Below are positions 1 to 64,000 of a stretch of 64,000 nucleotides of DNA, one piece after another. The DNA is taken from the NCBI RefSeq assembly GCF_030506325.1, contig NZ_CP120683.1, positions 6,080,501 to 6,144,500 on the forward strand, given 5' to 3'. This DNA is from Tunicatimonas pelagia (GTDB lineage Bacteria; Bacteroidota; Bacteroidia; Cytophagales; Cyclobacteriaceae). The notes under the pieces were generated by a model. That model saw nothing but the letters and a program-made list of their open reading frames with translations. It was not told where the DNA came from and made no database searches. Positions within the stretch are counted from its first letter, which is position 1; each line of letters starts with the position of its first letter. The translations under genes and the position numbers were made by a program.

Positions 1-344
1 ATGAGTAATGAGTAGTTGGCGGAGGCTGGGAGCACGGAGCAAGGCCGCTGCGGAGAACGGAGGTTAAAATCACTTTTTTTCGGAACCAACAAGATGCATC
101 TTTTTCTAATCTGTAATTTTCAATTTTTCTTACCTAATGCCTACTATGGACTGTCGACCGTGGACTATTAACCAATGCCCAAAACTCTGTAACCTTCAAC
201 CTGCTAAACCGTGCGACGGCCGCTTGTAACTCAATGACCAATACCCGTCGACGATGGACTATCGACCGTGGACTATTAACCAAACTTGTAGCTAAGTGAC
301 TGTGAACCGTCGACGATGGACTATCATCCGTGGGCTATGGACTA
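1..344. repeat. Intergenic heptad-repeat mosaic, locus A
   Basis: No gene is visible between 1 and about 477. Positions 1-14 are two copies of ATGAGTA. The perfect palindrome AGATGCATCT lies at 92-101. TNGACYR-type heptads run in phase at 147-174, 255-282 and 317-343. The stretch 92-238 is nearly identical, in reverse complement, to 21549-21712, apart from about 17 extra bases in the latter and a few substitutions. Positions 49-130 also match the reverse complement of 20735-20830. No open frame or transposase accompanies the copy, so it is a non-autonomous intergenic repeat. Nothing specific is seen at 345-477 apart from AT-rich upstream sequence for the next gene. Confidence 0.85.
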
Positions 345-513
345 ATTCTTCCTTGCCAAATTATCAGAAGAAGCTTTGGTGGTTAGATATCACTGTATAA
401 TCATCTCAAATTTATATTTTTCAGATATTTTGGGGCAAAGCGTTTCTATGTAGTAGGATTATTCTTATTTTGAGGTTTTGAATTTGCACAATCAAAGCCT
501 TAACGGCCGATCT

Positions 514-1689
514 ATGCTGTTACGATGTATTCTTTGGGGAGGTATTTTTTTTAGCAGTTCTTACTCCCTTATGGCTCAATCCATTTACGTTAGCAGTAAT
601 CAATTGCTAACATTAACTGACGATGCGGTTTTGTACACCTCAAGCGCAGTTATTAATGAGGGAGTGATCTTCAATGAAGGTACTATTCAGCTAGACGGCA
701 ACTGGAGTAATCAGCAGAGTTACAGTGGTAATGGCTGGTTACGACTTACAGGCTCTTCAGACCAAACCGTTCAGCATAATAATCAAGTGGTAGGCTCCTT
801 AGAAGCAAACGGTGGTGGAGCAAAAATAGTAGAGGGAAGTCTTTCTGTTAACGATACACTCAGTCTGATTAATGGTCATGTGATAGCGATCGCTCAAAAT
901 GTAATTCAACTAAACGAAAATGTTCAAGTCGAGAATGCCAACGATAACTCCTACATTCAGGGAACTGTGCGCTTTCGCGGAACGGGCTATCACTATCTTC
1001 CCATCGGTACCAGCACTGCTTTCCTACCAATCACCTTAGAAGATGTTACTGGAGTTAGCCCTTTGGTTGAAGTAGTTGCTTTCAGCGATCAGCAATTAGA
1101 GGTTGCCGGAGAAGCATTAGAAACTAAGGTGGTCAGCAATTATTGGACTATTACTAGTTTGGAAGGTCGCTACGACGGTTCGGTAGTTACCCTCACTGCA
1201 ACCCTTTCCGATAATTTTGATGATATTATCGGAGCAGTTGTCGTTGAGTCGGATAACTTAGACGGCTCTTTTAATAATTTGGGCCAGCGAAATCGGGAAG
1301 GAGATAGAACGAGTGGGTTGATAACCAGCGAGGCAATAGCGAATAAATCTATTGTAGCATTAGGACTTACAGCAGAGTACGTACTTGAGAATTCGGTAGA
1401 GATACCTTCTGCTTTCTCACCGATAGCCTCAGATGCAACCGATCGTAGCGTGCGAGTATATTCGGCCAGTCTACAATCCGAGGGCTTTTTGTTTACCATT
1501 TTTAACCGATGGGGACAAGTTGTGTATCAAACCAGCGACCTGCAATCAGCCCTCACCTCAGGTTGGGGTGGTTTAGATACCAACACCCGTCAACCGCTAC
1601 CTTCAGGAGTCTACCCTTACGTGTTACGGGGCATTTACGACAGTGGGCAAGCAGTAGAGAAGACGGGTTCCATTACGCTTTTCCGTTGA
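514..1689 (+). CDS. Secreted protein with type B T9SS sorting domain
   Basis: The protein has 391 residues from the ATG at 514; in-frame TTG codons at 478 and 484 are alternative starts, the second with GAGG 8 bases upstream. A signal peptide of about 22 residues ends near SLMAQS. The middle is beta-rich and low in cysteine with no recognised domain. From about residue 293 it matches the gliding-motility-associated C-terminal (CHU_C, type B) sorting domain: an IPSAFSP-like entry, IFNRWGQVVYQT, a GW-G pair, LPSGVYPYVLRG, and a final GSITLFR. Such domains direct export by T9SS. The next gene, porP/sprF, starts one base after the stop. PorP/SprF proteins are known partners of type B cargo, so this is probably a cargo and partner pair. 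Confidence 0.85.
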   Translation: MLLRCILWGGIFFSSSYSLMAQSIYVSSNQLLTLTDDAVLYTSSAVINEGVIFNEGTIQLDGNWSNQQSYSGNGWLRLTGSSDQTVQHNNQVVGSLEANGGGAKIVEGSLSVNDTLSLINGHVIAIAQNVIQLNENVQVENANDNSYIQGTVRFRGTGYHYLPIGTSTAFLPITLEDVTGVSPLVEVVAFSDQQLEVAGEALETKVVSNYWTITSLEGRYDGSVVTLTATLSDNFDDIIGAVVVESDNLDGSFNNLGQRNREGDRTSGLITSEAIANKSIVALGLTAEYVLENSVEIPSAFSPIASDATDRSVRVYSASLQSEGFLFTIFNRWGQVVYQTSDLQSALTSGWGGLDTNTRQPLPSGVYPYVLRGIYDSGQAVEKTGSITLFR

Positions 1690-1690
1690 T

Positions 1691-2740
1691 ATGCGACACA
1701 ATCGGACTCATATTGTTCTGATAGGACTTCTGTTCTTTGCTTCCGATGGGTTGACTCAAGAAATCCGGTTCTCCCAGTATCAAGCTGCTCCGGCCTACAT
1801 TAATCCGGCTAGTGTAGGAACTACGTTGCATCCGGTATTACGAGTTAATTCTCGGATTCAGCGGTTCGGAGTAGTTGCCTTTCGTACCGGCTACGCCTCA
1901 TTATCGCTGCCAATTTCCCTCAGCAGTACAAAAGAGTTGCCCATCGGAGGGGTTGGCTTAAATGTATTACAGGATGTAGCCGGAGAGAGTAGCGAGTTTC
2001 GCACTACAATTGCTCAATTATCAGCCGCCTATAACATTTACCTAAACCGCCGAGGTACTCAGTGGCTGAGTTTGGGTTTACAAGCGGGTTATCGCCAGGT
2101 GCGAGTAGACTACTCCCAACTTAATTGGCCTTCTCAACTGCGATACAATGGCTTCTCGGGCACTGGCCTACCTATTGAGAATGCTGAAAACCAGTTGGGA
2201 GCGCTAAGTATTAATTCGGGTCTGTTCTGGTCGTACGATGCTACCCGTAATCCACTTTCTGAAGCCCCTCCCGTTCGTCTGTACGCGGGGTTTTCGCTAC
2301 AAAACATTAATGAACCTACTTACAATTTCTTGTCAGCTTCACAAAGCTCACTGAATCTGGGATATTCGGCTCTTGGCGGGGCAGAATTCTGGATAAATGA
2401 TCGGTGGACGCTTGCTCCCGATGGTCTAGTTCTGTGGTACGAGCAGTGGTTTGCTTATCAGGCAGGAACTTCCGCCACGTACCATACCCAATACAGTACT
2501 CCATCGAATCCGGTACCGTCGCCGCTCCGCTTAACGGCTGGAACTTGGTATCGGGATGAATCTAGCTTGGTGTTTTTAGTAGGGATGGGAGGGAGAAAGT
2601 GGCAGGCCGCTTTATCCTACGATGCTAATCTGGCCACTACCCGAAGAGGAGTTTCCAATCAGTATGCTTTGGAATTATCTTTGCGGTACCAGTGGTTTGG
2701 CAACAATGCTCTCAAATCTCAATCCACGCCTTTGTATTGA
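1691..2740 (+). CDS. PorP/SprF family T9SS outer-membrane protein
   Basis: The protein has 349 residues, typical for PorP/SprF. After a short hydrophobic signal peptide it starts with EIRFSQYQAAPAYINPAS, the family's diagnostic FSQY...P...NPA entry motif. The rest alternates polar and hydrophobic residues as expected for a beta-barrel. PorP/SprF proteins sit in the outer membrane and take part in secretion or surface attachment of proteins with type B sorting signals. It lies tightly between the type B protein (1 base upstream) and the PorE-like protein (1 base downstream), so the three are probably one transcript. The specific paralogue cannot be named. Confidence 0.9.
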   Translation: MRHNRTHIVLIGLLFFASDGLTQEIRFSQYQAAPAYINPASVGTTLHPVLRVNSRIQRFGVVAFRTGYASLSLPISLSSTKELPIGGVGLNVLQDVAGESSEFRTTIAQLSAAYNIYLNRRGTQWLSLGLQAGYRQVRVDYSQLNWPSQLRYNGFSGTGLPIENAENQLGALSINSGLFWSYDATRNPLSEAPPVRLYAGFSLQNINEPTYNFLSASQSSLNLGYSALGGAEFWINDRWTLAPDGLVLWYEQWFAYQAGTSATYHTQYSTPSNPVPSPLRLTAGTWYRDESSLVFLVGMGGRKWQAALSYDANLATTRRGVSNQYALELSLRYQWFGNNALKSQSTPLY

Positions 2741-2741
2741 C

Positions 2742-5183
2742 ATGTTTGGTTTTCTCCGCATCCGAAATATTGATCTAAGGCTGCTTATTCTGTTAAGCCT
2801 GAGCATGGTTTCTATTAGCAGCTCTGGTCAAAATATCGCCATTCAGAACCCAGAGCAAAGCGGAGATCAGTATTTTTTAGCCGAACAGTATTTTCGGGCT
2901 GCTCAGTTTTATCAATTAGCTCTTAAAAACGATAGTAGTAATCATGAGCTAGCGATTAAGCTAGCGCATAGTGAGCGCAACCAATTTAATTACGTTAAAG
3001 CAGCTAAGTGGTATCAGTATGCTCAGCATATTTCCCCTGACTTTTCGGCAAAAGCGGCGTACTATCAGTCGTTAATGCTGAAAAATATTGGGCGATGCGA
3101 GGAAACGTACCTTTGGCTGGATAGCTTATTGAATTCGTCTCAACCAGAAGCACGAGCCTTGCAATGGGAGGCAGAACAACTGAAAAATAGTTGTCAGGAA
3201 TTAGCTTTAGCTGCTAGAAAGGTAGCGAGTATCACGGTGTTATCACTCGATTCTACCGTAAATTCCCCTAATTATGACTATGCTCCGGTTATAATGCAGC
3301 ATGATTCAATACTACTACTAACCAGTACCCGTTTTGCCGGAAAGCAGAAGGTTTCTTATCGATTTGGGGAAAATAACGCCAACTTTTTTGCGTACCGCTT
3401 ACAGGGAAGCCAGTTTACAGATACTAGTACTTTTGTAAGTGCCATCAATACCAAAGCCAGCGAAGGAGCCGGTTGCTACGTAGCATCCCGAAAGGAATTT
3501 TACTTTACCTACTGCTCCAATAACCAACCCTGTCAGATTTATTTCATTGCTTTTACGGGGAAGGGTTGGTCAGCACCTGCACCATTACCTCCTAGTGTTA
3601 ACGTGAAAGAAGCTGAAACTAAGCATCCTAGCGTATCAGCTTCCGGCGATACCTTATTTTTTGCATCCGATCGGCCAGGTGGCCGGGGAGGTTTAGATAT
3701 TTGGATGAGTATTCGGGCGGAAGAAAATCAGTGGCTATCGCCAGTTTGTCTGGATAGTTTGGTCAATTCTACTTACGATGAAGTTACGCCGTACTATCAC
3801 AGCCAAGAAGACCAACTCTACTTCGCTTCCGACAATCAGCGTGGTTTCGGTGGAATGGATTTATACTTGGTTTCCGAATTCTCTAATGCGAAATCAGGTG
3901 TTCGTAGGCATTTGCCAATGCCTATCAACTCCCCGGCCGATGATAGCTACTTAGTTTTAGGGCAGCAATCAGGATACTTAGCTTCTAATCGCGACGGTAA
4001 TTTTGATATTTATCAGTTCAAAAAAACAAAAAATCAACGGTGGGCGCAGTTTCTTTTGGGTATTCCGCCGCTGCTAACTAAACCAGTGGCTGATTTACTA
4101 ACGGCAGTACCTACTGATAAAATTCGTCGGGCCGACTACCTGAATTCGGAATTAAATGATTGGATTTGGGTAAATTCCGCCCAACAGAAAAGGCTTAGCT
4201 CTGGAGCTACTCGCTTCATTCTGAATTCGGATGTAAACGATATTCAAATGAAGCAATATCAGCAACAGCAGAAACGTAACGAGATGGCGCAGAACCTAAC
4301 AGTAGTAAGCACCATAATTAGCCCTAACGCCGATAGCACACTGATTTTAACGAGTTTCTCTACTGATTCTTCAACGGCAAACCTGACGAGCGTAGTTACG
4401 GGAACCGTTACCGTAAGCACCCCCCAGCAACCATTTGCCGAACAAATAATTGAACTGCGGGAAAGTGGAGGAGAACTGCTAAAGACATCTACCACCAATG
4501 CGACTGGCGAATTTAGGTTTGTGAACCTTCCGGCTAATAGCTCATACTACCTCGCATTAGCTTCTGCCGAAACGCAGGATACTATTAGCGTGAGCAACTT
4601 ACTGCTTCGGGCCGAACCGGAATATATTTTTTCACAGACGTTTGAGCCAATCTACTTTAACTTTAATCAGCACGAGTTACGCCCGGAGTCAGCTAAAGTA
4701 CTGGATGCTTTGGCTGAGTTTTATCAAGCCAACCCTGAAATATCTATTGAGATTAATGCTTTCACGGATAGTTTGGGTAACGACCTTTATAACTTGCTAC
4801 TGAGTAGAAAAAGGGGAGAAGCCGCGTTTGATTATCTAATTAATTCGGGAGTGGATCGATCGGCGTTGGCGATTAATGCTAACGGAGTATCTACAGCTTA
4901 TACCTCAACCAATGCTTACGTAAGCCAGCAACTGAACCGAAGGGTTGAGTTTGAAATTTTTGGATTGGAGAATCCACTTTCCCGCGAAGTGGCTACCAGA
5001 ATTTTACGGCCAAGTATTGATCTGGCTCAGCTTTTAGAAGGCACCCAAATGAGCTGGGAAGAATTATCTTCATTAAACGGGCGACCGTTGGATATACTTG
5101 AGCCATATAAACCCATCCGGATATACAAAAGCAAGATCGCCAATGACAACTCGTTATTTTACCAGATAATTGACATAAATTGA
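2742..5183 (+). CDS. PorE-like OmpA-family protein (TPR, PD40, CarboxypepD_reg, OmpA_C)
   Basis: The ATG at 2742 follows the porP stop by one base and opens a signal peptide; the frame is open further upstream, but only inside porP. The 813-residue protein has TPR-like helices (about 30-160), PD40/WD40-like blades with DTLFFASDRPGGRGGLDIW and LYFASDNQRGFGGMDLY (about 295-375), a carboxypeptidase-regulatory-like beta domain (about 550-606) and an OmpA peptidoglycan-binding domain (about 645-742) with the TDS...N...LS..R pattern and NRRVEFE. This order matches PorE, which tethers the T9SS to peptidoglycan. The last ~60 residues, with QLLEGTQMSWEELSSLNGR, look like a LysM-type repeat, a second possible wall-binding element. 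Confidence 0.88.
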   Translation: MFGFLRIRNIDLRLLILLSLSMVSISSSGQNIAIQNPEQSGDQYFLAEQYFRAAQFYQLALKNDSSNHELAIKLAHSERNQFNYVKAAKWYQYAQHISPDFSAKAAYYQSLMLKNIGRCEETYLWLDSLLNSSQPEARALQWEAEQLKNSCQELALAARKVASITVLSLDSTVNSPNYDYAPVIMQHDSILLLTSTRFAGKQKVSYRFGENNANFFAYRLQGSQFTDTSTFVSAINTKASEGAGCYVASRKEFYFTYCSNNQPCQIYFIAFTGKGWSAPAPLPPSVNVKEAETKHPSVSASGDTLFFASDRPGGRGGLDIWMSIRAEENQWLSPVCLDSLVNSTYDEVTPYYHSQEDQLYFASDNQRGFGGMDLYLVSEFSNAKSGVRRHLPMPINSPADDSYLVLGQQSGYLASNRDGNFDIYQFKKTKNQRWAQFLLGIPPLLTKPVADLLTAVPTDKIRRADYLNSELNDWIWVNSAQQKRLSSGATRFILNSDVNDIQMKQYQQQQKRNEMAQNLTVVSTIISPNADSTLILTSFSTDSSTANLTSVVTGTVTVSTPQQPFAEQIIELRESGGELLKTSTTNATGEFRFVNLPANSSYYLALASAETQDTISVSNLLLRAEPEYIFSQTFEPIYFNFNQHELRPESAKVLDALAEFYQANPEISIEINAFTDSLGNDLYNLLLSRKRGEAAFDYLINSGVDRSALAINANGVSTAYTSTNAYVSQQLNRRVEFEIFGLENPLSREVATRILRPSIDLAQLLEGTQMSWEELSSLNGRPLDILEPYKPIRIYKSKIANDNSLFYQIIDIN

Positions 5184-5208
5184 TAAGCTTAATCTACCAG
5201 ACGTAACG

Positions 5209-7011
5209 ATGATATTTTTGAAGCAAATCGTACTACTGTTGAGTATTGCCCTCTTCTCCCAAAAAATATTCGCCCAATCGGTAGGAGTGGGAACTACATC
5301 GCCCAACGCCAATGCTGCACTCCATATTGTAGCACCTAATAACAACCAGGGGGTGCTCATTCCGAGTATGAGTACGGAGCAACGAATTAGTGAGCAATTT
5401 ACCGCCAATCTATCTTCACAAGACAATGGCCTGATGGTATTTGACCTAACCGAGAACCGTTTTTTCTTTTGGGCAGACGGGACGTGGTCTCCCATCATCA
5501 GCGGTGCCGTAAACCAGATATTAGACGTGGGCGAGGGGCTAGAGATTAATGAGCAGAGTCTGATTATCAATACGGGAGATACCGATTCTACTAATGACAT
5601 TACTGTAACTACTGCTGCGGGCGGATCGCTGGTTGGGACATACCCTAACCCTGAGCTGGCCGAAGGAACGGTTCAAACTATAAATTTAGCTGATTTGGCC
5701 GTGAACGGTAACAAAGTTGCTGATAATACCATTGGAGTAGAAAAATTATCAGGGTTGGCTGATCCAACATCAGGTAGAAATTCAGTAATGATTACTAACA
5801 ACAGCAATATCCCTCGCTGGTTTCAACCGGAGGCCAATCAGGTACTAGTTACCGATAATGCCGGACAAATAACCTCACGATCTGAAGCGACCTTTGCTCG
5901 GGAAACGCTAGCCCTGGGCGAAATCTACATTGGAAATAACGTAGGAGAGGCCGAACCATTGGATGTTTCGGATATTGGTAATATTCTAGTCGGAAACGGA
6001 ACCACCCTCTTTAAGCTAGATGCCTCTGGTAACGGTAGGTTACTAGTGGGCAATGGAACTACTTTAGTCTCGGTAGATGTGATGGGGGATGTTTCCCTAG
6101 ACGGAACTGGAACTGTTCAAATTAGTGCGGATGCGATCGGTACAGCTGAAATTGCCGATGGTACCATTGCTTCTGCTGACTTAGCAACTCAAGCAGTAAC
6201 TACCGATAAGATCGCGTTGAACGCGATACAATCCGATCAAATTCTGGATGAGTCTATTACTTTAGCTGATTTGGCTCCCGGATCGGTAAATGCCGAAAAG
6301 ATTCTGAATGGAGCGATTACCGACGGTGATATTAATTCTGGTGCTGGAATTTTGGTTAGTAAGTTAGAAGAATTGAATACAGGTGAAATCATTTTTGGAA
6401 ATACTAATGGACTGGGAGAAGGGATACCTACTATCGGTCTACTCTCCGGAGATGCCAGCATTAGTGCTAATGGTATCCTTACTTTATCCTCTGTAGGGCC
6501 AGGTATGGGAAGCTACGGGGGGGGTGGTAATTTCATAGAATCCATCTCCCTTGACGTTCAAGGTAGAGTGACCGCTGTGACTGCTGGCTCTCCACCCAGT
6601 GACTCCCGTCTCAAGGAAAATATTACTGAACTAGCGTACTCCCCACAAAAACTGCATCAGCTACAGGCCTACAGTTATCAGTGGAAAGATAGTAAAATGG
6701 GTGAAGGACGGCAGATTGGGCTAATCGCCCAGGAGGTAGAAAAAGTGTATCCTGAACTAGTAAAAGAGCGTTCGGATGGCTACCAAGGCGTTCTGTACCA
6801 AGGGCTTATTCCGGTACTGATTGAGGCTACTAAAGTGCAGCAAGATTCGTTAGATGTATTGAGCCAAGAAAATAGTTTGTTGCAAAACCGAATAAAGCAA
6901 CTGGAGGAAAATCTAAACCAGTACGAAGAACAACTTCACCGAATAGAAACTACTATTCAGAAGATGGTACTAAAAGAATCACCAGCGGTAGCAAGCCCCG
7001 AAGCTCAGTAG
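5209..7011 (+). CDS. Secreted protein with C-terminal peptidase S74 (intramolecular chaperone) domain
   Basis: The protein has 600 residues with a clear signal peptide ending FSQKIFAQS, followed by SVGVGTTSPNANAALHI, a common N-terminal motif of Bacteroidota surface proteins of this class. The middle is a long repetitive beta region rich in G, T, D and I, with recurring 'VGNGTTL' and 'DGTIASADLA'-like steps, consistent with a trimeric beta-helix fibre. Residues about 465-560 form the S74 domain (DSRLKENITEL, GLIAQEVEKVYPELV), followed by a coiled coil to about 595. S74 domains trimerise and self-cleave in tail spikes and in some bacterial adhesins. It starts 25 bases after the PorE-like gene and may belong to that transcript. 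No T9SS sorting domain is visible. Confidence 0.85.
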   Translation: MIFLKQIVLLLSIALFSQKIFAQSVGVGTTSPNANAALHIVAPNNNQGVLIPSMSTEQRISEQFTANLSSQDNGLMVFDLTENRFFFWADGTWSPIISGAVNQILDVGEGLEINEQSLIINTGDTDSTNDITVTTAAGGSLVGTYPNPELAEGTVQTINLADLAVNGNKVADNTIGVEKLSGLADPTSGRNSVMITNNSNIPRWFQPEANQVLVTDNAGQITSRSEATFARETLALGEIYIGNNVGEAEPLDVSDIGNILVGNGTTLFKLDASGNGRLLVGNGTTLVSVDVMGDVSLDGTGTVQISADAIGTAEIADGTIASADLATQAVTTDKIALNAIQSDQILDESITLADLAPGSVNAEKILNGAITDGDINSGAGILVSKLEELNTGEIIFGNTNGLGEGIPTIGLLSGDASISANGILTLSSVGPGMGSYGGGGNFIESISLDVQGRVTAVTAGSPPSDSRLKENITELAYSPQKLHQLQAYSYQWKDSKMGEGRQIGLIAQEVEKVYPELVKERSDGYQGVLYQGLIPVLIEATKVQQDSLDVLSQENSLLQNRIKQLEENLNQYEEQLHRIETTIQKMVLKESPAVASPEAQ

Positions 7012-7635
7012 GTGAGGGGCACCAATAGCGAGTTCTCCCTGGAAACCGACGTGCTCAGTAACGTACGATTCCCCACCCAAGATAATCAGCTGTGGGGCAA
7101 AGGTGCCACCCAGAGCAAAATTGATTACCCGATCAACCACATCCGAAGGAAAACCCACATCGGAATTCACATTCCAGTTAGAAAAACCGAGTCGCGCCCC
7201 GCTGTACATTCGGAAGTTGGCTTGGTAGACGATATAAAGCAAGCCCGTGGCTCCAAGGTAAAACCGATTGGCCCTAAGTCCGTACTGCCGAGCCGAACTA
7301 TTGTCTGGATCACGATAAGTCACTGAAAAATTCTGATGAGCAATGGTTCCTCCGATGGCAGCTCGCCGGGTTGGCTGAAAAAGGTATGTGGCGGAGATAA
7401 CCGGATTTCTACGGATGTTTACCCCGTCAATAATCTGGAAATAGTTCACTATTCCTGATAGAATTCCGGAAGTACTAAACCCGATATTTCCCCGAACTTG
7501 ATGAGGATGAATGACACGATTTTCGCTTTTCCCTGTTTTTTCTTGAGCAAAAAGAGGGGAGACAGTGCTACTAACGGCTACCGCTAGTATTAGAATTACC
7601 CCTGCGGGTAAGCATTTGAGCCACATCCTGAACAT
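6979..7635 (-). CDS. Putative outer-membrane beta-barrel protein
   Basis: From the ATG at 7635 (a second ATG is at 7626) the protein has 218 residues with a signal peptide ending near SPLFAQE. The remainder shows alternating beta-strand patterns with aromatic girdle residues (for example ANRFYLGATGLLYIVYQAN) and a terminal aromatic residue, as in small outer-membrane barrels. The start lies inside the 3' end of the dipeptidase gene, a 65-base same-strand overlap that suggests translational coupling, and the 3' end overlaps the convergent S74 gene by 33 bases. No family name is recognised. Confidence 0.65.
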   Translation of the reverse strand: MFRMWLKCLPAGVILILAVAVSSTVSPLFAQEKTGKSENRVIHPHQVRGNIGFSTSGILSGIVNYFQIIDGVNIRRNPVISATYLFQPTRRAAIGGTIAHQNFSVTYRDPDNSSARQYGLRANRFYLGATGLLYIVYQANFRMYSGARLGFSNWNVNSDVGFPSDVVDRVINFALGGTFAPQLIILGGESYVTEHVGFQGELAIGAPHLLSFGACYRW

Positions 7636-8824
7636 CGTTCCACACCCGGAACGTGTTCTTATAGCAAATTTTCTCAATGTCTTCTTCAGAATATCCTCGC
7701 TTTAGTAGTTCGGCAATTAGGTTGGGATATTCTGAAGCATTCTTCAGTCCGGTGGGCAAGGTATCGCCCACGCCGTCAAAGTCAGACCCAAAACCCACGT
7801 GGTCAATCCCAGCTAGTTGCACCACATGATCGATATGATCAGCCACTCTCTGAACGGTAGAGTAGGCCGGATTGTTTGCCATATATTCTCGGGCGTAGGC
7901 TTGGGTAGCACTATCGCTAAAAGTTAAGTTACGTTCACTCATCCACGCCGTCAGGTGGGTTCGCATTTCACTGGATTTTTTGCGGGAGTCAGCATCAACA
8001 AACCCGGAACCGAAATTAATTTGAATGACTCCGTTATTTTCTCCCATGAGTTTAATCATATCATCGTTCATATTGCGCTCAAAGCCAGGCACAAACTCTC
8101 GAGCTGATGAGTGGGAAGCAATCACCGGGGCCTGGGTAATTTTCATTACGTCGTAGAACGCACTATCAGAAATGTGAGAAACATCCACCATGATACCTAC
8201 TCGGTTCATTTCTTTTACCACCTTTTCACCAAAAGGGCTGAGGCCATTCCAAACGCGGGTGGTATCGTAAGAGGAATCACAAATTTGATTAACCTTACTA
8301 TGGGTTAGCGTCACGTAGCGAATGCCTCGGTCAAAGAAGTACTGTACGTTTTCAATGGAATCGCCGATGGGGGCACCATTTTCCATTCCCATGGGTAAGG
8401 AAATTAGGTCTTTCTCAAAATTACTTTCTATTTCTTGCGGAGAGTTCGCTAACGCAAATTTCTCGGGAAATTCCTGCGGGATGTTTTGTACCAGATTAAT
8501 GAGGGAGTCAGCAAATTCTTTGGCACCACCCGTTTCCTGATAACTAGCGGGAATGTAGATTGACATAAATGGGGCGTCCAACCCTCCGGCTACGGCCTTG
8601 GGATAATCGAAATCACCCTGAGTCTCATTCTCAATATCTTTAATGTATTCTTTCTTCAGCCGAAAGCCTGAAACCTTAAGCCGATAAGGTAAATCAATAT
8701 GACCGTCGGTAATGATATAGGCCTGAGCTAGTGAATCAGCTTTGTTTTGCAGACTATCTTGCGCCCGAAGAGTGAAGCAGGTTAATAAAAAAACAGTACT
8801 CAGAAATATAGGTAGAAATTGCAT
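7571..8824 (-). CDS. Membrane dipeptidase, peptidase family M19
   Basis: The protein has 417 residues, a normal length for M19 (renal-dipeptidase family) enzymes. A signal peptide ends at TLRAQD, so it is exported to the periplasm or membrane. All expected binuclear zinc ligands are present: H42 and D44 in DGHIDL, E148 in GMENG, H217 in DVSHIS and H238 in IASHSS. VGFGSDFDG is the conserved region near the C terminus. The family hydrolyses dipeptides, including some with a C-terminal D-residue. It is followed by the small barrel gene, which overlaps its end. The substrate is unknown. Confidence 0.93.
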   Translation of the reverse strand: MQFLPIFLSTVFLLTCFTLRAQDSLQNKADSLAQAYIITDGHIDLPYRLKVSGFRLKKEYIKDIENETQGDFDYPKAVAGGLDAPFMSIYIPASYQETGGAKEFADSLINLVQNIPQEFPEKFALANSPQEIESNFEKDLISLPMGMENGAPIGDSIENVQYFFDRGIRYVTLTHSKVNQICDSSYDTTRVWNGLSPFGEKVVKEMNRVGIMVDVSHISDSAFYDVMKITQAPVIASHSSAREFVPGFERNMNDDMIKLMGENNGVIQINFGSGFVDADSRKKSSEMRTHLTAWMSERNLTFSDSATQAYAREYMANNPAYSTVQRVADHIDHVVQLAGIDHVGFGSDFDGVGDTLPTGLKNASEYPNLIAELLKRGYSEEDIEKICYKNTFRVWNDVQDVAQMLTRRGNSNTSGSR

Positions 8825-8889
8825 ATATATTTTGTTGATTAGCGTGTAGGCAAACTTTAGCTATTATTTAATGCGATAAAATTAAAATA

Positions 8890-9405
8890 TTATTCGGAAT
8901 TATACCAGGATGCATACATAGAATAATTGTTGGCAATGGTTTGCATACGTTCTCGGTGGGATACATCTAGCTTCTTTACCTTGCGGGCTGGTACACCCGC
9001 GTACAAGCATCCAGCTTCTACGACGGTGTTTTCTAGCACCACAGCCCCCGCAGCAATCAGCGCCCCCTGTTCAACTACTGCATGGTCCATCACGATGGCA
9101 CCCATCCCAATGAGTACGTAATCTTCTAGTGTACATCCGTGTACCAGTGCCCGGTGCCCAACCGATACGTAATTACCAATAATAGTATCTGCTTTTTGAT
9201 AGGTTCCGTGAATAATTACACCATCTTGAATATTACTGTTGTGCCCAATGCTGATAGAAGCTACGTCGCCCCGGATAACCGTGTTAAACCATAAGCTACA
9301 ATTACGACTTACGGCTACATCGCCAATGAGAGTAGCGGTAGGGGCTAAAAAACAATCGTCACCTACGGTAGGGGTTTTCCCCCGAACAGAAATAATATGG
9401 CTCAT
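8890..9405 (-). CDS. Gamma carbonic anhydrase family protein (YrdA/PaaY type)
   Basis: The protein has 171 residues and is built almost entirely of left-handed beta-helix hexapeptide repeats (LIGDVAV, GHNSNIQDGVIIHG, ALIAAGAVV). Metal-ligand histidines typical of gamma-class carbonic anhydrases occur in VIHG and in VGHRALVHG. YrdA/PaaY members are cytosolic trimers; some are carbonic anhydrases and some act in CoA-ester metabolism, so activity is not certain. The region directly upstream of the ATG holds a strong hairpin followed by a T run (9411-9446), leaving no purine-rich ribosome site. Confidence 0.88.
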   Translation of the reverse strand: MSHIISVRGKTPTVGDDCFLAPTATLIGDVAVSRNCSLWFNTVIRGDVASISIGHNSNIQDGVIIHGTYQKADTIIGNYVSVGHRALVHGCTLEDYVLIGMGAIVMDHAVVEQGALIAAGAVVLENTVVEAGCLYAGVPARKVKKLDVSHRERMQTIANNYSMYASWYNSE

Positions 9406-9410
9406 AAAAG

Positions 9411-9446
9411 AAAAACCTCCGAAAGTAAGTACTGTTCGGAGGTTTT
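9411..9446 (-). terminator. Hairpin terminator in front of the gamma-CA gene
   Basis: CCTCCGAA at 9416-9423 pairs perfectly with TTCGGAGG at 9435-9442 around an 11-base loop. The stem is followed on the minus strand by five T (9411-9415), the form of an intrinsic terminator for the lipoprotein gene that ends at 9469. A four-T run on the other side could make it bidirectional. It ends only 5 bases before the start codon of the next gene. Confidence 0.7.
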
Positions 9447-9468
9447 GTCAAAAGTTAGCAATCAGTAA

Positions 9469-11352
9469 TTAAGGTAGTTCTGGAAAAGCCGACCAATTTA
9501 CGGCATCTGGATTGCTGAATTTAAGTAAAAATATTCCGTCGTCAAAGTCCTGATCGTGGAAATCTCGCTGTATATCTTCGTAGGCTAGCACTAACGTTTG
9601 TTCTTCAGGAATAGCTAATATCACGTTCTGCTGCTTGATGGGGCGATTTTTATGCAACCACCAGCTAGAATAGTGGGTTAAGAAGCCAGTAGTAACCTCG
9701 CCGTCTACGAATCCTTTAAAGTTCAAGAAGAAGCCCAGCGTATTTCCGCCGGAGAAGCCGGGTAAACATATCTTATCTCCCTTCATCAGATGACTTTCGC
9801 TGAGGGTAACAGTAGCGTTAGGAAATAGCACCGTTAGATCAGTAAGATCATTCGGGCTTTCGGGTCGGTCATTATTTGGGTACGTATAGTATCCTATCGT
9901 ATTTTTATGGTGAGTAGATTCCCCAACTACCGTGATTTCCAGATCGGTATCCTCTAGCAAAGCAATATCAGTTAGAACAGTCTCTAAGAACCAGTTCGGC
10001 TGGCGCTGAGTTAAATCATCACCAGCAATGAACTGCTGACTGAGACGGGCATCAATATCGGGGTCAATTTGCGTACTAGTCTCGCATAAGTAGTTCGGAC
10101 GACCGTATTCGTTCCAATCACCGATAGTGATATAATTGCCCGCTTCAGGGTCGTACTCAATAATTTCAACAATTTGTAATCCCTTGGTACCCGTAGCGAC
10201 AAAAAGAAGGTTGCCCTGGCTCATTACGTAGTTGGTAGAGGCTGGAAATTGCACTGACCCGAATAATTGAAAATCGTTATCTACTTGGTGGATTACGTAC
10301 ATTCCCGCTGCGCCGTTCGCTGCGAAAACCTTGTCGTTGGCGTAAGAAACTCCGTTACAAGTAAGATTGGCTGCCTCAATGTCCTCTATTACCGGAATAG
10401 TAATGTGCTGCACGAGCGACCCATCAGGTCGGTTCAGTAGTTTTAAGCCCTCTTGTCCGGCGGGTATAAAGTAGGTGTCATCCGACATAGCAAAAACGGA
10501 CTTTGCCCCGGGCTCATTTGCTCCATCCGTAGTTACGGTTTGTAGAATCTGCCAAGAATTCTTCTGGATGGTGGTAATCCGCCCGGGGCTGCCTTGCATT
10601 ACGGTTACTTGATCATCAGACACGATTAAGGAGCGGGCGTCATCTAAGGGAACTGTCTTTACTAGCTCGAGACTAGTCTTATTGTAAACGCTCAACCCAC
10701 CCGTAGAGCCGTGAGTGACATAAATGAAATTTTCATCTACTTTCACGTCAGTGCTCACGAATCCGGGTACATCAACCGTCTTTCGTTCTGATGACAAACT
10801 ATCCTGATACGTCATAATCTCTAATATTGCCGGAGATGAAAGACTATCCTCATCCAATTTGGCACCGGCTAAGTAAATGGTTCTATTATCTACTGCCACC
10901 GAACTAAATTCAGTATTTGGGTAGATTGCCTGAGCAACTAATGTAGCAGTTCTAGGATTTTGAACGTTGATAATATCTAAACCTCCTAAAAAAGTACTAC
11001 CCTGCGTATTGTACGCAACGTAAGCCAATCCATTGGCTACGGTTACATGTGAGGCTTGTAGTTTACTGTTTTGCCATTGAGGTGGATCTACTTGGGCTCG
11101 TAGCACCAACACGTAGTTTAGATCTTCGGCAGGTTCAGTTTGTATTCGGCCATTTTCAGTGGAAGTAGTCACCTCCGCGAAGGGTAATATTTTATCGCCT
11201 TCTGATAGGTAAATACGTGCATCTTGGTTATTTCCGTTGCGAACGATAATTTCAGGAGTGCTTTCAATATCAACTTCTGAAGAAGGCTGGCAAGCAGAAA
11301 TAACGGCTAAGAGCAAAATAGCTAAGAGTCCATTATTAAACTGTACATTCAT
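9469..11352 (-). CDS. Lipoprotein with LVIVD beta-propeller repeats and DUF4114 domain
   Basis: The protein has 627 residues. A lipoprotein signal peptide ends at the lipobox LAVISAC (Cys21). Residues about 90-400 carry repeated blades with 'GLAYVAYNTQG', 'GGLDIINVQNPRTATLV' and 'LFVATGTKGLQIVEI', characteristic of LVIVD-type propellers. The C-terminal ~190 residues resemble DUF4114: TLGFFLNFKGF and LVLAYEDIQRDFHDQDFDDG, an acidic calcium-binding-like loop. It is probably on the outer membrane or cell surface. A -7-like box sits about 20 bases upstream. The function is not known; the propeller suggests protein or polysaccharide binding. Confidence 0.72.
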   Translation of the reverse strand: MNVQFNNGLLAILLLAVISACQPSSEVDIESTPEIIVRNGNNQDARIYLSEGDKILPFAEVTTSTENGRIQTEPAEDLNYVLVLRAQVDPPQWQNSKLQASHVTVANGLAYVAYNTQGSTFLGGLDIINVQNPRTATLVAQAIYPNTEFSSVAVDNRTIYLAGAKLDEDSLSSPAILEIMTYQDSLSSERKTVDVPGFVSTDVKVDENFIYVTHGSTGGLSVYNKTSLELVKTVPLDDARSLIVSDDQVTVMQGSPGRITTIQKNSWQILQTVTTDGANEPGAKSVFAMSDDTYFIPAGQEGLKLLNRPDGSLVQHITIPVIEDIEAANLTCNGVSYANDKVFAANGAAGMYVIHQVDNDFQLFGSVQFPASTNYVMSQGNLLFVATGTKGLQIVEIIEYDPEAGNYITIGDWNEYGRPNYLCETSTQIDPDIDARLSQQFIAGDDLTQRQPNWFLETVLTDIALLEDTDLEITVVGESTHHKNTIGYYTYPNNDRPESPNDLTDLTVLFPNATVTLSESHLMKGDKICLPGFSGGNTLGFFLNFKGFVDGEVTTGFLTHYSSWWLHKNRPIKQQNVILAIPEEQTLVLAYEDIQRDFHDQDFDDGIFLLKFSNPDAVNWSAFPELP

Positions 11353-11371
11353 ATTACTAAATATTATTATT

Positions 11372-11398
11372 CAAAAGTATTAGTTATCAAATTTACAA
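11372..11398 (-). promoter_or_regulatory. Possible Bacteroidota promoter of the LVIVD lipoprotein gene
   Basis: On the minus strand TACTTTTG (11379-11372) fits the -7 consensus TAnnTTTG exactly. A TTG lies at 11398-11396, 16 bases upstream, slightly shorter than the usual spacing. The box is about 20 bases upstream of the start codon. Confidence 0.4.
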
Positions 11399-11538
11399 CA
11401 TATGTAATAAAAATACAAAAAATAATTATAAAACTTATATTCATTATAATTCTCAGGCTTCAAAAGCTTTGCAAAAGTTTGGGAATTTGACCAAGATGAC
11501 CATATTGCAAGTATTCAAGCACTAATTACCAGCGTTTA

Positions 11539-12402
11539 ATGAAAGCAGCGTTGCAGCTAAAATGGAATGCTATAGTAGGTGAAGGTCCTGTTTGGGATTA
11601 TCGCCAGCATTGTCTGTATTGGGTAGACATATTACGCGGACACATATATAAATATGACCCACAAACTGGCGATAACCAGATTTTTGAAATGGGGCAATAC
11701 GTGGGAGCCGCAGTACCCCGGAGTAAAGAGGGATTGATTGTAGCATTACAGCACGGCTTTGGTTTATACGATGAAGAAAACAAAGCACTAACCATGCTTA
11801 ATGATCCAGAAACTCATCTACCCAAGAATCGATTTAACGATGGTAAAGTAGATGCTAAGGGAAGGCTCTGGGCGGGTACGATGCAGATTGATCCAAAAGA
11901 GCCACAGGGTAGTCTATATGTGCTGGATACTACGCATAAAGTAGAGCAAAAACTAGATAATATCTACATTTCTAACGGATTAATTTGGTCGCCGGATAAT
12001 CAGTGGTTTTACTTCATCGACTCACTCAAAGGCGGCGTAGATTGTTATCGTTTTGACTTGGAAACAGCTGCTATTACTTACGAACGTGAGGTGCTTGCTA
12101 TTGACCCAAAAGTAGGTGTACCCGACGGAATGACCATTGATGAAGAGGGTAACCTATGGGTAGCCGTTTACGATGGGGGACGCGTTATTGCGGTTAATCC
12201 CAACACAGGAAAAATTATTCAACAAATTGATGTTCCAGCGAAGAAAACGTCGAGTTGTACCTTTGGCGGAGAAAACTTAGACACATTATTTATCACTACT
12301 ATTTCGGAAAACACCGATCCGAACGATGAACCATTGGCCGGATCGCTATTTTCGGTAAAGCCGGGGGTGAGAGGGATAAAGGCTAATTTTTACGCGGGCT
12401 AA
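11539..12402 (+). CDS. SMP-30/gluconolactonase/LRE family protein
   Basis: The protein has 287 residues, the usual length of single-domain six-bladed SMP-30/regucalcin proteins, and no signal peptide. Metal ligands expected for the family are visible: Glu15 in VGEGPVWD, the Asn in ISNGLIWSPD and the Asp in VPDGMTID. NRFNDGKVDAKGRLWAGT is the conserved substrate-side segment. Members hydrolyse sugar lactones in the cytosol. It stands alone on the plus strand between the minus-strand lipoprotein and tRNA genes, so it should have its own promoter. The physiological lactone is unknown. Confidence 0.92.
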   Translation: MKAALQLKWNAIVGEGPVWDYRQHCLYWVDILRGHIYKYDPQTGDNQIFEMGQYVGAAVPRSKEGLIVALQHGFGLYDEENKALTMLNDPETHLPKNRFNDGKVDAKGRLWAGTMQIDPKEPQGSLYVLDTTHKVEQKLDNIYISNGLIWSPDNQWFYFIDSLKGGVDCYRFDLETAAITYEREVLAIDPKVGVPDGMTIDEEGNLWVAVYDGGRVIAVNPNTGKIIQQIDVPAKKTSSCTFGGENLDTLFITTISENTDPNDEPLAGSLFSVKPGVRGIKANFYAG

Positions 12403-12410
12403 CTAATAAT

Positions 12411-12438
12411 AAAAAAAGCCTGCACCAAAAGGTGAGGC
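12411..12438 (-). terminator. Intrinsic terminator of the tRNA-Leu gene
   Basis: Read on the minus strand, GCCT-CACC pairs with GGTG-AGGC (one bulged base) around a TTTT loop and is followed by seven T. It begins 6 bases after the mature 3' end of the tRNA. Confidence 0.75.
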
Positions 12439-12443
12439 TAATG

Positions 12444-12527
12444 TGCGCACGAGAAGATTCGAACTTCCACGCCAGTTAAGGCACTGCCCCCTCAAGACAG
12501 CGTGTCTACCAATTCCACCACGTGCGC
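12444..12527 (-). tRNA. tRNA-Leu (anticodon GAG)
   Basis: The 84-nucleotide minus-strand sequence folds as a class II tRNA. The acceptor GCGCACG pairs with CGTGCGC, followed by discriminator A. The D-loop region has GGAATTGGTAGACACG, the anticodon loop TTGAGGG shows GAG (12493-12491), the variable arm is long (CCTTAACTGGCGTGG), and the T arm contains GTTCGAATC. CCA is not encoded. GAG reads CUC and CUU leucine codons. Promoter and terminator are both recognisable, so it is a single-gene unit. Confidence 0.96.
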
Positions 12528-12535
12528 GAGCGTTG

Positions 12536-12565
12536 CAAAGCTAGACAATTTTGCCGATGAAACAA
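12536..12565 (-). promoter_or_regulatory. Bacteroidota-type promoter of tRNA-Leu
   Basis: On the minus strand TTG (12565-12563) is followed after exactly 19 bases by TAGCTTTG (12543-12536), matching the -33 TTG and -7 TAnnTTTG consensus of the Bacteroidota primary sigma factor. The -7 box ends 8 bases before the tRNA 5' end, so transcription would start almost at the mature end. Confidence 0.8.
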
Positions 12566-12575
12566 CAAATAATAA

Positions 12576-12616
<41 letters not shown>

Positions 12617-12707
12617 ATTTAAAATTGATCGCTGCTGAAACCAACCACCTAATGAATAATGATTGATGAATCATGATTATTTGGTGTGGGACACTGTACA
12701 GTAGACA

Positions 12708-12877
12708 ATGAGTAATGAGTAAAGCTAAATTCCGTACATCAAACTACGTTAACACCATAACACCATAACACTCCATTCTAACCCGCGAGACGGCCGCCTG
12801 TAATCTAATGACCAGGGACAAAGGACTAATAACAGTTGACTGTGGACTATCGTCGGTGGACTGTTGACCGTAGACTA
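12708..12877. repeat. Heptad-repeat mosaic, locus B
   Basis: Two ATGAGTA units lie at 12708-12721, a 'GACGGCCGCCTGTAA' module shared with loci A and D near 12790, and five in-phase TNGACYR-type heptads at 12843-12877 (TGGACTA, TCGTCGG, TGGACTG, TTGACCG, TAGACTA). An 8-bp repeat AACACCAT x2 lies at 12751-12766. The insertion sequence begins 11 bases after the last heptad. Confidence 0.8.
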
Positions 12878-12887
12878 AAAAACAATT

Positions 12888-14468
12888 GAGTGTATAACGA
12901 ATTGGGTGCAGAGGAAAAGCGAGTGGGAATGCAGAGATTCCCTTAATTTTGAGGTCTTCAACCACCATCAAAAAAACTCGCTATGGAAGTAAAGGAAGCA
13001 AAAATCAACCAGATAAGACAACACTTAGATCAGATAATAGCCCAAATGGATGCCCGAAGTAAAGAAGGAATGAGAATTCATCAGGTAGAGCGGTCTTTGT
13101 TTACCAGTTTATTGCAGTTAGGTTTTCAACTGTTAGAATACTACATTTTGAGTATACAACAGGTAGTCGCTGTTCAGGGGGTTCCCGTTGATCGTGCAGG
13201 GGAAAAGATGAAGAACACCGGGCTGCGTAGTCGGCCTTACCGAAGCATTTTTGGCCCGTTATCCATTGCCCGCCCCAAGTATTACTCAACCACTGGTAAG
13301 AGCTATTACCGGCTGGACGAAGCGTTGGGCTTACCCAAGAGCAACTATTCTTACGTATTGGATGATTGGTTAGGGTATGGGGCCACCGAGATGGACTTTG
13401 CCCAAAGTGCTGAGCAGTTGGAGCGCATCTTAGGTCATCCCCTAAGGGGTATGCAAAGCCAACGGTGTAGTTACAGGCTTTGCGAGCAAGTAAAAGACTT
13501 TTATGAGCAACAAGCCTGGGAAAACATAGAAGATGGTACTCATTTGAGCGTAGGCTTTGACGGTAAGGGGGTGCCCATTCGTCGCAGCGAAACTCAGCGA
13601 GCTGAGGAAAGTACGGCGGTTCGTCTGAGCAAAGGACAGAAGAAGGGGGTCAAAAAAGAAGCCACAGTAAGCCTGAGCAGTTCGTTTACCCCGCGGCCCC
13701 GGCAGGCTCAAGAACTCTTAGAGAGCTTGTTTTGCCCTACCCATGAGCCGCAGAAGCCCGATGGAGGGCATACCTGGCACGAGCACAAGCATCTACGAGC
13801 CTTTCTCTCAGACAAGGTAGGGGCCATCCGCTACGGGGTGGAAAACCTACTTCGGCGCGATGCTAGTGCAAAAAAGCCGATCATCGTTTTGATAGACGGT
13901 GACCGAGCCTTAGAAAAAGCAGTTCGGCAAGTGGTAGAAGAAAAGAAAGTTACCCATCGGGTAGAGGCCTACGTACTGGATTTTATTCACTTGCTAGAGT
14001 ACGTTTGGAAGGTGGCTAACGCTCATTGGGGGGAGAAGCATCCCAATCGTTTTGCTTGGGTGAGAAGCCAAGCCGCCTTGTTACTAGACAGCCAGCATGA
14101 TGAGGTACGACAGCAATGGCAAGTTATCTTGCAACAGGCTACCTTGTCTCAATACAAGCGTGACACTGTCCAACGAGCCATCACCTACCTGACCAACCAT
14201 CAGCATATGGTAGATTACAAAACCTATCTACAGCTAGGATTTCCTATCACCACCGGAGCGGTGGAAAGTGCCTGTGGACATTTTGTAAAGAGCCGTATGG
14301 AGAGAAACGGCATGCATTGGGGAAAACAAGGTGCGCAGAATATGCTCAACCTACGAGCCGTCAGAAAGAACGGCGATTGGGACAACTACCTACAAACAGT
14401 AGTCAAACACGAACAACAAGCTCTTTACCAAAAAGCTGCCTGAGTTACACCCTTTTTGTTATACACTC
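12888..14468 (+). mobile_element. Complete ISKra4-family insertion sequence
   Basis: The element is 1581 bp. The left end GAGTGTATAACGAATTGGGT is matched, inverted, by the right end GAGTGTATAACAAAAAGGGT, giving terminal inverted repeats of about 23 bases with a few mismatches. It is flanked by a perfect 9-bp direct repeat, AAAACAATT, at 12879-12887 and 14469-14477, a target-site duplication. It carries a single intact transposase. It inserted at the edge of repeat locus B, between tRNA-Leu and the enoyl-CoA hydratase gene. Intact ends, reading frame and duplication point to a fairly recent insertion. Confidence 0.92.
12983..14443 (+). CDS. ISKra4 family transposase
   Basis: The protein has 486 residues. 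The catalytic triad of the DDE fold can be placed: Asp in SVGFDGKGV, Asp in IVLIDGDRALEKAV and Glu in PITTGAVESACGHFVKSR. The GAVESACGHFVKSRMERNGM stretch with the following GAQNMLNLRAV is the signature of ISKra4-group transposases. The reading frame is intact, with no programmed frameshift needed. It lies wholly between the inverted repeats of the element. Confidence 0.93.
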   Translation: MEVKEAKINQIRQHLDQIIAQMDARSKEGMRIHQVERSLFTSLLQLGFQLLEYYILSIQQVVAVQGVPVDRAGEKMKNTGLRSRPYRSIFGPLSIARPKYYSTTGKSYYRLDEALGLPKSNYSYVLDDWLGYGATEMDFAQSAEQLERILGHPLRGMQSQRCSYRLCEQVKDFYEQQAWENIEDGTHLSVGFDGKGVPIRRSETQRAEESTAVRLSKGQKKGVKKEATVSLSSSFTPRPRQAQELLESLFCPTHEPQKPDGGHTWHEHKHLRAFLSDKVGAIRYGVENLLRRDASAKKPIIVLIDGDRALEKAVRQVVEEKKVTHRVEAYVLDFIHLLEYVWKVANAHWGEKHPNRFAWVRSQAALLLDSQHDEVRQQWQVILQQATLSQYKRDTVQRAITYLTNHQHMVDYKTYLQLGFPITTGAVESACGHFVKSRMERNGMHWGKQGAQNMLNLRAVRKNGDWDNYLQTVVKHEQQALYQKAA

Positions 14469-14530
14469 AAAACAATTAGTAGTTTAGCCATCAAACAAGC
14501 GAACCATTGAAGTAATTAACTATCGATCAG

Positions 14531-15313
14531 ATGTTTCAACATATTATTTACGAAGTAAGCGCCGGAATTGGAAAAATTACACTGAATCGGCCTGAGGTGT
14601 ACAATGCACTGAACAATCAGATAAAAGTAGAACTCAAGCAGGCATTCAGTCAAGTGCAGGAAGATTCAACCGTGCGAGCGGTCATTCTTACGGGAGGTGG
14701 TTCGGCATTTTGTTCGGGGCAAGACTTAAAAGCGGCTCAAACTGAACTAAAGAATACAACGTATTCCGAAGCTGTGCGAACGTATTATAACCCGCTAATT
14801 CTTGCGATGCGCGATTTGCCTAAACCCATTATTTGCCAGCTCAACGGTGTGGCTGCCGGGGCTGGGTGCTCATTGGCGCTGGCCTGCGATGTGATCGTTG
14901 CCAGCGATGATGCTAGTTTGGCGGAGCTTTTTGTAGGTATTGGCTTAGTAATGGATTCTGGTTCTACCTATTTTCTGCCCCGCATGGTTGGCTCGCTACG
15001 GGCGTTTGAACTAGCGAGTACCGGGCGAACGGTAAGTGCTGAAGAAGCCGTTCAAATCGGATTAGCTAATCAGGTAGTGCCTGCTGACCAGTTAGAGAAT
15101 ACGGTGAATCAACTGGCTCAGAAGTATGCCCAAGCCCCAACCAAAACCATTGGTATGATTAAGCAGATGCTCAATCAATCTTATGAAATGAGTTTGGCTG
15201 AAGTACTAGACTACGAAGCCCAAATTCAAGATCAGGCTGCTGCTACCGAAGACCATCAAGAGGGAATCTTAGCCTTTTTGGAGAAGAGAAAGCCCAAATT
15301 TCGGGGGAAGTGA
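14531..15313 (+). CDS. Enoyl-CoA hydratase/isomerase, PaaG-like
   Basis: The protein has 260 residues, standard for the crotonase superfamily. The oxyanion-hole motifs are present: AFCSGQDLKA (about 60-70) and NGVAAGAGCSLALACD (about 104-120). GIGLVMDSGSTYFLPRMVG, with Asp in place of the usual catalytic Glu, and the terminal FLEKRKPKFRG are typical of PaaG, the ring-1,2-epoxyphenylacetyl-CoA isomerase, and related 2-enoyl isomerases. No other phenylacetate genes lie nearby, so a general role in fatty acyl or aromatic CoA degradation is equally possible. Confidence 0.88.
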   Translation: MFQHIIYEVSAGIGKITLNRPEVYNALNNQIKVELKQAFSQVQEDSTVRAVILTGGGSAFCSGQDLKAAQTELKNTTYSEAVRTYYNPLILAMRDLPKPIICQLNGVAAGAGCSLALACDVIVASDDASLAELFVGIGLVMDSGSTYFLPRMVGSLRAFELASTGRTVSAEEAVQIGLANQVVPADQLENTVNQLAQKYAQAPTKTIGMIKQMLNQSYEMSLAEVLDYEAQIQDQAAATEDHQEGILAFLEKRKPKFRGK

Positions 15314-15366
15314 CATACCCAAATAGTTTTAGGGTGAACTTCTCTAAGTTGCACTATGAACGGCTT

Positions 15367-16490
15367 CTACCTTTTACTAGTTTGGAAGGCAAAACGTACT
15401 ACCCACGGACGGGAATAAAGGCTTTCCTCACTATGTAAAAGATCGTAGAGTACTACTATTTTCCCTTGTATATGTTTGGTTAGAGCGTATGTTTTGCCTA
15501 CCCCAATAAATGCGCTTTTCTGCCATTGGCGTATTAAATCATCTTGCTGTGGTGCGCTAATAGGTTGACTCATCAACTCAAACTCAGCGTGCAGTAAGAA
15601 GCCCTTAAAGAACTGGTAATGCGTGAAGGCACTGCCACCATAGATTGACTGTTGGGTTTGAATTCCTCGTCCATCATCCCGTAGCTGAAGGCGGTACGAT
15701 GCACTAAAGCCCCCTAGCCACTTTCGGTTAAGCTGAAAGCCTAAGTAGGGAGCCAGTTGAACACCAAAAGGTGCATTGGAAAGTATCTGAAATCCACTAC
15801 CATATACTAATCGTTCGCTAATAGGTATGCCTTTCAAACTACTTTTTCTTAGGAAAACATTTTGATCGGCTTGTACATGGCTATACTTTTTTTTTAGCTT
15901 CTGTAGCGAACGTTGGGCATCTTGTAGTTGATCCGCGTGCTTCATAAAGTGGGCTTTTGCTTTGTGAAGTAACTTTTGCTGCATAAAAGCTTTCATTTGC
16001 TGTCGGTCAGAGAGGTAGCCTTGGTATTGGTTAGCTTGCTCGCTGATGGCCTGGGGTTGACCTACCCATTCATCCAGCCCCTGCTGCTGTTCTTGTAAAG
16101 CTTGCCATTCGGGGCGGTTTAGTAGTTGCTGATTAACCAGCTCGGTAGGTTATGGAGCTAATGATGCTGATTTCTTTATTGATGCAGTTTGCTCAGTAAC
16201 CGGGTTTAATAAGTCGGGGGTGTTAGGTACTATCTGATTAAGTTGAGGTTGTTTAGCCGCAAATGGGAGGGCAGGAACCTGCGATGATGCCTTTGGAAAT
16301 GCTGGTTGAAGTGGTGACAATGGTTCAGTTGATATTCCAAGTGAATCGAGCGGTTTGGTAATTCTGCCAAGTAGACTATCTGGTGTGGCTCGTATCCGCT
16401 GATTGGGTAGAGCTACCATACTGTCTATCTGTTGTGTAGTTTTATTTACCCATTGAACAGGTGTTACTAATATACTGTCGGCGGAGGAAA
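15367..16490 (-). pseudogene. Disrupted gene with a C-terminal outer-membrane barrel-like domain
   Basis: Two open stretches in the same minus-strand frame, 16419-16152 and 16148-15367, are separated only by a TAA at 16151-16149. Upstream of 16419 the coding pattern continues in another frame (SSADSILVTPVQWVN), implying a frameshift, and it has no start codon before a stop near 16510. The product has a Pro/Gln/Ser-rich linker, a Gln/Lys-rich coiled-coil region, and a C-terminal ~150 residues with barrel-like strands (LVYGSGFQILSNAPFGVQL, FFKGFLLHAEFELM). Three lesions (missing 5' end, frameshift, nonsense codon) make it a pseudogene. Translation of the last 209 residues from 15996 cannot be excluded. 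Family not recognised. Confidence 0.7.
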
Positions 16491-16494
16491 CTAG

Positions 16495-17283
16495 ATGATT
16501 ATCCTTACAGGTAATTGCAATCAGTCATCACCTTATAATTACGTACAAGTAGAAGCTGTAAGAAGCCGGGGAAAGAAGCACGAATTTAATTTGAGCTTCT
16601 TAAGCAACGGTGAGCTACGTACTTCTTACGACTACCTAGATGGATTGGGGCGCACGGTGCAGCAAGTAGACCAAGCCGCCAGTCCGGCGGGAAACGATGT
16701 GGTGCTGCCCGTAGAGTACGACGCGCTGGGGCGCACTCCCAAACAGTACTTGCCCTACGTAGCTAGTGGGCAAAGTGGCAACTACCGAGCCGGGGCTATT
16801 AGCGATCAAGCTAGCTTCTACCAAACCAACGGCGATAAGATTACCAATACTACCCATCCGTTTAGCCAGAGTGTGTACGATCGCTCACCCTTGAACCGAA
16901 TTATAGAGCAAGGATCAGTAGGAATAGCTTTTCAACCAGTAGCCGACAACCCCAATAACTACACTATAAAACAGTCGTACCAAACTAATAATGCCAACGA
17001 AGTACGGCGTTGGCAGTATAACTACACCAACCAAACCATTAGTAGTAACAATTTTTACGGACTAAACCAACTTTACGTCAGCGAAGTGAGGGACGAAGAC
17101 AATGATGCCGTGTGGGAGTACCAAGATAAACGAGGGCAAACCGTGCTGAAGAAAGTGGAAGGTGATACCGAAGATTTGTATACTTACTACGTGCACGATG
17201 CGTTTAACCGCCTACGACTGGTAAAAGACCAACGCCGCGATATTTGCCAATGGTACCAGTATAAAACTGTTGATAGTGAGTGA
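16495..17283 (+). pseudogene. RHS-repeat protein fragment (DUF6443-like N-terminal region)
   Basis: The 262-residue frame begins with an ATG directly after an in-frame TAG and has no signal peptide. It resembles the DUF6443 region of Bacteroidota RHS/YD-repeat proteins: SYDYLDGLGRTVQQVDQAAS, VLPVEYDALGRTPKQYLPY. It ends with YD-repeat-like TYYVHDAFNRLRLVKDQ. Intact family members exceed 1000 residues, with an RHS core and a variable C terminus, so this is truncated at both ends or internally deleted. It faces the broken barrel gene head to head and stops 6 bases before the rsmE stop. No toxin tip or immunity gene is present. Confidence 0.75.
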
Positions 17284-17289
17284 GTTAGG

Positions 17290-18015
17290 TCACGAGCTAT
17301 TGCCAAGGCTATATAGCTGGTTCACGGTATGCAACGTCTGGCAGCCAACTAGCCCGGCGGTTTCGGTTCGTAGGCGGTATTGGCCTAAGCTTACCATTTG
17401 AAAGTTTTGCTCGGTAGCCCAAGTTATCTCGCGCGGGCTAAATCCACCTTCCGGGCCAACCAGCAGTACATAAGATGTATGAGTTGTCGCTAACTTGCTA
17501 AGCGGTTGGTGGTGGTTTTCATCAATGTGGGCAATAAACTTACTGCTATCCGCCGGAAGCTGAAGTTGTCCAGAAGTCAAGGGATGTATTTCAACTAAGG
17601 CAGGCAGGAGGGCTCGACCAGATTGCTTCATAGCACTTACTGCTTTTCGCTGTAACCGCTCTAATTTGAGCACTCTTCGTTCGGAATAGTCACACTCAAC
17701 AAACTGGATACTATCAACGCCAATTTCGGTGAGCTTTTCTACCATCCATTCCGTGCGATCGAGGTTTTTGGTGGGAGCAATTAGCAAATGAATAGAGTAG
17801 GGGAACGCAGCTTGATGCTGCTGGCGAACGATACTAAAAGTGCAGCGTTTAGGACTCGTCTCTTGAATAACCGACTGGTAGTACGTGCCTTTTCCATCTA
17901 CGACAGTTATGGTATCATTTGGGCGCAATCGTAGCACTTTTGCACAGTGGCGAGATTCTTCTTCGCCTAAAAAATTGGCTCCGTCAGCAATATCCGGTTG
18001 ATAGAAAGTAGCCAT
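17290..18015 (-). CDS. rsmE: 16S rRNA (uracil1498-N3)-methyltransferase
   Basis: The protein has 241 residues, the usual RsmE length. The N-terminal PUA-like part is followed by a SPOUT (trefoil-knot) methyltransferase domain with LIAPTKNLDRTEWMVEKLTE, LLVGPEGGFSPREI and LRTETAGL, the SAM-binding knot of RsmE. It methylates U1498 of 16S rRNA in the assembled 30S subunit. It follows pyrD by 67 bases on the same strand and is convergent with the RHS remnant, 6 bases apart. Confidence 0.95.
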   Translation of the reverse strand: MATFYQPDIADGANFLGEEESRHCAKVLRLRPNDTITVVDGKGTYYQSVIQETSPKRCTFSIVRQQHQAAFPYSIHLLIAPTKNLDRTEWMVEKLTEIGVDSIQFVECDYSERRVLKLERLQRKAVSAMKQSGRALLPALVEIHPLTSGQLQLPADSSKFIAHIDENHHQPLSKLATTHTSYVLLVGPEGGFSPREITWATEQNFQMVSLGQYRLRTETAGLVGCQTLHTVNQLYSLGNSS

Positions 18016-18082
18016 AAAAACGATTGTGCAATTGAAAATAATCCAGAATATCTCTGCCAGCGAAAGAGTTTCACCTGAACAC

Positions 18083-19135
18083 TTAATTTCCAGCGTAAGC
18101 CGTATGCTGGGTGAGTATACTACGGTTAATGTCTCGCACTAAAGCAGGGCCTTCGTAAATGTATCCGGTATAAATTTGAACTAAACTGGCTCCTGCCTCT
18201 AATTTTTCTAAAGCATCATTAGGACAGCCGATGCCTCCCACACCGATAATCGGTAGTTTCCCTCCTGACTTTTGATGAATGTAGCGAATTACTTCGGTAG
18301 AGCGTTGGCGAATAGCTGATCCGCTTAATCCTCCGGCTCCAATTTGCTGTAATGTTTCGGCATTGGTCTGGAGCGACTCGCGAGAGATCGTTGTATTCGT
18401 AGCAATAATGCCGTCCACCGGAACCGTTAGGCAAATTTCAATAATATCATCTAGCTGAGATTCATTTAGATCTGGCGCAATCTTGAGCAGAATTGGTTTT
18501 GGATGTTCCTTTTTTTGATTAAGCTCTTTTAGATGATTGAGTAGATTAAACAACGGTTCTTTTTCCTGAAGTTGCCGTAAGTCAGGAGTGTTGGGTGAGC
18601 TTACATTTACTGTAAAATAATCTACTAGCGGAAATAGCAACTCGAAGCACTGTTCGTAATCGTCTGTGGCATTTTCGTTAGGGGTGGTTTTATTCTTACC
18701 AATATTTCCCCCCACAATAATATCAGATTTCCGCCGGGCTAATCGTTTGGCTGCTTCGTGAATGCCCCCATTATTGAACCCCATTCGATTAATCAGGCCA
18801 CTGTCTTGAGGTAAGCGAAACAGACGAGGCTGCGGATTTCCGGCCTGCGGATGAGGTGTTAACGTACCAATCTCAACAAATCCAAAACCTAAGGCTGCCA
18901 TCTCATCAATCAGCTTAGCATCTTTATCAAATCCCGCCGCTAGCCCAACCGGATTTTTGAATTCTAAGCCAAATAAATTTTGGGTTAAGCTTGGACTATC
19001 CACTTCCAGTGCCTTCTGAAATAAAAGCCTGACCGGAGGAATTGCCATTGCTACGCGTAGTAAGCCGACGGTCACTTTGTGAGCCTGTTCTGGCTTCAGT
19101 AAAAATAGTAGAGGACGAAGAACTGATTTATACAT
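18083..19135 (-). CDS. pyrD: Dihydroorotate dehydrogenase (quinone), class 2
   Basis: The protein has 350 residues. It has the N-terminal amphipathic extension of class 2 enzymes, which bind the inner membrane and pass electrons to quinone. FMN-site motifs include [25 protein letters not shown] and [11 protein letters not shown] with the class 2 catalytic Ser; [10 protein letters not shown] and [19 protein letters not shown] close the phosphate-binding region. It catalyses the fourth step of UMP synthesis. The gene starts 3 bases after the pncB stop, so the two are co-transcribed. Confidence 0.97.
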
Positions 19136-19138
19136 ACG

Positions 19139-20620
19139 CTAGTCCAAATTTCGCAACTTTAAAATCAGATCGGTTTTCTTGGTAAATAGCTTCTCTTCTA
19201 AGCCTACCGGATAGCTATGAGGGTTTACAAATCGCTTTACGCCCCAGGGTAGTTCAGCCAAATTACGTAAGGTAGCACTTCGTATATCCGCTATCTTGGG
19301 TGACTCATAGGTAGCTGTTCCACCCCGAAATACGGGTACCAGTAATTCTTCAAAATCAGCCTCACCCGAATGTATAATCTTCTGGCGAGTGATATCCAAA
19401 GGGTCAATTATTTTATGCTTTTCTTCCAGCGTTTGCAAGGTATCATAAAGCATATCGGCTACTATTTGCCGCCTACTGTTTTTTTGGGTGTAAAACCGCC
19501 GTACTTGCTGAATGCCCGGGTTATTCACTTTAATAGCCTGCTCAGATAGTTTGATTTTATACTGCCACTTGCCGTCTTCTTTCAACGCAGCTAGTTTATA
19601 AACTGCCCCTAAAGCAGGTTGATCGTACGCTGTAACTAACTTGGTGCCAATGCCCCACACATCTATTTTGGCATCTTGCGTTCGTAGGCTGCTGATAATA
19701 TTCTCATCTAGATCGTTACTAGCAACAATCTTAGCATCAGGAAATCCGGCCTCATCCAACATTTTTCGGGCTTCAATACTCAAGTAGGCTAAGTCACCCG
19801 AGTCTATGCGTACTCCCAGTAGCTGTTTGCCTTTACTTTTCAGTATTTTTCCTACTTCAATCGCTTTTTTTACTCCTTCCAGCGTATTGTAGGTGTCTAC
19901 CAATAAAATGCAGTTGTTGGGCATAGCCTCAGCGTAGGCTTTAAAGGCACTCAATTCATCATCAAAAGCCATAATCCAACTGTGCGCGTGGGTTCCGCTA
20001 ACCGGGATTCCGAAGAGTTTGCCCGCTAAAACATTAGAAGTGGACGTGCCTCCGCCAATATACGCAGCCCTACTAGCGGCCAATGCTCCGTCAATACCTT
20101 GAGCGCGTCGTAATCCAAATTCTAAAACTGGTTCACCTTTGGCGGCCACATGAATTCGAGCGGCTTTGGTAGCAATAAGGGTCTGATAATTAATAATATT
20201 CAGTAGTGGCGACTCAATAAGTTGGCACTGTAGAATGGGGCCTTTCACCCGGATAAGTGGTTCGTGCGGAAATACGACTGTTCCTTCGGGAATGGCATCT
20301 ACATCGCAGGTGAACTTTAGCTCTTGAAGGTACGCTAAAAACGCTGGCTCAAACATAGGACGGCCATCTGGGCCTTCCAGAGTAGACAAATAGCTCAGGT
20401 CGGTATCGGTAAACTGAAAGCTCTGAAGCAGATCGATAACGTAGGAAAGGCCACAGTTCACGGAGAAGCCACCATTGAATGGGTTTTTCCGAAAAAACAG
20501 ATTGAAGACTCCGGTTTTCTCAGCCATACCCGTTTTCCAATAGCCATAAGCCATAGTAATCTGATAAAAATCAGTGAGCAAAGCTAAGGAGCTGGTGTAC
20601 AAGTTATTGGTTAAGTTCAT
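19139..20620 (-). CDS. pncB: Nicotinate phosphoribosyltransferase
   Basis: The protein has 493 residues. It begins with LALLTDFYQITMAYGYW, the NAPRTase signature, and has the conserved GTHAHSWIMAF segment carrying the histidine that is phosphorylated by ATP, and GVRIDSGDLAYLS from the barrel. It converts nicotinate and PRPP to NaMN in the Preiss-Handler NAD salvage route. The length and the C-terminal extension fit the bacterial/eukaryotic long form. It is followed at 3 bases by pyrD; both use or make PRPP-dependent nucleotides. Confidence 0.96.
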   Translation of the reverse strand: MNLTNNLYTSSLALLTDFYQITMAYGYWKTGMAEKTGVFNLFFRKNPFNGGFSVNCGLSYVIDLLQSFQFTDTDLSYLSTLEGPDGRPMFEPAFLAYLQELKFTCDVDAIPEGTVVFPHEPLIRVKGPILQCQLIESPLLNIINYQTLIATKAARIHVAAKGEPVLEFGLRRAQGIDGALAASRAAYIGGGTSTSNVLAGKLFGIPVSGTHAHSWIMAFDDELSAFKAYAEAMPNNCILLVDTYNTLEGVKKAIEVGKILKSKGKQLLGVRIDSGDLAYLSIEARKMLDEAGFPDAKIVASNDLDENIISSLRTQDAKIDVWGIGTKLVTAYDQPALGAVYKLAALKEDGKWQYKIKLSEQAIKVNNPGIQQVRRFYTQKNSRRQIVADMLYDTLQTLEEKHKIIDPLDITRQKIIHSGEADFEELLVPVFRGGTATYESPKIADIRSATLRNLAELPWGVKRFVNPHSYPVGLEEKLFTKKTDLILKLRNLD

Positions 20621-20681
20621 TTACCGATAAGAGGGTTGGTACGATTGCTGAATGGCTATTGGTTCGCAGCCCACGGGCATT

Positions 20682-20830
20682 GGTCAATAGTTAACAGTCC
20701 ACAGTCGATAGTCCACGGGCATTAAAAATTGAAAATTACAGACTAGAAAATAGATCATTAAATTAAAAGATGCATCTCGTTGATTTTGGAAAAAGGTGAT
20801 TTTAACTTCTGTTTTCCGTTCTCCGTCTTT
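20682..20830. repeat. Intergenic heptad-repeat mosaic, locus C
   Basis: Five TNGACYR-type heptads lie at 20682-20716 (minus-strand reading TGGACTA, TCGACTG, TGGACTG, TTAACTA, TTGACCA). They are followed by a module with the palindrome AGATGCATCT at 20768-20777. Positions 20735-20830 match the reverse complement of 49-130 in locus A, including 'GGAGAACGG' and 'TTAAAATCAC'. It fills the gap between adk and pncB. Confidence 0.8.
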
Positions 20831-20831
20831 T

Positions 20832-21419
20832 TCAACCTGCTATATTTTGTAAGCGGGCTACCGCTTCTTTGATGCGCTCGTATATGTTATCAATACTACC
20901 TACTCCGTCGATAAGCTCGTAACGCCCCTGAGTTTCGTAGTAAGTAGCTACCGGTAGCGTTTCGGTCTGGTATACCTGCAAACGCGTAGCAATTTTAGCT
21001 TTATCTTGGTCGTCGGCTCGTCCGGAGGTTTTGCCTCGCTCAACAATACGCGCAATCAATTCGTCGTCAGGAACTGATAGGGCAATCATTCCGGTAATGG
21101 GGGTTTCCTTTTGGTTAAGCAGTTCATCTAAAGCTTTTGCTTGGGGAATGGTTCGAGGAAAGCCATCGAAGATGATGCCTTGCAGGTTATTCTCTTCTCG
21201 TAGTCTATCATCTACCATATCAATCACCAACTGGTCAGGTACCAATCGGCCTTCGTCCATAAACGCCCGCGCTTTTTTGCCCAACTCAGTACCTTCGCCT
21301 AAGTGCTTACGAAACAAATCACCCGTGGAAATGTGGGTCAATCCAAATTCTTCAATCAGTTTTTGGCTTTGAGTGCCTTTCCCGGCACCCGGAGGGCCAA
21401 AAAGTACAATATTTAGCAT
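20832..21419 (-). CDS. adk: Adenylate kinase
   Basis: The protein has 195 residues, the short form without an inserted zinc LID domain. The P-loop GPPGAGKGTQS is at residues 7-17, followed by the AMP-binding ISTGDLFRKHL and IFDGFPRTIPQAKALD. The short LID contains ERGKTSGRADDQD with the two arginines that contact phosphates. It interconverts ATP, ADP and AMP in the cytosol. It is separated from hpt upstream and pncB downstream by repeat loci D and C, which split what would otherwise be a continuous nucleotide-metabolism run. Confidence 0.97.
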   Translation of the reverse strand: MLNIVLFGPPGAGKGTQSQKLIEEFGLTHISTGDLFRKHLGEGTELGKKARAFMDEGRLVPDQLVIDMVDDRLREENNLQGIIFDGFPRTIPQAKALDELLNQKETPITGMIALSVPDDELIARIVERGKTSGRADDQDKAKIATRLQVYQTETLPVATYYETQGRYELIDGVGSIDNIYERIKEAVARLQNIAG

Positions 21420-21525
21420 AGAAATATTAGTTCAAAGTACAAATACAAAAAGCAAGTTTACGACTCTTGGTTCGTATTTGAAAATTTTTTGCCGAGATGT
21501 CGATTATTAGGCTGCTGATTGTCTT

Positions 21526-21815
<290 letters not shown>

Positions 21816-22349
21816 CTACTCCCCACTACTCAATTTATAAATATCGGGTAGGTTGCGTCCGAAACCGTCGTAGTCCAGTCCGTAGCCCACCACAAAGTCA
21901 TTGGGAATATGGAAGCCTGCGTAATCAATCTCGATCGAGTGCTTGAGAGCTTCTGGCTTGAATAATAAAGTAGCAATAGAGATGCTGGCCGGATGTTGAC
22001 TGCGGAGCTGCTTTAGCAAGAACTGAATAGTGTTTCCGGAATCAACGATGTCTTCAACAATAATAAGATGCCGCCCCTCGATAGGCACCTCCAAGCCAAT
22101 AAACTCTCGATGCTCACCGGTAGATTGTAGCTGCTCGTACGACTTAACTTTCACAAAAGTAATTTCTGAAGGGATAGAAATATGCCGGGCTAAGTCAGCC
22201 ATAAATATAAAAGCACCGTTAAGTACAGCGATAAAAATTGGATCATTTCCCTTCTGATCGCGATTAATGGTTTCGGCTAATTGGATAATCTTCTCCTGAA
22301 TAGATTGCTGCGACAAGTAAGGCTCAAAGTGTAGGTCTTTAATTTGCAT
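21816..22349 (-). CDS. hpt: Hypoxanthine phosphoribosyltransferase
   Basis: The protein has 177 residues, typical for bacterial HPRT. The PRPP-binding loop LIIVEDIVDSGNTIQ is intact, and LNGAFIFMADLARH and FVVGYGLDYDGFGRNLPDIY complete the type I PRTase fold and the purine-binding site. It salvages hypoxanthine (and guanine) to IMP/GMP. It starts 15 bases after the M42-like peptidase stop on the same strand. The stop codon abuts a 72-bp heptad array. Confidence 0.96.
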   Translation of the reverse strand: MQIKDLHFEPYLSQQSIQEKIIQLAETINRDQKGNDPIFIAVLNGAFIFMADLARHISIPSEITFVKVKSYEQLQSTGEHREFIGLEVPIEGRHLIIVEDIVDSGNTIQFLLKQLRSQHPASISIATLLFKPEALKHSIEIDYAGFHIPNDFVVGYGLDYDGFGRNLPDIYKLSSGE

Positions 22350-22364
22350 GGAGAAGCTATCAGA

Positions 22365-23315
22365 TTATAAATTTTTCATTAGGTACTGGTAGAGCGCAAA
22401 CATATGCGTAGCATCGGGCCAATAGACTTTCTCCTGAGGAGTATGAGCATCAGTAACCGGAGCACCGATAAAGCACCAATTGAAAGGGTAGGGGGAAAGC
22501 TGCAATTCACGACCGTCGCTGGAGCCACTGCCCTCTACTTCTAGCTGAAAAGAAACACCCGATTCCTGCGCTAACGCTACAATCTGATTCACAAAGGCTC
22601 GCCGTGGAATATTGCGGTCGCGCAGTGAGATAACGGTTCCCTCACCGTGCGGTATGCCGTCGGTTACCCAAGTTACATCCGAGATAAGGCACTGAGAAAC
22701 TCCGTATTCTTCAAAAATAAACTTAGCCAAATAAGGTACCGATCCTCCTCCGTGTTCCTCCCAACAGCTAAAGACCAGAATGCCGTCCTCTAACGTTTCT
22801 GCTAGCTTTAGAGCATTGAGCACTCCCAGCCGGTTGTCCAGATAACAACTGTGGACATAATCGTCAGATTGTTGAAAATGGCATTCATACACTAGTTCGG
22901 TACCGCGTTCAATGCCTCTTCCAAAGTCATATTTTGCTTGCTTAGGAGAGTTTTCATCCGCCTGATCCATGTTTAGTTCGCAGAGGATCGGGCCTAGCTG
23001 ATCTTTCCCCACTAGTTTGGTGCCGGATTCAGCCTTGGGACTGCCGATAGGTACTAGTTGATCTTGATAACGAACCGTAAACCCCACCGAGTCCATATGA
23101 GCAAATACAGCGGTGCGAGGTTGGCCAAATACTAATATCAAGCAGTCTTGAAAACCATCACCCTGAATAATCTTAGGCTGACGCTGCCAACTTTCTTGCT
23201 GCTGCTGAACGTAGGCTAAGATGTACTGCTTTAGTGCCCCTTCATTTCCCGAAGGGGCTTGCACCTGACAGAGTTGCTCAAGAAGTTTCCAGTCAGAATC
23301 AAAAGGTGAAGTCAT
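22365..23315 (-). CDS. M42/M20-like metallopeptidase (aminopeptidase-like)
   Basis: The protein has 316 residues and no signal peptide. Ligands of a co-catalytic di-zinc site can be placed: His and Asp in FAHMDSVGF, Asp in CYLDNRLGV, the Glu pair in CWEEHGGGS, Asp in LISDVTWVTD and His in VTDAHTPQEKVYWPD. GSGSSDGREL is also conserved. The pattern is closest to M42 glutamyl-aminopeptidases, though shorter. It is placed between DUF3127 (28 bases upstream) and hpt (15 bases downstream), so it is in a tight operon. The substrate is unknown. Confidence 0.8.
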   Translation of the reverse strand: MTSPFDSDWKLLEQLCQVQAPSGNEGALKQYILAYVQQQQESWQRQPKIIQGDGFQDCLILVFGQPRTAVFAHMDSVGFTVRYQDQLVPIGSPKAESGTKLVGKDQLGPILCELNMDQADENSPKQAKYDFGRGIERGTELVYECHFQQSDDYVHSCYLDNRLGVLNALKLAETLEDGILVFSCWEEHGGGSVPYLAKFIFEEYGVSQCLISDVTWVTDGIPHGEGTVISLRDRNIPRRAFVNQIVALAQESGVSFQLEVEGSGSSDGRELQLSPYPFNWCFIGAPVTDAHTPQEKVYWPDATHMFALYQYLMKNL

Positions 23316-23343
23316 TTGAATGGAATAATTTCCTTAGTCAGAC

Positions 23344-23748
23344 TTAGAACGGAAGATCATCTTCCTCATCGGAGGCGGAAAGTAGATCGCCACCATTACC
23401 AGATGACGAAGCCGGAGCTGATGTTGGGGCATCGGCTGCGGGATGTGGTGCTGAGGCTGGGGCTTCAGCGGCTGCGGGCTGGATTCGCCAAGCTTGTAGT
23501 GAATTGAAGTATTTGGTGTTGCCCTGCGGGTCTACCCACTTCCGGCCCTTTAGGTTAAAGCTAACTGTAAGCTCTTGTCCTACCTGAAAATTATTGAGTA
23601 GATCGCAACGATCTTGAATACACTCAAATTTTACGAACTCTGGGTACTGGGGATTATCGGCGTATTCTACCACAAATTCGCGTTTTCGGAAGGTATCTGT
23701 CACTTGTGTGGTATCAGATAGATCAATAAGTTTTCCTTGGATTTCCAT
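23344..23748 (-). CDS. DUF3127 protein with SSB-like acidic C-terminal tip
   Basis: The protein has 134 residues. Residues 1-85 match DUF3127, an OB-fold-like domain of Bacteroidota (KREFVVEYADNPQYPEFVKF, LTVSFNLKGRKW). It is followed by an Ala/Pro/Ser-rich disordered linker and ends in SDEEDDLPF. That tip is almost the SSB consensus DDDIPF, through which single-stranded DNA-binding protein recruits repair and replication enzymes. The overall plan (OB domain, flexible linker, acidic Phe-ended tip) therefore mimics SSB. A DNA-related role is inferred, not shown. Confidence 0.82.
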   Translation of the reverse strand: MEIQGKLIDLSDTTQVTDTFRKREFVVEYADNPQYPEFVKFECIQDRCDLLNNFQVGQELTVSFNLKGRKWVDPQGNTKYFNSLQAWRIQPAAAEAPASAPHPAADAPTSAPASSSGNGGDLLSASDEEDDLPF

Positions 23749-24085
23749 AGGTATATTCGGGTTTAGTGCTTTTCAAAAGATTACAAAAATGTGGATTCAT
23801 TTTGATTTAACAAACCCGGTTGCTAATATTCGCTTTAGTTAAAATAGATGATTGAGAAAAACTAGCATGTACCGTTTCTTTAACTAATCGTGGAAACGCC
23901 TTTTAAATAAACGATCGTAAAGGAAACTAACCCTACCAAATAATCATTTTGGATAAATAAGTCCGCAATTGCGTAAAAATAGGTTCAGTTTTTGATACCT
24001 GAATAAGTGAGTTGCTTCTTGCGTGCTTGTCCAATAAGTAAACTCATTTCGCGTTAGCAAAAAACCAAGATAACTCCATTGTGTT
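23749..24085. other. Intergenic stretch without recognised feature
   Basis: This 337-base divergent region between DUF3127 and the small membrane protein gene holds no open frame with coding character, no heptad repeat and no convincing hairpin. It should contain the promoters of both divergent genes, but I could not place exact boxes. Confidence 0.5.
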
Positions 24086-24304
24086 ATGACCCTCGACTAC
24101 ATTATTCTCTTCTTTCTGTTTCTGTTAGCTCTCACATTAGTTTTGCTAAAGATTATTCGTGATGAACGACAAGGCCGCTCAAACAACGACGGCGGTTTGC
24201 CATTTGAGTGGGACGAGCCAGAGCTTGATTTGCCGCCCGGCGTTATTCTTCCATTAGGTGGGCCAGTGCGGAAACCCGACGACGATCCGGTACTAGTTTC
24301 TTAG
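24086..24304 (+). CDS. Small single-pass membrane protein
   Basis: The protein has 72 residues: one N-terminal transmembrane helix (residues 5-22, IILFFLFLLALTLVLL), a basic cytosolic flank KIIRDERQGR, then an acidic, proline-rich tail with DGGLPFEWDEPELDLPPGV. The composition and the charge arrangement are protein-like, and the frame stands alone on its strand. Similar short proteins with a helix followed by an acidic 'DGG' tail occur in other Bacteroidota, but I know no function. The last four bases overlap the end of the convergent DUF3857 gene. Confidence 0.65.
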   Translation: MTLDYIILFFLFLLALTLVLLKIIRDERQGRSNNDGGLPFEWDEPELDLPPGVILPLGGPVRKPDDDPVLVS

Positions 24305-26259
24305 GTAGCTCGGCGGAGTACCATCTGCTGTTGGTCGGCCTTCACTGCTTTCTTATAGAAATCGAGTAACTCGCGGTAAGCCTCGGCTGGAAAATTACCC
24401 TTGTTTCGCTGAAACCTTCGGATATACATGATCTTACCCTGATCTACCTGGTATTCGCTATAGTAATCTCCGAAGATTGATGAAATTTCGGTTGACTCAG
24501 GGGTAAACTCAGCGTATAGGTTTTCGGGCATTTCAATCACTACCGTATCAATCTCAGTATACGCTTGACGGAACACTACTGGATAGGCTCTTTCTTCTGT
24601 ATTTGCAGGTAAACTTTCCAATCGAGTCATAACGTTGGGGCTGAAAAACCATCGTTTGCCACTCACACTAGCGTAGTGGTCTAGTTCAATCGTCATCTCT
24701 TCCCTCGCTACCGGAAGCCGCTTCTTCGCTAACTCGTACTGAAACTGCTTCACCCGGAAGTTAGGAACCTCAATCTGCTCATAAACCGCTTGCTTCTGTT
24801 CAGTAGCATTGAGTCGGGTGATGCTGGCAATTCTATCATAAAGCTGACCGGAGTAGGTAGTATTAACTACCATGCTGCCGTTACCCGCTTCATCTAAACG
24901 CATCGCAATGGTTCTCACTTGCCGATTGTGCTGGGCCGAATAATCGGATGTCTTCACTAAATTACCTCCTTGGTCATTAACCATGAGCACATACCGATCG
25001 TTGGTAAAATCGCTTAAGTATCCGAAGGGATTAGTCTGACTGGTACACTCTAGCCAGACAGTATCTCGTTGTAGCGGCACTCCCAAAATCGCATGGTTAA
25101 ATTGCAAGCTAGGAAAGTCCGCAACTACCTGATGGGCGTAAGGGCCAGCATTCACCAGCGTATACTGCGACTGGATGCCAACTACGGCTAAAATTGATTT
25201 CATATAGTTAGAGAGGGCTTTACAGTCTCCGTAACCCAGACGGTCGACAGTAGCTGCCTCAAAAGGCTGATAGCCGCCAATACCCAACTGAATGCTGACG
25301 TAGCGAGTTTTGGATTGCATATACTCGTACAGCGTTCGGATGATCTCAGTGGTATCGCTCAATCCGGCAATTTGCTCCTTAATCTCCTGTTGGGCAGTCT
25401 GAGGAAGTTCGGTACGGCCTTCGTTTAATTGATTAACCCACTCACCAATCTTTTGCCAGCTACTTTGGTCGCCGGTGTATTCTTCGTAGCTAAACTGGTT
25501 AGGAGCCAAAAGTACTTTGGGCACCAGTGATGGTAGGTTGGGGCGCAGTTGCTCTTTACTAAGTGCTTGATGGTTGGTCAGCTCCCACTGATACCAGTGT
25601 TGATTTTCCTCCTGCCAGGTTTTAGGTTCTGAACTTTGTATGGCGTGGTACCTTAATGGCGAATCAGCCGGAGTAGCTACGGAAAAGGTGGATTTCTCAA
25701 CTGACAAATTGAAATTGCTCACGGGGTACCAATCCCGGTAATCGAGTATTCCGTCGTACTCTATCTCATAGGAATACTTTATGGTGTACGGATAGCTCGG
25801 CGAATCATAATCAAAGTACTTAACTCGATTGTCGCCAAAGATAGCGTAGGAGGAAAAGGCACTTTCATCTTTTATGTCCTTGTTCTTAACTTTCTTTACT
25901 TCTTTTCCCCGAGCATCGTATATCACACATCCAATGTTCTTTACTTTACGCTGAGGATCATACGATACCGCAAATAGTCCGAAGTGATCCCCGTTTTTAT
26001 TCAGCACCGTTACGGCCCGGCTTATTTGGTACGTAGCTTGTTCAATAGAGTGGATGATTAGCGTTTCTTGCTGATTTCTGACCACTGCATTTGCATTTTG
26101 CGTTAACTCCACCGGAATAGCTGAAACCCGATAGTCATCAGCGGCATACAAAGCCGTGCTGAAAAATACAGAGAACAGGGTTAGCAGCCGGAATCTGGTG
26201 GAAGCATCAGCGGGGCGCAACCAAACCTCGTACGTTTTTTCTTTGGTAAGTGTATACAT
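24301..26259 (-). CDS. DUF3857 and transglutaminase-like domain protein (Cys retained)
   Basis: The protein has 652 residues. An export signal lies around LLTLFSVFFSTALYAADD, preceded by a longer N-region; an internal start is possible. DUF3857 spans about 50-250. A transglutaminase-like domain follows, with the nucleophile in LGYGDCKALSNYMKSIL (about residue 346) and a His in LQFNHAILGVP. The final ~200 residues are beta-rich. It is probably periplasmic or cell-surface. It lies 13 bases downstream of a paralogue of the same architecture, suggesting tandem duplication and joint expression. Confidence 0.85.
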   Translation of the reverse strand: MYTLTKEKTYEVWLRPADASTRFRLLTLFSVFFSTALYAADDYRVSAIPVELTQNANAVVRNQQETLIIHSIEQATYQISRAVTVLNKNGDHFGLFAVSYDPQRKVKNIGCVIYDARGKEVKKVKNKDIKDESAFSSYAIFGDNRVKYFDYDSPSYPYTIKYSYEIEYDGILDYRDWYPVSNFNLSVEKSTFSVATPADSPLRYHAIQSSEPKTWQEENQHWYQWELTNHQALSKEQLRPNLPSLVPKVLLAPNQFSYEEYTGDQSSWQKIGEWVNQLNEGRTELPQTAQQEIKEQIAGLSDTTEIIRTLYEYMQSKTRYVSIQLGIGGYQPFEAATVDRLGYGDCKALSNYMKSILAVVGIQSQYTLVNAGPYAHQVVADFPSLQFNHAILGVPLQRDTVWLECTSQTNPFGYLSDFTNDRYVLMVNDQGGNLVKTSDYSAQHNRQVRTIAMRLDEAGNGSMVVNTTYSGQLYDRIASITRLNATEQKQAVYEQIEVPNFRVKQFQYELAKKRLPVAREEMTIELDHYASVSGKRWFFSPNVMTRLESLPANTEERAYPVVFRQAYTEIDTVVIEMPENLYAEFTPESTEISSIFGDYYSEYQVDQGKIMYIRRFQRNKGNFPAEAYRELLDFYKKAVKADQQQMVLRRAT

Positions 26260-26272
26260 ACGTAACTGTAAA

Positions 26273-28312
26273 TTAGCTCTTAATTTTTTTCAGCACAATC
26301 TGCTCTTGCTGTTTGGCAACAATTATGTTAAAGAACTGTCTGAGGTGGGGGTACTCTTGAGCGTAGAATTTTATCTTATCAATTTTTAAACGAGACGTTA
26401 TCTGAACGGTATTGCCCTGCTGTTGAGTAGTGAAGGTGTAGCGACCGGCTTTTTCGGGAAGGGCAATAACCAGGTTTTCCGGTAATTCATCTACGGCGTA
26501 TCCCTCGGGAACACTGAGCGTAAGCATATAGGTCTCATTAGATGGGTACGGATAATCTACCGGGTACGCCCGACTTTCTGATTTAAACGGATTTTCTGCA
26601 AAACGCCCGGTTACGATCGGGTTCAAATAAATCACATCGCCCGCCTCGGTGGCTCCCTCCTGGAGCACCACCTGATAGGTTTCTTTCACGGGAGCTCCTA
26701 CGGTCTCTAAAGATTCTAGCTGGTAATCTTGAATTGCCCAAGAGTGATTATCTTCTTTCAGTTTAGATAAATACCCTTCTGCTCCGTTTTCTTGACTTAC
26801 TTTACGACGAAGGCGCATAGCGTTGTAACCGGAATACGAGCTATTGATGGTGCCTAGCAGTTGCCCGTCTTCCAGAGTGAGTTGAGCCATTACCGCTTCT
26901 CGAGTTCCCTTAGCAGGGTGTAGTTGAATCCATTTTTCGCCGGGTGCTTTGCTAACAATTCGGCCTTCCTGATTCAGACATCGCACCGGAAGTACGCCCG
27001 GAGGACAAACGGCATCAGTAGCATCTAGTAGTAGTTGCCCATCATTGGTAGAGGCCAGCGCTACTACGTAGTTGAATTGATTGAGCCGAGGAAACGTTTT
27101 GCGAAGCAGGCCGTGCGACCGGGTGCTTAACACCACCGGGTCAGCCGAGATACCCGCTTCCCGGAGCATAGCTACCAGCAACAAATTAATGTCGGCTGAA
27201 TTTCCCGATTGGGTTTCTAACGTTTTCCGAAGGGTTTGATCGGCATACCTGCGCCTGTTTTGGTTCCAGCGAATATTGCGCTGTACATACTGGTAGATTG
27301 ACGCAACCTTTTCTGTATCGGAATTTTTACCGGCAGTAAGTGATGCTACTTCATCTTTGGTGGTTCCGGTATGTTTAACAACATCTCCGAAGTAGGTATG
27401 CTCAAGCAACTGCTTGTCAATTTCCTCCCAAGTAGTGGTGTAGTTTTTATACAGTTCGTTCGGAAAGCGAGTACCCGCTAGTTCCATTTCTATTTTTAGC
27501 ACGTAATCATCCATAGTGGTTACGTAAGGCTCTTCAATTAGAGCCGGCACGTTTTGGGCGGCCCAACGGTACTTTGTTGATTGAAAATTGACCTGTTCCT
27601 GACGCGCTTGAGAGCGACCTTGAGAAATATCAGTGGGAGTTTGGGCGCGGTAACTAATATTGTACTGCCCGCTAGCGGTTGTCTGTTTATTAATGACAAA
27701 CGGATAATATCCTTGCGACAAAGGCTTATAGAAGAAGTACTCAGGAATTTCTACGTTGTACTCGCTCCATACGGTGGGGACAGAACTTTGAAACCGCCAG
27801 TCTTGCAGGTTAAAGATAAAATCTGACGTAATTCGGTACGTATACTCGATGACTGAACCCTCTTTTACATTGGGTAGGGTAAACTTATGAAGTTGATGAT
27901 TCTCATCGTATTCTTCGGTAAATTTACCTTCATTTTTCAGTTTAGTTTTTACCACTTTTCCATTTTCCAGATTATAGGTGCACCCTTTTATCTGAGAAAT
28001 AGATTCCCGGTCGCTACCATCGTGGTACAGCGGAATGATTACATCGGCCCAGTTGTAACCGGAGGAATTAAATATTTTTACGCGACGGTGGCGGGTAAAA
28101 ATCAGTTGAAATCCACTGTTAGAGTTATAGTTTATTTTAGTGTTGCCAAAGTCAGCCAAAACCACCGCACTTGCACTGCTGTCGAGGTGGGTATGAGTCA
28201 TTTGAAGTTCTTCTTGACTAATTTTTCCAAACTTAATCTCCGGAGGCTCGGCTGTCCAGCCGACAGCAGGATGTAATAATAAGGCTAAAAGAGTAGTTAA
28301 TAAAAATTTCAT
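26273..28312 (-). CDS. DUF3857 and transglutaminase-like domain protein (Cys replaced)
   Basis: Starting at the ATG at 28312 (another in-frame ATG is at 28330) the protein has 679 residues with a signal peptide MKFLLTTLLALLLHPAVG. DUF3857 is at about 40-260. In the transglutaminase-like region the position of the nucleophile reads QSGNSADINLLLVAMLREAG, with Ser where an active enzyme would have Cys, so this copy is probably non-catalytic. It precedes the Cys-containing paralogue by 13 bases on the same strand. The pair may work together, one copy as a binding partner, but that is inference. Confidence 0.83.
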   Translation of the reverse strand: MKFLLTTLLALLLHPAVGWTAEPPEIKFGKISQEELQMTHTHLDSSASAVVLADFGNTKINYNSNSGFQLIFTRHRRVKIFNSSGYNWADVIIPLYHDGSDRESISQIKGCTYNLENGKVVKTKLKNEGKFTEEYDENHQLHKFTLPNVKEGSVIEYTYRITSDFIFNLQDWRFQSSVPTVWSEYNVEIPEYFFYKPLSQGYYPFVINKQTTASGQYNISYRAQTPTDISQGRSQARQEQVNFQSTKYRWAAQNVPALIEEPYVTTMDDYVLKIEMELAGTRFPNELYKNYTTTWEEIDKQLLEHTYFGDVVKHTGTTKDEVASLTAGKNSDTEKVASIYQYVQRNIRWNQNRRRYADQTLRKTLETQSGNSADINLLLVAMLREAGISADPVVLSTRSHGLLRKTFPRLNQFNYVVALASTNDGQLLLDATDAVCPPGVLPVRCLNQEGRIVSKAPGEKWIQLHPAKGTREAVMAQLTLEDGQLLGTINSSYSGYNAMRLRRKVSQENGAEGYLSKLKEDNHSWAIQDYQLESLETVGAPVKETYQVVLQEGATEAGDVIYLNPIVTGRFAENPFKSESRAYPVDYPYPSNETYMLTLSVPEGYAVDELPENLVIALPEKAGRYTFTTQQQGNTVQITSRLKIDKIKFYAQEYPHLRQFFNIIVAKQQEQIVLKKIKS

Positions 28313-28621
28313 AATAAGCGATTGTAACATTCATCATAAAATTATTAAAAAAGTTATAAAATATAGAATAAATATTTGAGAAAATTTATTTTATGAAGTT
28401 TTCACCACGTAGGTAGTATAGTAAGATTGTATCACCATCTTGGATAATTATCAGCGAATTTAGTCCAACCCACCCAGTATAAAATACCTGATCTGCCTTC
28501 TATTACTTCTTGGGTACAGCCTTTCTACTTAAACCATCTATTTGTACTGCGGTCGCCTAATTGATGGTGAAAGCGATGATGCTCAAGAAGAATTTACTAC
28601 GTATTTACATCAGGAACATCA

Positions 28622-28849
28622 TTTGGTGCTACGAGTGGCTCAAGTCTAGGTGTGACTGATCAGATAAGTTCTATTGAGGAAGGAAAACTAGCCGAGACTA
28701 TCGCGGTGCAGGGCACCCTGAACGATGTTGCAATGAAAGGAAAAGTCGTGATGGTGATAAAGGGTGGAAGAATCTGTAAAGTAAAGAAATTACCAGTCTT
28801 ATTTAGCGACAGCAGTAATGTGCTTTTTGCGGAAGTGTTGAAAGTGTAG
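28622..28849 (+). pseudogene. C-terminal remnant of an amidohydrolase
   Basis: In frame with GTG at 28652, the translation reads ...GATSGSSSLGVTDQISSIEEG, then KLAETIAVQGTLND and MVIKGGRICK. This is the end of imidazolonepropionase-like metal-dependent amidohydrolases, which finish with a G-x-IE-x-GKLAD...D...V-x-GG pattern. The catalytic barrel is missing, and homology ends near 28780; the rest is antisense to merC. Upstream (28331-28621) an open stretch in another frame (DGESDDAQEEFTTYLHQEHH) ending at 28649 may be a second remnant. I take it for decayed sequence. Confidence 0.55.
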
Positions 28850-29194
28850 CCAAACCAAGCCTACTGAGCTGAGCACTGAGATATACAGAGCCGGTGCCCA
28901 AACATCATGCAGTAATAAGGTAATAGTAAACACCAGCCAGACTGCCCACATCTGTCGAGGTAGTTGCCGTCTATTTTCAGGCTGCTCATCTTCATGACGA
29001 TCATTTTCATGACGAGTAGCTAGGTAGACAGCGAGGCCACTTAGTAGAACGAACCCCCAATCAAGGTACTCCCAGCGGTCAATGACGGACTCAGATACTA
29101 ATCCGTACAAAATGAAGAAAGGAACGAGTAGGCAGTGAATAATGCAGAGCACTGCACTGGCTATTCCTAGAAGGTCGGCTTGTTTATTTTTCAT
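28799..29194 (-). CDS. MerC domain-containing membrane protein
   Basis: The ATG at 29194 starts MKNKQADLLG; the frame is open further upstream but would run through the operator-like palindromes. The 131-residue protein has four likely transmembrane helices, with the MerC-type Cys-Ile-Ile-His motif in helix one (SAVLCIIHCLLVPFFILYG) and His-rich cytosolic stretches (RHENDRHEDE, HFQHFRKKH). MerC proteins transport heavy-metal ions in mercury operons. Lone MerC-like genes in Bacteroidota are more plausibly linked to zinc or other metals, and no mer genes are nearby. Its 3' end overlaps the amidohydrolase remnant. Confidence 0.82.
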   Translation of the reverse strand: MKNKQADLLGIASAVLCIIHCLLVPFFILYGLVSESVIDRWEYLDWGFVLLSGLAVYLATRHENDRHEDEQPENRRQLPRQMWAVWLVFTITLLLHDVWAPALYISVLSSVGLVWLHFQHFRKKHITAVAK

Positions 29195-29199
29195 AATTA

Positions 29200-29239
29200 C
29201 GCAACAAAGTTGCAAATATACAAATGCAACGCGATTGCA
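29200..29239 (-). promoter_or_regulatory. Two operator-like palindromes upstream of merC
   Basis: Two 15-bp sites each match the palindrome TGCAACnnnGTTGCA at all but one base: CGCAACAAAGTTGCA at 29200-29214 and TGCAACGCGATTGCA at 29225-29239. Their centres are 25 bases apart, 13 and 38 bases upstream of the start codon. The arrangement fits a dimeric metal-sensing repressor of the Fur/Zur type; the regulator itself is not in the window. Confidence 0.6.
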
Positions 29240-29391
29240 GAAAATATGTTCCGGAATTTGGAGAGAATTATTCTGCAATTAAAAAATGAAAACTCAGTGT
29301 TGGATTTATGATGTAATAAAAGTTGTTTTATTTATTATTTTAATAATAATTTACATAATTTTATATCCGGAAAAAATTAAATAGTATAAAT

Positions 29392-32300
29392 ATGAGTCGC
29401 TCTACGCTGTTTTATCTGGTACTAATAATTATATCTGGCCTTCTTTCCACTACCGTATATGGCCAAAATATTGACCCATTGTTCAACCCATTTATTCGTA
29501 CTCATGCAGCTGCTAACGGAATGGTAGTACAATCTGACGGAAAGGTATTGGTTGGTGGAGATATTGAAAGCGTAGGTTATGAGAAAGTGCCTACTATTGT
29601 AAGGTTGACTGAGAATGGGCAACTTGATAAAAGCTATCAGATACCATACGAAAATTGGCAGACATACGGCATGTCTTTAGATAGTAAAGACCGACTATAT
29701 TTAATAAAAGAAAGCCAGGGCTGGCGAAGGGATTTAACCCGATTACTTGCTAATGGTACGGTCGATAATCAATTTTTAGTAGACGAGAGCATCGACCACG
29801 TTAACCACATCACTACTCAGAAGGACAAATGCATCCTAGTAATTTCTCACTGGGATGGCAATGCGGCTATAGAGCGTGTTCTAAGATTAGATGAAAATGG
29901 AAATATTGATAGCAGTTTTAAAGAGTATCAGATGAAAGATGCTTTTTTAAAAGCTGCCGTTCAACCCGATAATAAAATATTGATTTACGGTACAAACTAT
30001 CAAGACAATCATCCGATTATGGTTAGACTTCATGAGGACGGTAAAGTAGATGAAGCTTTTCAGTTTAGCGGTGAGCTAAGGGGAGATTACCCTAGTATAG
30101 CTAACATTCTTGCCCAGAAGGATGGTAAATATTTGGTCTACGGCTATTTTAATTTCTACAGCGATATTCCTGTACCAGGACTAGTAAGGCTTAATAAAGA
30201 CGGCTCTTTTGATAACAGCTTTATACTGCCTGGGCCAACTGCCAATGCCTTTAGAGGAACACTCAGATCAATTCAGCAATTATCATCGGGAAAATATGCA
30301 GCACTAGGACAAAACTACAGTGGCGAAAAGGGTAGCTTTTACCGAATAATCTGGTTAAACGAAGACGGTTCGCTAGATAATACCCTCGAGACATATGAAC
30401 TATTTGCAGCTTTTAATCAGTACCACTGGAATCTGGAAATGGATTATCACCAAGGGCAGTTGTTTGTAAGTGGTGGATTCAGTAGCGTGAATAATATAGC
30501 GGTAAAAGGGACTATTGCTATTAATGAACAGGGGCAACTAAATACTAACTTTCTTCCAGATTTAGGAGGAAAACCTTCCGTAAACGATGCAGTACTAACG
30601 GATGATGGTAGCCTGATAATATCGGGTAACTTCAGTGAAATTGACGGTGTTTCAACGAATAGCATCGCAAAATTATCTTCAGACGGTAAAGTTGATGAGG
30701 CATTTAGTAGTAATATTAGTATCGGACCTAAGGTGAGGATAAATACAATCGCTCTGCAGCCTGATGGGAAAGTGTTGGTAGGTGGCAGCTTTAAATTGTC
30801 TAATGGACATGAGTTGTCGGGGATTATGCGGTTGAAAAGTAACGGAAAGTTAGACCAGAGCTTCTCGAGCGAGATTAATAACTCGGGTGGAGGGACTACC
30901 AATATACATTTATTTGAAGATGGTAGTATGTTGGTAGCAGGGCACAGTAACTATTTCACTAACACGGCCTATCGAAATTTAATTAAGTTAGATAGTACGG
31001 GGGCAGTTGATTATTCGTTCGTACCCGAAGTTGAAGATGGAGTAAATATAAGTGAAATGCTGGTTACTGAGGAAGGTATTCTAATTGGTGGGGATAGATG
31101 GGCTGAAGTAGGCAGTACGGGACAATATACCAATGTAGGATATATAAATAAACTAGACTTTACCGGGAGAGCCGATTCCACTTTCTCTAAGGAAGCAACA
31201 GTCGGCTACAAAACAACGGCTCTGGCCCTTACGATAGACAATAATATATTAGCAGGAGGAATGAGTGCTGGTGGGTACGGAAGCCACGATATAACACCTA
31301 TCATCCAAATGAAACCAAACGGTGAACTTATTGATCGGTTCTCGGTAGGCGTAGGTAGTTACGAAATTCCTTTTTTTTCCTCAATCGTTGCCACCTCTGA
31401 CTCAACGTATATACTAACCGGTAGCTATGATCGCATAAATCGGGTTGCTCGCAAAGGCTTATCCATGTTTGATTTAAAGGGAAGAGTATACAACGATTTC
31501 CGTTTTGATCTGGACGGTACATCGCAGGGTATACTATTTGAAGATGAAGGCCGAAGTCAGGCAATCGTTTACGGAAGTTTTTTAGCCATTAATGACTTAT
31601 CAGGTTTTTCGGGTATTGCTCGTCTGAACCTCAAAGCCCCTCGGGCTCCTTCGGGTCTACAGGTTTCTATTGACGAAAGTCAGGGAATTGTGCTGCAATG
31701 GCAAGATAGCTCAGACTATGAAATGGGCTACAGAATATATCGAAGCAGTGAAAATGCCAACGGCTACGAACTTATTGATAGTGTAGGGGCGGATGTTACC
31801 ATCTACGTAGATCAGAACATTGATCCAGCCACTAACTATAGCTACCGAGTAGTTAGTATCGGAGATGGTATCGTTTCGGGTAATTCAAATGCAGTTCAGG
31901 TTAGCACTTCTTCTTTAAGTATACCTAAGAAGCCAGAAGGACTCAATGCTACCTGGAGTAACAGTAGTTTATATCTCAACTGGAATAGTCCGGTAGATAA
32001 AGTGATGGGGCATTACATAGAAAGGGCAAAGGGAGATAAATTCACGATAATAGATACGGTCAATGTGGGATATAATTATTATTACGATACGCTAGCAAAT
32101 CGGGAAAAAGCGTATGAGTATCGCATTAAGGCATATAACATCGTCGGCGAGTCGGAGTACTCAACCAGAATAGAATACGTTCCTGCGCTTGTAACTTCAA
32201 TTACCGAAGAAGTAAATTTTATTGAGAAGGTATACCCCAACCCTAGTTCGGGAGTATTTACGCTGGAGGTTGATGTCGAATCAATCAGCCTAAGTACAAT

Positions 32301-32466
32301 ACAAGTATACAATACACACGGAGCTTTGTATCGTGATGTACCCTACATTGTAGGTGATAAAGAAGTGACGGTAGACATTTCTTCGTACAAAACAGGGGTC
32401 TACTTTTTAGTGATAAAAAATCAGGAAGGTCTTACCCCTCGTCTATTTCGCTTGCTAAAACTTTAG
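29392..32466 (+). CDS. T9SS-secreted delta-60 repeat protein with FN3 domains and type A sorting domain
   Basis: The protein has 1024 residues. A signal peptide ends at TTVYGQN. Residues about 25-740 consist of delta-60/RTX-like beta-propeller repeats of ~50 residues with the recurring theme 'QPDGKVLVGG ... RL..NG.LD.SF'. Two fibronectin type III domains follow (about 748-840, starting APSGLQVS, and 844-930, starting KPEGLNAT). The C-terminal ~80 residues carry a type A T9SS sorting domain with VYPNPSSGVFTLEV and GVYFLVIKN. It is therefore exported by T9SS and anchored or released at the surface, probably as a binding protein or adhesin. It is monocistronic; its ligand is unknown. Confidence 0.92.
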   Translation: MSRSTLFYLVLIIISGLLSTTVYGQNIDPLFNPFIRTHAAANGMVVQSDGKVLVGGDIESVGYEKVPTIVRLTENGQLDKSYQIPYENWQTYGMSLDSKDRLYLIKESQGWRRDLTRLLANGTVDNQFLVDESIDHVNHITTQKDKCILVISHWDGNAAIERVLRLDENGNIDSSFKEYQMKDAFLKAAVQPDNKILIYGTNYQDNHPIMVRLHEDGKVDEAFQFSGELRGDYPSIANILAQKDGKYLVYGYFNFYSDIPVPGLVRLNKDGSFDNSFILPGPTANAFRGTLRSIQQLSSGKYAALGQNYSGEKGSFYRIIWLNEDGSLDNTLETYELFAAFNQYHWNLEMDYHQGQLFVSGGFSSVNNIAVKGTIAINEQGQLNTNFLPDLGGKPSVNDAVLTDDGSLIISGNFSEIDGVSTNSIAKLSSDGKVDEAFSSNISIGPKVRINTIALQPDGKVLVGGSFKLSNGHELSGIMRLKSNGKLDQSFSSEINNSGGGTTNIHLFEDGSMLVAGHSNYFTNTAYRNLIKLDSTGAVDYSFVPEVEDGVNISEMLVTEEGILIGGDRWAEVGSTGQYTNVGYINKLDFTGRADSTFSKEATVGYKTTALALTIDNNILAGGMSAGGYGSHDITPIIQMKPNGELIDRFSVGVGSYEIPFFSSIVATSDSTYILTGSYDRINRVARKGLSMFDLKGRVYNDFRFDLDGTSQGILFEDEGRSQAIVYGSFLAINDLSGFSGIARLNLKAPRAPSGLQVSIDESQGIVLQWQDSSDYEMGYRIYRSSENANGYELIDSVGADVTIYVDQNIDPATNYSYRVVSIGDGIVSGNSNAVQVSTSSLSIPKKPEGLNATWSNSSLYLNWNSPVDKVMGHYIERAKGDKFTIIDTVNVGYNYYYDTLANREKAYEYRIKAYNIVGESEYSTRIEYVPALVTSITEEVNFIEKVYPNPSSGVFTLEVDVESISLSTIQVYNTHGALYRDVPYIVGDKEVTVDISSYKTGVYFLVIKNQEGLTPRLFRLLKL

Positions 32467-32476
32467 GGCTAATGAA

Positions 32477-33880
32477 TCAATAAAGCAACAGTACAACTAG
32501 CGCAACCAGTAGTGGGCCGCCTAAACCGACTAGTATACCTAACAACCGAAAATCAGACTGTTTCAGGTAGCCGGTAGAAAACGCAATAGCATTGGGTGGG
32601 GTTGAAATAGGGAGAAAGAGTGCGGTGGAGGCTGATAGCCCAATAACCACCGATACGAGTAACGTATGATCGGGAAGAAAAGACGAGCCTACCGGAATCA
32701 AAATACTGGCGGCAGCCGTGTTGCTCATAATGTTGGATAAAAAGGTGGTTAGCCACCCCATAATCAACAGCATTACCACTAGATTATTAAATATAGGAAT
32801 GCCGCTAACGATATGAGTTGCTAGGCCAGTATCGCTAATAGCCATGCCTAAAGTCAAGCCGCCCGCCACCAAAATAAGGGTATCCCAAGGAAGCAGACGA
32901 AGATCCTCGGCTCTAACTACTCCAGTTACAGTAAAAGATACAATAGGCAGAAATGAAACAACAGCGACCGGAATACTGTGTAATGTGGAAGTTAACCACA
33001 ACCCTACCGTTAGGGTAAATGTAGCGACAACAATAATCCGGTAGCGATTCTGGGTTCGCTGAGAAATACCCGGAGTTGCCGCACTAACTTGGAGTTCTAA
33101 GTGGTCGTACTGAGTTTTGTAATGATTCTTTAAAACCAGCCAAATGGCTAATACTGAGATAAAGGCAACAGGTACGCCCACCAGCATCCATTGAGAGAAC
33201 CCAAACGATAGTCCCTGACTCTGAATAATACCGAGGGCAATGGCGTTGGGAGGGCTACCGATCACCGTACCCATACCGCCTACTGTCGCTGCGGCTGCTA
33301 CCCCCAGAAAAACGGCTTTTACCAACGGATCTTTCCGATCTACCTGCTGAATAATTGGGGTAAGGATAGCGACCATCATGGCGGTGGTAGCCGTATTAGA
33401 CATAAACATGCTAAGAACCGCGGTAACTAACATACAACCTAGCAAAATATTGTACGGTTTGTTGCCGAAGTAGCGTAAGACGAAGCTAGAAAATTTCCGA
33501 TCAAAAGCGGTTACCTGCGCGCCCATTGCCAGAAAAAAGCCACCAATCAGAATCCAGATAATGGGACTAGACCAAGTGCTTACGTACCTTTCCCAATCTT
33601 CGGAAACTACGGTAAGGTCAATACTATCCAGGAAGTACATGGAGTAACCAATCACTAAAATACTCACTGCAAAAGGAGGGATCGCCTCACTGATCCACAG
33701 ACCGGCGGCAAATAGTAGTAAAAATAGCGCGTTTACGGCGGAGGTAGACATCGCCTCCGACCGTAATAGTTGGGTTAAAAAAAGGGCTAGTAGCGTTACT
33801 GCTAAAAAAAATGACACTTTTTGGATGAGTGGCCACTTTTTCTGTAGGAAGCGCAAGGCGGCAAATCTAGAATCAGCCAT
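32477..33880 (-). CDS. SLC13/DASS family anion transporter
   Basis: The protein has 467 residues with about 11-12 transmembrane helices and no TrkA-C insert. The DASS signature regions are visible: two 'SNTAT/SNTAA' helix-hairpin motifs (MFMSNTATTAMMVAILTPI and IMSNTAAASILIPVG) that form the sodium and carboxylate sites, and IGSPPNAIALG and ISTPPNAIAFSTGYL near each. Members move dicarboxylates, citrate or sulfate with sodium across the inner membrane. The two SNT motifs favour a carboxylate substrate, and proximity to the lactate/glycolate cluster is suggestive but the gene is divergent from it. Confidence 0.88.
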   Translation of the reverse strand: MADSRFAALRFLQKKWPLIQKVSFFLAVTLLALFLTQLLRSEAMSTSAVNALFLLLFAAGLWISEAIPPFAVSILVIGYSMYFLDSIDLTVVSEDWERYVSTWSSPIIWILIGGFFLAMGAQVTAFDRKFSSFVLRYFGNKPYNILLGCMLVTAVLSMFMSNTATTAMMVAILTPIIQQVDRKDPLVKAVFLGVAAAATVGGMGTVIGSPPNAIALGIIQSQGLSFGFSQWMLVGVPVAFISVLAIWLVLKNHYKTQYDHLELQVSAATPGISQRTQNRYRIIVVATFTLTVGLWLTSTLHSIPVAVVSFLPIVSFTVTGVVRAEDLRLLPWDTLILVAGGLTLGMAISDTGLATHIVSGIPIFNNLVVMLLIMGWLTTFLSNIMSNTAAASILIPVGSSFLPDHTLLVSVVIGLSASTALFLPISTPPNAIAFSTGYLKQSDFRLLGILVGLGGPLLVALVVLLLY

Positions 33881-34046
33881 GATAGGGACGGTTTAACTAG
33901 TCGTAGACATATCGTATTATCTGCTGCGTAATTACAAAAGTTCATCTACTGATATACTGATATAAATCAGTTTTTGACCTGAGTTTTACAAACATATTTA
34001 ATAGGAAATCTACTACTTTAGCAATCAACCTATAAATCACAACTCC

Positions 34047-34832
34047 ATGAGCAAGATTAAAAAAATTCTGATACCCGTAGACTTCACCGAAATCTCTGAA
34101 AACGCGCTAAAATACCTTAATGGCCTAATTGATAATGACGATACTACTGAGATAGTATTACTGCACGTTACTGAAGCTAAACTGAGCGAAGAAAAGCAGA
34201 AAGAAGCAGAGGCAGCTTTTCATCAGTTGGCTAAGCGCGTATTGTCTTCTTTGACGGCTTCTTACTCTTTTCAGCAAAAATCAGGTGAGTTGGTACCCGC
34301 TATTCTGGCTGCTCAGGCTGAAACCGGTGCGGACCTAATTTTAATCGGAACCAAAGGTTCGGAAATGGTGGAAGAGCAAGCAACATCCAATACGGCTAAT
34401 TTGGTGCTGGAAGCGAACGTACCTGTATTGGTTGTTCCTGAAGAGGCCTCATTTGCTATGAATAACATTGCGCTGGCACTAGATAAAAACGAAATTGATG
34501 ATTTCTTTTTGCTTAGCCCTCTGCACGCTATTGCGCGAAAGTTTGACGCAGCAGTTCACGTGCTTACTATTCAAACTGATAAAAATCAGGTTGCTTCTCA
34601 CGGTGAAAATGCGGGTCTGCTAGAGTATTATTTAGAGACGCTAGATCATCACTGCGCTTTTCCGCAAAATACTGATATTGAACTAGGTATCTCGGATTAT
34701 GTCGCTGAGAATAATATTGACTTACTAGTAATGCTACCTCGGGTACACGCTACAACAGGAGTTCCCTCCGAAGGCCGTCTTATAAAACTACTTACGTTAC
34801 GCACAAAAGTGCCTTTGCTCAGTTTGGATTAA
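34047..34832 (+). CDS. Universal stress protein (UspA family, tandem domain)
   Basis: The protein has 261 residues, long enough for two Usp folds. The first (1-135) starts KKILIPVDFTEISENALKYL and ends with GADLILIGTKGSEMVEEQAT and VPVLVVPEEA, the region of the ATP-binding loop. The second (about 140-261) is degenerate, ending NIDLLVMLPRVH and KVPLLSLD without the glycine-rich loop. It precedes the LctP permease by 121 bases on the same strand and is probably co-regulated with that cluster. The role is unknown; the family responds to energy and redox stress. Confidence 0.88.
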   Translation: MSKIKKILIPVDFTEISENALKYLNGLIDNDDTTEIVLLHVTEAKLSEEKQKEAEAAFHQLAKRVLSSLTASYSFQQKSGELVPAILAAQAETGADLILIGTKGSEMVEEQATSNTANLVLEANVPVLVVPEEASFAMNNIALALDKNEIDDFFLLSPLHAIARKFDAAVHVLTIQTDKNQVASHGENAGLLEYYLETLDHHCAFPQNTDIELGISDYVAENNIDLLVMLPRVHATTGVPSEGRLIKLLTLRTKVPLLSLD

Positions 34833-34953
34833 CTGTAATGTAGCTAAAGCGAGGGGTTAGCGTTAGTAGTTTCGTAGTTTAAGTAGGTTTTTTTAGTGTA
34901 ACCTGCCTATATTACTGCTCGACAGTAACCATTAAGATACCATCAACCTAACC

Positions 34954-36617
34954 ATGTCTTTAACCATCCAAGCCTTCTTGGCAGTGCTCCCCATTTTAGT
35001 GGCGGCAGTGCTGCTTGTCATGTGGCGTTGGCCCGCCCAGAAAACCATGCCATTGGTGCTAGTCTCAACGGCGATTATTGCCTTTTTTGGGTGGGAGATG
35101 TCAGTACTCGATATAGTCGCCTCTACCATTCAAGGGTTGGTTATAACCTTCGATATTCTCTACATTATTTTCGGGGCTATTTTACTGCTCAACACCTTAA
35201 AATATTCAGGGGCAATCACCGTGATTCGGAACGGTTTTCTGAATATTAGTTCTGACCGCCGGGTGCAAGTGGTGATAATTGTCTGGCTATTTGGGGCATT
35301 TATTGAGGGGGCAGCCGGGTTTGGTACTCCCGCAGCCATTACCGCTCCTCTGTTGCTGGCACTGGGTTTTCCGGCACTGGGAGCAGTAATGCTGGGCATG
35401 ATGGTACAAAGTACTCCGGTAACGTTTGGGGCGGTAGGAACACCCATCCTAGTCGGGGTAACGGGCGGATTAGCTGGGCCGCAAGTAGAAGCGCAGTTGG
35501 CTGATTTGGGTATTACATTGCCGGAGTATATTCAGTTAGTTACGGTGCGGGCGGCTATACTCCACGCATTAGTGGGTACGGTAATGCCATTGTTTATGTG
35601 TACTATGATGACTCGGTACTTTGGCAAGAATAAGTCTTGGAAAGAAGGGCTTGCAATTTTTCCTTTTGCACTGTTTGGCGGCTTGGCGTTTACAGTGCCT
35701 TATCTGCTTACCGGAATATTTTTGGGCCCCGAGTTCCCTTCACTACTAGGGGCTCTGATTGGGCTAGCAATTGTCACTTCAGCGGCTCGCGCTGGATTTC
35801 TAGTCCCAAAGCAAGCTTGGGATTTTCCGCCTGAAGCCGACTGGCCAAAACACTGGATGGGCAAATTAAAAATACGGGTGGAGGATCTGAAAGAGGGAAA
35901 AATGAGTTTAGCCAAAGCTTGGTTACCCTACTTGTTGGTTGCTGCTCTATTAGTATTATCTCGTTTGCCTCAGCTTCCGATTAAAGGATGGTTAACCTCA
36001 GTTAAAATTCCGTGGAACGAAATTCTGGGTAGCAGTATCAGTGCGAGCAGCACTCCGTTGTATCTGCCAGGCACCATTTTAATTGTGGTCGTACTAATTA
36101 CGTACTTCTTGCACCAAATGCACGGAGGCGCACTTCGAGCCGCTTTTGCGGAGTCAGCTCAGCTCATTCTAGGAGCGGGTTTTGTTTTGATTTTCACTAT
36201 CCCGATGGTGCGGGTGTATATTAATAGCGGAATTAATGAGTCAGAAATGATGAGCATGCCCATTGCTATGGCCGAATGGGTAGCTCAAAATGTAGGTGAG
36301 GTCTGGCCACTGTTTGCTCCCTCAATCGGGGCACTAGGAGCTTTCATTGCCGGGAGTAATACGGTGAGTAACCTAATGTTTAGCTTATTTCAATTCGGAG
36401 TAGCCACCAGTCTAGCACTGCCATCGACCCTGATTGTAGCTTTACAAGCCGTAGGGGCAGCTGCCGGTAACATGATTGCTATCCATAATGTGGTAGCAGC
36501 TTCCGCTACGGTCGGACTGCTAGGTCAGGAAGGTAATGTGTTGCGGAAAACAATTTTTCCCACGGTATACTACGTAGCCTTAGTTGGATTACTGGGTTGG
36601 CTAGTCGTACAATTTTA

Positions 36618-36618
<1 letters not shown>
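34954..36618 (+). CDS. L-lactate/glycolate permease (LctP family)
   Basis: The protein has 554 residues with 12-14 predicted membrane helices, the length and layout of LctP/LldP/GlcA transporters. Characteristic segments are [38 protein letters not shown], and near the end [20 protein letters not shown] and [20 protein letters not shown]. The family carries L- and D-lactate and glycolate with protons. Downstream lie an aminotransferase of the glyoxylate type and a 2-hydroxyacid dehydrogenase, so glycolate is as likely a substrate as lactate. Heptad repeats begin on the last base of the stop codon. Confidence 0.94.
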
Positions 36619-36884
<266 letters not shown>

Positions 36885-36911
36885 ATTATCAATTATCAAT
36901 TTTCAACTTCC

Positions 36912-38027
36912 ATGCATAACTATCCTGAACTAAATACCAGTCAAAGAATTTTAATGGGGCCTGGGCCTAGTGATGCCCACCCTCGCGTACTTAAAGCCAT
37001 GTCTACTCCTTTAATTGGTCACCTCGATCCGGAGTTTTTGACCGTTATGGATGAGATCAAAACCATGACGCAGGCTACCTTTCAGACACAAAATAGCCTC
37101 ACCTTTACGGTTTCCGCTCCGGGAAGTGCGGGTATGGAGACGTGTTTGGTGAACCTGCTGGAACCGGGCGACGAGGCACTAATTTGCGTTCACGGCGTCT
37201 TTGGTAACCGGATGTCTGATATTGTTGAGCGTTGCGGAGCTAAACTCATTCGGGTAGATGCTCCCTGGGGGCAACCGATTGATCCGCAGCAAGTACGCGA
37301 TGCACTAAAAACCTGTCAGCCTAAGTTGGTAGCCATCGTTCATGCTGAAACTTCTACCGGAGTACTTCAGCCCTTAGAAGAAATTAGTCAGATGACCCAC
37401 GCCGCTGGGGCACTGTTTGTGGTGGATGCTGTAACCTCCTACTGCGGCACCCAACTGAAAGTAGACGACTGGGGCATTGATGCCATTTATTCGGGTTCCC
37501 AGAAGTGCCTAAGTGCGCCTCCCGGCCTCTCTCCCGTTTCCTTTAGCGACCGGGCAGTGGCAGCACTAGACCGGCGTAAGACTAAGGTGCAAAGCTGGTT
37601 TTTGGATTTAACGATGGTGAAGAACTACTGGCAGGGTGCTAAGCGGGCATACCATCATACCGCTCCAGTTTCAGCTATGTTCGCTCTGCGGGAAGCTTAC
37701 CGACTGGTGTTGGAAGAAGGTTTAGAACAACGCTTTGAGCGTCACCACCGTAATCATCTGCTACTTCGAAACGGCTTGGAAGAGCTAGGCTTCACTTTTC
37801 TGGTAGACGAACCTTACCGTCTGCCAATGCTTAATGCCGTGAAGCTGCCCGAAGGGGTAGATGGTGTATCAACCCGCAAACGCTTGCTCGATGACTATAA
37901 TATCGAAGTGGGCGGCGGCTTAGGCGATTTTGCTGGAAAGATTTGGCGCATTGGCCTGATGGGTAATAGCTCTACACCTAATCACGTCAATATGCTGCTA
38001 GGTGCCCTCAAAGAAATTATGCGATGA
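36912..38027 (+). CDS. PLP-dependent aminotransferase (alanine/serine-glyoxylate type)
   Basis: The protein has 371 residues of the class V aminotransferase fold. It begins with [20 protein letters not shown] and [14 protein letters not shown], typical of alanine-glyoxylate and serine-glyoxylate aminotransferases. The Schiff-base lysine is K198 in [20 protein letters not shown], the standard AGT/SPT segment, and the Asp that pairs with the PLP nitrogen is in [10 protein letters not shown]. It would convert glyoxylate to glycine with alanine or serine as donor. The stop overlaps the start of the next gene by 4 bases, so it is translationally coupled to the dehydrogenase. Confidence 0.93.
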
Positions 38028-40921
38028 CCGAGATAACCGCTGCGACCAATAACCTAATCACTACGCTTCAGGCTGAAATCCAGGGTGATGTATTAGCTGA
38101 CGAATACAGCCTAGGACTTTATGCTACCGATGCTAGTGTGTATCAGATTCGTCCGCAAGCGGTGGTACTACCCAAAAATACTGAAGACGTAAAAGTGGCT
38201 TTGCGCGAAGCTCGAAAGCACAATATCACAATTTTGCCTCGGGGGGGTGGTACTAGTTTGGCGGGACAAACTACCGGAAATTCGCTGGTGCTGGATTTTT
38301 CCAAGTACATGAATCAGGTTCTGGAAGTGAACGAGGAAGAACGGTGGGTGAGAGTGCAACCGGGGCTAGTACGAGATGTGCTAAACGAACATCTAAAACC
38401 TTATCGATTGCACTTTGCTCCCGATCCAGCTACCTCCAGTCGGGCTAACGTAGGTGGTATGGTCGGCAATAATTCTTCTGGAACCAAAAGTATTTTGTAC
38501 GGAAAGACGGTCGATCATGTACTGGAAGCCCAAGTGCTTTTAGCCGATGGAACTGAGCTTGACCTAAAAGAGCTAAACCCCGAAGAATATCAACATAAAA
38601 TAGCCCAAGGAGATCGGGAAGGAGAGATTTACCAGCGGTTTCAAGAGGTAGTTGAGGGTAATAAGAAGGAAATAGAGCAGCGGTTTCCGAAAGTGATGCG
38701 ACGGGTAGGCGGGTACAATCTGGATGAATTTATTCGTACTGATCACTGGAACCTAAGCAAGTTGGTCTGCGGCAGTGAAGGAACGCTAGCAACCACCTTA
38801 GAACTCAAGTTGAATCTAGAGCCGTTGCCTACTTTCAAATCAGTGTGCGTGGTACACTTTGCCACCGTACTGGAAGCCATTCAGGCGGTGGAACCCATGT
38901 TGCGATATACTCCGGCGGCGGTAGAAATACTGGATAGTACCGTGGTGGAGCTAAGTCGGAGTAATCTAACCACTCAGCGAAGCTGCCATTTTATTGAAAG
39001 ACATCCAGCCGCTATTCTGATTGTAGAATTTTACGGGGATGATGCCCAAGAAGTGCTGGAGCGACCGCAGCGGATGATCGAGGAATTGAAACAACTTAGC
39101 ATGGGCTACGCCTACCCACTGTTTCCTGAAGGAAAAGATTACAATGACGTTTGGCTGATCCGTAAGAAAGGGCTAGGGCTGATGCTAGGCATCAAAGGCA
39201 ACAAAAAACCTTTGCCGTTCATCGAGGATGCTGGGATTCCTACCTCGGTGCTACCGGAGTATATTGATCGGGTACTGAAGATTTGCAAAAAGCACCAGAC
39301 TGAAGTTGCCATGTACGCCCACGCCAGTGTCGGGGTTATTCACGTGCGGCCCATTCTGGATTTACGACTGAACGAGGATATTGAACGGTTCCAAAAGATC
39401 GCTGACGAAACTTTTGCGCTAGTACAGCACTACGGGGGTTCGTGGAGCGGTGAACACGGTGATGGACTAGTCCGCTCGGCTTACAACGAAGAATTCTTCG
39501 GAACGAAACTTTACCAAGCCTTCCGAGAGGTAAAGCAATTGTTTGACCCTGAGAACCGGATGAATCCGGGCAAGATTGTAGATGCCCAGCCCATCACTGA
39601 AAACCTCCGTTACGGTGCCAGCTATCAGGATAAGTCCTTTCCTACTGAATATCAGTATCGGGAAGACGAAAGTTTTGAGAATGCGGTGCATATGTGTACT
39701 GGAGTAGGAGAGTGCCGGAAAATCTTGGGAGGAACCATGTGTCCCAGCTTCAAGGCCACTCGCGACGAAGAGCACTCTACCCGCGGACGAGCCAATGCGC
39801 TTCGTTTAGCCATGTCGGGACAACTAAATGGCGGAGGTATTACCAGCCATCGGCTGCGCGAGGTGCTGGATCTTTGTCTCTCCTGCAAAGCCTGCAAATC
39901 GGAGTGCCCCAGTAACGTGGATATGGCGAAACTCAAAAGTGAGGTCAGCCAGCAGTACTACAATGAGCATAGAGCTTCTATACGGGATAACATGATCCGT
40001 CTCTCATCCGATGTAGCCCGAAAGTTTAGTGGTTGGCCCGCTAAGCTGGTAAATAAGATACAACGGAGTTCATGGTTTCGGGGCAGATTGGAAAAAATAG
40101 CTGGTTTCGATCCAAGAAGAATATTACCAGAAATGGCTTCTGAAACTTTTGCCCAATGGTTATCTAAAAATGCCCAGCCTCCTAAACCAGGTTCACCCCA
40201 AGTGGCACTGTTTGCGGATACCTATCTCAATTATCATGAACCGCAGGTGGGGATTGCCGCTTACGAACTGCTCACGGCTTGTGGCTACGAAGTACTACTC
40301 GCCGAAACCGGTTGTTGCCAACGTCCCAAAATTTCCCACGGATTCCTGCGTGAAGCCAAACAAGAAGGAGGTAAAACCATAAAGAATCTGGACACTTATC
40401 TGGCTAATGACATTCCAGTAGTGGTGTGTGAGCCTAGTTGTGCTTCTGCCCTGAATGATGACCTGCCCGATTTGATTGAAGACGAAGCCTTGGCTCAGCG
40501 ATTGCAAAACGGGGTGCAGATGATTGATCAGTTTCTGTTTCGAGAGCAGGCAGCCGGGAAAATTGATGTTGAGTTTACCACTTCTTCTTCCGAAGTGCTT
40601 ATTCACGGTCACTGCCACCAGAAAGCCCTGTACGGTACTCAAGCCATGAAAAATCTGTTGGAAACTGTACCTGATTTGCGCGTGAGCGAGGTGGATTCTG
40701 GCTGCTGTGGTATGGCAGGTTCTTTCGGCTACGAAAAAGAACACTACGAACTTTCTGAGAAAATCGGCTCTTCAGTGTTGTTTCCTGCGGTTAAGAACGC
40801 TGATAGTGCTACGCAAATTGTAGCCTGTGGCTTTAGCTGTCGCCATCAGCTTAAGCACTTCACTGATAGAAAAGCGAAGCACTGGGTAGAAACAATTCAG
40901 GTGAAGAAGAAAGTAACTTAG
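38024..40921 (+). CDS. FAD-linked 2-hydroxyacid dehydrogenase fused to Fe-S and CCG domains
   Basis: The protein has 965 residues. The N-terminal half is a VAO/GlcD-type FAD oxidase: [20 protein letters not shown] is the FAD loop, then [40 protein letters not shown] and the C-terminal [14 protein letters not shown] (about 1-530). Residues about 556-630 hold two [4Fe-4S] motifs, the second [13 protein letters not shown]. The last third has two CCG (DUF224) domains ([42 protein letters not shown]). This GlcD+GlcF-like fusion oxidises D-lactate or glycolate to pyruvate or glyoxylate, passing electrons to quinone. It overlaps the aminotransferase stop by 4 bases. Confidence 0.92.
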
Positions 40922-40974
40922 GCTTCTAAAATGCGAGGGCAACCCAAAAAGCTTTTTGACTTGATAGATCAATG

Positions 40975-41232
40975 CTAGGAACGTAAGAATTTCTCCGCAA
41001 GTACTTTGGCTCTCTCTAATCCTTTTTCCATAAGGTATAGCGACTTAGCCCGGTTTTCTTGGTCAATCATTCCGGTTTCCTGCAAGCGGTTAAGTGCTTC
41101 AAAGTCATATCCTTTTCAGGCTCGGTAAATGGGCTGCTGATCGTCAGAAAACGGCACTTCTTCGGGCCAAGCGGCTAAATACGCTGGTAATAGCGTTAGA
41201 TCAGCAATTTGTTCTTCGGTAAATTCTGACAT
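40975..41232 (-). pseudogene. DUF6429-like small protein gene with in-frame UGA
   Basis: From ATG at 41232 the frame reads MSEFTEEQIADLTLLPAYLA... to codon 39, which is TGA (41118-41116), then continues without interruption as KGYDFEALNRLQETGMIDQ... to TAG at 40975. In DUF6429-type proteins the sequence at this point is RAWKGYDF, so the TGA sits exactly where Trp (TGG) is expected, a single-base change. Everything else looks intact (85 codons). It fills the gap between the dehydrogenase and GH3 genes on the other strand. It is most simply a nonsense-mutated gene or a sequencing error. Confidence 0.75.
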
Positions 41233-41351
41233 AAGGCTTTCGTTGAAAGTTGAGTAAAATCAATCTGGAGTCTATTCTTGAGAACGAAATAAAACTCGAA
41301 AAGAGCGAGCCTGTCAGGGTAATTCTTAATTTTGTCGCCAAACTTCTAAGA

Positions 41352-42860
41352 ATGGGTATACGATCTGTTTTAAGTAAACCACTGGCAAGCTGGGTGGCTC
41401 GAGAGCAAAAAAAATGGAGCCAGGAACCGGAAAAGTCGCAAGACGAGGTGCTAAAGAATTTGCTGGCCGGAGTAAAAAATACGCTCTTTGGCAAAGATCA
41501 CCATCTGCAAGACGTAAACTCTTACGAGGAATTTAAGCAGGCCGTACCCATTCGCGATTACGAAGACCTGAAGCCCTACGTGAATCGCATTATTGGTGGA
41601 AAATCGGATGTGCTGTGGCCGGGGAAACCAGCTTACTTTGCTAAAACCTCGGGTACGACTTCCGGAGCGAAGTATATTCCCATTACGAAAGATTCTATTC
41701 CTAACCATATTAACTCGGCTCGTAATGCGCTACTAAGCTACGTACACGATACGGGTAATTCCGTCTTTTTAGACGGTAAACTTATTTTCCTATCGGGCAG
41801 CCCAACGTTGGAAGAAAAGGGCGGCATTCCATTGGGGCGTTTATCCGGTTTGGTCAATCATCATGTGCCTCAGTACTTACGAACGAACCAAATGCCTTCT
41901 TACGAAACCAATTGTATTGAAGATTGGGAAACCAAGCTGGGGCGTATCGTAGACGAAACGATTAATCAGAATATGACGCTGATTTCGGGCATACCGCCCT
42001 GGGTGCAGATGTACTTTGACTGGCTGATTGAGCGAACGGGTAAACCAATTAAAGACATCTTCCCTAACTTCTCGGTGTTTGTACACGGCGGAGTGAATTA
42101 CGCTCCTTACCGCCAGAAAATGCTGGAGTCTATTGGCAAACCAATTGATAGCATTGAAACCTACCCAGCTTCCGAAGGCTTTATTGCCTACCAAGATTCA
42201 CAATCAGCCGAGGGACTGTTGATGCTGCTGAAAAGCGGTATTTTCTTCGAGTTTATTCCTGCCGATGAGTTCTTCGACGAAAACCCTACTCGGCTTTCCA
42301 TTCACGATGTAGAAATAGGTAAAAACTACGCTCTAATCCTCAACAGCAACGCCGGGCTGTGGGGCTACTCCATTGGCGATACGGTAAAGTTCGTTTCTAA
42401 GTATCCGCATCGCTTGGTAGTGTCTGGACGAATTAAACATTTTATCTCTGCCTTTGGCGAGCACGTGATTGGCGAAGAAGTGGAAAAAGCCATGAATCAT
42501 GCCCTGGCCCAATTCCCTGAGGCCAAAGTCGTAGAATTCACCGTAGCCCCCCAAGTAAACCCTACCGAAGGGTTGCCACTGCACGAATGGTACGTGGAAT
42601 TTGCCCAACCTCCGGCTGACATCCCGTCCTTTTCTAATGTGATTGACCAACAATTACAACAGCTAAACCCTTATTATGATGATCTGATTTCCGGTAGTAT
42701 TCTCCGATCGCTAGAAATCAGACCACTACAGAAGGACGGTTTCCGTCAGTATATGAAGAGTCAAGGTAGGTTAGGCGGACAAAACAAAGTGCCCCGCTTA
42801 TCAAATGATCGTAAACTGGCTGAGGGACTAGAATCTTTTCTGAATAAATCTAAAAAATAG
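41352..42860 (+). CDS. GH3 family (acyl-adenylate/thioester-forming) protein
   Basis: Starting at ATG 41352 the protein has 502 residues and begins MGIRSVLSKPLASWVAREQK, as bacterial GH3 proteins usually do; the frame is open to a TTG at 41250 (536 residues). The adenylating-enzyme motifs are FAKTSGTTSGAKYIPIT, YPASEGFIAYQ, and GYSIGDTVKF with HRLVVSGRIKHFISAFGEHV. In plants GH3 enzymes conjugate acids to amino acids; the bacterial members' substrates are unknown. It is probably cytosolic. The gene is divergent from the DUF6429-like pseudogene, with start codons nearby. Confidence 0.88.
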   Translation: MGIRSVLSKPLASWVAREQKKWSQEPEKSQDEVLKNLLAGVKNTLFGKDHHLQDVNSYEEFKQAVPIRDYEDLKPYVNRIIGGKSDVLWPGKPAYFAKTSGTTSGAKYIPITKDSIPNHINSARNALLSYVHDTGNSVFLDGKLIFLSGSPTLEEKGGIPLGRLSGLVNHHVPQYLRTNQMPSYETNCIEDWETKLGRIVDETINQNMTLISGIPPWVQMYFDWLIERTGKPIKDIFPNFSVFVHGGVNYAPYRQKMLESIGKPIDSIETYPASEGFIAYQDSQSAEGLLMLLKSGIFFEFIPADEFFDENPTRLSIHDVEIGKNYALILNSNAGLWGYSIGDTVKFVSKYPHRLVVSGRIKHFISAFGEHVIGEEVEKAMNHALAQFPEAKVVEFTVAPQVNPTEGLPLHEWYVEFAQPPADIPSFSNVIDQQLQQLNPYYDDLISGSILRSLEIRPLQKDGFRQYMKSQGRLGGQNKVPRLSNDRKLAEGLESFLNKSKK

Positions 42861-42878
42861 ATTATTTTTTTTATAAAT

Positions 42879-42912
42879 TGCACTTTATTTTAATTTTTAA
42901 TAGTAAAGTGCA
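42879..42912. promoter_or_regulatory. Perfect 9-bp inverted repeat upstream of barrel gene
   Basis: TGCACTTTA (42879-42887) and TAAAGTGCA (42904-42912) form a perfect inverted repeat around a 16-base AT-rich loop, lying between the GH3 stop (42860) and the next start (42920). It could be a leader hairpin, a weak terminator without T tract, or an operator. Confidence 0.5.
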
Positions 42913-42919
42913 TAGCATA

Positions 42920-43588
42920 ATGTTTAAGTATATTTTTCTGAGTTTTCTATTCTTTTCATCAACTCAGTTTGTTCAGGGGCAATCAGATTCTACATTCAAA
43001 ATGGTAGGGGGCAACTTTTTATACTACGCAAATAGTAAGGTGGCCGATGTGGATTGGACGCAGTCGATGGAAGAGCGAACTTCTGCGTTCGTAGCTTTCC
43101 CTTACATCGGTAAATTCTATGGCGAAGAACAGGAGCTATTTGTGGGTTTTGGCGTAGGTTTTAGCCAGACGCGTCAGGTATCCGATAAGCCCAGTTATTC
43201 TTCTACCACCAGTGTGGTCAGTGCTACCGATCTATCCCGGTTAGTAACTTTCAATGCTTTTGTCCGGCGTTACTATCGCCTTCATCCCAAGTTAGCAATT
43301 TTTGGTCAACTATTGGCCGGAGGTGGTTTGGGTACATTGGAAACTGAAATCGAGCTAGAGAATGATGCTAATTTGACCTCATTTCAGGTAGTTGGTACTC
43401 CGGGAGTACATTTCTCAGTGAGCGAAACGTTTGGTTTGGAGCTACTTTACGGTGGACTTGGTTTCACTCAGATTAAAAGCAACTACCAAGACTCGAATAG
43501 TTATTTTGCTGGCTCCGAGGTGAATCGGCTGTTTGGGTTAGATTTTGACAAAACCTCGGTACGACTAGGAATTACGTTCACCTACTAA
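42920..43588 (+). CDS. Outer-membrane beta-barrel protein
   Basis: The ATG at 42920 gives a 222-residue protein with signal peptide MFKYIFLSFLFFSSTQFVQG; an upstream GTG/ATT-rich open stretch is not needed. The mature part shows alternating strands (LFVGFGVGFSQTRQ, LVTFNAFVRRYYRLHPKLAIFGQLLAGGGLG, SVRLGITFTY) and ends in an aromatic residue, the pattern of 8-stranded barrels of the OmpW/OMP_b-brl class. It is followed 10 bases later by a lipoprotein gene and is likely co-transcribed with it. The function is unknown. Confidence 0.75.
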   Translation: MFKYIFLSFLFFSSTQFVQGQSDSTFKMVGGNFLYYANSKVADVDWTQSMEERTSAFVAFPYIGKFYGEEQELFVGFGVGFSQTRQVSDKPSYSSTTSVVSATDLSRLVTFNAFVRRYYRLHPKLAIFGQLLAGGGLGTLETEIELENDANLTSFQVVGTPGVHFSVSETFGLELLYGGLGFTQIKSNYQDSNSYFAGSEVNRLFGLDFDKTSVRLGITFTY

Positions 43589-43598
43589 TCTAGTACTG

Positions 43599-44366
43599 AT
43601 GAGACGAACCGACTGGAAACTAATCATTGGATTGATTATTCTGATCAGTAGCTGCGATAAAGAGTGGGAGGGGAAACGCTATACCGAAGAACCTACCATA
43701 CAGTTAATTGACGTAGATTGGAAACGGTATTACCAAGGCAGTCAAAGAAGCTCTTCACGCGACTCCATTGAGATAACTATAGCCTGGCAAGATGGTAATA
43801 GTGATTTGGGAATGAGTTATAGAGACAGCGATACGAGTTCATTATATGCTCCATTTGAGCTAGTGAGAGATGATGAGGGGCAGCCAGTTTATTTTGATAG
43901 TGAAACTGATATATATAACTGTCGAGACTTTGCATTTCCTATAGGACTTAGTCCGTTAATTATTGGAAGTGATACGATTACTGATACCGTGCGAGTAATT
44001 CGGAATAAATACGTTGCAAACTTTCATATTTCAGTACTATATGAAGATGAAGGAGAATTTGTGGAACGTGATTTTATGGCGGAATACTGTAGGTTCCCAT
44101 TGGGAGGCAGGTTTCCCAGAATCAGCCCTCTAACTACAGAGACAACTGTTGTTAACGATGGTAGTCCGTTTACCATTGTTCAAGAAAGCCCCTGGAGCGG
44201 AATTATGACCTTTACTATCTTTACTTCTATTACTGAAGAAAGTCGGGATAACCATCCATTTGCTAAAGGTCCTCTAAAATTTAGAGTTCATATTAATGAT
44301 CGGGCATTAAACGAAAGTAACATTGTAGAATCTGAACCGATTAGTCCTCGGCCCATTGGTTGGTAG
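43599..44366 (+). CDS. Lipoprotein with acidic 'DGNSDLG' motif (paralogue of 56595 gene)
   Basis: The protein has 255 residues. A lipoprotein signal ends at ILISSCDKEW (Cys19). It shares an overall plan with the 56595-57305 protein: ITIAWQDGNSDLGMSYRDSD versus an 'EDGDGDLGL' segment, both followed by a C-(A/F)-FP...L.PLIIG.DTI.DT.RV.RN block and a PLGGRFP motif. The acidic loop resembles calcium-binding loops. The domain is unnamed to me but recurs in Bacteroidota lipoproteins. It lies 10 bases after the barrel gene, suggesting an outer-membrane pair. Confidence 0.75.
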   Translation: MRRTDWKLIIGLIILISSCDKEWEGKRYTEEPTIQLIDVDWKRYYQGSQRSSSRDSIEITIAWQDGNSDLGMSYRDSDTSSLYAPFELVRDDEGQPVYFDSETDIYNCRDFAFPIGLSPLIIGSDTITDTVRVIRNKYVANFHISVLYEDEGEFVERDFMAEYCRFPLGGRFPRISPLTTETTVVNDGSPFTIVQESPWSGIMTFTIFTSITEESRDNHPFAKGPLKFRVHINDRALNESNIVESEPISPRPIGW

Positions 44367-44403
44367 TTCGTGTTTTTTAGGCTAACTTTCGGCTTTTAGC
44401 ATT

Positions 44404-45570
44404 TTGAAGAACGACAATCAACCCCGACACATCGCCATTCTTGGCTCGACGGGCTCTATTGGTACGCAAGCGTTGGAAGTCATCGAGCAGCACCCTGACC
44501 GGTTTGAGGTGGAAGTGCTGACGGCTCACCGCAACGCTGACCTACTTATTCAGCAGAGCGTCAAATTTCAGCCCAATACAGTAGTGATTGTGGATGAAGC
44601 GCAGTACGAAAAAGTACAGCAAGCCCTTGGTCCGCACGGTATTAAAGTTTACGCTGGAGCCAAATCGCTAGCCTCAGTAGTAGAAATGGAAGCGATTGAT
44701 CTGGTGCTTACCGCTACGGTGGGCTACGCCGGTCTGCTGCCAACTATCAAAGCAATTGAGGCGAATAAGCATATTGCGTTGGCCAATAAAGAAACACTAG
44801 TCGTTGCGGGTGAGCTGATTACTAAACTGGCTCAAGAAAATGGAGTCAATTTGTATCCAGTAGATTCGGAGCACTCAGCCATTTTTCAGTGTTTGGTAGG
44901 GGAGTTTCATAACCCAATTGAGAAAATTATTCTCACTGCTTCCGGTGGGCCATTTCGGGGAAAAACGCGGGAAGAACTGATTCAAGTAACCAAAGCACAG
45001 GCACTGAAGCACCCTAATTGGGATATGGGCGCGAAAGTTACAATCGATTCGGCTTCGTTGATGAATAAGGGGCTGGAAGTGATGGAAGCGAAGTGGTTGT
45101 TTGGGCTTAAACCCGAGCAGATTGAGGTGATTGTTCACCCGCAATCGATCATCCATTCGCTAGTGCAGTTTCAGGATAGCTCGATGAAGGCTCAAATGGG
45201 TTTGCCCGATATGCGGGTGCCTATTCAGTTTGCCCTCGGTTATCCTGAACGTCTGCCCTCGGACTTTCCCCGCTTTAATTTTCTGGACTATCCTGAGCTT
45301 ACGTTTGAGCAACCGGATACGGGCACATTTCGTAATTTGGCACTAGCCTACGATGCCATGCAGCGAGGCGGCAATTCACCCTGTGTGCTGAATGCAGCGA
45401 ATGAAATTGCGGTTTCCGAATTTTTGCGCGATAAACTTGGTTTCCTAAACATGTCTGATGTTGTAGAGACCTGTTTGGCGGAAATTTCGTTTATTGAGCA
45501 CCCTACCTACGAAGACTACGTTAAGACTGACGAAGAGACACGAATCAAAGCATTAGAATTAATAAAATAA
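44404..45570 (+). CDS. dxr: 1-deoxy-D-xylulose 5-phosphate reductoisomerase
   Basis: The protein has 388 residues. The NADPH loop ILGSTGSIGTQAL begins at residue 11, so the start must be very near; no ATG is available and the TTG at 44404 is the likely start. Active-site elements are complete: ALANKETLVVAGE, PVDSEHSAIFQCL (metal-binding Asp and Glu), TASGGPF and KVTIDSASLMNKGLEVMEAK. It makes MEP, the committed step of the non-mevalonate isoprenoid pathway. rseP starts 3 bases after the stop, a pairing often seen in bacteria. Confidence 0.97.
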   Translation: MKNDNQPRHIAILGSTGSIGTQALEVIEQHPDRFEVEVLTAHRNADLLIQQSVKFQPNTVVIVDEAQYEKVQQALGPHGIKVYAGAKSLASVVEMEAIDLVLTATVGYAGLLPTIKAIEANKHIALANKETLVVAGELITKLAQENGVNLYPVDSEHSAIFQCLVGEFHNPIEKIILTASGGPFRGKTREELIQVTKAQALKHPNWDMGAKVTIDSASLMNKGLEVMEAKWLFGLKPEQIEVIVHPQSIIHSLVQFQDSSMKAQMGLPDMRVPIQFALGYPERLPSDFPRFNFLDYPELTFEQPDTGTFRNLALAYDAMQRGGNSPCVLNAANEIAVSEFLRDKLGFLNMSDVVETCLAEISFIEHPTYEDYVKTDEETRIKALELIK

Positions 45571-45573
45571 TTA

Positions 45574-46917
45574 ATGGAAGGTTTAATAATGGCGGCGCAG
45601 TTGCTGCTGGGTTTATCTATTTTGGTGGGATTGCATGAGCTAGGTCACTTACTCACCGCCAAAATGTTCGGAATGCGGGTTGAGCAATACTACATTGGTT
45701 TTCCCCCTAAAATATTTGGCTTTCGCTACGGCGAAACTGAGTATAATCTAGGAGCTATACCCTTAGGTGGCTTTGTAAAGATTACCGGAATGATTGATGA
45801 ATCGCTAGATACTAAGAAGTTAAGTGAAGAACCAAAACCCTGGGAGTTTAGGTCGAAGCCCGCTTGGCAACGCTTAATCGTGATGATGGGAGGTATTATC
45901 GTCAATGTAGTTACCGGTATTATCATTTTTATTTTTCTAACCTACAAGTACGGCGATACTTACATTCCCCGCGACGAGGTACTGGAAAATGGTATTGTCG
46001 CGTATGATTTGGGCCAGGAAATTGGCTTGCAAACCGGCGATAAAATCCTGAAAGTGAATGGAGAGGAGTACGTAAAGTTCTCGGATTTAACTAGTGCTAA
46101 TGTGCTTTTGGCTGATGATGCTTACTATACGGTAGAGCGTAATGGACAAACATTAGATATTCCAGTACCTACTGGTTTCTTAGATAAATTCTCAGATAAA
46201 GAAGCGGCTCGAAACTTTATTCAGGTGCGAATGCCGTTTGAGGTAGGAGAGTTGGTGGAAGGTGGTAACGCTGAAAAAGCAGGCTTACGGGTAGGAGATA
46301 AGGTTCTTTCGGTTGATGGTAAACCAATAGCATTTTTTCACGAACTACGAGATGTATTGGCTGAGAAGAAGAATACAACTGTTATGATTGAGGTATACCG
46401 TTCAGATAATAGTGCTATTGAGAATCAGGTAGCTGAACCAGTGACACTTCAAGTGGATGTAAACGAGAATGGGAATATAGGTTTTTACCAAAAGCCCCAA
46501 ATAGCTTTAGGTCGCACTGAATACACCTTGGCAGAATCTATTCCTCAGGGAACCAGCGATGCATTCAATATAATTTGGGTGAACGTGCGCGCTATCGGTA
46601 AGATCTTTAAAGGTGAGGTTTCTGCCTCCAAATCGTTAAGTGGTCCAATCGGTATTGCCCAAATCTTTGGCGGTGAGTGGGACTGGGTACGTTTTTGGCG
46701 CATAACCGGATTGCTATCTATGGTGCTAGCCTTTATGAATTTTTTGCCTATTCCGGCTCTAGACGGTGGTCACGTAGCATTCTTAAGCTACGAAATGATC
46801 TCTGGTCGTAAACCTTCCGATAAGTTCTTAGAAGGAGCCCAAAAAGTAGGAATGGTACTGCTGCTCGGTCTAATGACCTTTGCCATCTTCAATGATATTT
46901 TCAAGGCGTTTTTTTAA
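45574..46917 (+). CDS. rseP: Site-2 protease RseP
   Basis: The protein has 447 residues. The zinc-binding HELGH is in helix one (GLHELGHLLTAKMFG, about residues 20-34), and the second metal site NPxxDG-like IPALDGGHV is near the C terminus. Two PDZ domains lie between them, the second with AEKAGLRVGDKVLSVDGKPI. Three to four transmembrane helices are expected in the inner membrane. It cuts anti-sigma factors and remnant signal peptides. It is directly downstream of dxr (3 bases), and repeat locus F1 follows. Confidence 0.96.
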   Translation: MEGLIMAAQLLLGLSILVGLHELGHLLTAKMFGMRVEQYYIGFPPKIFGFRYGETEYNLGAIPLGGFVKITGMIDESLDTKKLSEEPKPWEFRSKPAWQRLIVMMGGIIVNVVTGIIIFIFLTYKYGDTYIPRDEVLENGIVAYDLGQEIGLQTGDKILKVNGEEYVKFSDLTSANVLLADDAYYTVERNGQTLDIPVPTGFLDKFSDKEAARNFIQVRMPFEVGELVEGGNAEKAGLRVGDKVLSVDGKPIAFFHELRDVLAEKKNTTVMIEVYRSDNSAIENQVAEPVTLQVDVNENGNIGFYQKPQIALGRTEYTLAESIPQGTSDAFNIIWVNVRAIGKIFKGEVSASKSLSGPIGIAQIFGGEWDWVRFWRITGLLSMVLAFMNFLPIPALDGGHVAFLSYEMISGRKPSDKFLEGAQKVGMVLLLGLMTFAIFNDIFKAFF

Positions 46918-46984
46918 AAACCACCGCTTTTGGCTGCCCTAGTTTATTGAGAGAGGTCACTAGAAGTAAAAGCATTGACTGGGC

Positions 46985-47165
46985 AGCTTGCGATTGGCCT
47001 GAAAGTTCAATTGTTGATGAGCTCAATGGTTGAATGGTTGTTAGTCTACAGTCCACAGCACTCGGTGCTCGATCTACAGTGCCTGGCAACTACTTCATCA
47101 ATCATTAGTCATTACCCCCAGCTCCCAGCCCTTCGCCAATTGTCATCAATCATTATTAATTGCTC
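46985..47165. repeat. Intergenic heptad-repeat mosaic, locus F1
   Basis: The gap between rseP and the dioxygenase gene contains, in reverse complement, the modules of locus F2 (51418-51640): 'GACAATTGGCGAAGGGCTGGG', 'CTGTGGACTGTAGACTA' and ATGA-rich segments. In-phase TNGACYR heptads lie at 47042-47055. F1 and F2 therefore form an inverted pair flanking the TDO-to-dapA block (47171-51360). Confidence 0.75.
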
Positions 47166-47170
47166 CCCAC

Positions 47171-48142
47171 TTACTCTTCCAACGGAGCGTGTTCTAGCAC
47201 CCAAGATTTACCCCAGTCATCTTTTTCCTCATCGGTCCATAGTTCAGGGAAGAAAATAATTCGCTGGTAGCGAGGGGGGAGGTACTGTCGCCAGTTGGTA
47301 CCACCGGTAGCAGGTTTGTCTTCTTTGCCATTCACCAGATAGCGAACGGCAGTTCTAAAGTGAGCTAGTGGCCAGTATACGTTGGCTAATTGATCGTAGG
47401 TACGCAGTTCTTCAATAATCTGCTCAGAAAGAGCCTCGCCGTTCTGAATAAATGGCTGGATCTGCTGACGTAAATTACGGTCGCGAGCCTCGGTCATTGC
47501 ATCCAGCAACACCTCATCGTATTTTTCTTCAAACTGCCGGATCATCAAGGTTTTTTCTCCGGTTTCCACATCCCGCGCCCCCGCTTTCCAGTACAGTTGA
47601 TCTAAAAAATCCTGGTCGGTACTTTCTGATGAGAGCCACAACACGTGGTCGGGGTGTACCAGATTGATAGCATCAGTAGAGTGTAACTCAATAAGCCGAT
47701 ACTGCACCGACTGAAATCCACTGGAAGGTATCAAAGCCATCCGAAATTCATTGAATTGCCGATGCTCCATTCCCTTAGTCATGATCGAGAATGAGCTTTC
47801 TAGCTGATGAAAATAGCGGTTGAGGCGTTGAATTTTATCCAAGAATACTTTCGGTTCAGTCACCGAACCATCGGTTAACTGCGCTAATTCCCACAGAATT
47901 AACTTGAAATACAGCTCCGTAATCTGATGGTATGCGACGAAGATCATCTCGTCTTTAACATCCGTTTTAGGCCGTTGTAAACTCAGCAAAGTTTCTAGTT
48001 GAACATAATCCCAGTAATTGAGGTACCGGGTATGCATCATGCTATCTAAGTAGTCAGACACGTTTTGACCGTTTTGCTCGTATTTAGCCGATAGCTGTTC
48101 TAATTTCTTAAGCAGTTCAGACGATGAGTCTTGCTCTTCCAT
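47171..48142 (-). CDS. kynA: Tryptophan 2,3-dioxygenase family protein
   Basis: The protein has 323 residues, all-helical. Family motifs are EMIFVAYHQITELYFKLIL (heme pocket), GMEHRQFNEFR, IPSSGFQSVQYRLIE (substrate carboxylate Arg), and ATGGTNWRQYLP near the C terminus. It cleaves the indole ring of L-tryptophan to N-formylkynurenine using heme iron, the first step of the kynurenine pathway. No other kynurenine gene is nearby. The 265 bases upstream (48143-48407) hold no convincing gene. Confidence 0.93.
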   Translation of the reverse strand: MEEQDSSSELLKKLEQLSAKYEQNGQNVSDYLDSMMHTRYLNYWDYVQLETLLSLQRPKTDVKDEMIFVAYHQITELYFKLILWELAQLTDGSVTEPKVFLDKIQRLNRYFHQLESSFSIMTKGMEHRQFNEFRMALIPSSGFQSVQYRLIELHSTDAINLVHPDHVLWLSSESTDQDFLDQLYWKAGARDVETGEKTLMIRQFEEKYDEVLLDAMTEARDRNLRQQIQPFIQNGEALSEQIIEELRTYDQLANVYWPLAHFRTAVRYLVNGKEDKPATGGTNWRQYLPPRYQRIIFFPELWTDEEKDDWGKSWVLEHAPLEE

Positions 48143-48407
48143 AATTGAGAGGGTAAGGGTAACTGTTCAACGGATCGCCCTAAGCCAATGTTGCGGAACG
48201 GTTAGTTAAGCTACCCAGCAGCTTCCTTCGCGCTCAATTTCTATCTCAGCGAAACTAAATACTACCAACAATAGGCTAAGGAGCGTTACTTTTAATAAGT
48301 ATTAAAGCTTTTCACAAATTACAGGTTATGAAACAATCATTTCTGAATGCTAAGCTAAAAGAAGTAGGTTTAAGTTAGGAATTGTTGGTGATGGACTAAT
48401 AAAAAAA

Positions 48408-48812
48408 TTACAAAGCCTCATCAACTAAGTAAACCAAGTGCCACTTTCGCCGGATTGGCTCGAAGACCATCTTAAAGTAAAATCCGGCTCCAGGAGTGTA
48501 GATTTCGTCGGTAGCTAACGTATCGGTAACTGATAAATCTCGCTTAAACTGGGTAGAGTCCAGATCAAATTCTTTGAGCATAACCCAATCGGTACGTTGC
48601 CATTGGTAGGTTGAGTCCTGGATATCGGCTGTTACGCGCTCTCCCGGCAGCGGAAACTGCACACGCTTCATCTGGAATGTGCTATCGGTTAGGAAGCGTT
48701 GGTAAAAGTCCTGAAAATTCTCACTAGCCCGGCCTACGTTTGCCGATTGGCAGGCGGATACCCAAAAAAATGAAGCGATCAGGAGCCAGCGAGTTATTTT
48801 GAGTAGATGCAT
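48408..48812 (-). CDS. Small lipoprotein, DUF4348-like
   Basis: The protein has 134 residues. A lipoprotein signal ends at WVSACQS (Cys21). The rest, with NFQDFYQRFLTDSTFQMKRV and PLPGERVTADIQD, resembles DUF4348, and a terminal FEPIRRKWHLVYLVDE completes an SnoaL-like small alpha+beta fold. It lies 62 bases after the VWA lipoprotein on the same strand, so the two may be one transcript. The function is unknown. Confidence 0.7.
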   Translation of the reverse strand: MHLLKITRWLLIASFFWVSACQSANVGRASENFQDFYQRFLTDSTFQMKRVQFPLPGERVTADIQDSTYQWQRTDWVMLKEFDLDSTQFKRDLSVTDTLATDEIYTPGAGFYFKMVFEPIRRKWHLVYLVDEAL

Positions 48813-48874
48813 GAGCGACAGGTTTTCACAAAGATAGTCTTTTTGGCTGACCTATCACCTCGCTACCAGTTTGG

Positions 48875-50383
48875 TTAGCGTAGTGTGCTAGCTTGTTGCA
48901 CTAATGTTATAAACTCTTGCCGAAAACCGTGAGGATCAAAGCGGGTAGCTTGCCGACTCCACTCCAGTAGCTGGGGGTAATCTAATGTTCCTTTATACTC
49001 AGAGTCTCTCAAAAGCATAGCAAAACCGACGGCAGATGCAGCGAACCGAAGATTTTCCGAAGCTTGACTAAACGTGTTCCCTTCGTCAAATATCGCCAAC
49101 TGTAGCGGGGCACTCTCATTTTCGTTGGCGTTTTTATAGCGAAAATCAATAGTGAAGATAGGTTCCTGGCGCAGTGCCGGAGAATTATTCTGACTAGGAA
49201 CAATCTCATACAATGCGGTAATGGTTTGTCCCGCCCCAATTTCGGCGGCATCCTTGGTGTCATCAGTAAAGTCTTCTTCTTCCAACAGTCGGTTTTCGTA
49301 CCCAATGAGGCGGTAGGACTCTACCGTTTCTTCATTGAAGCTCACTTGCACCTTTACATCTTTGGCTACGGTTAAGAATTTGCCGTACTCGTAGATAAAT
49401 ACTTTCTTCGCCTGTTCCAGTTGGTCAATGTACTCGTAAGTACCGTTTCCGTGGTTGGCGATTTGTTCCATCGCCGCATCATTAAAATTACCCGTTCCCA
49501 TTCCCAGCACTGTTAAGAATATTCCCTTATCTCGCTTCGACTCAATTAATTCAATCAGCTCTTCTTGGCTGGAAGGGCCAACATTGAAGTCACCATCACT
49601 GGCGATGATAACCCGATTGTTACCGTCTTCTAAAAAATTACGCTCGGCAATTTCGTAGGCCGTGATGATGCCCTGAGCACCTGCAGTGCTGCCGCCCGAA
49701 GAAAGAGAAGTAATGGCTTGTAGAATTTTTGCTTTTTCAGTTCCGGCAGTAGCATCCAGCACTACTCCGGCACTACCAGCGTAGGTAACCAGTGCAATTT
49801 TATCTTCCGGACGCATTTCTTCCACAAAAAGCTTTAGGCTTTCCTGCAATAGCGGCAGCTTATCGGGTGAACCCATTGACCCCGATACATCGACCAACAA
49901 AACCAAATTTCCCACTGGGAAATCAGCTTGTTCTACGGACTTACCCTTAATTCCAATTCTAATCAACTGATTTTCGTTGTTCCAGGGGCAAGTACTGACT
50001 TCGCCATTAATAGCAATCGGGGTGTTACCGGTAGGGTCAGCATAATCGAGCGGAAAGTAATTGATGAACTCTTCGGCGCGAATAGCTGCCGGAGGTGGGG
50101 TCATTTGATTGGTTAAAAATCGGCGAACATTAGCGTAAGAGCCACCGTCAGCATCTACCGAAAAAGTAGAAACCGGACTTTCGGCTACTTTTACGAATGG
50201 ATTTTCCACGTATTCGTTGTACCGTTCTCCCGCCACCGGGTCAGGGTTAGCTGAAATGCCGCCAACCTCATCAGCGTAGTACGATAATGCGTTAGGTGAA
50301 CCGGGGTAGGCCGGATCATCGCTCCCGTCTTCACAACTAAAAAAGATAATCGAGAGCAGAAGTAAAACAGTAATAATTCGCAT
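48875..50383 (-). CDS. YfbK-type von Willebrand factor A lipoprotein
   Basis: The protein has 502 residues with a lipoprotein signal ending at LSIIFFSCED (Cys17). Residues about 60-150 match the YfbK N-terminal domain (STFSVDADGGSYANVRRFL, IRAEEFINYFPLDY). The VWA domain (about 160-340) has an intact MIDAS motif, LVDVSGSMGS, with TAGAQGI and ASDGDFNVG. The C-terminal DUF3520 region follows. The metal site is complete, so protein binding is plausible. It lies 83 bases after dapA on the same strand and upstream of the DUF4348-like gene. Confidence 0.92.
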   Translation of the reverse strand: MRIITVLLLLSIIFFSCEDGSDDPAYPGSPNALSYYADEVGGISANPDPVAGERYNEYVENPFVKVAESPVSTFSVDADGGSYANVRRFLTNQMTPPPAAIRAEEFINYFPLDYADPTGNTPIAINGEVSTCPWNNENQLIRIGIKGKSVEQADFPVGNLVLLVDVSGSMGSPDKLPLLQESLKLFVEEMRPEDKIALVTYAGSAGVVLDATAGTEKAKILQAITSLSSGGSTAGAQGIITAYEIAERNFLEDGNNRVIIASDGDFNVGPSSQEELIELIESKRDKGIFLTVLGMGTGNFNDAAMEQIANHGNGTYEYIDQLEQAKKVFIYEYGKFLTVAKDVKVQVSFNEETVESYRLIGYENRLLEEEDFTDDTKDAAEIGAGQTITALYEIVPSQNNSPALRQEPIFTIDFRYKNANENESAPLQLAIFDEGNTFSQASENLRFAASAVGFAMLLRDSEYKGTLDYPQLLEWSRQATRFDPHGFRQEFITLVQQASTLR

Positions 50384-50466
50384 AAAAGGGATAGTTTAGA
50401 TGAGACTACACCTTTAGGACACGCATCGGTTAGCCAGCGTTGGAAGCAACTACTATTTTTCTTTGA

Positions 50467-51360
50467 TTAGTTAAGCTCCATCTGTTGGATACTATTGAGA
50501 GCTTCTTCAATGGCTTGCTGCGTAGCCTCGGTCGGTTCACAGAGCGGTAGTCGCACCTGCGATGAGCAGTACTCTAAATGATGCATAATGGCTTTAATCG
50601 GAATAGGATTGGTTTCCATCATACTTAGCTGCATTAATGGCAGTAGCGAATAGAACTGCTTTTGGGCGGCCACTAAGTTTCCATCGAGATAGTTTTGCAC
50701 GCAACTGCGGAAGCTGCCCGGAACACAGTTAGAGACTACGGAAATCACCCCGTCGCCCCCGCAGGCTAAAATTGGTAAAGTGAGTGCATCATCGCCGGAA
50801 AGTACGCAGAAATCTTCGGGTGTATGCCGAATCACATCCATAATTTGGGCTAGGTCACCGCTGGCCTCTTTTACTCCGACAATGGATTTATGTATTAGCA
50901 AGCGTAGCAGGGTTTCCGTTTCCAGATTGACGGCGGTACGCCCTTTAATATTGTAGATGATAATGGGTAAATCGGTCGCGTGGGCTACCGCGGAAAAATG
51001 ACGGTATAATCCTTCTTGGGTGGGTTTATTATAGTAAGGGTTGATAACCAACTGAGCGTCGGCTCCGGCTTCGGAAGCAACTTCAGCAAACTCAATGGTT
51101 TCTCGGGTATTGTTTGAGCCGGTTCCGTGGATCACTTGGCACCGCTGGTTGACCACTTGTACCGACCAGCGAAGAATTTCCCGATGCTCATCGTGCGACA
51201 GGGTAGGGCTTTCGCCCGTAGTTCCGACGAAGACTAAGCCAGTAATGCCTCCGGCAATCTGCTGTTCTACAATTTTCTCGAATGCCACCCAATCAATTTC
51301 ATTAGAAGGAGTGAAGGGAGTGATTACTGCGGTATAGGTTCCTCGGAAAAGTTTTGCCAT
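50467..51360 (-). CDS. dapA: 4-hydroxy-tetrahydrodipicolinate synthase
   Basis: The protein has 297 residues, the usual DapA length. Catalytic Lys164 is in IVGVKEASGDL, Tyr136 in IIIYNIKGRT and GTTGESPTLS is the phosphate-like loop with the Thr of the triad. The YN-P-RT motif reads YNIKGRT here, with Lys where Pro is usual. PYYNKPTQEGLYRHF is conserved. It condenses pyruvate and aspartate semialdehyde in lysine and diaminopimelate synthesis. The repeat locus F2 lies directly upstream, so the promoter must be within or next to it. Confidence 0.95.
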   Translation of the reverse strand: MAKLFRGTYTAVITPFTPSNEIDWVAFEKIVEQQIAGGITGLVFVGTTGESPTLSHDEHREILRWSVQVVNQRCQVIHGTGSNNTRETIEFAEVASEAGADAQLVINPYYNKPTQEGLYRHFSAVAHATDLPIIIYNIKGRTAVNLETETLLRLLIHKSIVGVKEASGDLAQIMDVIRHTPEDFCVLSGDDALTLPILACGGDGVISVVSNCVPGSFRSCVQNYLDGNLVAAQKQFYSLLPLMQLSMMETNPIPIKAIMHHLEYCSSQVRLPLCEPTEATQQAIEEALNSIQQMELN

Positions 51361-51417
51361 TAGAAAAAAATTTTTGGCAATTACCGACGACGAGATGTAA
51401 ATTCCAAATCAACAGTT

Positions 51418-51640
51418 GATGAGTAATGACAATTGGCGAAGGGCTGGGTGTAATGAGTGATGAGTAATGAATAGTGAACAAGAGGCAGTGGCTAATGAAT
51501 GATGATTAATTCCCTAAACCTAACCTATCAATAATTTAGCAATCAGCAATTGAGCACTTCAAGCTTCTCAACCTGTGGACTGTAGACTATCGACTGTGGA
51601 CTAATAACCAATCAACAATTGAGCAATTGAACCATCGAGC
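51418..51640. repeat. Intergenic heptad-repeat mosaic, locus F2
   Basis: Contains in-phase heptads ATGAGTG, ATGAGTA, ATGAATA, GTGAACA at 51453-51480 and five units TGGACTG, TAGACTA, TCGACTG, TGGACTA, ATAACCA at 51576-51610. A 'GACAATTGGCGAAGGGCTGGG' module near 51430 is shared, inverted, with locus F1. It lies in the divergent gap between dapA and the AddB-like gene, so both genes' promoters must be within or next to it. Confidence 0.85.
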
Positions 51641-51652
51641 TATCTTTGACGC

Positions 51653-54598
51653 ATGAGTACATTTTTAGAAGAAGTTAGTCAGGCTATTCTTGAAAAATAT
51701 GCGACTGATTTGGAGCAGCTCACCGTAGTTTTTCCCAATCGGCGAGCCGGACTGTTTTTTCAGCATATTCTGGCTCATCAGGCAAAACAATCGGGGTGGG
51801 CACCCCGCATTATTACCTTTGAAGATTTTGTGAGCGAGCTTTCCGGGGCGCGTACTCCCGATCATCTTACGCTTTTGTTTCATCTTTATCAGATATTTAT
51901 CAGAGAAAGTAATAGCCAGGAGACCTTTGACCATTTTTACTTTTGGGGCGATTTGCTACTGCAAGATTTTGATGCGATTGACAAGGCACTGGTTAAAACA
52001 TCCGACCTATTCGCCAACCTCAAGGACCTCAAAGAACTAGAAGCGAACTACGATTATCTTACCGACGATCAGCGTAGCGCAATCACCCGATTTTGGAAAA
52101 GCTTTCAGCACGGGCAGTCTACTTCCTCCAAAGAGAATTTTTTACGATTTTGGGTAATTTTACACCGAGTGTATACTTCGTTTACTCAGTTTCTTCAGCA
52201 AAAAGAGTGGGCGTATGAAGGTCTGATGCTCCGTCAGCTAGCGGATCGCATTGATTCAGGAACGGTCAATTCTGCATTTCCACAACTCGCCTTCGTAGGA
52301 TTACACGCGCTGGCTCCAGCCGAAGACAAGCTGATAAAGTGGTTTGTAAAAGAGCAGCAAGCGGATGTTTTCTGGGACATGGACAGTTATTACGTTCGTC
52401 ACCCTCAGCATCAGGCAGGAACGTACTTCCGTCGTTACCAGCGGGATTCCCTTTGGAAAAAGACATTCCCTAACCCTTTGCCCAATTATTTTTTTACCCA
52501 ACCGCAGCGAGGCGTACAAGCGGTTGGTATTAATTTACACGTGGGACAGGCCAAGTACGCTGGGGCAATCTTGAGAGAAATCAGCCAGCAGCCTGGATTC
52601 ATTCCCGAAAAAACCGCGGTAGTGCTCCCAGATGAAAACTTGCTATTTCCGCTACTGCACTCGCTACCTCCTGAAATTAGGCGAGTAAACGTGACGATGG
52701 GCTATCCGGTACGAAGTACGGCGCTTTACAGCCTAATTGAACACGCCTTGAGCCTTCAGGAAGACAAACGTTATAATTCAACTACAGAGCAGTATGAATT
52801 TCACCATTCTCAAGTCCTGTCGCTGCTCCGGCATCCCTATCTTCGGCAGTTAGCCCCTAATGTGTCTGATGATCTGGGGCAGGATATTGAAAAACGTAAT
52901 CAAGTATACATAAGTGAGAAGCACTTACAGCAACACCCTCTTTATACCACTGTTTTTCAGCCTCTTACGCAAGCTGAAGACACGTTTGATTATTTGTTGC
53001 AACTGCTGCAACGCATTTATCAGGGAACTGATAGTTACGAAGAGTCTAAAGATCAATTAGCTGTACCATTGCTAGAGCAGGAATTGGTGTATCAATTATC
53101 TATTCAGGTAAACCGCCTAAAGGCACTGGCTCAAGAACATCAATTTACCCTAACTCCTCAGTTGCTAGTACGAATTTTCCGGCAAATGATGCAAGGGCTG
53201 CGACTTCCGTTTACCGGAGAACCGCTGCGAGGATTACAGGTGATGGGAGTATTAGAAACTCGAAATCTGGATTTTGATAACGTAATTATACTATCATTCA
53301 ACGAAGGAGTGTATCCTAAATCGGAGATGATTAATACCTTTATTCCGGGCAATTTACGACGGGGCTTCGGCCTATCTACGGTTGATGAGCAAGATGCTAT
53401 TTACGCTTACACATTTTACCGCTTGCTGCACCGAGCCAAGCGAGTTCACCTGCTGTATAATACTGCCGATAGCGTAGGGCAGCAGGGCGAGATGAGTCGG
53501 TTTTTGTACCAGTTACTGTATGAGTCTGACGCTAACGCGCATAGTTCGGTTCAGTTTCCTAATGCTCAGGGAGATTTTACGGTAAGCCGAAAAAATCTGG
53601 GAAATCCGGTACAAACTATTCCTCCCCAGCCAATTGCCATCCGGAAAGATACTGACGTACTCCAGCGATTACATCGTTATACCCACCAGGTTAATCAACC
53701 GCCCCGGCGTAGTCTCACTCCTTCGGCTCTGAATACCTATCTTGATTGCCGATTAAAGTTTTACTATAAATACGTGGTCGATCTGAAAGAGCCGGAAATT
53801 GTGCAAGAGGAAGTTGATCCGGCCGTGTTTGGTAACTTATTGCACCGCGCAATGGAGTTGGTTTACCAATCGGTAGTGACTGGGCAGAATCGTACGGTTA
53901 CAGTAGAGATTATTGAGGAATTGAAAAGTCAGCGACTAACTGAAGCAGTAAAATTAGCCTTTAAGGAGCATTATGGTCAGGTAGAGGATACTCATTTTAC
54001 ATTGGAAGGTCGGAACCTGATTGTATACGATATTGTGCTAAAGATGACTCGGCAGATTCTGGCAATGGACACGGCTTACGCTCCTTTTGATATTGTTAGC
54101 CTAGAGCGCGACAAGGGGAGAGGGTACTTCTGGGAAACTACCATTCGTGATGAGGAGGGCACAGCTACTACTGTGAGTCTACGGGGCATTATTGACCGAA
54201 TCGACCAAAAAGGTACTACCATTCGGGTGTTGGATTACAAAACCGGACGGGATGAAAAGCAGACAAAAGATTTAGCATCTCTATTTAATCGGGATGAAAA
54301 GTTGCGTAACAAAGCTGCTTTTCAGGCACTATTTTACGCTTTATTGTACCGCCAACATTCGGCTGAGGGGCAAATTGTGCCTGGATTAATCAATGCTAAA
54401 GACTTATTCAATCAGGATTTTGACTCCCGAATTTACGTCGGAAAAGAAGCGGTAAACGATTTTGAACCCTGGCAAGAACCGTTTATCCAAGAGCTCCATA
54501 CACTATTACTGGAGTTATTTAACCCCAATGCAGTATTTGATCAGACCGATGATTTACGAAAATGCTCCCTGTGCCCCTACGCCAAACTCTGTTACTGA
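51653..54598 (+). CDS. AddB-like PD-(D/E)XK nuclease
   Basis: The protein has 981 residues. The N-terminal part is an inactivated helicase-like region (LTVVFPNRRAGLFF with no Walker A, FDNVIILSFNEGVYPK) as in AddB. The C-terminal RecB-family nuclease (about 680-981) has FGNLLHRAMELVYQ, IIDRIDQKGTTIRVLDYKTG (catalytic Asp and Lys) and a four-cysteine [4Fe-4S] staple, with one Cys in LDCRLKFYYKY and three in the last residues KCSLCPYAKLCY. This resembles AddB of the AddAB recombination nuclease, which processes double-strand breaks. The AddA partner is not in the window. Confidence 0.88.
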   Translation: MSTFLEEVSQAILEKYATDLEQLTVVFPNRRAGLFFQHILAHQAKQSGWAPRIITFEDFVSELSGARTPDHLTLLFHLYQIFIRESNSQETFDHFYFWGDLLLQDFDAIDKALVKTSDLFANLKDLKELEANYDYLTDDQRSAITRFWKSFQHGQSTSSKENFLRFWVILHRVYTSFTQFLQQKEWAYEGLMLRQLADRIDSGTVNSAFPQLAFVGLHALAPAEDKLIKWFVKEQQADVFWDMDSYYVRHPQHQAGTYFRRYQRDSLWKKTFPNPLPNYFFTQPQRGVQAVGINLHVGQAKYAGAILREISQQPGFIPEKTAVVLPDENLLFPLLHSLPPEIRRVNVTMGYPVRSTALYSLIEHALSLQEDKRYNSTTEQYEFHHSQVLSLLRHPYLRQLAPNVSDDLGQDIEKRNQVYISEKHLQQHPLYTTVFQPLTQAEDTFDYLLQLLQRIYQGTDSYEESKDQLAVPLLEQELVYQLSIQVNRLKALAQEHQFTLTPQLLVRIFRQMMQGLRLPFTGEPLRGLQVMGVLETRNLDFDNVIILSFNEGVYPKSEMINTFIPGNLRRGFGLSTVDEQDAIYAYTFYRLLHRAKRVHLLYNTADSVGQQGEMSRFLYQLLYESDANAHSSVQFPNAQGDFTVSRKNLGNPVQTIPPQPIAIRKDTDVLQRLHRYTHQVNQPPRRSLTPSALNTYLDCRLKFYYKYVVDLKEPEIVQEEVDPAVFGNLLHRAMELVYQSVVTGQNRTVTVEIIEELKSQRLTEAVKLAFKEHYGQVEDTHFTLEGRNLIVYDIVLKMTRQILAMDTAYAPFDIVSLERDKGRGYFWETTIRDEEGTATTVSLRGIIDRIDQKGTTIRVLDYKTGRDEKQTKDLASLFNRDEKLRNKAAFQALFYALLYRQHSAEGQIVPGLINAKDLFNQDFDSRIYVGKEAVNDFEPWQEPFIQELHTLLLELFNPNAVFDQTDDLRKCSLCPYAKLCY

Positions 54599-54601
54599 AC
54601 A

Positions 54602-54680
54602 GTTAGCAATGAGTAATGAGCAAATTTACCAGGTTTAAGTTTGGAAAAACAATGCATTGAAAATAAACTCCGGTCTCCGT
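54602..54680. repeat. Intergenic heptad-repeat mosaic, locus G
   Basis: Three heptads GTTAGCA, ATGAGTA, ATGAGCA lie at 54602-54622, then a module shared with locus E (54634-54669, with AGGTTTAAGTTTGGAAAAAC), ending with about 1.7 copies of the CCGGTCT unit (54668-54679). It begins 4 bases after the AddB-like stop codon. Compared with locus E it is a copy whose array has almost no units. Confidence 0.8.
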
Positions 54681-54804
54681 TGTGGACAATTAAGCTGAGC
54701 AGACTCTGAAATGAGTTTCGGTTTTTGTTGAATCTCCCGAGAAACCTATGTTATTTTACAGTTTCTAAGTAGAACTATAATTTTTTCATCTAACCCAAGA
54801 CGAC

Positions 54805-55257
54805 ATGTTAGAGACTAACGGAATAGATATCTCAGAAAGCCAACGCGCTGACAGTCAGAAAAATTTAGTGCTTCAGCGGCGATTGCTCTACTACGCACAC
54901 CATCCTCAGTTTATTAACCATCGGATTAATCAACTTGAGCGAGAAACCTCGCTAGAAAAGATTATTGAAAACAGCTCAATTGCTCTCTCTCTAACCGGAA
55001 TAGTACTAGCTTTTGTAAGTAATCGGCGGTGGCTCGTTCTTGCGTTATTGGCTTCCGGGCTGTTTTTTCTAAAGAAAGAACCAAAAGATAACCAGCTACA
55101 GCAGCTCTTGCAGCAGCAGGGTTACCGCTCAGAAAAAGAGATACAGCGGGAGCAACAAATTCTTCAAGCCTTACGGGGTGATTACGATGCTATTGGAGCA
55201 TCTGACCAGTTGCCAGAAGATCGGGTTCGCCAGATTGTCAATAGTCTGAATGTATAA
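54805..55257 (+). CDS. Hypothetical membrane protein
   Basis: The protein has 150 residues. An N-terminal charged part (residues 1-55, with Arg-rich RRLLYYAHHPQFINHR) precedes two short hydrophobic segments (about 62-73 and 77-92, ALSLTGIVLAFV and LVLALLASGLFFLKK), followed by a helical Gln/Glu-rich tail with EKEIQREQQILQALRGD. There is no signal peptide. It is probably an inner-membrane hairpin with cytosolic ends. I do not recognise a family. It stands alone; its base composition matches neighbouring genes. Confidence 0.6.
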   Translation: MLETNGIDISESQRADSQKNLVLQRRLLYYAHHPQFINHRINQLERETSLEKIIENSSIALSLTGIVLAFVSNRRWLVLALLASGLFFLKKEPKDNQLQQLLQQQGYRSEKEIQREQQILQALRGDYDAIGASDQLPEDRVRQIVNSLNV

Positions 55258-55320
55258 TTTTCAGCGATAATCTATATTCCCGAGCTTGAGCAGCAGATTT
55301 GTTGTTCATAAGTAGGTTTC

Positions 55321-55452
55321 TTACATAGGTTTTTCTAAAGGAATTTCCTGCTTTACTTCCTTAATGCTGTAGGCCGGACAGGTATATTTAGGGGCACAAG
55401 CGTAAAAACCAACAGCTATTGCCAAAGTGATTAGTGTTGTTAATTTTTTCAT
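55321..55452 (-). CDS. Small lipoprotein (43 residues)
   Basis: The frame from ATG 55452 to TAA 55321 encodes 43 residues: MKKLTTLITLAIAVGFYACA, then PKYTCPAYSIKEVKQEIPLE and KPM. The N terminus is a textbook lipoprotein signal, with lipobox GFYAC (Cys19), and a second Cys at position 24. Very short lipoproteins of the 'CAPKY-CP-Y' kind occur in other Bacteroidota. The ATG is followed by an A/T-rich upstream region with a Bacteroidota-like low-GC leader. The function is unknown. Confidence 0.7.
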   Translation of the reverse strand: MKKLTTLITLAIAVGFYACAPKYTCPAYSIKEVKQEIPLEKPM

Positions 55453-55524
55453 AATATTCTTTGATTTTTTACAAATATACATAAAATAGTACATATGTAA
55501 AAAATAATATGAAGTTTATTATTT

Positions 55525-56517
55525 TTATACCATCAAATTACAGCCCCGTATCTCAGAATTATCATACCGTCCCAGTACTTCAAATAATCTATTGTCTAGA
55601 ACTCGACCCAAATCTTTGGTTTCAATAAAAGCACAGGAGTCTACATTGGCTAAGTCAATGATATTAATTCCTCCTTGCTTGCCGGGTTGTACGTGGGCAA
55701 AAGGATCGTAAATATCCCGAATCATCACTTTCATCCAAGGGGGGGCAGCGAATTGACCAGTACTACGGGCGTAGGCTTGAGAGAGCAGTTCGGTCATGCC
55801 GTATTCGGAGGCAACCGACGTTACGCCTAATTTTGTCCTGAGTATCTGGTGCACCTCCGGGCGGGTTAGCTCTTTTCGCCGGCCTTTCATCCCCCCGGTT
55901 TCCATTATTACTACCTCTGACCAATTGAGGGAGTATTGTTCGGCTAAATCTAGCAAAGCAAAGGTAACTCCTAACAGCAGTACCGCGCCCTGCGCCTGTC
56001 GGGCTTGCTCTACGGCATCAACTAGCTGTTGGAAGTTGTTGAGGTAAAAGCCAGCGTAAGGGGATTTGCTTTCTCGAATAAGATAGTCCGCCATAGAGAC
56101 TAGCGAGGCATTGTTCCGTTCCAAGTAAGAGGGAAGTAGGGCAAAAATATGAAAGTCCTGAAGCTGACCCCACTGTTGGGTAAAAATTGTTTCACAAACT
56201 TGGTGGTACCAAGCTAGGTTGGGTACGTAATGCTTGCTGCGGATTTGTCCGGTAGTGCCACTGCTTTCAAAAATCTGAGTTACCTTCGAATGGTTGCCAC
56301 TAAGTATGCGGTGATGCTTAAAGAATTCAATTGGTAAACAGGGAATTTGCTCAATAGTGTTGATGGTTGTCGGATGAACCTTCAGGTAAGATAGATACGC
56401 TCGGTAAATCGGGTTATGATGAGCTTGCCACTGAAAAAGCTCCAACGCAAGAGCTTCAAATGACTTGGGGTTGGCCTTTAGCAATTTGTGTTTAAACTGG
56501 GTAGAAAAATTCATCAA
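55525..56517 (-). CDS. LuxE-like acyl-protein synthetase
   Basis: The protein has 330 residues. The adenylate-forming motif is QIFESSGTTGQIRSKHYV (about 83-100), and MTELLSQAYAR-like GMTELLSQAYA and ETKDLGRVLDNRLFEVLGR are the ATP-site and hinge regions of the ANL superfamily in the LuxE/PaaK branch. LuxE ligates fatty acids to its own Cys for reduction by LuxC; no lux genes are nearby. Bacteroidota have such LuxE-like genes in other contexts. The substrate is unknown; a role in acyl activation is inferred. Confidence 0.82.
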   Translation of the reverse strand: MMNFSTQFKHKLLKANPKSFEALALELFQWQAHHNPIYRAYLSYLKVHPTTINTIEQIPCLPIEFFKHHRILSGNHSKVTQIFESSGTTGQIRSKHYVPNLAWYHQVCETIFTQQWGQLQDFHIFALLPSYLERNNASLVSMADYLIRESKSPYAGFYLNNFQQLVDAVEQARQAQGAVLLLGVTFALLDLAEQYSLNWSEVVIMETGGMKGRRKELTRPEVHQILRTKLGVTSVASEYGMTELLSQAYARSTGQFAAPPWMKVMIRDIYDPFAHVQPGKQGGINIIDLANVDSCAFIETKDLGRVLDNRLFEVLGRYDNSEIRGCNLMV

Positions 56518-56594
56518 GAAAAGTAGCGTAGCTTATATCAAAAATCAACTCAATCGCGTTATATTGGCAATAAAGATCAGATATACTCTGTAGT

Positions 56595-57305
56595 ATGAAA
56601 CTTAGCTTTTATTTATTTGGCGTATTTTTTTTGGTAATGGGGCTTTCTGCCTGCATTGATGAACCGGAATTCTCGGATGTGCCCGCCGTCACGAATATTG
56701 AAGAGATTTACTTCGTTGATGTGGAACAGGGAATTGATTCGCTGGTAATCACCATTGCTTTTGAAGATGGTGATGGTGACTTGGGGCTTACTGCCCGGGA
56801 GGGAGGTTCTATCAGCCCTTTTGATATTGTAGAAGACAGCAATGGTGACCCTGTTGTATTTGATCCTCTTACTGCCGATGTGCCTTTTAACTGTTGTGAT
56901 TACGCTTGGCCGGAAGGGCTTGATCCAATAATAATAGGAACTGACACTATTTTTGATACTATACGAGTAAATCGGAACCAATTTGTTAGGAACTTTGAAG
57001 TGGCAATCTTTAATCGTCAACCAGATGGTTCTTATCTAGAGGTTGATTTCTGTGACCCTGACGTTTCCGGTTGCCGTCCACCTCTAGGCGGGCGTTTTCC
57101 TCCTTTAAAAGATGATTTCTCGGATGATAAACCCCGGGTGGGGACTATCACATTTTTTGCTCAATCCCGAAGTTTTAGACCGCTCTTCCGAAATGATAGC
57201 CTAAAATTCGGCGTAGTCATCCGCGACCGGAGTGGTAATGAAAGTGAAATGTTCGTTACTGAAAATGCAATTGCGCTAGAAGAAATCACCCGACGGCCGG
57301 AGTAA
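56595..57305 (+). CDS. Lipoprotein with acidic 'DGDGDLGL' motif (paralogue of 43599 gene)
   Basis: The protein has 236 residues. A lipoprotein signal ends at MGLSACIDEP (Cys20). ITIAFEDGDGDLGL is an acidic loop that fits Ca2+-binding loop geometry. It shares with the 43599 protein the blocks DYAWPEGLDPIIIGTDTIFD, NRNQFVRNFEVAI and PPLGGRFPP, so the two are paralogues. Cys pairs (FNCCD, VDFCDPDVSGC) may form disulfides. The 3' end overlaps the convergent ABC ATPase gene by 20 bases. The function is unknown. Confidence 0.75.
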   Translation: MKLSFYLFGVFFLVMGLSACIDEPEFSDVPAVTNIEEIYFVDVEQGIDSLVITIAFEDGDGDLGLTAREGGSISPFDIVEDSNGDPVVFDPLTADVPFNCCDYAWPEGLDPIIIGTDTIFDTIRVNRNQFVRNFEVAIFNRQPDGSYLEVDFCDPDVSGCRPPLGGRFPPLKDDFSDDKPRVGTITFFAQSRSFRPLFRNDSLKFGVVIRDRSGNESEMFVTENAIALEEITRRPE

Positions 57306-58260
57306 AGTTGTTATTTTTGAACTGGTAGAATGCTTCAACTAACTCGGTAGGGGATACAATCTTTTTAATCGACTGTCCATTCGTAAGAAAGATTTGAGAC
57401 ATATTGTTGCGCTCAATGGCCTCTAACGCTTCCCAAACACTTTTTTCTAAGCTGATTTCTACTGTACTGCTAACCTTTTCACTCATCACTTTTATTAGAG
57501 GATAAACTTCCGCAAGATTCACCACCTGCATCTCCAGTCGGAGGCGTTGAGCATCAAAAAATGCTTTTACAAATTTAGAAGCGGGCTGAAACAGTAGTTC
57601 TTTCGGACTACCTATTTGCTGTACCTGTCCCTGATCTAGCAAACATATTTTATCGGCCAGGATAATTGCTTCAAACACATCGTGCGTTACAATTACCACT
57701 GTTTTATCTTTGAAAAGCTGTTTTTCTACTAGTTCGGCAATTAAGTTCTGTTTGGTAATAGGGTCAAGTGCTCCGAAGGGTTCATCCATTAGAATAATGG
57801 GTGGGTCGTTAGCTAAAGCTCGGGCAATGCCTACCCGTTGCTGTTGCCCGCCGCTTAGCTCGTGAGGGTAGCGTTCGCCATCTTCTTGGTTTAGCCCTAC
57901 CAATTTTAGTAGCGTACTGCTACGCTCCTCTCGTTGCTTCTCAGGCCAGTTATTCAGCCTCAATGTAAGCTCAATATTATGACGATTGGTATAATGTGGA
58001 AACAAGCCAACTTGCTGAATTACGTACCCAATAGCTTTTCGCAGCTGAGTAGGATTGCTGTTGCCCACTGCTTTCCCATCGATGTAAATATCTCCGGTGG
58101 TAGGTGGAACAAGATGGTTGATCATCTTGAGTAATGTGGTCTTTCCTGACCCACTGGTGCCAAGTAGTACCAGGGTCTGCCCACGGTCTACTTGTAAGGA
58201 AATGCGGTCAAGTACGCGCTTATTTCCATACTTCTTACTTACCTCAGAGATATTTATCAT
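57286..58260 (-). CDS. ABC transporter ATP-binding protein, osmoprotectant (OpuCA) type
   Basis: The protein has 324 residues. Walker A LLGTSGSGKTT (33-43), Q-loop YVIQQVGLFP, signature LSGGQQQRVGIARAL, Walker B IILMDEPFGALD and the switch His in VIVTHDVFEA are intact. The C-terminal ~80 residues resemble a CBS-like regulatory segment, as in OpuCA and ProV-type ATPases for glycine betaine or choline. No permease or substrate-binding protein lies next to it within the window; upstream on its strand is only the start of the divergent lipoprotein gene. It may work with a permease encoded elsewhere. Confidence 0.88.
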   Translation of the reverse strand: MINISEVSKKYGNKRVLDRISLQVDRGQTLVLLGTSGSGKTTLLKMINHLVPPTTGDIYIDGKAVGNSNPTQLRKAIGYVIQQVGLFPHYTNRHNIELTLRLNNWPEKQREERSSTLLKLVGLNQEDGERYPHELSGGQQQRVGIARALANDPPIILMDEPFGALDPITKQNLIAELVEKQLFKDKTVVIVTHDVFEAIILADKICLLDQGQVQQIGSPKELLFQPASKFVKAFFDAQRLRLEMQVVNLAEVYPLIKVMSEKVSSTVEISLEKSVWEALEAIERNNMSQIFLTNGQSIKKIVSPTELVEAFYQFKNNNFTPAVG

Positions 58261-58521
58261 AAATAGTGCTAACCTAAAGTATTATCTGAACAGTGTGCTG
58301 AATAGTGGGAAAAATGCATAAATATCTGATAGTCAATTTATTAATATGGAAAATGTAGTAAAGATTACATCTTTTTATTATATAAAATATTAAAATAAAT
58401 ATTGTATTATTTATATTTATGTAACGAAACCTACCCAAGTGCGGTAACAAAACCAAAGGGTTACTTTTTTATAAACAATTCAGGCTTCTTGCTGACAAGT
58501 TTTTTTACAAAAAAACAGGTT

Positions 58522-60147
58522 ATGATGAAGAAGTCAAAAATCGCTCTATCAGTTGGTACTGGTTTGGTAGGAATGCTGGGAATGAGCGGTTGTTTACCCG
58601 ATGAAGATTTTAGTGATGTAGAAGTAAAGGTGCCTTCCCCTCAGGTATCGCTACCCCTATTTAATACCACGCTAACGGTAGAAGACATGCTACAGACAGG
58701 TGAAGAAGGTAGCTTACTGAAAAACGCGGATGAGTCTTACAGCTTGTTTTATCAGAGCAGCGTACAATCGGAACGCGTAAAAGATTATTTTCCGGCAATT
58801 CCAAACCAACAATTTGCTGAATCGCACTCTTTGGGTTTAGATGCGTCCGGTTTTTCACTAACGGGAACTCCCCCCGCTATCTTTGAAGGTTCTATTCCCT
58901 TTGATCTTAACAACTTAACGATATACAGCATTGAGAGTGAGCGAGGAACATTGGCCGTGACTATTCAATCAGGCTACCAGCACGACCTGGAAGTAGAAGC
59001 TTCTTTTCCCAATATTATTAGTCCCGATGGTGAAATTTTAACTTTAAACTTTCCGCTACCCTACTGGAATGGGGCGGGTGTGATCGAGAAAGCAGAAGAT
59101 TTATCCGGTTACGAAATTAAGCTGGAGGATGGTGAAGTAAGCTATCGTTTAGAAGTGAGTATTGTCGGTTCCGGACAGCCAATTAGCTCTAGCGATGAGA
59201 TAGATTTTAATTTTTCGATCGATGGGTTAGCCTTTAACTACATATCAGGAAATTTCACTGATATCCGAGTACCAATTGAGGCCGATACCTTAGGAATTCC
59301 GGCTCTGAGCGGAGTAGTGGACGGGACAATCGCCACCAACCCCAACATGTCGTTGTCTTTTTCCAATTCCTACGGTGTACCGATTTCCCCCGATTTCAGT
59401 CGATTGTACATTGAACGGGTAGACGAAACGGTAGTGAGACTTCAGGATGAGGAAGGTTTTGACTTCTTCAGCGGGGGCTTTGCCTTTCCGTATCTATCGG
59501 AGCGTTCGCCAGAACCCATTACCGATACTTACCAAATAACTAGTGAGACATCAAATATTGATGATGCATTTAGCAATGTTCCCTCAGCCTTGGCTTATGG
59601 CTTTGGCTTTGGGCTAAATAGTAGCGAAACTGATACCAGCTTTATTAGTATTGAAAGTCAGATTGGAGTAGACCTTAATCTAGAGATGCCACTGGAGGCT
59701 GGCTTTGATATTACGCTGGAAGATTCTATCGCAATATCTTTTGATGAGCTAGAAGATGTAGAGCAACTTAAGCTACTACTTAAAACGGAGAACGATTTCC
59801 CCATTAGTGCTGATCTTCAGGTATACTTTCTAGATAGTAAAGGCAACATAATTGAAGATGCAAATGGCGAGCAAATTCGTCTCTTTGAAGAAGAAGGTAA
59901 ATTTCTGGTAGCTGCCGAGATTGTTAACTCAGTGAGTGGGGAAACGGTACCGGCTAACATAGATTTACCAACCACGGCTACTATCAATAAGGATAAGTTT
60001 GAGAAAGTCCGCGATGCTAGTCACTTGTTAGTTCGTGCTCAATTCAATAGCGTGAGTGACGAAAGTAATAACCGAGTGAAACTTTATTCCTTCTATTCCA
60101 TCCGTTTTAGCTTGGCCACTCAGATTATAGCCTTGGTCGACGCCTAG
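58522..60147 (+). CDS. Large lipoprotein, paired with DUF5723 barrel
   Basis: Starting at the ATG at 58522 (an adjacent ATG follows at 58525) the protein has 541 residues, with signal MMKKSKIALSVGTGLVGMLG and lipobox GMSGC. The mature part is acidic and beta-rich, with repeated 'F.L.L....I' strand patterns; no domain is recognised. The frame is open further upstream to 58402, but that part is AT-rich leader. It lies 20 bases before the DUF5723 barrel gene, so a surface lipoprotein and barrel pair is likely. No T9SS domain is present. Confidence 0.75.
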   Translation: MMKKSKIALSVGTGLVGMLGMSGCLPDEDFSDVEVKVPSPQVSLPLFNTTLTVEDMLQTGEEGSLLKNADESYSLFYQSSVQSERVKDYFPAIPNQQFAESHSLGLDASGFSLTGTPPAIFEGSIPFDLNNLTIYSIESERGTLAVTIQSGYQHDLEVEASFPNIISPDGEILTLNFPLPYWNGAGVIEKAEDLSGYEIKLEDGEVSYRLEVSIVGSGQPISSSDEIDFNFSIDGLAFNYISGNFTDIRVPIEADTLGIPALSGVVDGTIATNPNMSLSFSNSYGVPISPDFSRLYIERVDETVVRLQDEEGFDFFSGGFAFPYLSERSPEPITDTYQITSETSNIDDAFSNVPSALAYGFGFGLNSSETDTSFISIESQIGVDLNLEMPLEAGFDITLEDSIAISFDELEDVEQLKLLLKTENDFPISADLQVYFLDSKGNIIEDANGEQIRLFEEEGKFLVAAEIVNSVSGETVPANIDLPTTATINKDKFEKVRDASHLLVRAQFNSVSDESNNRVKLYSFYSIRFSLATQIIALVDA

Positions 60148-60167
60148 TTTACGTGAACCACATAATT

Positions 60168-61496
60168 ATGAAAAATAAATACGCTTCTCTCATTCTTCTG
60201 GGAGTAATGCTACTAGCATTGCCCGGATTTGCCCAACAAGAACTAACGTTGCATCTCTTAGATAATGTGTATCAGGCTACACATACCAATCCAGCGTTTA
60301 GAACCCGAAGCAACAAAATAAACGTGACAATATTTTCTTCAGCCCATCTTTCACTAAGAAATTCAGGGTTTACTTACAATCAATTAGCCGCTAATATTAA
60401 AGAGGATGAAACCGGACAGCGAATTATTGATTTGCAGGATGTGCAGGATAACCTAAATTTAAACGGTAGAGACTATGTTCATGCTAGCTTTAACGCTGAC
60501 TTGTTCGCTTTATCGTTCCCTGCCGGTAAGAACCGATTTTCTCTTAACGTTACTGAGCATATTCAAGGGCGACTGCATTACGATGCCAGTATTTTAGAAC
60601 TTGCTACTACCGGAAATGCCCCTGGACAAACCTTTCAGTTTGGTAACTACGAGCTAAATGCTATCCACTTCCGGGAGTTTGGGATAGGGTGGAACCGTCC
60701 GTTTCTGGAAGAAAATAAACTTACGGTAGGAACTAGGCTGAAAGCAGTATTTGGTTTAGGTAATATTCAAACCCAATATGCTGACGTGTCGCTAACAACG
60801 GGCACCGAACAAGAGCTGTATGCGATAACGACGAATGCTAATGTTCGGGCAAATACTTCTGGAGTAGATATGTTGGAAGATGATTTGGAAGCGTACTTGT
60901 TCAATCTACAAAACGTTGGGTTTGGTATTGACATAGGTGGTACGTATGAGTTAAACAATCAAATTTCTTTTAGTGCTTCTGTGATTAATCTGGGAATGAT
61001 TTCTTGGCAGGAAGATGCCAAAGCATATACTTCGGAAGGCGAATTTACATTTACTGGAGTTGATAATGATGACTTGCTTACCGAAGGCTTTGATATTGAC
61101 ATAGAGCAGCTCACCGATTCCATTGCTGACGTTTTCGATCTTGAAGAAGAGGAAGCTCAGTATACAACCGGGTTACCTACCCAAATGTATCTTACCGGAA
61201 ATTATCAGCTAGCTCGCCGTACCACTGCCTCGGCTACGTTGTACTCAGACTTCTATCGATCATTTCGTCGGGGATTCGCTTTGGGGATTCGGCAGAACGT
61301 AGGACGATGGCTCCAGGCTGCTGCCACGTATTCGGTACAAAACCGATCGTTTAATAACTTGGGGGCCGGGTTATCCCTTACCACCGGACCCGGAGGAATT
61401 CAGCTTTACTGTGCTACCGATAATATCTTGGCACTTACCAGCATAGGTGGTGCAAGAGTAGCCAATATGAGAGCGGGTTTTAATTTCGTCTTCTAA
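60168..61496 (+). CDS. DUF5723 family outer-membrane protein
   Basis: Starting at the ATG at 60168 (a GTG at 60153 is in frame) the protein has 442 residues with signal MKNKYASLILLGVMLLALPG. The mature N terminus QELTLHLLDNVYQATHTNPA is the family entry, resembling the NPA motif of PorP-like barrels. Long amphipathic strands with aromatic ends follow (FALGIRQNVGRWLQAAATYS, GARVANMRAGFNFVF). The terminal Phe is typical of Bam-inserted barrels. The cargo is unknown; the preceding lipoprotein is the obvious partner. Confidence 0.82.
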   Translation: MKNKYASLILLGVMLLALPGFAQQELTLHLLDNVYQATHTNPAFRTRSNKINVTIFSSAHLSLRNSGFTYNQLAANIKEDETGQRIIDLQDVQDNLNLNGRDYVHASFNADLFALSFPAGKNRFSLNVTEHIQGRLHYDASILELATTGNAPGQTFQFGNYELNAIHFREFGIGWNRPFLEENKLTVGTRLKAVFGLGNIQTQYADVSLTTGTEQELYAITTNANVRANTSGVDMLEDDLEAYLFNLQNVGFGIDIGGTYELNNQISFSASVINLGMISWQEDAKAYTSEGEFTFTGVDNDDLLTEGFDIDIEQLTDSIADVFDLEEEEAQYTTGLPTQMYLTGNYQLARRTTASATLYSDFYRSFRRGFALGIRQNVGRWLQAAATYSVQNRSFNNLGAGLSLTTGPGGIQLYCATDNILALTSIGGARVANMRAGFNFVF

Positions 61497-61890
61497 AAAT
61501 AGTGTACAACAACGTTGCTCCCACCGCCGCTGCCAAAATGTACAGTCCGGTTTTAAGAGACGGCGTATTCGAGATGAAAGGATAAGTTACTCGCTGGTAG
61601 TTAATACGAGGGCGCGGAAACTTACCTAAAGTGATCCAGGGGCGATCATCTACCTTCACCACCAAAGGTTGGTTATTTTGGTAGAATGTTCGGTTGGCTT
61701 CAACCACGGTATTCCAACTGGACTTAACGGGTAGCTTTGCCGATAGTAGGGAAAAAAAGGATTTTTGGTTAGGGAAACTGACAACCAAGTTTCCATCCGA
61801 ATCATTATCAATACGAATATCACCCTGGGCACCAGTTACAGTAAGGTCAGCTAGTACACGCACGCTTTTACGAGAAGAAGGGGTAGGCAT
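61480..61890 (-). CDS. Conserved-looking protein with C-terminal membrane anchor
   Basis: The protein has 136 residues. There is no signal peptide: it starts MPTPSSRKSVRVLADLTVTG. A beta-rich domain (residues 10-105) is followed by one hydrophobic helix (GLYILAAAVGATLLYTIF) and ends RRRN, the topology of a tail-anchored inner-membrane protein with a cytosolic domain. The end overlaps the DUF5723 gene by 17 bases. It lies 68 bases downstream of the 69-residue gene, separated by a hairpin. The family is not recognised. Confidence 0.65.
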   Translation of the reverse strand: MPTPSSRKSVRVLADLTVTGAQGDIRIDNDSDGNLVVSFPNQKSFFSLLSAKLPVKSSWNTVVEANRTFYQNNQPLVVKVDDRPWITLGKFPRPRINYQRVTYPFISNTPSLKTGLYILAAAVGATLLYTIFRRRN

Positions 61891-61918
61891 AGTGTAAAAA
61901 AAATATAGTCGAAAGAAT

Positions 61919-61951
61919 AAAGTGAAAAGGATGTATTTTCCTTTTCACTTT
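61919..61951 (-). terminator. Hairpin between the two small genes
   Basis: A perfect 13-bp stem (AAAGTGAAAAGGA at 61919-61931, TCCTTTTCACTTT at 61939-61951) with a 7-base loop follows the stop of the 69-residue gene. The T tract on the minus strand (TTATTCTTTC) is modest, so read-through into the next gene, or a processing site, is possible. Confidence 0.6.
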
Positions 61952-61958
61952 TTACTTA

Positions 61959-62168
61959 CTAGGCATTTTTGCTATCCGAGGTTCTCACCCGAATTGTGCC
62001 GTTCATCTTCCAGTGAGCGTGGTCGGAAGATCCACCACTGTCGGCCTTACTAGGAACATATAGGTCAAAATCATCAAACTCATAGGTGATCTCAGCATCG
62101 CGTCCCGTTAATTTGTCGTACAAACCAATAGCCAACTCGGGCCAGGTTTTAGTTTCTTCTTGTGCCAT
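61959..62168 (-). CDS. Small soluble protein of unknown function
   Basis: The protein has 69 residues, starting MAQEETKTWPELAIGLYDKL. It has no signal peptide. GRDAEITYEFDDFDLYVP and HAHWKMNGTIRVRTSDS are regular beta-strand patterns with clear protein-like composition, so I regard it as a real gene. I do not know the family. It is upstream of the tail-anchored protein gene on the same strand and probably functions with it. Confidence 0.65.
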   Translation of the reverse strand: MAQEETKTWPELAIGLYDKLTGRDAEITYEFDDFDLYVPSKADSGGSSDHAHWKMNGTIRVRTSDSKNA

Positions 62169-62334
62169 TCTTCAAAAAAATTAAGTGTGAAAATATAAAA
62201 GCTTGGTTTACTGGTATAAAGTGTAAATCCTGCAAAATGTTTAAGCACTTAGCTGAATAGTTACGAACGGAAGTCTGTTTTTTTTAACTAATTATTCCGT
62301 AACTTACTAGTAAAAACACACTCACTACCAACTG

Positions 62335-63081
62335 ATGAACCGATATATTATCCTTCTTGGTGTAGCATTATGCTGCCATCCGGCAATGGCTCAGTTCGAA
62401 TTGCTAGGTACCGCCGATTATATGCCTTCGGGTTGCATATTACTTACCCCTAATCAGCGCTACGCCGAAGGTATTGCCTACAGTACGGAGAAGCTGGACT
62501 TAAAAGGATACTTCGAGATAGAGTTTGATATTTACCTGGGCGATAAAGATGACTTAGGGGCTGATGGTATTACGTTTGTTATTCATGATGACCCTCGGAA
62601 GTTTCAGGCATTTGGTACCTACGGCGAGGGCATTGGCTACGGACGCTTTAATGCCAATTTTGTGTCTGGTAACTTCATCGCTCCTTCCGTGGCGGTAGAA
62701 TTTGATACTTACCAGAATGCGTTTCAGAACGACCCGTACAGCGATCACGTAGCTTTTTTGGTGAACGGAAGTAGCTACCATACTGAGTACTGGAATAATG
62801 AAGACCAGCAGTTTAATCTGGAAGATGACCAGATGCATAACTTTCGCTTTAGCTGGAACCCCGAAACGTATGAGATTATCGTTCGGCTGGATAATACAAT
62901 TGTTTATCAGGGTAAGCAGAATCTAATCGACGACATATTCAACGGAAATACGGAGGTGATTTGGGGCTTTACTTCGTCTACTGGAAATAAGTACAATCTA
63001 CAGTACTTTTGCTTTCGCCGGATTGCGTACCAACCTTCCCCCCAATCTGCTAGCGAAATCTTCGGGTCGGAAGCAGAATAA
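62335..63081 (+). CDS. L-type (legume-like) lectin-domain protein, secreted
   Basis: The protein has 248 residues. A signal peptide ends at CHPAMAQFE. The mature part is an L-type lectin jelly-roll: GYFEIEFDIYLGDKDDLGAD, GITFVIHDDP, SVAVEFDTYQN with the metal-ligand Asp, DHVAFLVNG, HNFRFSWNPETYEIIVRLDN, and WGFTSSTGNKYNLQ near the end. The Asp/Asn ligands of the Ca and carbohydrate site appear to be kept. It should bind carbohydrate outside the inner membrane. No sorting or anchoring domain follows, so it may be periplasmic. Confidence 0.88.
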   Translation: MNRYIILLGVALCCHPAMAQFELLGTADYMPSGCILLTPNQRYAEGIAYSTEKLDLKGYFEIEFDIYLGDKDDLGADGITFVIHDDPRKFQAFGTYGEGIGYGRFNANFVSGNFIAPSVAVEFDTYQNAFQNDPYSDHVAFLVNGSSYHTEYWNNEDQQFNLEDDQMHNFRFSWNPETYEIIVRLDNTIVYQGKQNLIDDIFNGNTEVIWGFTSSTGNKYNLQYFCFRRIAYQPSPQSASEIFGSEAE

Positions 63082-63160
63082 AAAGGTGAATTACCTTACA
63101 GAACAAAGGTTCACATCTTTTTGAGCAGTAACGGAAAGTAACCAGCCGTACCTTTATTAA

Positions 63161-64000
63161 ATGTTTCGCTGGGTTCCCTATCCGTTTTTGCGCTTCACGC
63201 CATTCCTCATGTTAGGAATTGGTCAGGCTACTTACGTGAATTCCACGGGCGCAACTATAGTGTTAGTCGTAGTCTTTCTTAGCTACACAGGTTGTGTTTT
63301 TCTACTTCCTAAAGCTGCATTTTCTCGCTATCATCCCTGGGTGGCTGGTATGGCTAGCGTTGTGATTATACTACTCGGAATTTTAAGAACCCATCAGCAG
63401 GATGAATCACGTAGCTCAGATCATTTAATGCACCATACTGATTCGGCTGATTATTATATCGCTCAAGTAATGAGCCAGCCTGAACCCAAGAAAAACTCAT
63501 TTCGGGTGCTACTGGAAGTAGAGCAGATGGTTGTCTCTGGTACGCAAACATTTCCTCGATCCGGGCAAATAGTGGTGTATCAACCGAAGTCTGATAGCTG
63601 TCAGCTACTTCAGTTTGGAGATAAAATCTTAGTGAAAGGATTGCCTGGCGAGATAAAACCTCCCAATAATCCCGCTGAGTTTGATTACCGGCAGTTTATG
63701 GCTTACCAAGGAATTTATCATCAGCAATACCTTCCAGCCGATCGTTGGAAAGTTATCCAAGCGGGAGTAGTTCCGGCTTGGCAAGGATGGGCCGGCAGAT
63801 GGCGAAGTCGTTGCCGAGAAATACTGCTACGCTACGTGCAAGATAAGCAAGCCCAAGGAATTACTTTAGCCATTACATTAGGCTTAAAAAGCCACTTAGA
63901 AAAAGAGGTGCAAACGGCCTACGCGGCTGCCGGGGCAATGCACGTGTTGGCGGTTTCCGGATTGCACGTAGGAATTATCTATCTGATTGTAAACTTTCTG
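63161..64000 (+). CDS. comEC: ComEC/Rec2-family DNA-uptake channel, N-terminal part (runs off window)
   Basis: The frame is open for 280 codons from ATG 63161 to the window end. MFRWVPYPFLRFTPFLMLGI begins a set of hydrophobic helices, followed by a soluble DUF4131 (OB-like) domain (GDKILVKGLPGEIKPPNNPAEFDYRQFMAY is split by the length limit but visible at 63620-63710), and then the start of the Competence domain: ITLAITLGLKSHLEKEV and AGAMHVLAVSGLHVGIIY, the family's diagnostic 'HxLAVSGLHVG' segment. The inner-membrane channel imports single-stranded DNA during transformation. The C-terminal part is outside. Confidence 0.93.
   Translation, partial: MFRWVPYPFLRFTPFLMLGIGQATYVNSTGATIVLVVVFLSYTGCVFLLPKAAFSRYHPWVAGMASVVIILLGILRTHQQDESRSSDHLMHHTDSADYYIAQVMSQPEPKKNSFRVLLEVEQMVVSGTQTFPRSGQIVVYQPKSDSCQLLQFGDKILVKGLPGEIKPPNNPAEFDYRQFMAYQGIYHQQYLPADRWKVIQAGVVPAWQGWAGRWRSRCREILLRYVQDKQAQGITLAITLGLKSHLEKEVQTAYAAAGAMHVLAVSGLHVGIIYLIVNFL

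What the first reader, a model, noticed from the sequence alone, without database searches (positions are those of the whole stretch)
1..54680. A family of intergenic repeats built from 7-bp units at seven or more loci
Loci A, B, C, D, E, F1, F2 and G are all made of heptads kept in phase: GAGACCG-type, TNGACYR-type (for example TGGACTG-TAGACTA-TCGACTG-TGGACTA at 51576) and ATGAGYA-type. Unit order and orientation differ between loci, and they sit only between genes. Heptanucleotide STRR repeats are known from cyanobacteria, but this modular mixture of three heptad types in a Bacteroidota genome is not something I can name. The 7-bp period across unrelated-looking units suggests a common copying mechanism, perhaps a templated or slippage process.
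Basis: partly seen in the sequence, partly recalled or inferred. Interest (0 to 1): 0.85.

Follow-up and report, generated by a model that had tools for sequence, protein, structure and literature searches.

The report
Seven-base repeats folding at gene ends
Gaps between genes in this bacterium carry many short repeats built in seven-base steps, which often begin at a gene's stop signal and fold into hairpins with a preferred orientation; such repeats belong to a known class, but this organisation gives clues to how they arise.

Summary
In 1.2 Mb sampled from this genome, 72 intergenic stretches repeat with period 7 against 1.0 in shuffles; lags 4-6 and 9-13 give 0-4, lag 8 gives 17. Heptanucleotide repeats are a known class, and TNGACYR arrays occur in many Bacteroidota and Cyanobacteria.

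The 5' arm has more G than C in 30 of 30 decided cases after dropping two self-matching arrays; other hairpins 67:54. TNGACYR hairpins break the G rule but keep their own polarity. (2) Array edges pile up at stop codons, and many arrays are in register with the stop: 30 of 598 genes have stops at two or more of +7, +14, +21, against 5-10 for other spacings 3-13. A 400-kb sample of a relative did not show this. (3) Hairpins persist at orthologous junctions; at one, a relative carries the hairpin built from a different heptad.

Best reading: 7-nt slippage plus fold-back copying, seeded at gene borders. Function unproven.

The parts
1..350 (+). Composite locus: ATGAGTA heptads at 1-15 (continuing to the left of the window), then a dispersed core block, then TNGACYR heptads at 147-167, 255-275 and around 331-344
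   Evidence: sequence; TNGACYR matches; copies of 94-238
12576..12616 (+). Perfect ACCGGAG array, 5.9 copies
   Evidence: ends against AATTTAAAATTGATCGCTG as at 21714-21742
12647..12725 (+). ATGA-type heptads with a partial inverted partner (ATGATTGATGAATCATGATTATT) and AATGAGT heptads at 12707-12722
12836..12877 (+). TNGACYR heptads
20675..20716 (-). TNGACYR heptads in the gap between ORFs 19139-20620 and 20832-21419; relative G001 has CTCCGGT-like heptads in the same gap
21526..21640 (-). TNGACYR heptads at 21526-21546 and 21613-21640 within the dispersed core block
21743..21815 (-). Perfect GACCGGA array, 10.4 copies, abutting the stop codon of ORF 21816-22349; the gap is much shorter and lacks the array in G001 and G002
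36616..36662 (+). ATGA-type heptads whose first unit is the stop codon of ORF 34954-36618 (TAATGAG TAATGAA TGAGGAT)
36734..36884 (+). Perfect TCCGGTC array, 21.6 copies, ending 27 bp before the start of ORF 36912-38027; pyrimidine-rich on the sense strand
46918..47170 (.). Convergent gap with TNGACYR pair at 47042-47055 (minus) and, after the minus-strand stop, ATGA heptads (about 47094-47160, minus)
51405..51603 (+). Divergent gap with ATGA heptads (51450-51483) and TGGACTG TAGACTA TCGACTG TGGACTA (51576-51603)
54596..54679 (+). Heptads in register with the stop of ORF 51653-54598 (TGAACAG TTAGCAA TGAGTAA TGAGCAA), then a flank shared with 36676-36744 and a short CTCCGGTCTCCG

Best explanation
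These are heptanucleotide repeat arrays of the known STRR/long-SSR class, made on the spot. A 7-nt step of slippage or duplication is seeded mostly at gene borders, above all at the stop codon, so the unit is often the stop codon plus the four bases after it. The growing array then often folds back on itself, and template-switch (snap-back) copying writes an inverted arm, giving an imperfect hairpin. Repeated re-alignment by multiples of 7 within and between arms homogenises the units, so the unit sequence can change as a whole while hairpin and period stay. Single arrays are arms without, or no longer with, a partner. Some arrays are then carried elsewhere by local duplication of longer blocks. 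Shown: period 7, gene-end anchoring, hairpins, polarity, persistence at orthologous junctions, and one whole-unit replacement. Inferred: slippage and fold-back as the agents, the order of events, and the reason for polarity (perhaps fold-back is favoured when the arm made first is G-rich).
For: Period 7 is far above other lags. Array edges lie within 7 nt of a stop in 10 cases (next bins 3, 1, 0; 39 arrays, 533 stop ends) against 2, 2, 2 on the start side. In 44 of 536 genes with a lag-7 run downstream, stops fall in the register of the gene's own stop at 60 of 264 positions, against 0.05-0.17 in other registers; with extra loci picked for TNGACYR, 86 against 40.1 (sd 9.0), reached in 0 of 5000 random-register draws. 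Periodicity falls off upstream of the stop (identity 0.24-0.35 before, 0.69-0.76 after; 31 genes). Inverted partners: 24 of 77 arrays score 11 or more against 8 of 150 control segments and 1 of 77 with shuffled flanks (17, 1 and 0 at score 14). Polarity: own ATGA 16:0, other units 14:0, Bacteroidota other units 14:2, Cyanobacteria 20:5; deduplicated run pairs: ATGA 23:0, TNGACYR 6:0 in the own genome and 6:0 in the genus loci. Orthologous hairpins. Whole-unit replacement CAGTCCA to CAGGAAA in both arms at junction H3 with the fold kept (z -8.5, -5.3, -5.0, -3.3).
Against: No strain-level data were held (one genome per species), so 7-bp steps were never seen happening. The G003 sample does not show the stop register (7 genes; z 0.7; 6 of 195 genes against 6 and 5 for spacings 3 and 4). 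Arrays that begin 8 nt or more after the stop show no register (11 against 12.7). 53 of 77 arrays have no inverted partner at score 11. TNGACYR hairpins go against the G-rich-5'-arm rule (1:7 in the picked own loci, 5:10 in cyanobacteria). Polarity is not predicted by simple fold-back without an extra assumption. Near starts the background is already C-rich (159:329), so that half of the single-array rule is weaker than it looks. The anchoring could partly come from arrays filling short gaps.
Confidence: 0.5

Rival explanations
1. Selected gene-border insulators: since 7 leaves remainder 1 on division by 3, a stop every 7 nt closes all three frames within 21 nt, and the hairpin acts in the mRNA (processing, stability or uncoupling of neighbouring genes). 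Selection keeps stops and pairing.
For: Stops in register after gene stops; more stops in 5' than 3' arms, 21:3 against 46:54 in other hairpins; 11 of 12 TNGACYR hairpins lie between same-strand genes, several 4 bp after the stop (three ortholog pairs among the 12); H3 hairpin kept through a change of units.
Against: Arrays are not enriched in convergent gaps (2 of 38; divergent 7 of 49, tandem 18 of 153), and hairpins with the same polarity sit in divergent gaps. Stop-ness is not clearly conserved: TGG 8 seen, 12.4 expected; CAG and CGG units are common; TAG/CTA is depleted in degenerate arrays (82 against 132.9). GGAGACC units have no stop. ACTGA-type hairpins in cyanobacteria carry the stop in the 3' arm.
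Confidence: 0.2
2. Plain polymerase slippage with a preferred 7-nt step, as proposed for long SSRs (Mrazek 2007, as cited in the passages seen); the hairpins and gene-end anchoring are by-products of purifying selection on genes.
For: Heptanucleotides are the commonest long SSR in many genomes (passages); perfect arrays of 10-21 copies in the window; lag 8, also not a multiple of 3, is the next most common.
Against: It does not predict inverted partners, their polarity or coordinated unit change in both arms.
Confidence: 0.17
3. Dispersed mobile element (MITE, REP or BIME-like) that carries heptads to many gaps.
For: A core block has four copies of at least 93% identity within 6.04-6.10 Mb and weaker ones elsewhere; gaps lacking the array in relatives.
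Against: Most arrays share no sequence beyond the unit; units differ between loci and phyla; the close copies are local, not genome-wide. I did not search for a transposase that could move them.
Confidence: 0.08
4. Binding arrays for a DNA- or RNA-binding protein that reads a 7-bp register.
For: The consensus TNGACYR recurs in two phyla.
Against: Units differ widely within one genome and can be replaced at one junction; no candidate protein was sought.
Confidence: 0.05

Closest known systems
Heptanucleotide STRR / long simple sequence repeats of bacteria (Calothrix heptamers; Mrazek 2007), known to me from recall and from passages in PMC4679880 and PMC4692102
   Same: Tandem 7-bp units, intergenic, high in Cyanobacteria; slippage with a 7-nt step proposed
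   Different: Here units are degenerate and of many sequences, about a third of arrays have an inverted partner, and hairpin polarity is fixed
TAACTGA repeats of marine Beggiatoaceae, Cyanobacteria and five Bacteroidetes (PMC4679880, passages only)
   Same: Intergenic heptads with stops in all frames; 13 sets overlap the stop of an upstream gene; Gramella and Aequorivita gaps also hold other heptamer repeats
   Different: One unit sequence, mostly before start codons and read as a translational signal; the authors note one inverted repeat
GGGAATC and GGGGA(C/T)T heptamer repeats of Xanthomonas and Nostoc (PMC4692102, passages only)
   Same: Degenerate heptads, mostly between aligned ORFs, on the sense strand within 50 bp of the stop codon and on the antisense strand before an ORF, some overlapping the stop, some inverted: the same strand rule as here
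   Different: Unit is G-quadruplex forming; under-represented between divergent ORFs, whereas here divergent gaps carry arrays too
ERIC, NEMIS and REP-type intergenic palindromes (recalled)
   Same: Hairpins between genes, sometimes within operons
   Different: Those are families of homologous elements with a fixed sequence; here the conserved thing is the 7-bp period

Membership tests
Heptanucleotide STRR / long SSR class | Tandem copies of a 7-bp unit beyond chance | tested here: met
Heptanucleotide STRR / long SSR class | Mainly intergenic | tested here: met
   72 intergenic against 21 in crude ORFs, intergenic DNA being about 9% of the sample
Heptanucleotide STRR / long SSR class | Copy number changes between strains | not testable with these tools
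   one genome per species held; paralogous copies of one block differ in array length (about 10, 16 and none)
TAACTGA repeats | Unit TAACTGA | tested here: not met
   units are others; ACTGA- and AACTG-type runs seen in cyanobacterial loci
TAACTGA repeats | Stop codon in every frame of the array | tested here: inconclusive
   met by ATGA- and TAG-type arrays, not by GGAGACC arrays
Intrinsic terminators | At gene ends, excluded from divergent gaps | tested here: not met
   divergent gaps carry arrays (7 of 49) and hairpins; transcript ends not testable
REP/MITE-like mobile element | Homologous sequence across copies with defined ends | tested here: not met
   only a local core block is shared; target duplications and transposase not tested

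The most novel reading that the evidence does not exclude
Bacteroidota and Cyanobacteria share a specific fold-back copying process that works in a 7-nt register, starts at gene borders (the stop codon plus four bases giving the first unit) and proceeds mainly when the arm made first is G-rich. It writes hairpins between genes whose sequence is rewritten as a whole over time while architecture and polarity stay, so that architecture rather than sequence is inherited.
Probability: 0.22. Interest if true: 0.85.

Novelty: new variant of a known kind. Interest (0 to 1): 0.6.

Why it matters
Why heptanucleotide repeats dominate long bacterial SSRs has been left at a guess about polymerase contacts. 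Anchoring at stop codons, arm polarity and whole-unit replacement with the hairpin kept are new handles on that question: each can be counted in any annotated genome and each separates plain slippage from fold-back copying and from selection. If right, a good part of the sequence between genes in two phyla is being rewritten by one process.

Tried and rejected
Terminators: rejected as the general role because divergent gaps carry arrays and hairpins. All-frame stop selection: kept as a rival; TGG depletion is not convincing (8 against 12.4) and TAG is depleted overall. Array inserted into a gene and supplying its stop: disfavoured because the period does not run upstream of the stop. In cyanobacterial loci boundary positions are spread over about -2 to +8, not sharp at one base. 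Loop lengths as multiples of 7: gaps of 19, 20, 21, 21, 45, 47 and 19, 23, 28, 33, 35, 65 show no such rule. Purine-rich 5' arm as a general hairpin property: rejected, other hairpins show none. Phylum-wide ATGA search: 103 of 296 genomes match, but in many the backwards control matches too (for example 75 and 72 in G170), so other heptad families are being counted and the number is no clean measure. Searching print for the unit strings gave one unrelated paper. Paper searches were on an open-access library only, so 'not in print' is not claimed.

Full report
What was checked. The window is G000:C1:6080501-6144500 of an unnamed 7.29-Mb genome in four contigs. I take it as Bacteroidota from the finding and the gene content; no tool named it. 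TNGACYR pairs: 17 against 0.06 expected.

Is the period special? In 20 evenly spaced 20-kb stretches, ten segments passed 21 of 28 matches at lag 7, all ten intergenic; other lags up to 13 gave 0-3. In all 60 stretches (1.2 Mb), at 19 of 28, lag 7 gave 72 intergenic segments (3.4 kb of 105 kb intergenic DNA) against 1.0 in Markov-1 resampling; lag 8 gave 17 and the other lags from 4 to 13 gave 0-4. G003, a genus relative, gave 7 against 0.3 in 400 kb. The phenomenon is genome-wide: TNGACYRx3 123 times, CCGGTCTx3 115, ATGA heptads 286, each with backwards control 0.

How widespread? TNGACYRx3 occurs in all four genus members searched and in 10 of 59 genomes overall. By my reading of titles 57 are Bacteroidota, 35 Cyanobacteria and 20 others or unclear (list). 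In the flanks of the first 80 of these, lag 7 again leads in Bacteroidota (26 intergenic, 11 in ORFs) and Cyanobacteria (49 and 2).

Hairpins. Of 77 arrays in the sample plus window, 24 have an inverted partner of score 11 or more within 100 bp, against 8 of 150 random intergenic segments and 1 of 77 with shuffled flanks; at score 14 the figures are 17, 1 and 0. After removing overlaps, neighbouring ATGA runs within 120 bp are 23 inverted in one polarity and 0 in the other in the own genome. TNGACYR runs are 6:0 in the own genome and 6:0 in the genus loci; three pairs among these twelve are orthologs, so nine loci are independent. In the collection TNGACYR is 20:5; by phylum, within 60 bp, Bacteroidota 8:2, Cyanobacteria 4:0, other 2:1.

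A polarity rule across unit families. In heptad hairpins of the sample plus window the 5' arm has more G than C in 31 of 32 decided cases (33 in all). After dropping two arrays that only match themselves the figures are ATGA 16:0 and other units 14:0 with one tie. Other intergenic hairpins give 67:54. Bacteroidota loci give 19:2 and cyanobacterial loci 21:6 for non-TNGACYR hairpins. TNGACYR hairpins do not follow it: 1:7, 8:3 and 5:10. Single arrays follow a matching rule in the own genome: nearest a stop, G exceeds C on the sense strand in 19 of 20; nearest a start in 0 of 13. The background is 214:237 and 159:329, so the start half is partly background. In Bacteroidota loci the figures are 13:4 and 1:10; in Cyanobacteria 17:11 and 8:13, not significant. 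For Xanthomonas the same strand rule is in print (PMC4692102, passages).

Gene-end anchoring. Of 598 genes with at least 24 bp downstream, 30 have stop codons at two or more of +7, +14, +21 from their own stop; other spacings from 3 to 13 give 5-10, spacing 14 gives 19. Without the window it is 27 of 572. Repeats anchored on the stop (first three units at least 62% identical) are 25 of 598 at period 7, 8 at period 8 and 0-3 at the others tested. In collection loci they are 41 of 227 (Bacteroidota) and 42 of 174 (Cyanobacteria), against 8 and 4 at period 8; these loci were picked for a heptad whose reverse strand often carries TAG, so they are biased. Examples: TAATTCG repeated from a stop in Calothrix, TGAGTGG in a Bacteroidota MAG, TAGAAAT TAGGTTT TAGGGAT in the own genome. 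In G003 the register is absent or too weak to see. Array edges lie within 7 nt of a stop in 10 cases and of a start in 2 (39 arrays; 533 stop ends and 591 start ends). Upstream of the stop, lag-7 identity is 0.24-0.35. In the window, ORFs 34954-36618 and 51653-54598 show the register.

Persistence and whole-unit replacement. Hairpin H1 (G000, L213) lies at the orthologous junction in G003 (L226); in G002 another gene sits there, and the G001 contig ends there. H2 (L195, a gap between ORFs that look by eye like susC and susD) is at the same place in G002 (L227) and, diverged, in G003; the G001 contigs end there. H3 (L212; two genes that look by eye like glycosyltransferases) is present in G003 and G001 with the same family. 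In G002 the same gap carries CAGGAAA GCGTAAA CAGGAGA in the 5' arm and a complementary 3' arm. Folding keeps the hairpin in all four: -40.3, -33.0, -32.1 and -30.5 kcal/mol, z -8.5, -5.3, -5.0 and -3.3; for G002 two of 200 shuffles fold as well. The ATGA junction of L266 is heptad-bearing in G000, G001 and G003, with z -1.3, -6.1 and -2.7, so pairing is weak in G000; G002 differs. The ATGA junction of L045 is shared with G001. Against this, window gap 21419-21815 has no array in G001 and G002, and 12576-12616 is absent from G001 and G003. So some arrays are old and some recent. I chose the orthology loci for their hairpins, so no rate follows.

A dispersed block. Window 21560-21745 has copies of at least 93% identity only at 6.04-6.10 Mb, with weaker ones elsewhere. 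These copies carry GACCGGA arrays of about 10 and 16 units, or none. Longer blocks are therefore duplicated locally and their arrays differ afterwards.

Mechanism. Period, anchoring and hairpins are shown. Slippage with a 7-nt step, fold-back copying and homogenisation between arms are inferred. They account for coordinated change of both arms, which slippage alone does not. The reason for polarity is a guess. Selection for closed frames or for an mRNA hairpin remains possible, but conservation of stops was not shown and divergent gaps carry the same hairpins.

Standing. This is the known heptanucleotide repeat class. I did not meet polarity, the stop register across many units, or whole-unit replacement in the passages I read (PMC4679880; PMC4692102), but I read no paper whole, and most subscription papers are not in the library.

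Noticed in passing
window 12750-12771: An 8-bp array (TAACACCA); period 8 is the second intergenic excess in this genome (17 against 1.7).
   Followed up: partly
window 12983-14443: ORF with a Pfam UPF0236 match, absent from the orthologous gap in G001 and G003; I recall this family as linked to insertion sequences, not checked.
   Followed up: partly
L195:604-2220 and L227:567-2114: The H2 hairpin lies inside the N-terminal part of an ORF that looks by eye like SusD, so a 21-bp repeat may be translated.
   Followed up: no
G000:C1 about 5.3-6.2 Mb: GACCGGA arrays cluster in this part of the chromosome (listed places; the list was cut), while TNGACYR arrays are spread.
   Followed up: no
L266:9741-9830 and related gaps: A GC-rich insert like GACGCGGCGCGGA sits inside ATGA heptads and recurs in relatives.
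   Followed up: no
window 36676-36744 and 54611-54679: A second shared flank (84% identical) beside heptads, unrelated to the first core block.
   Followed up: no
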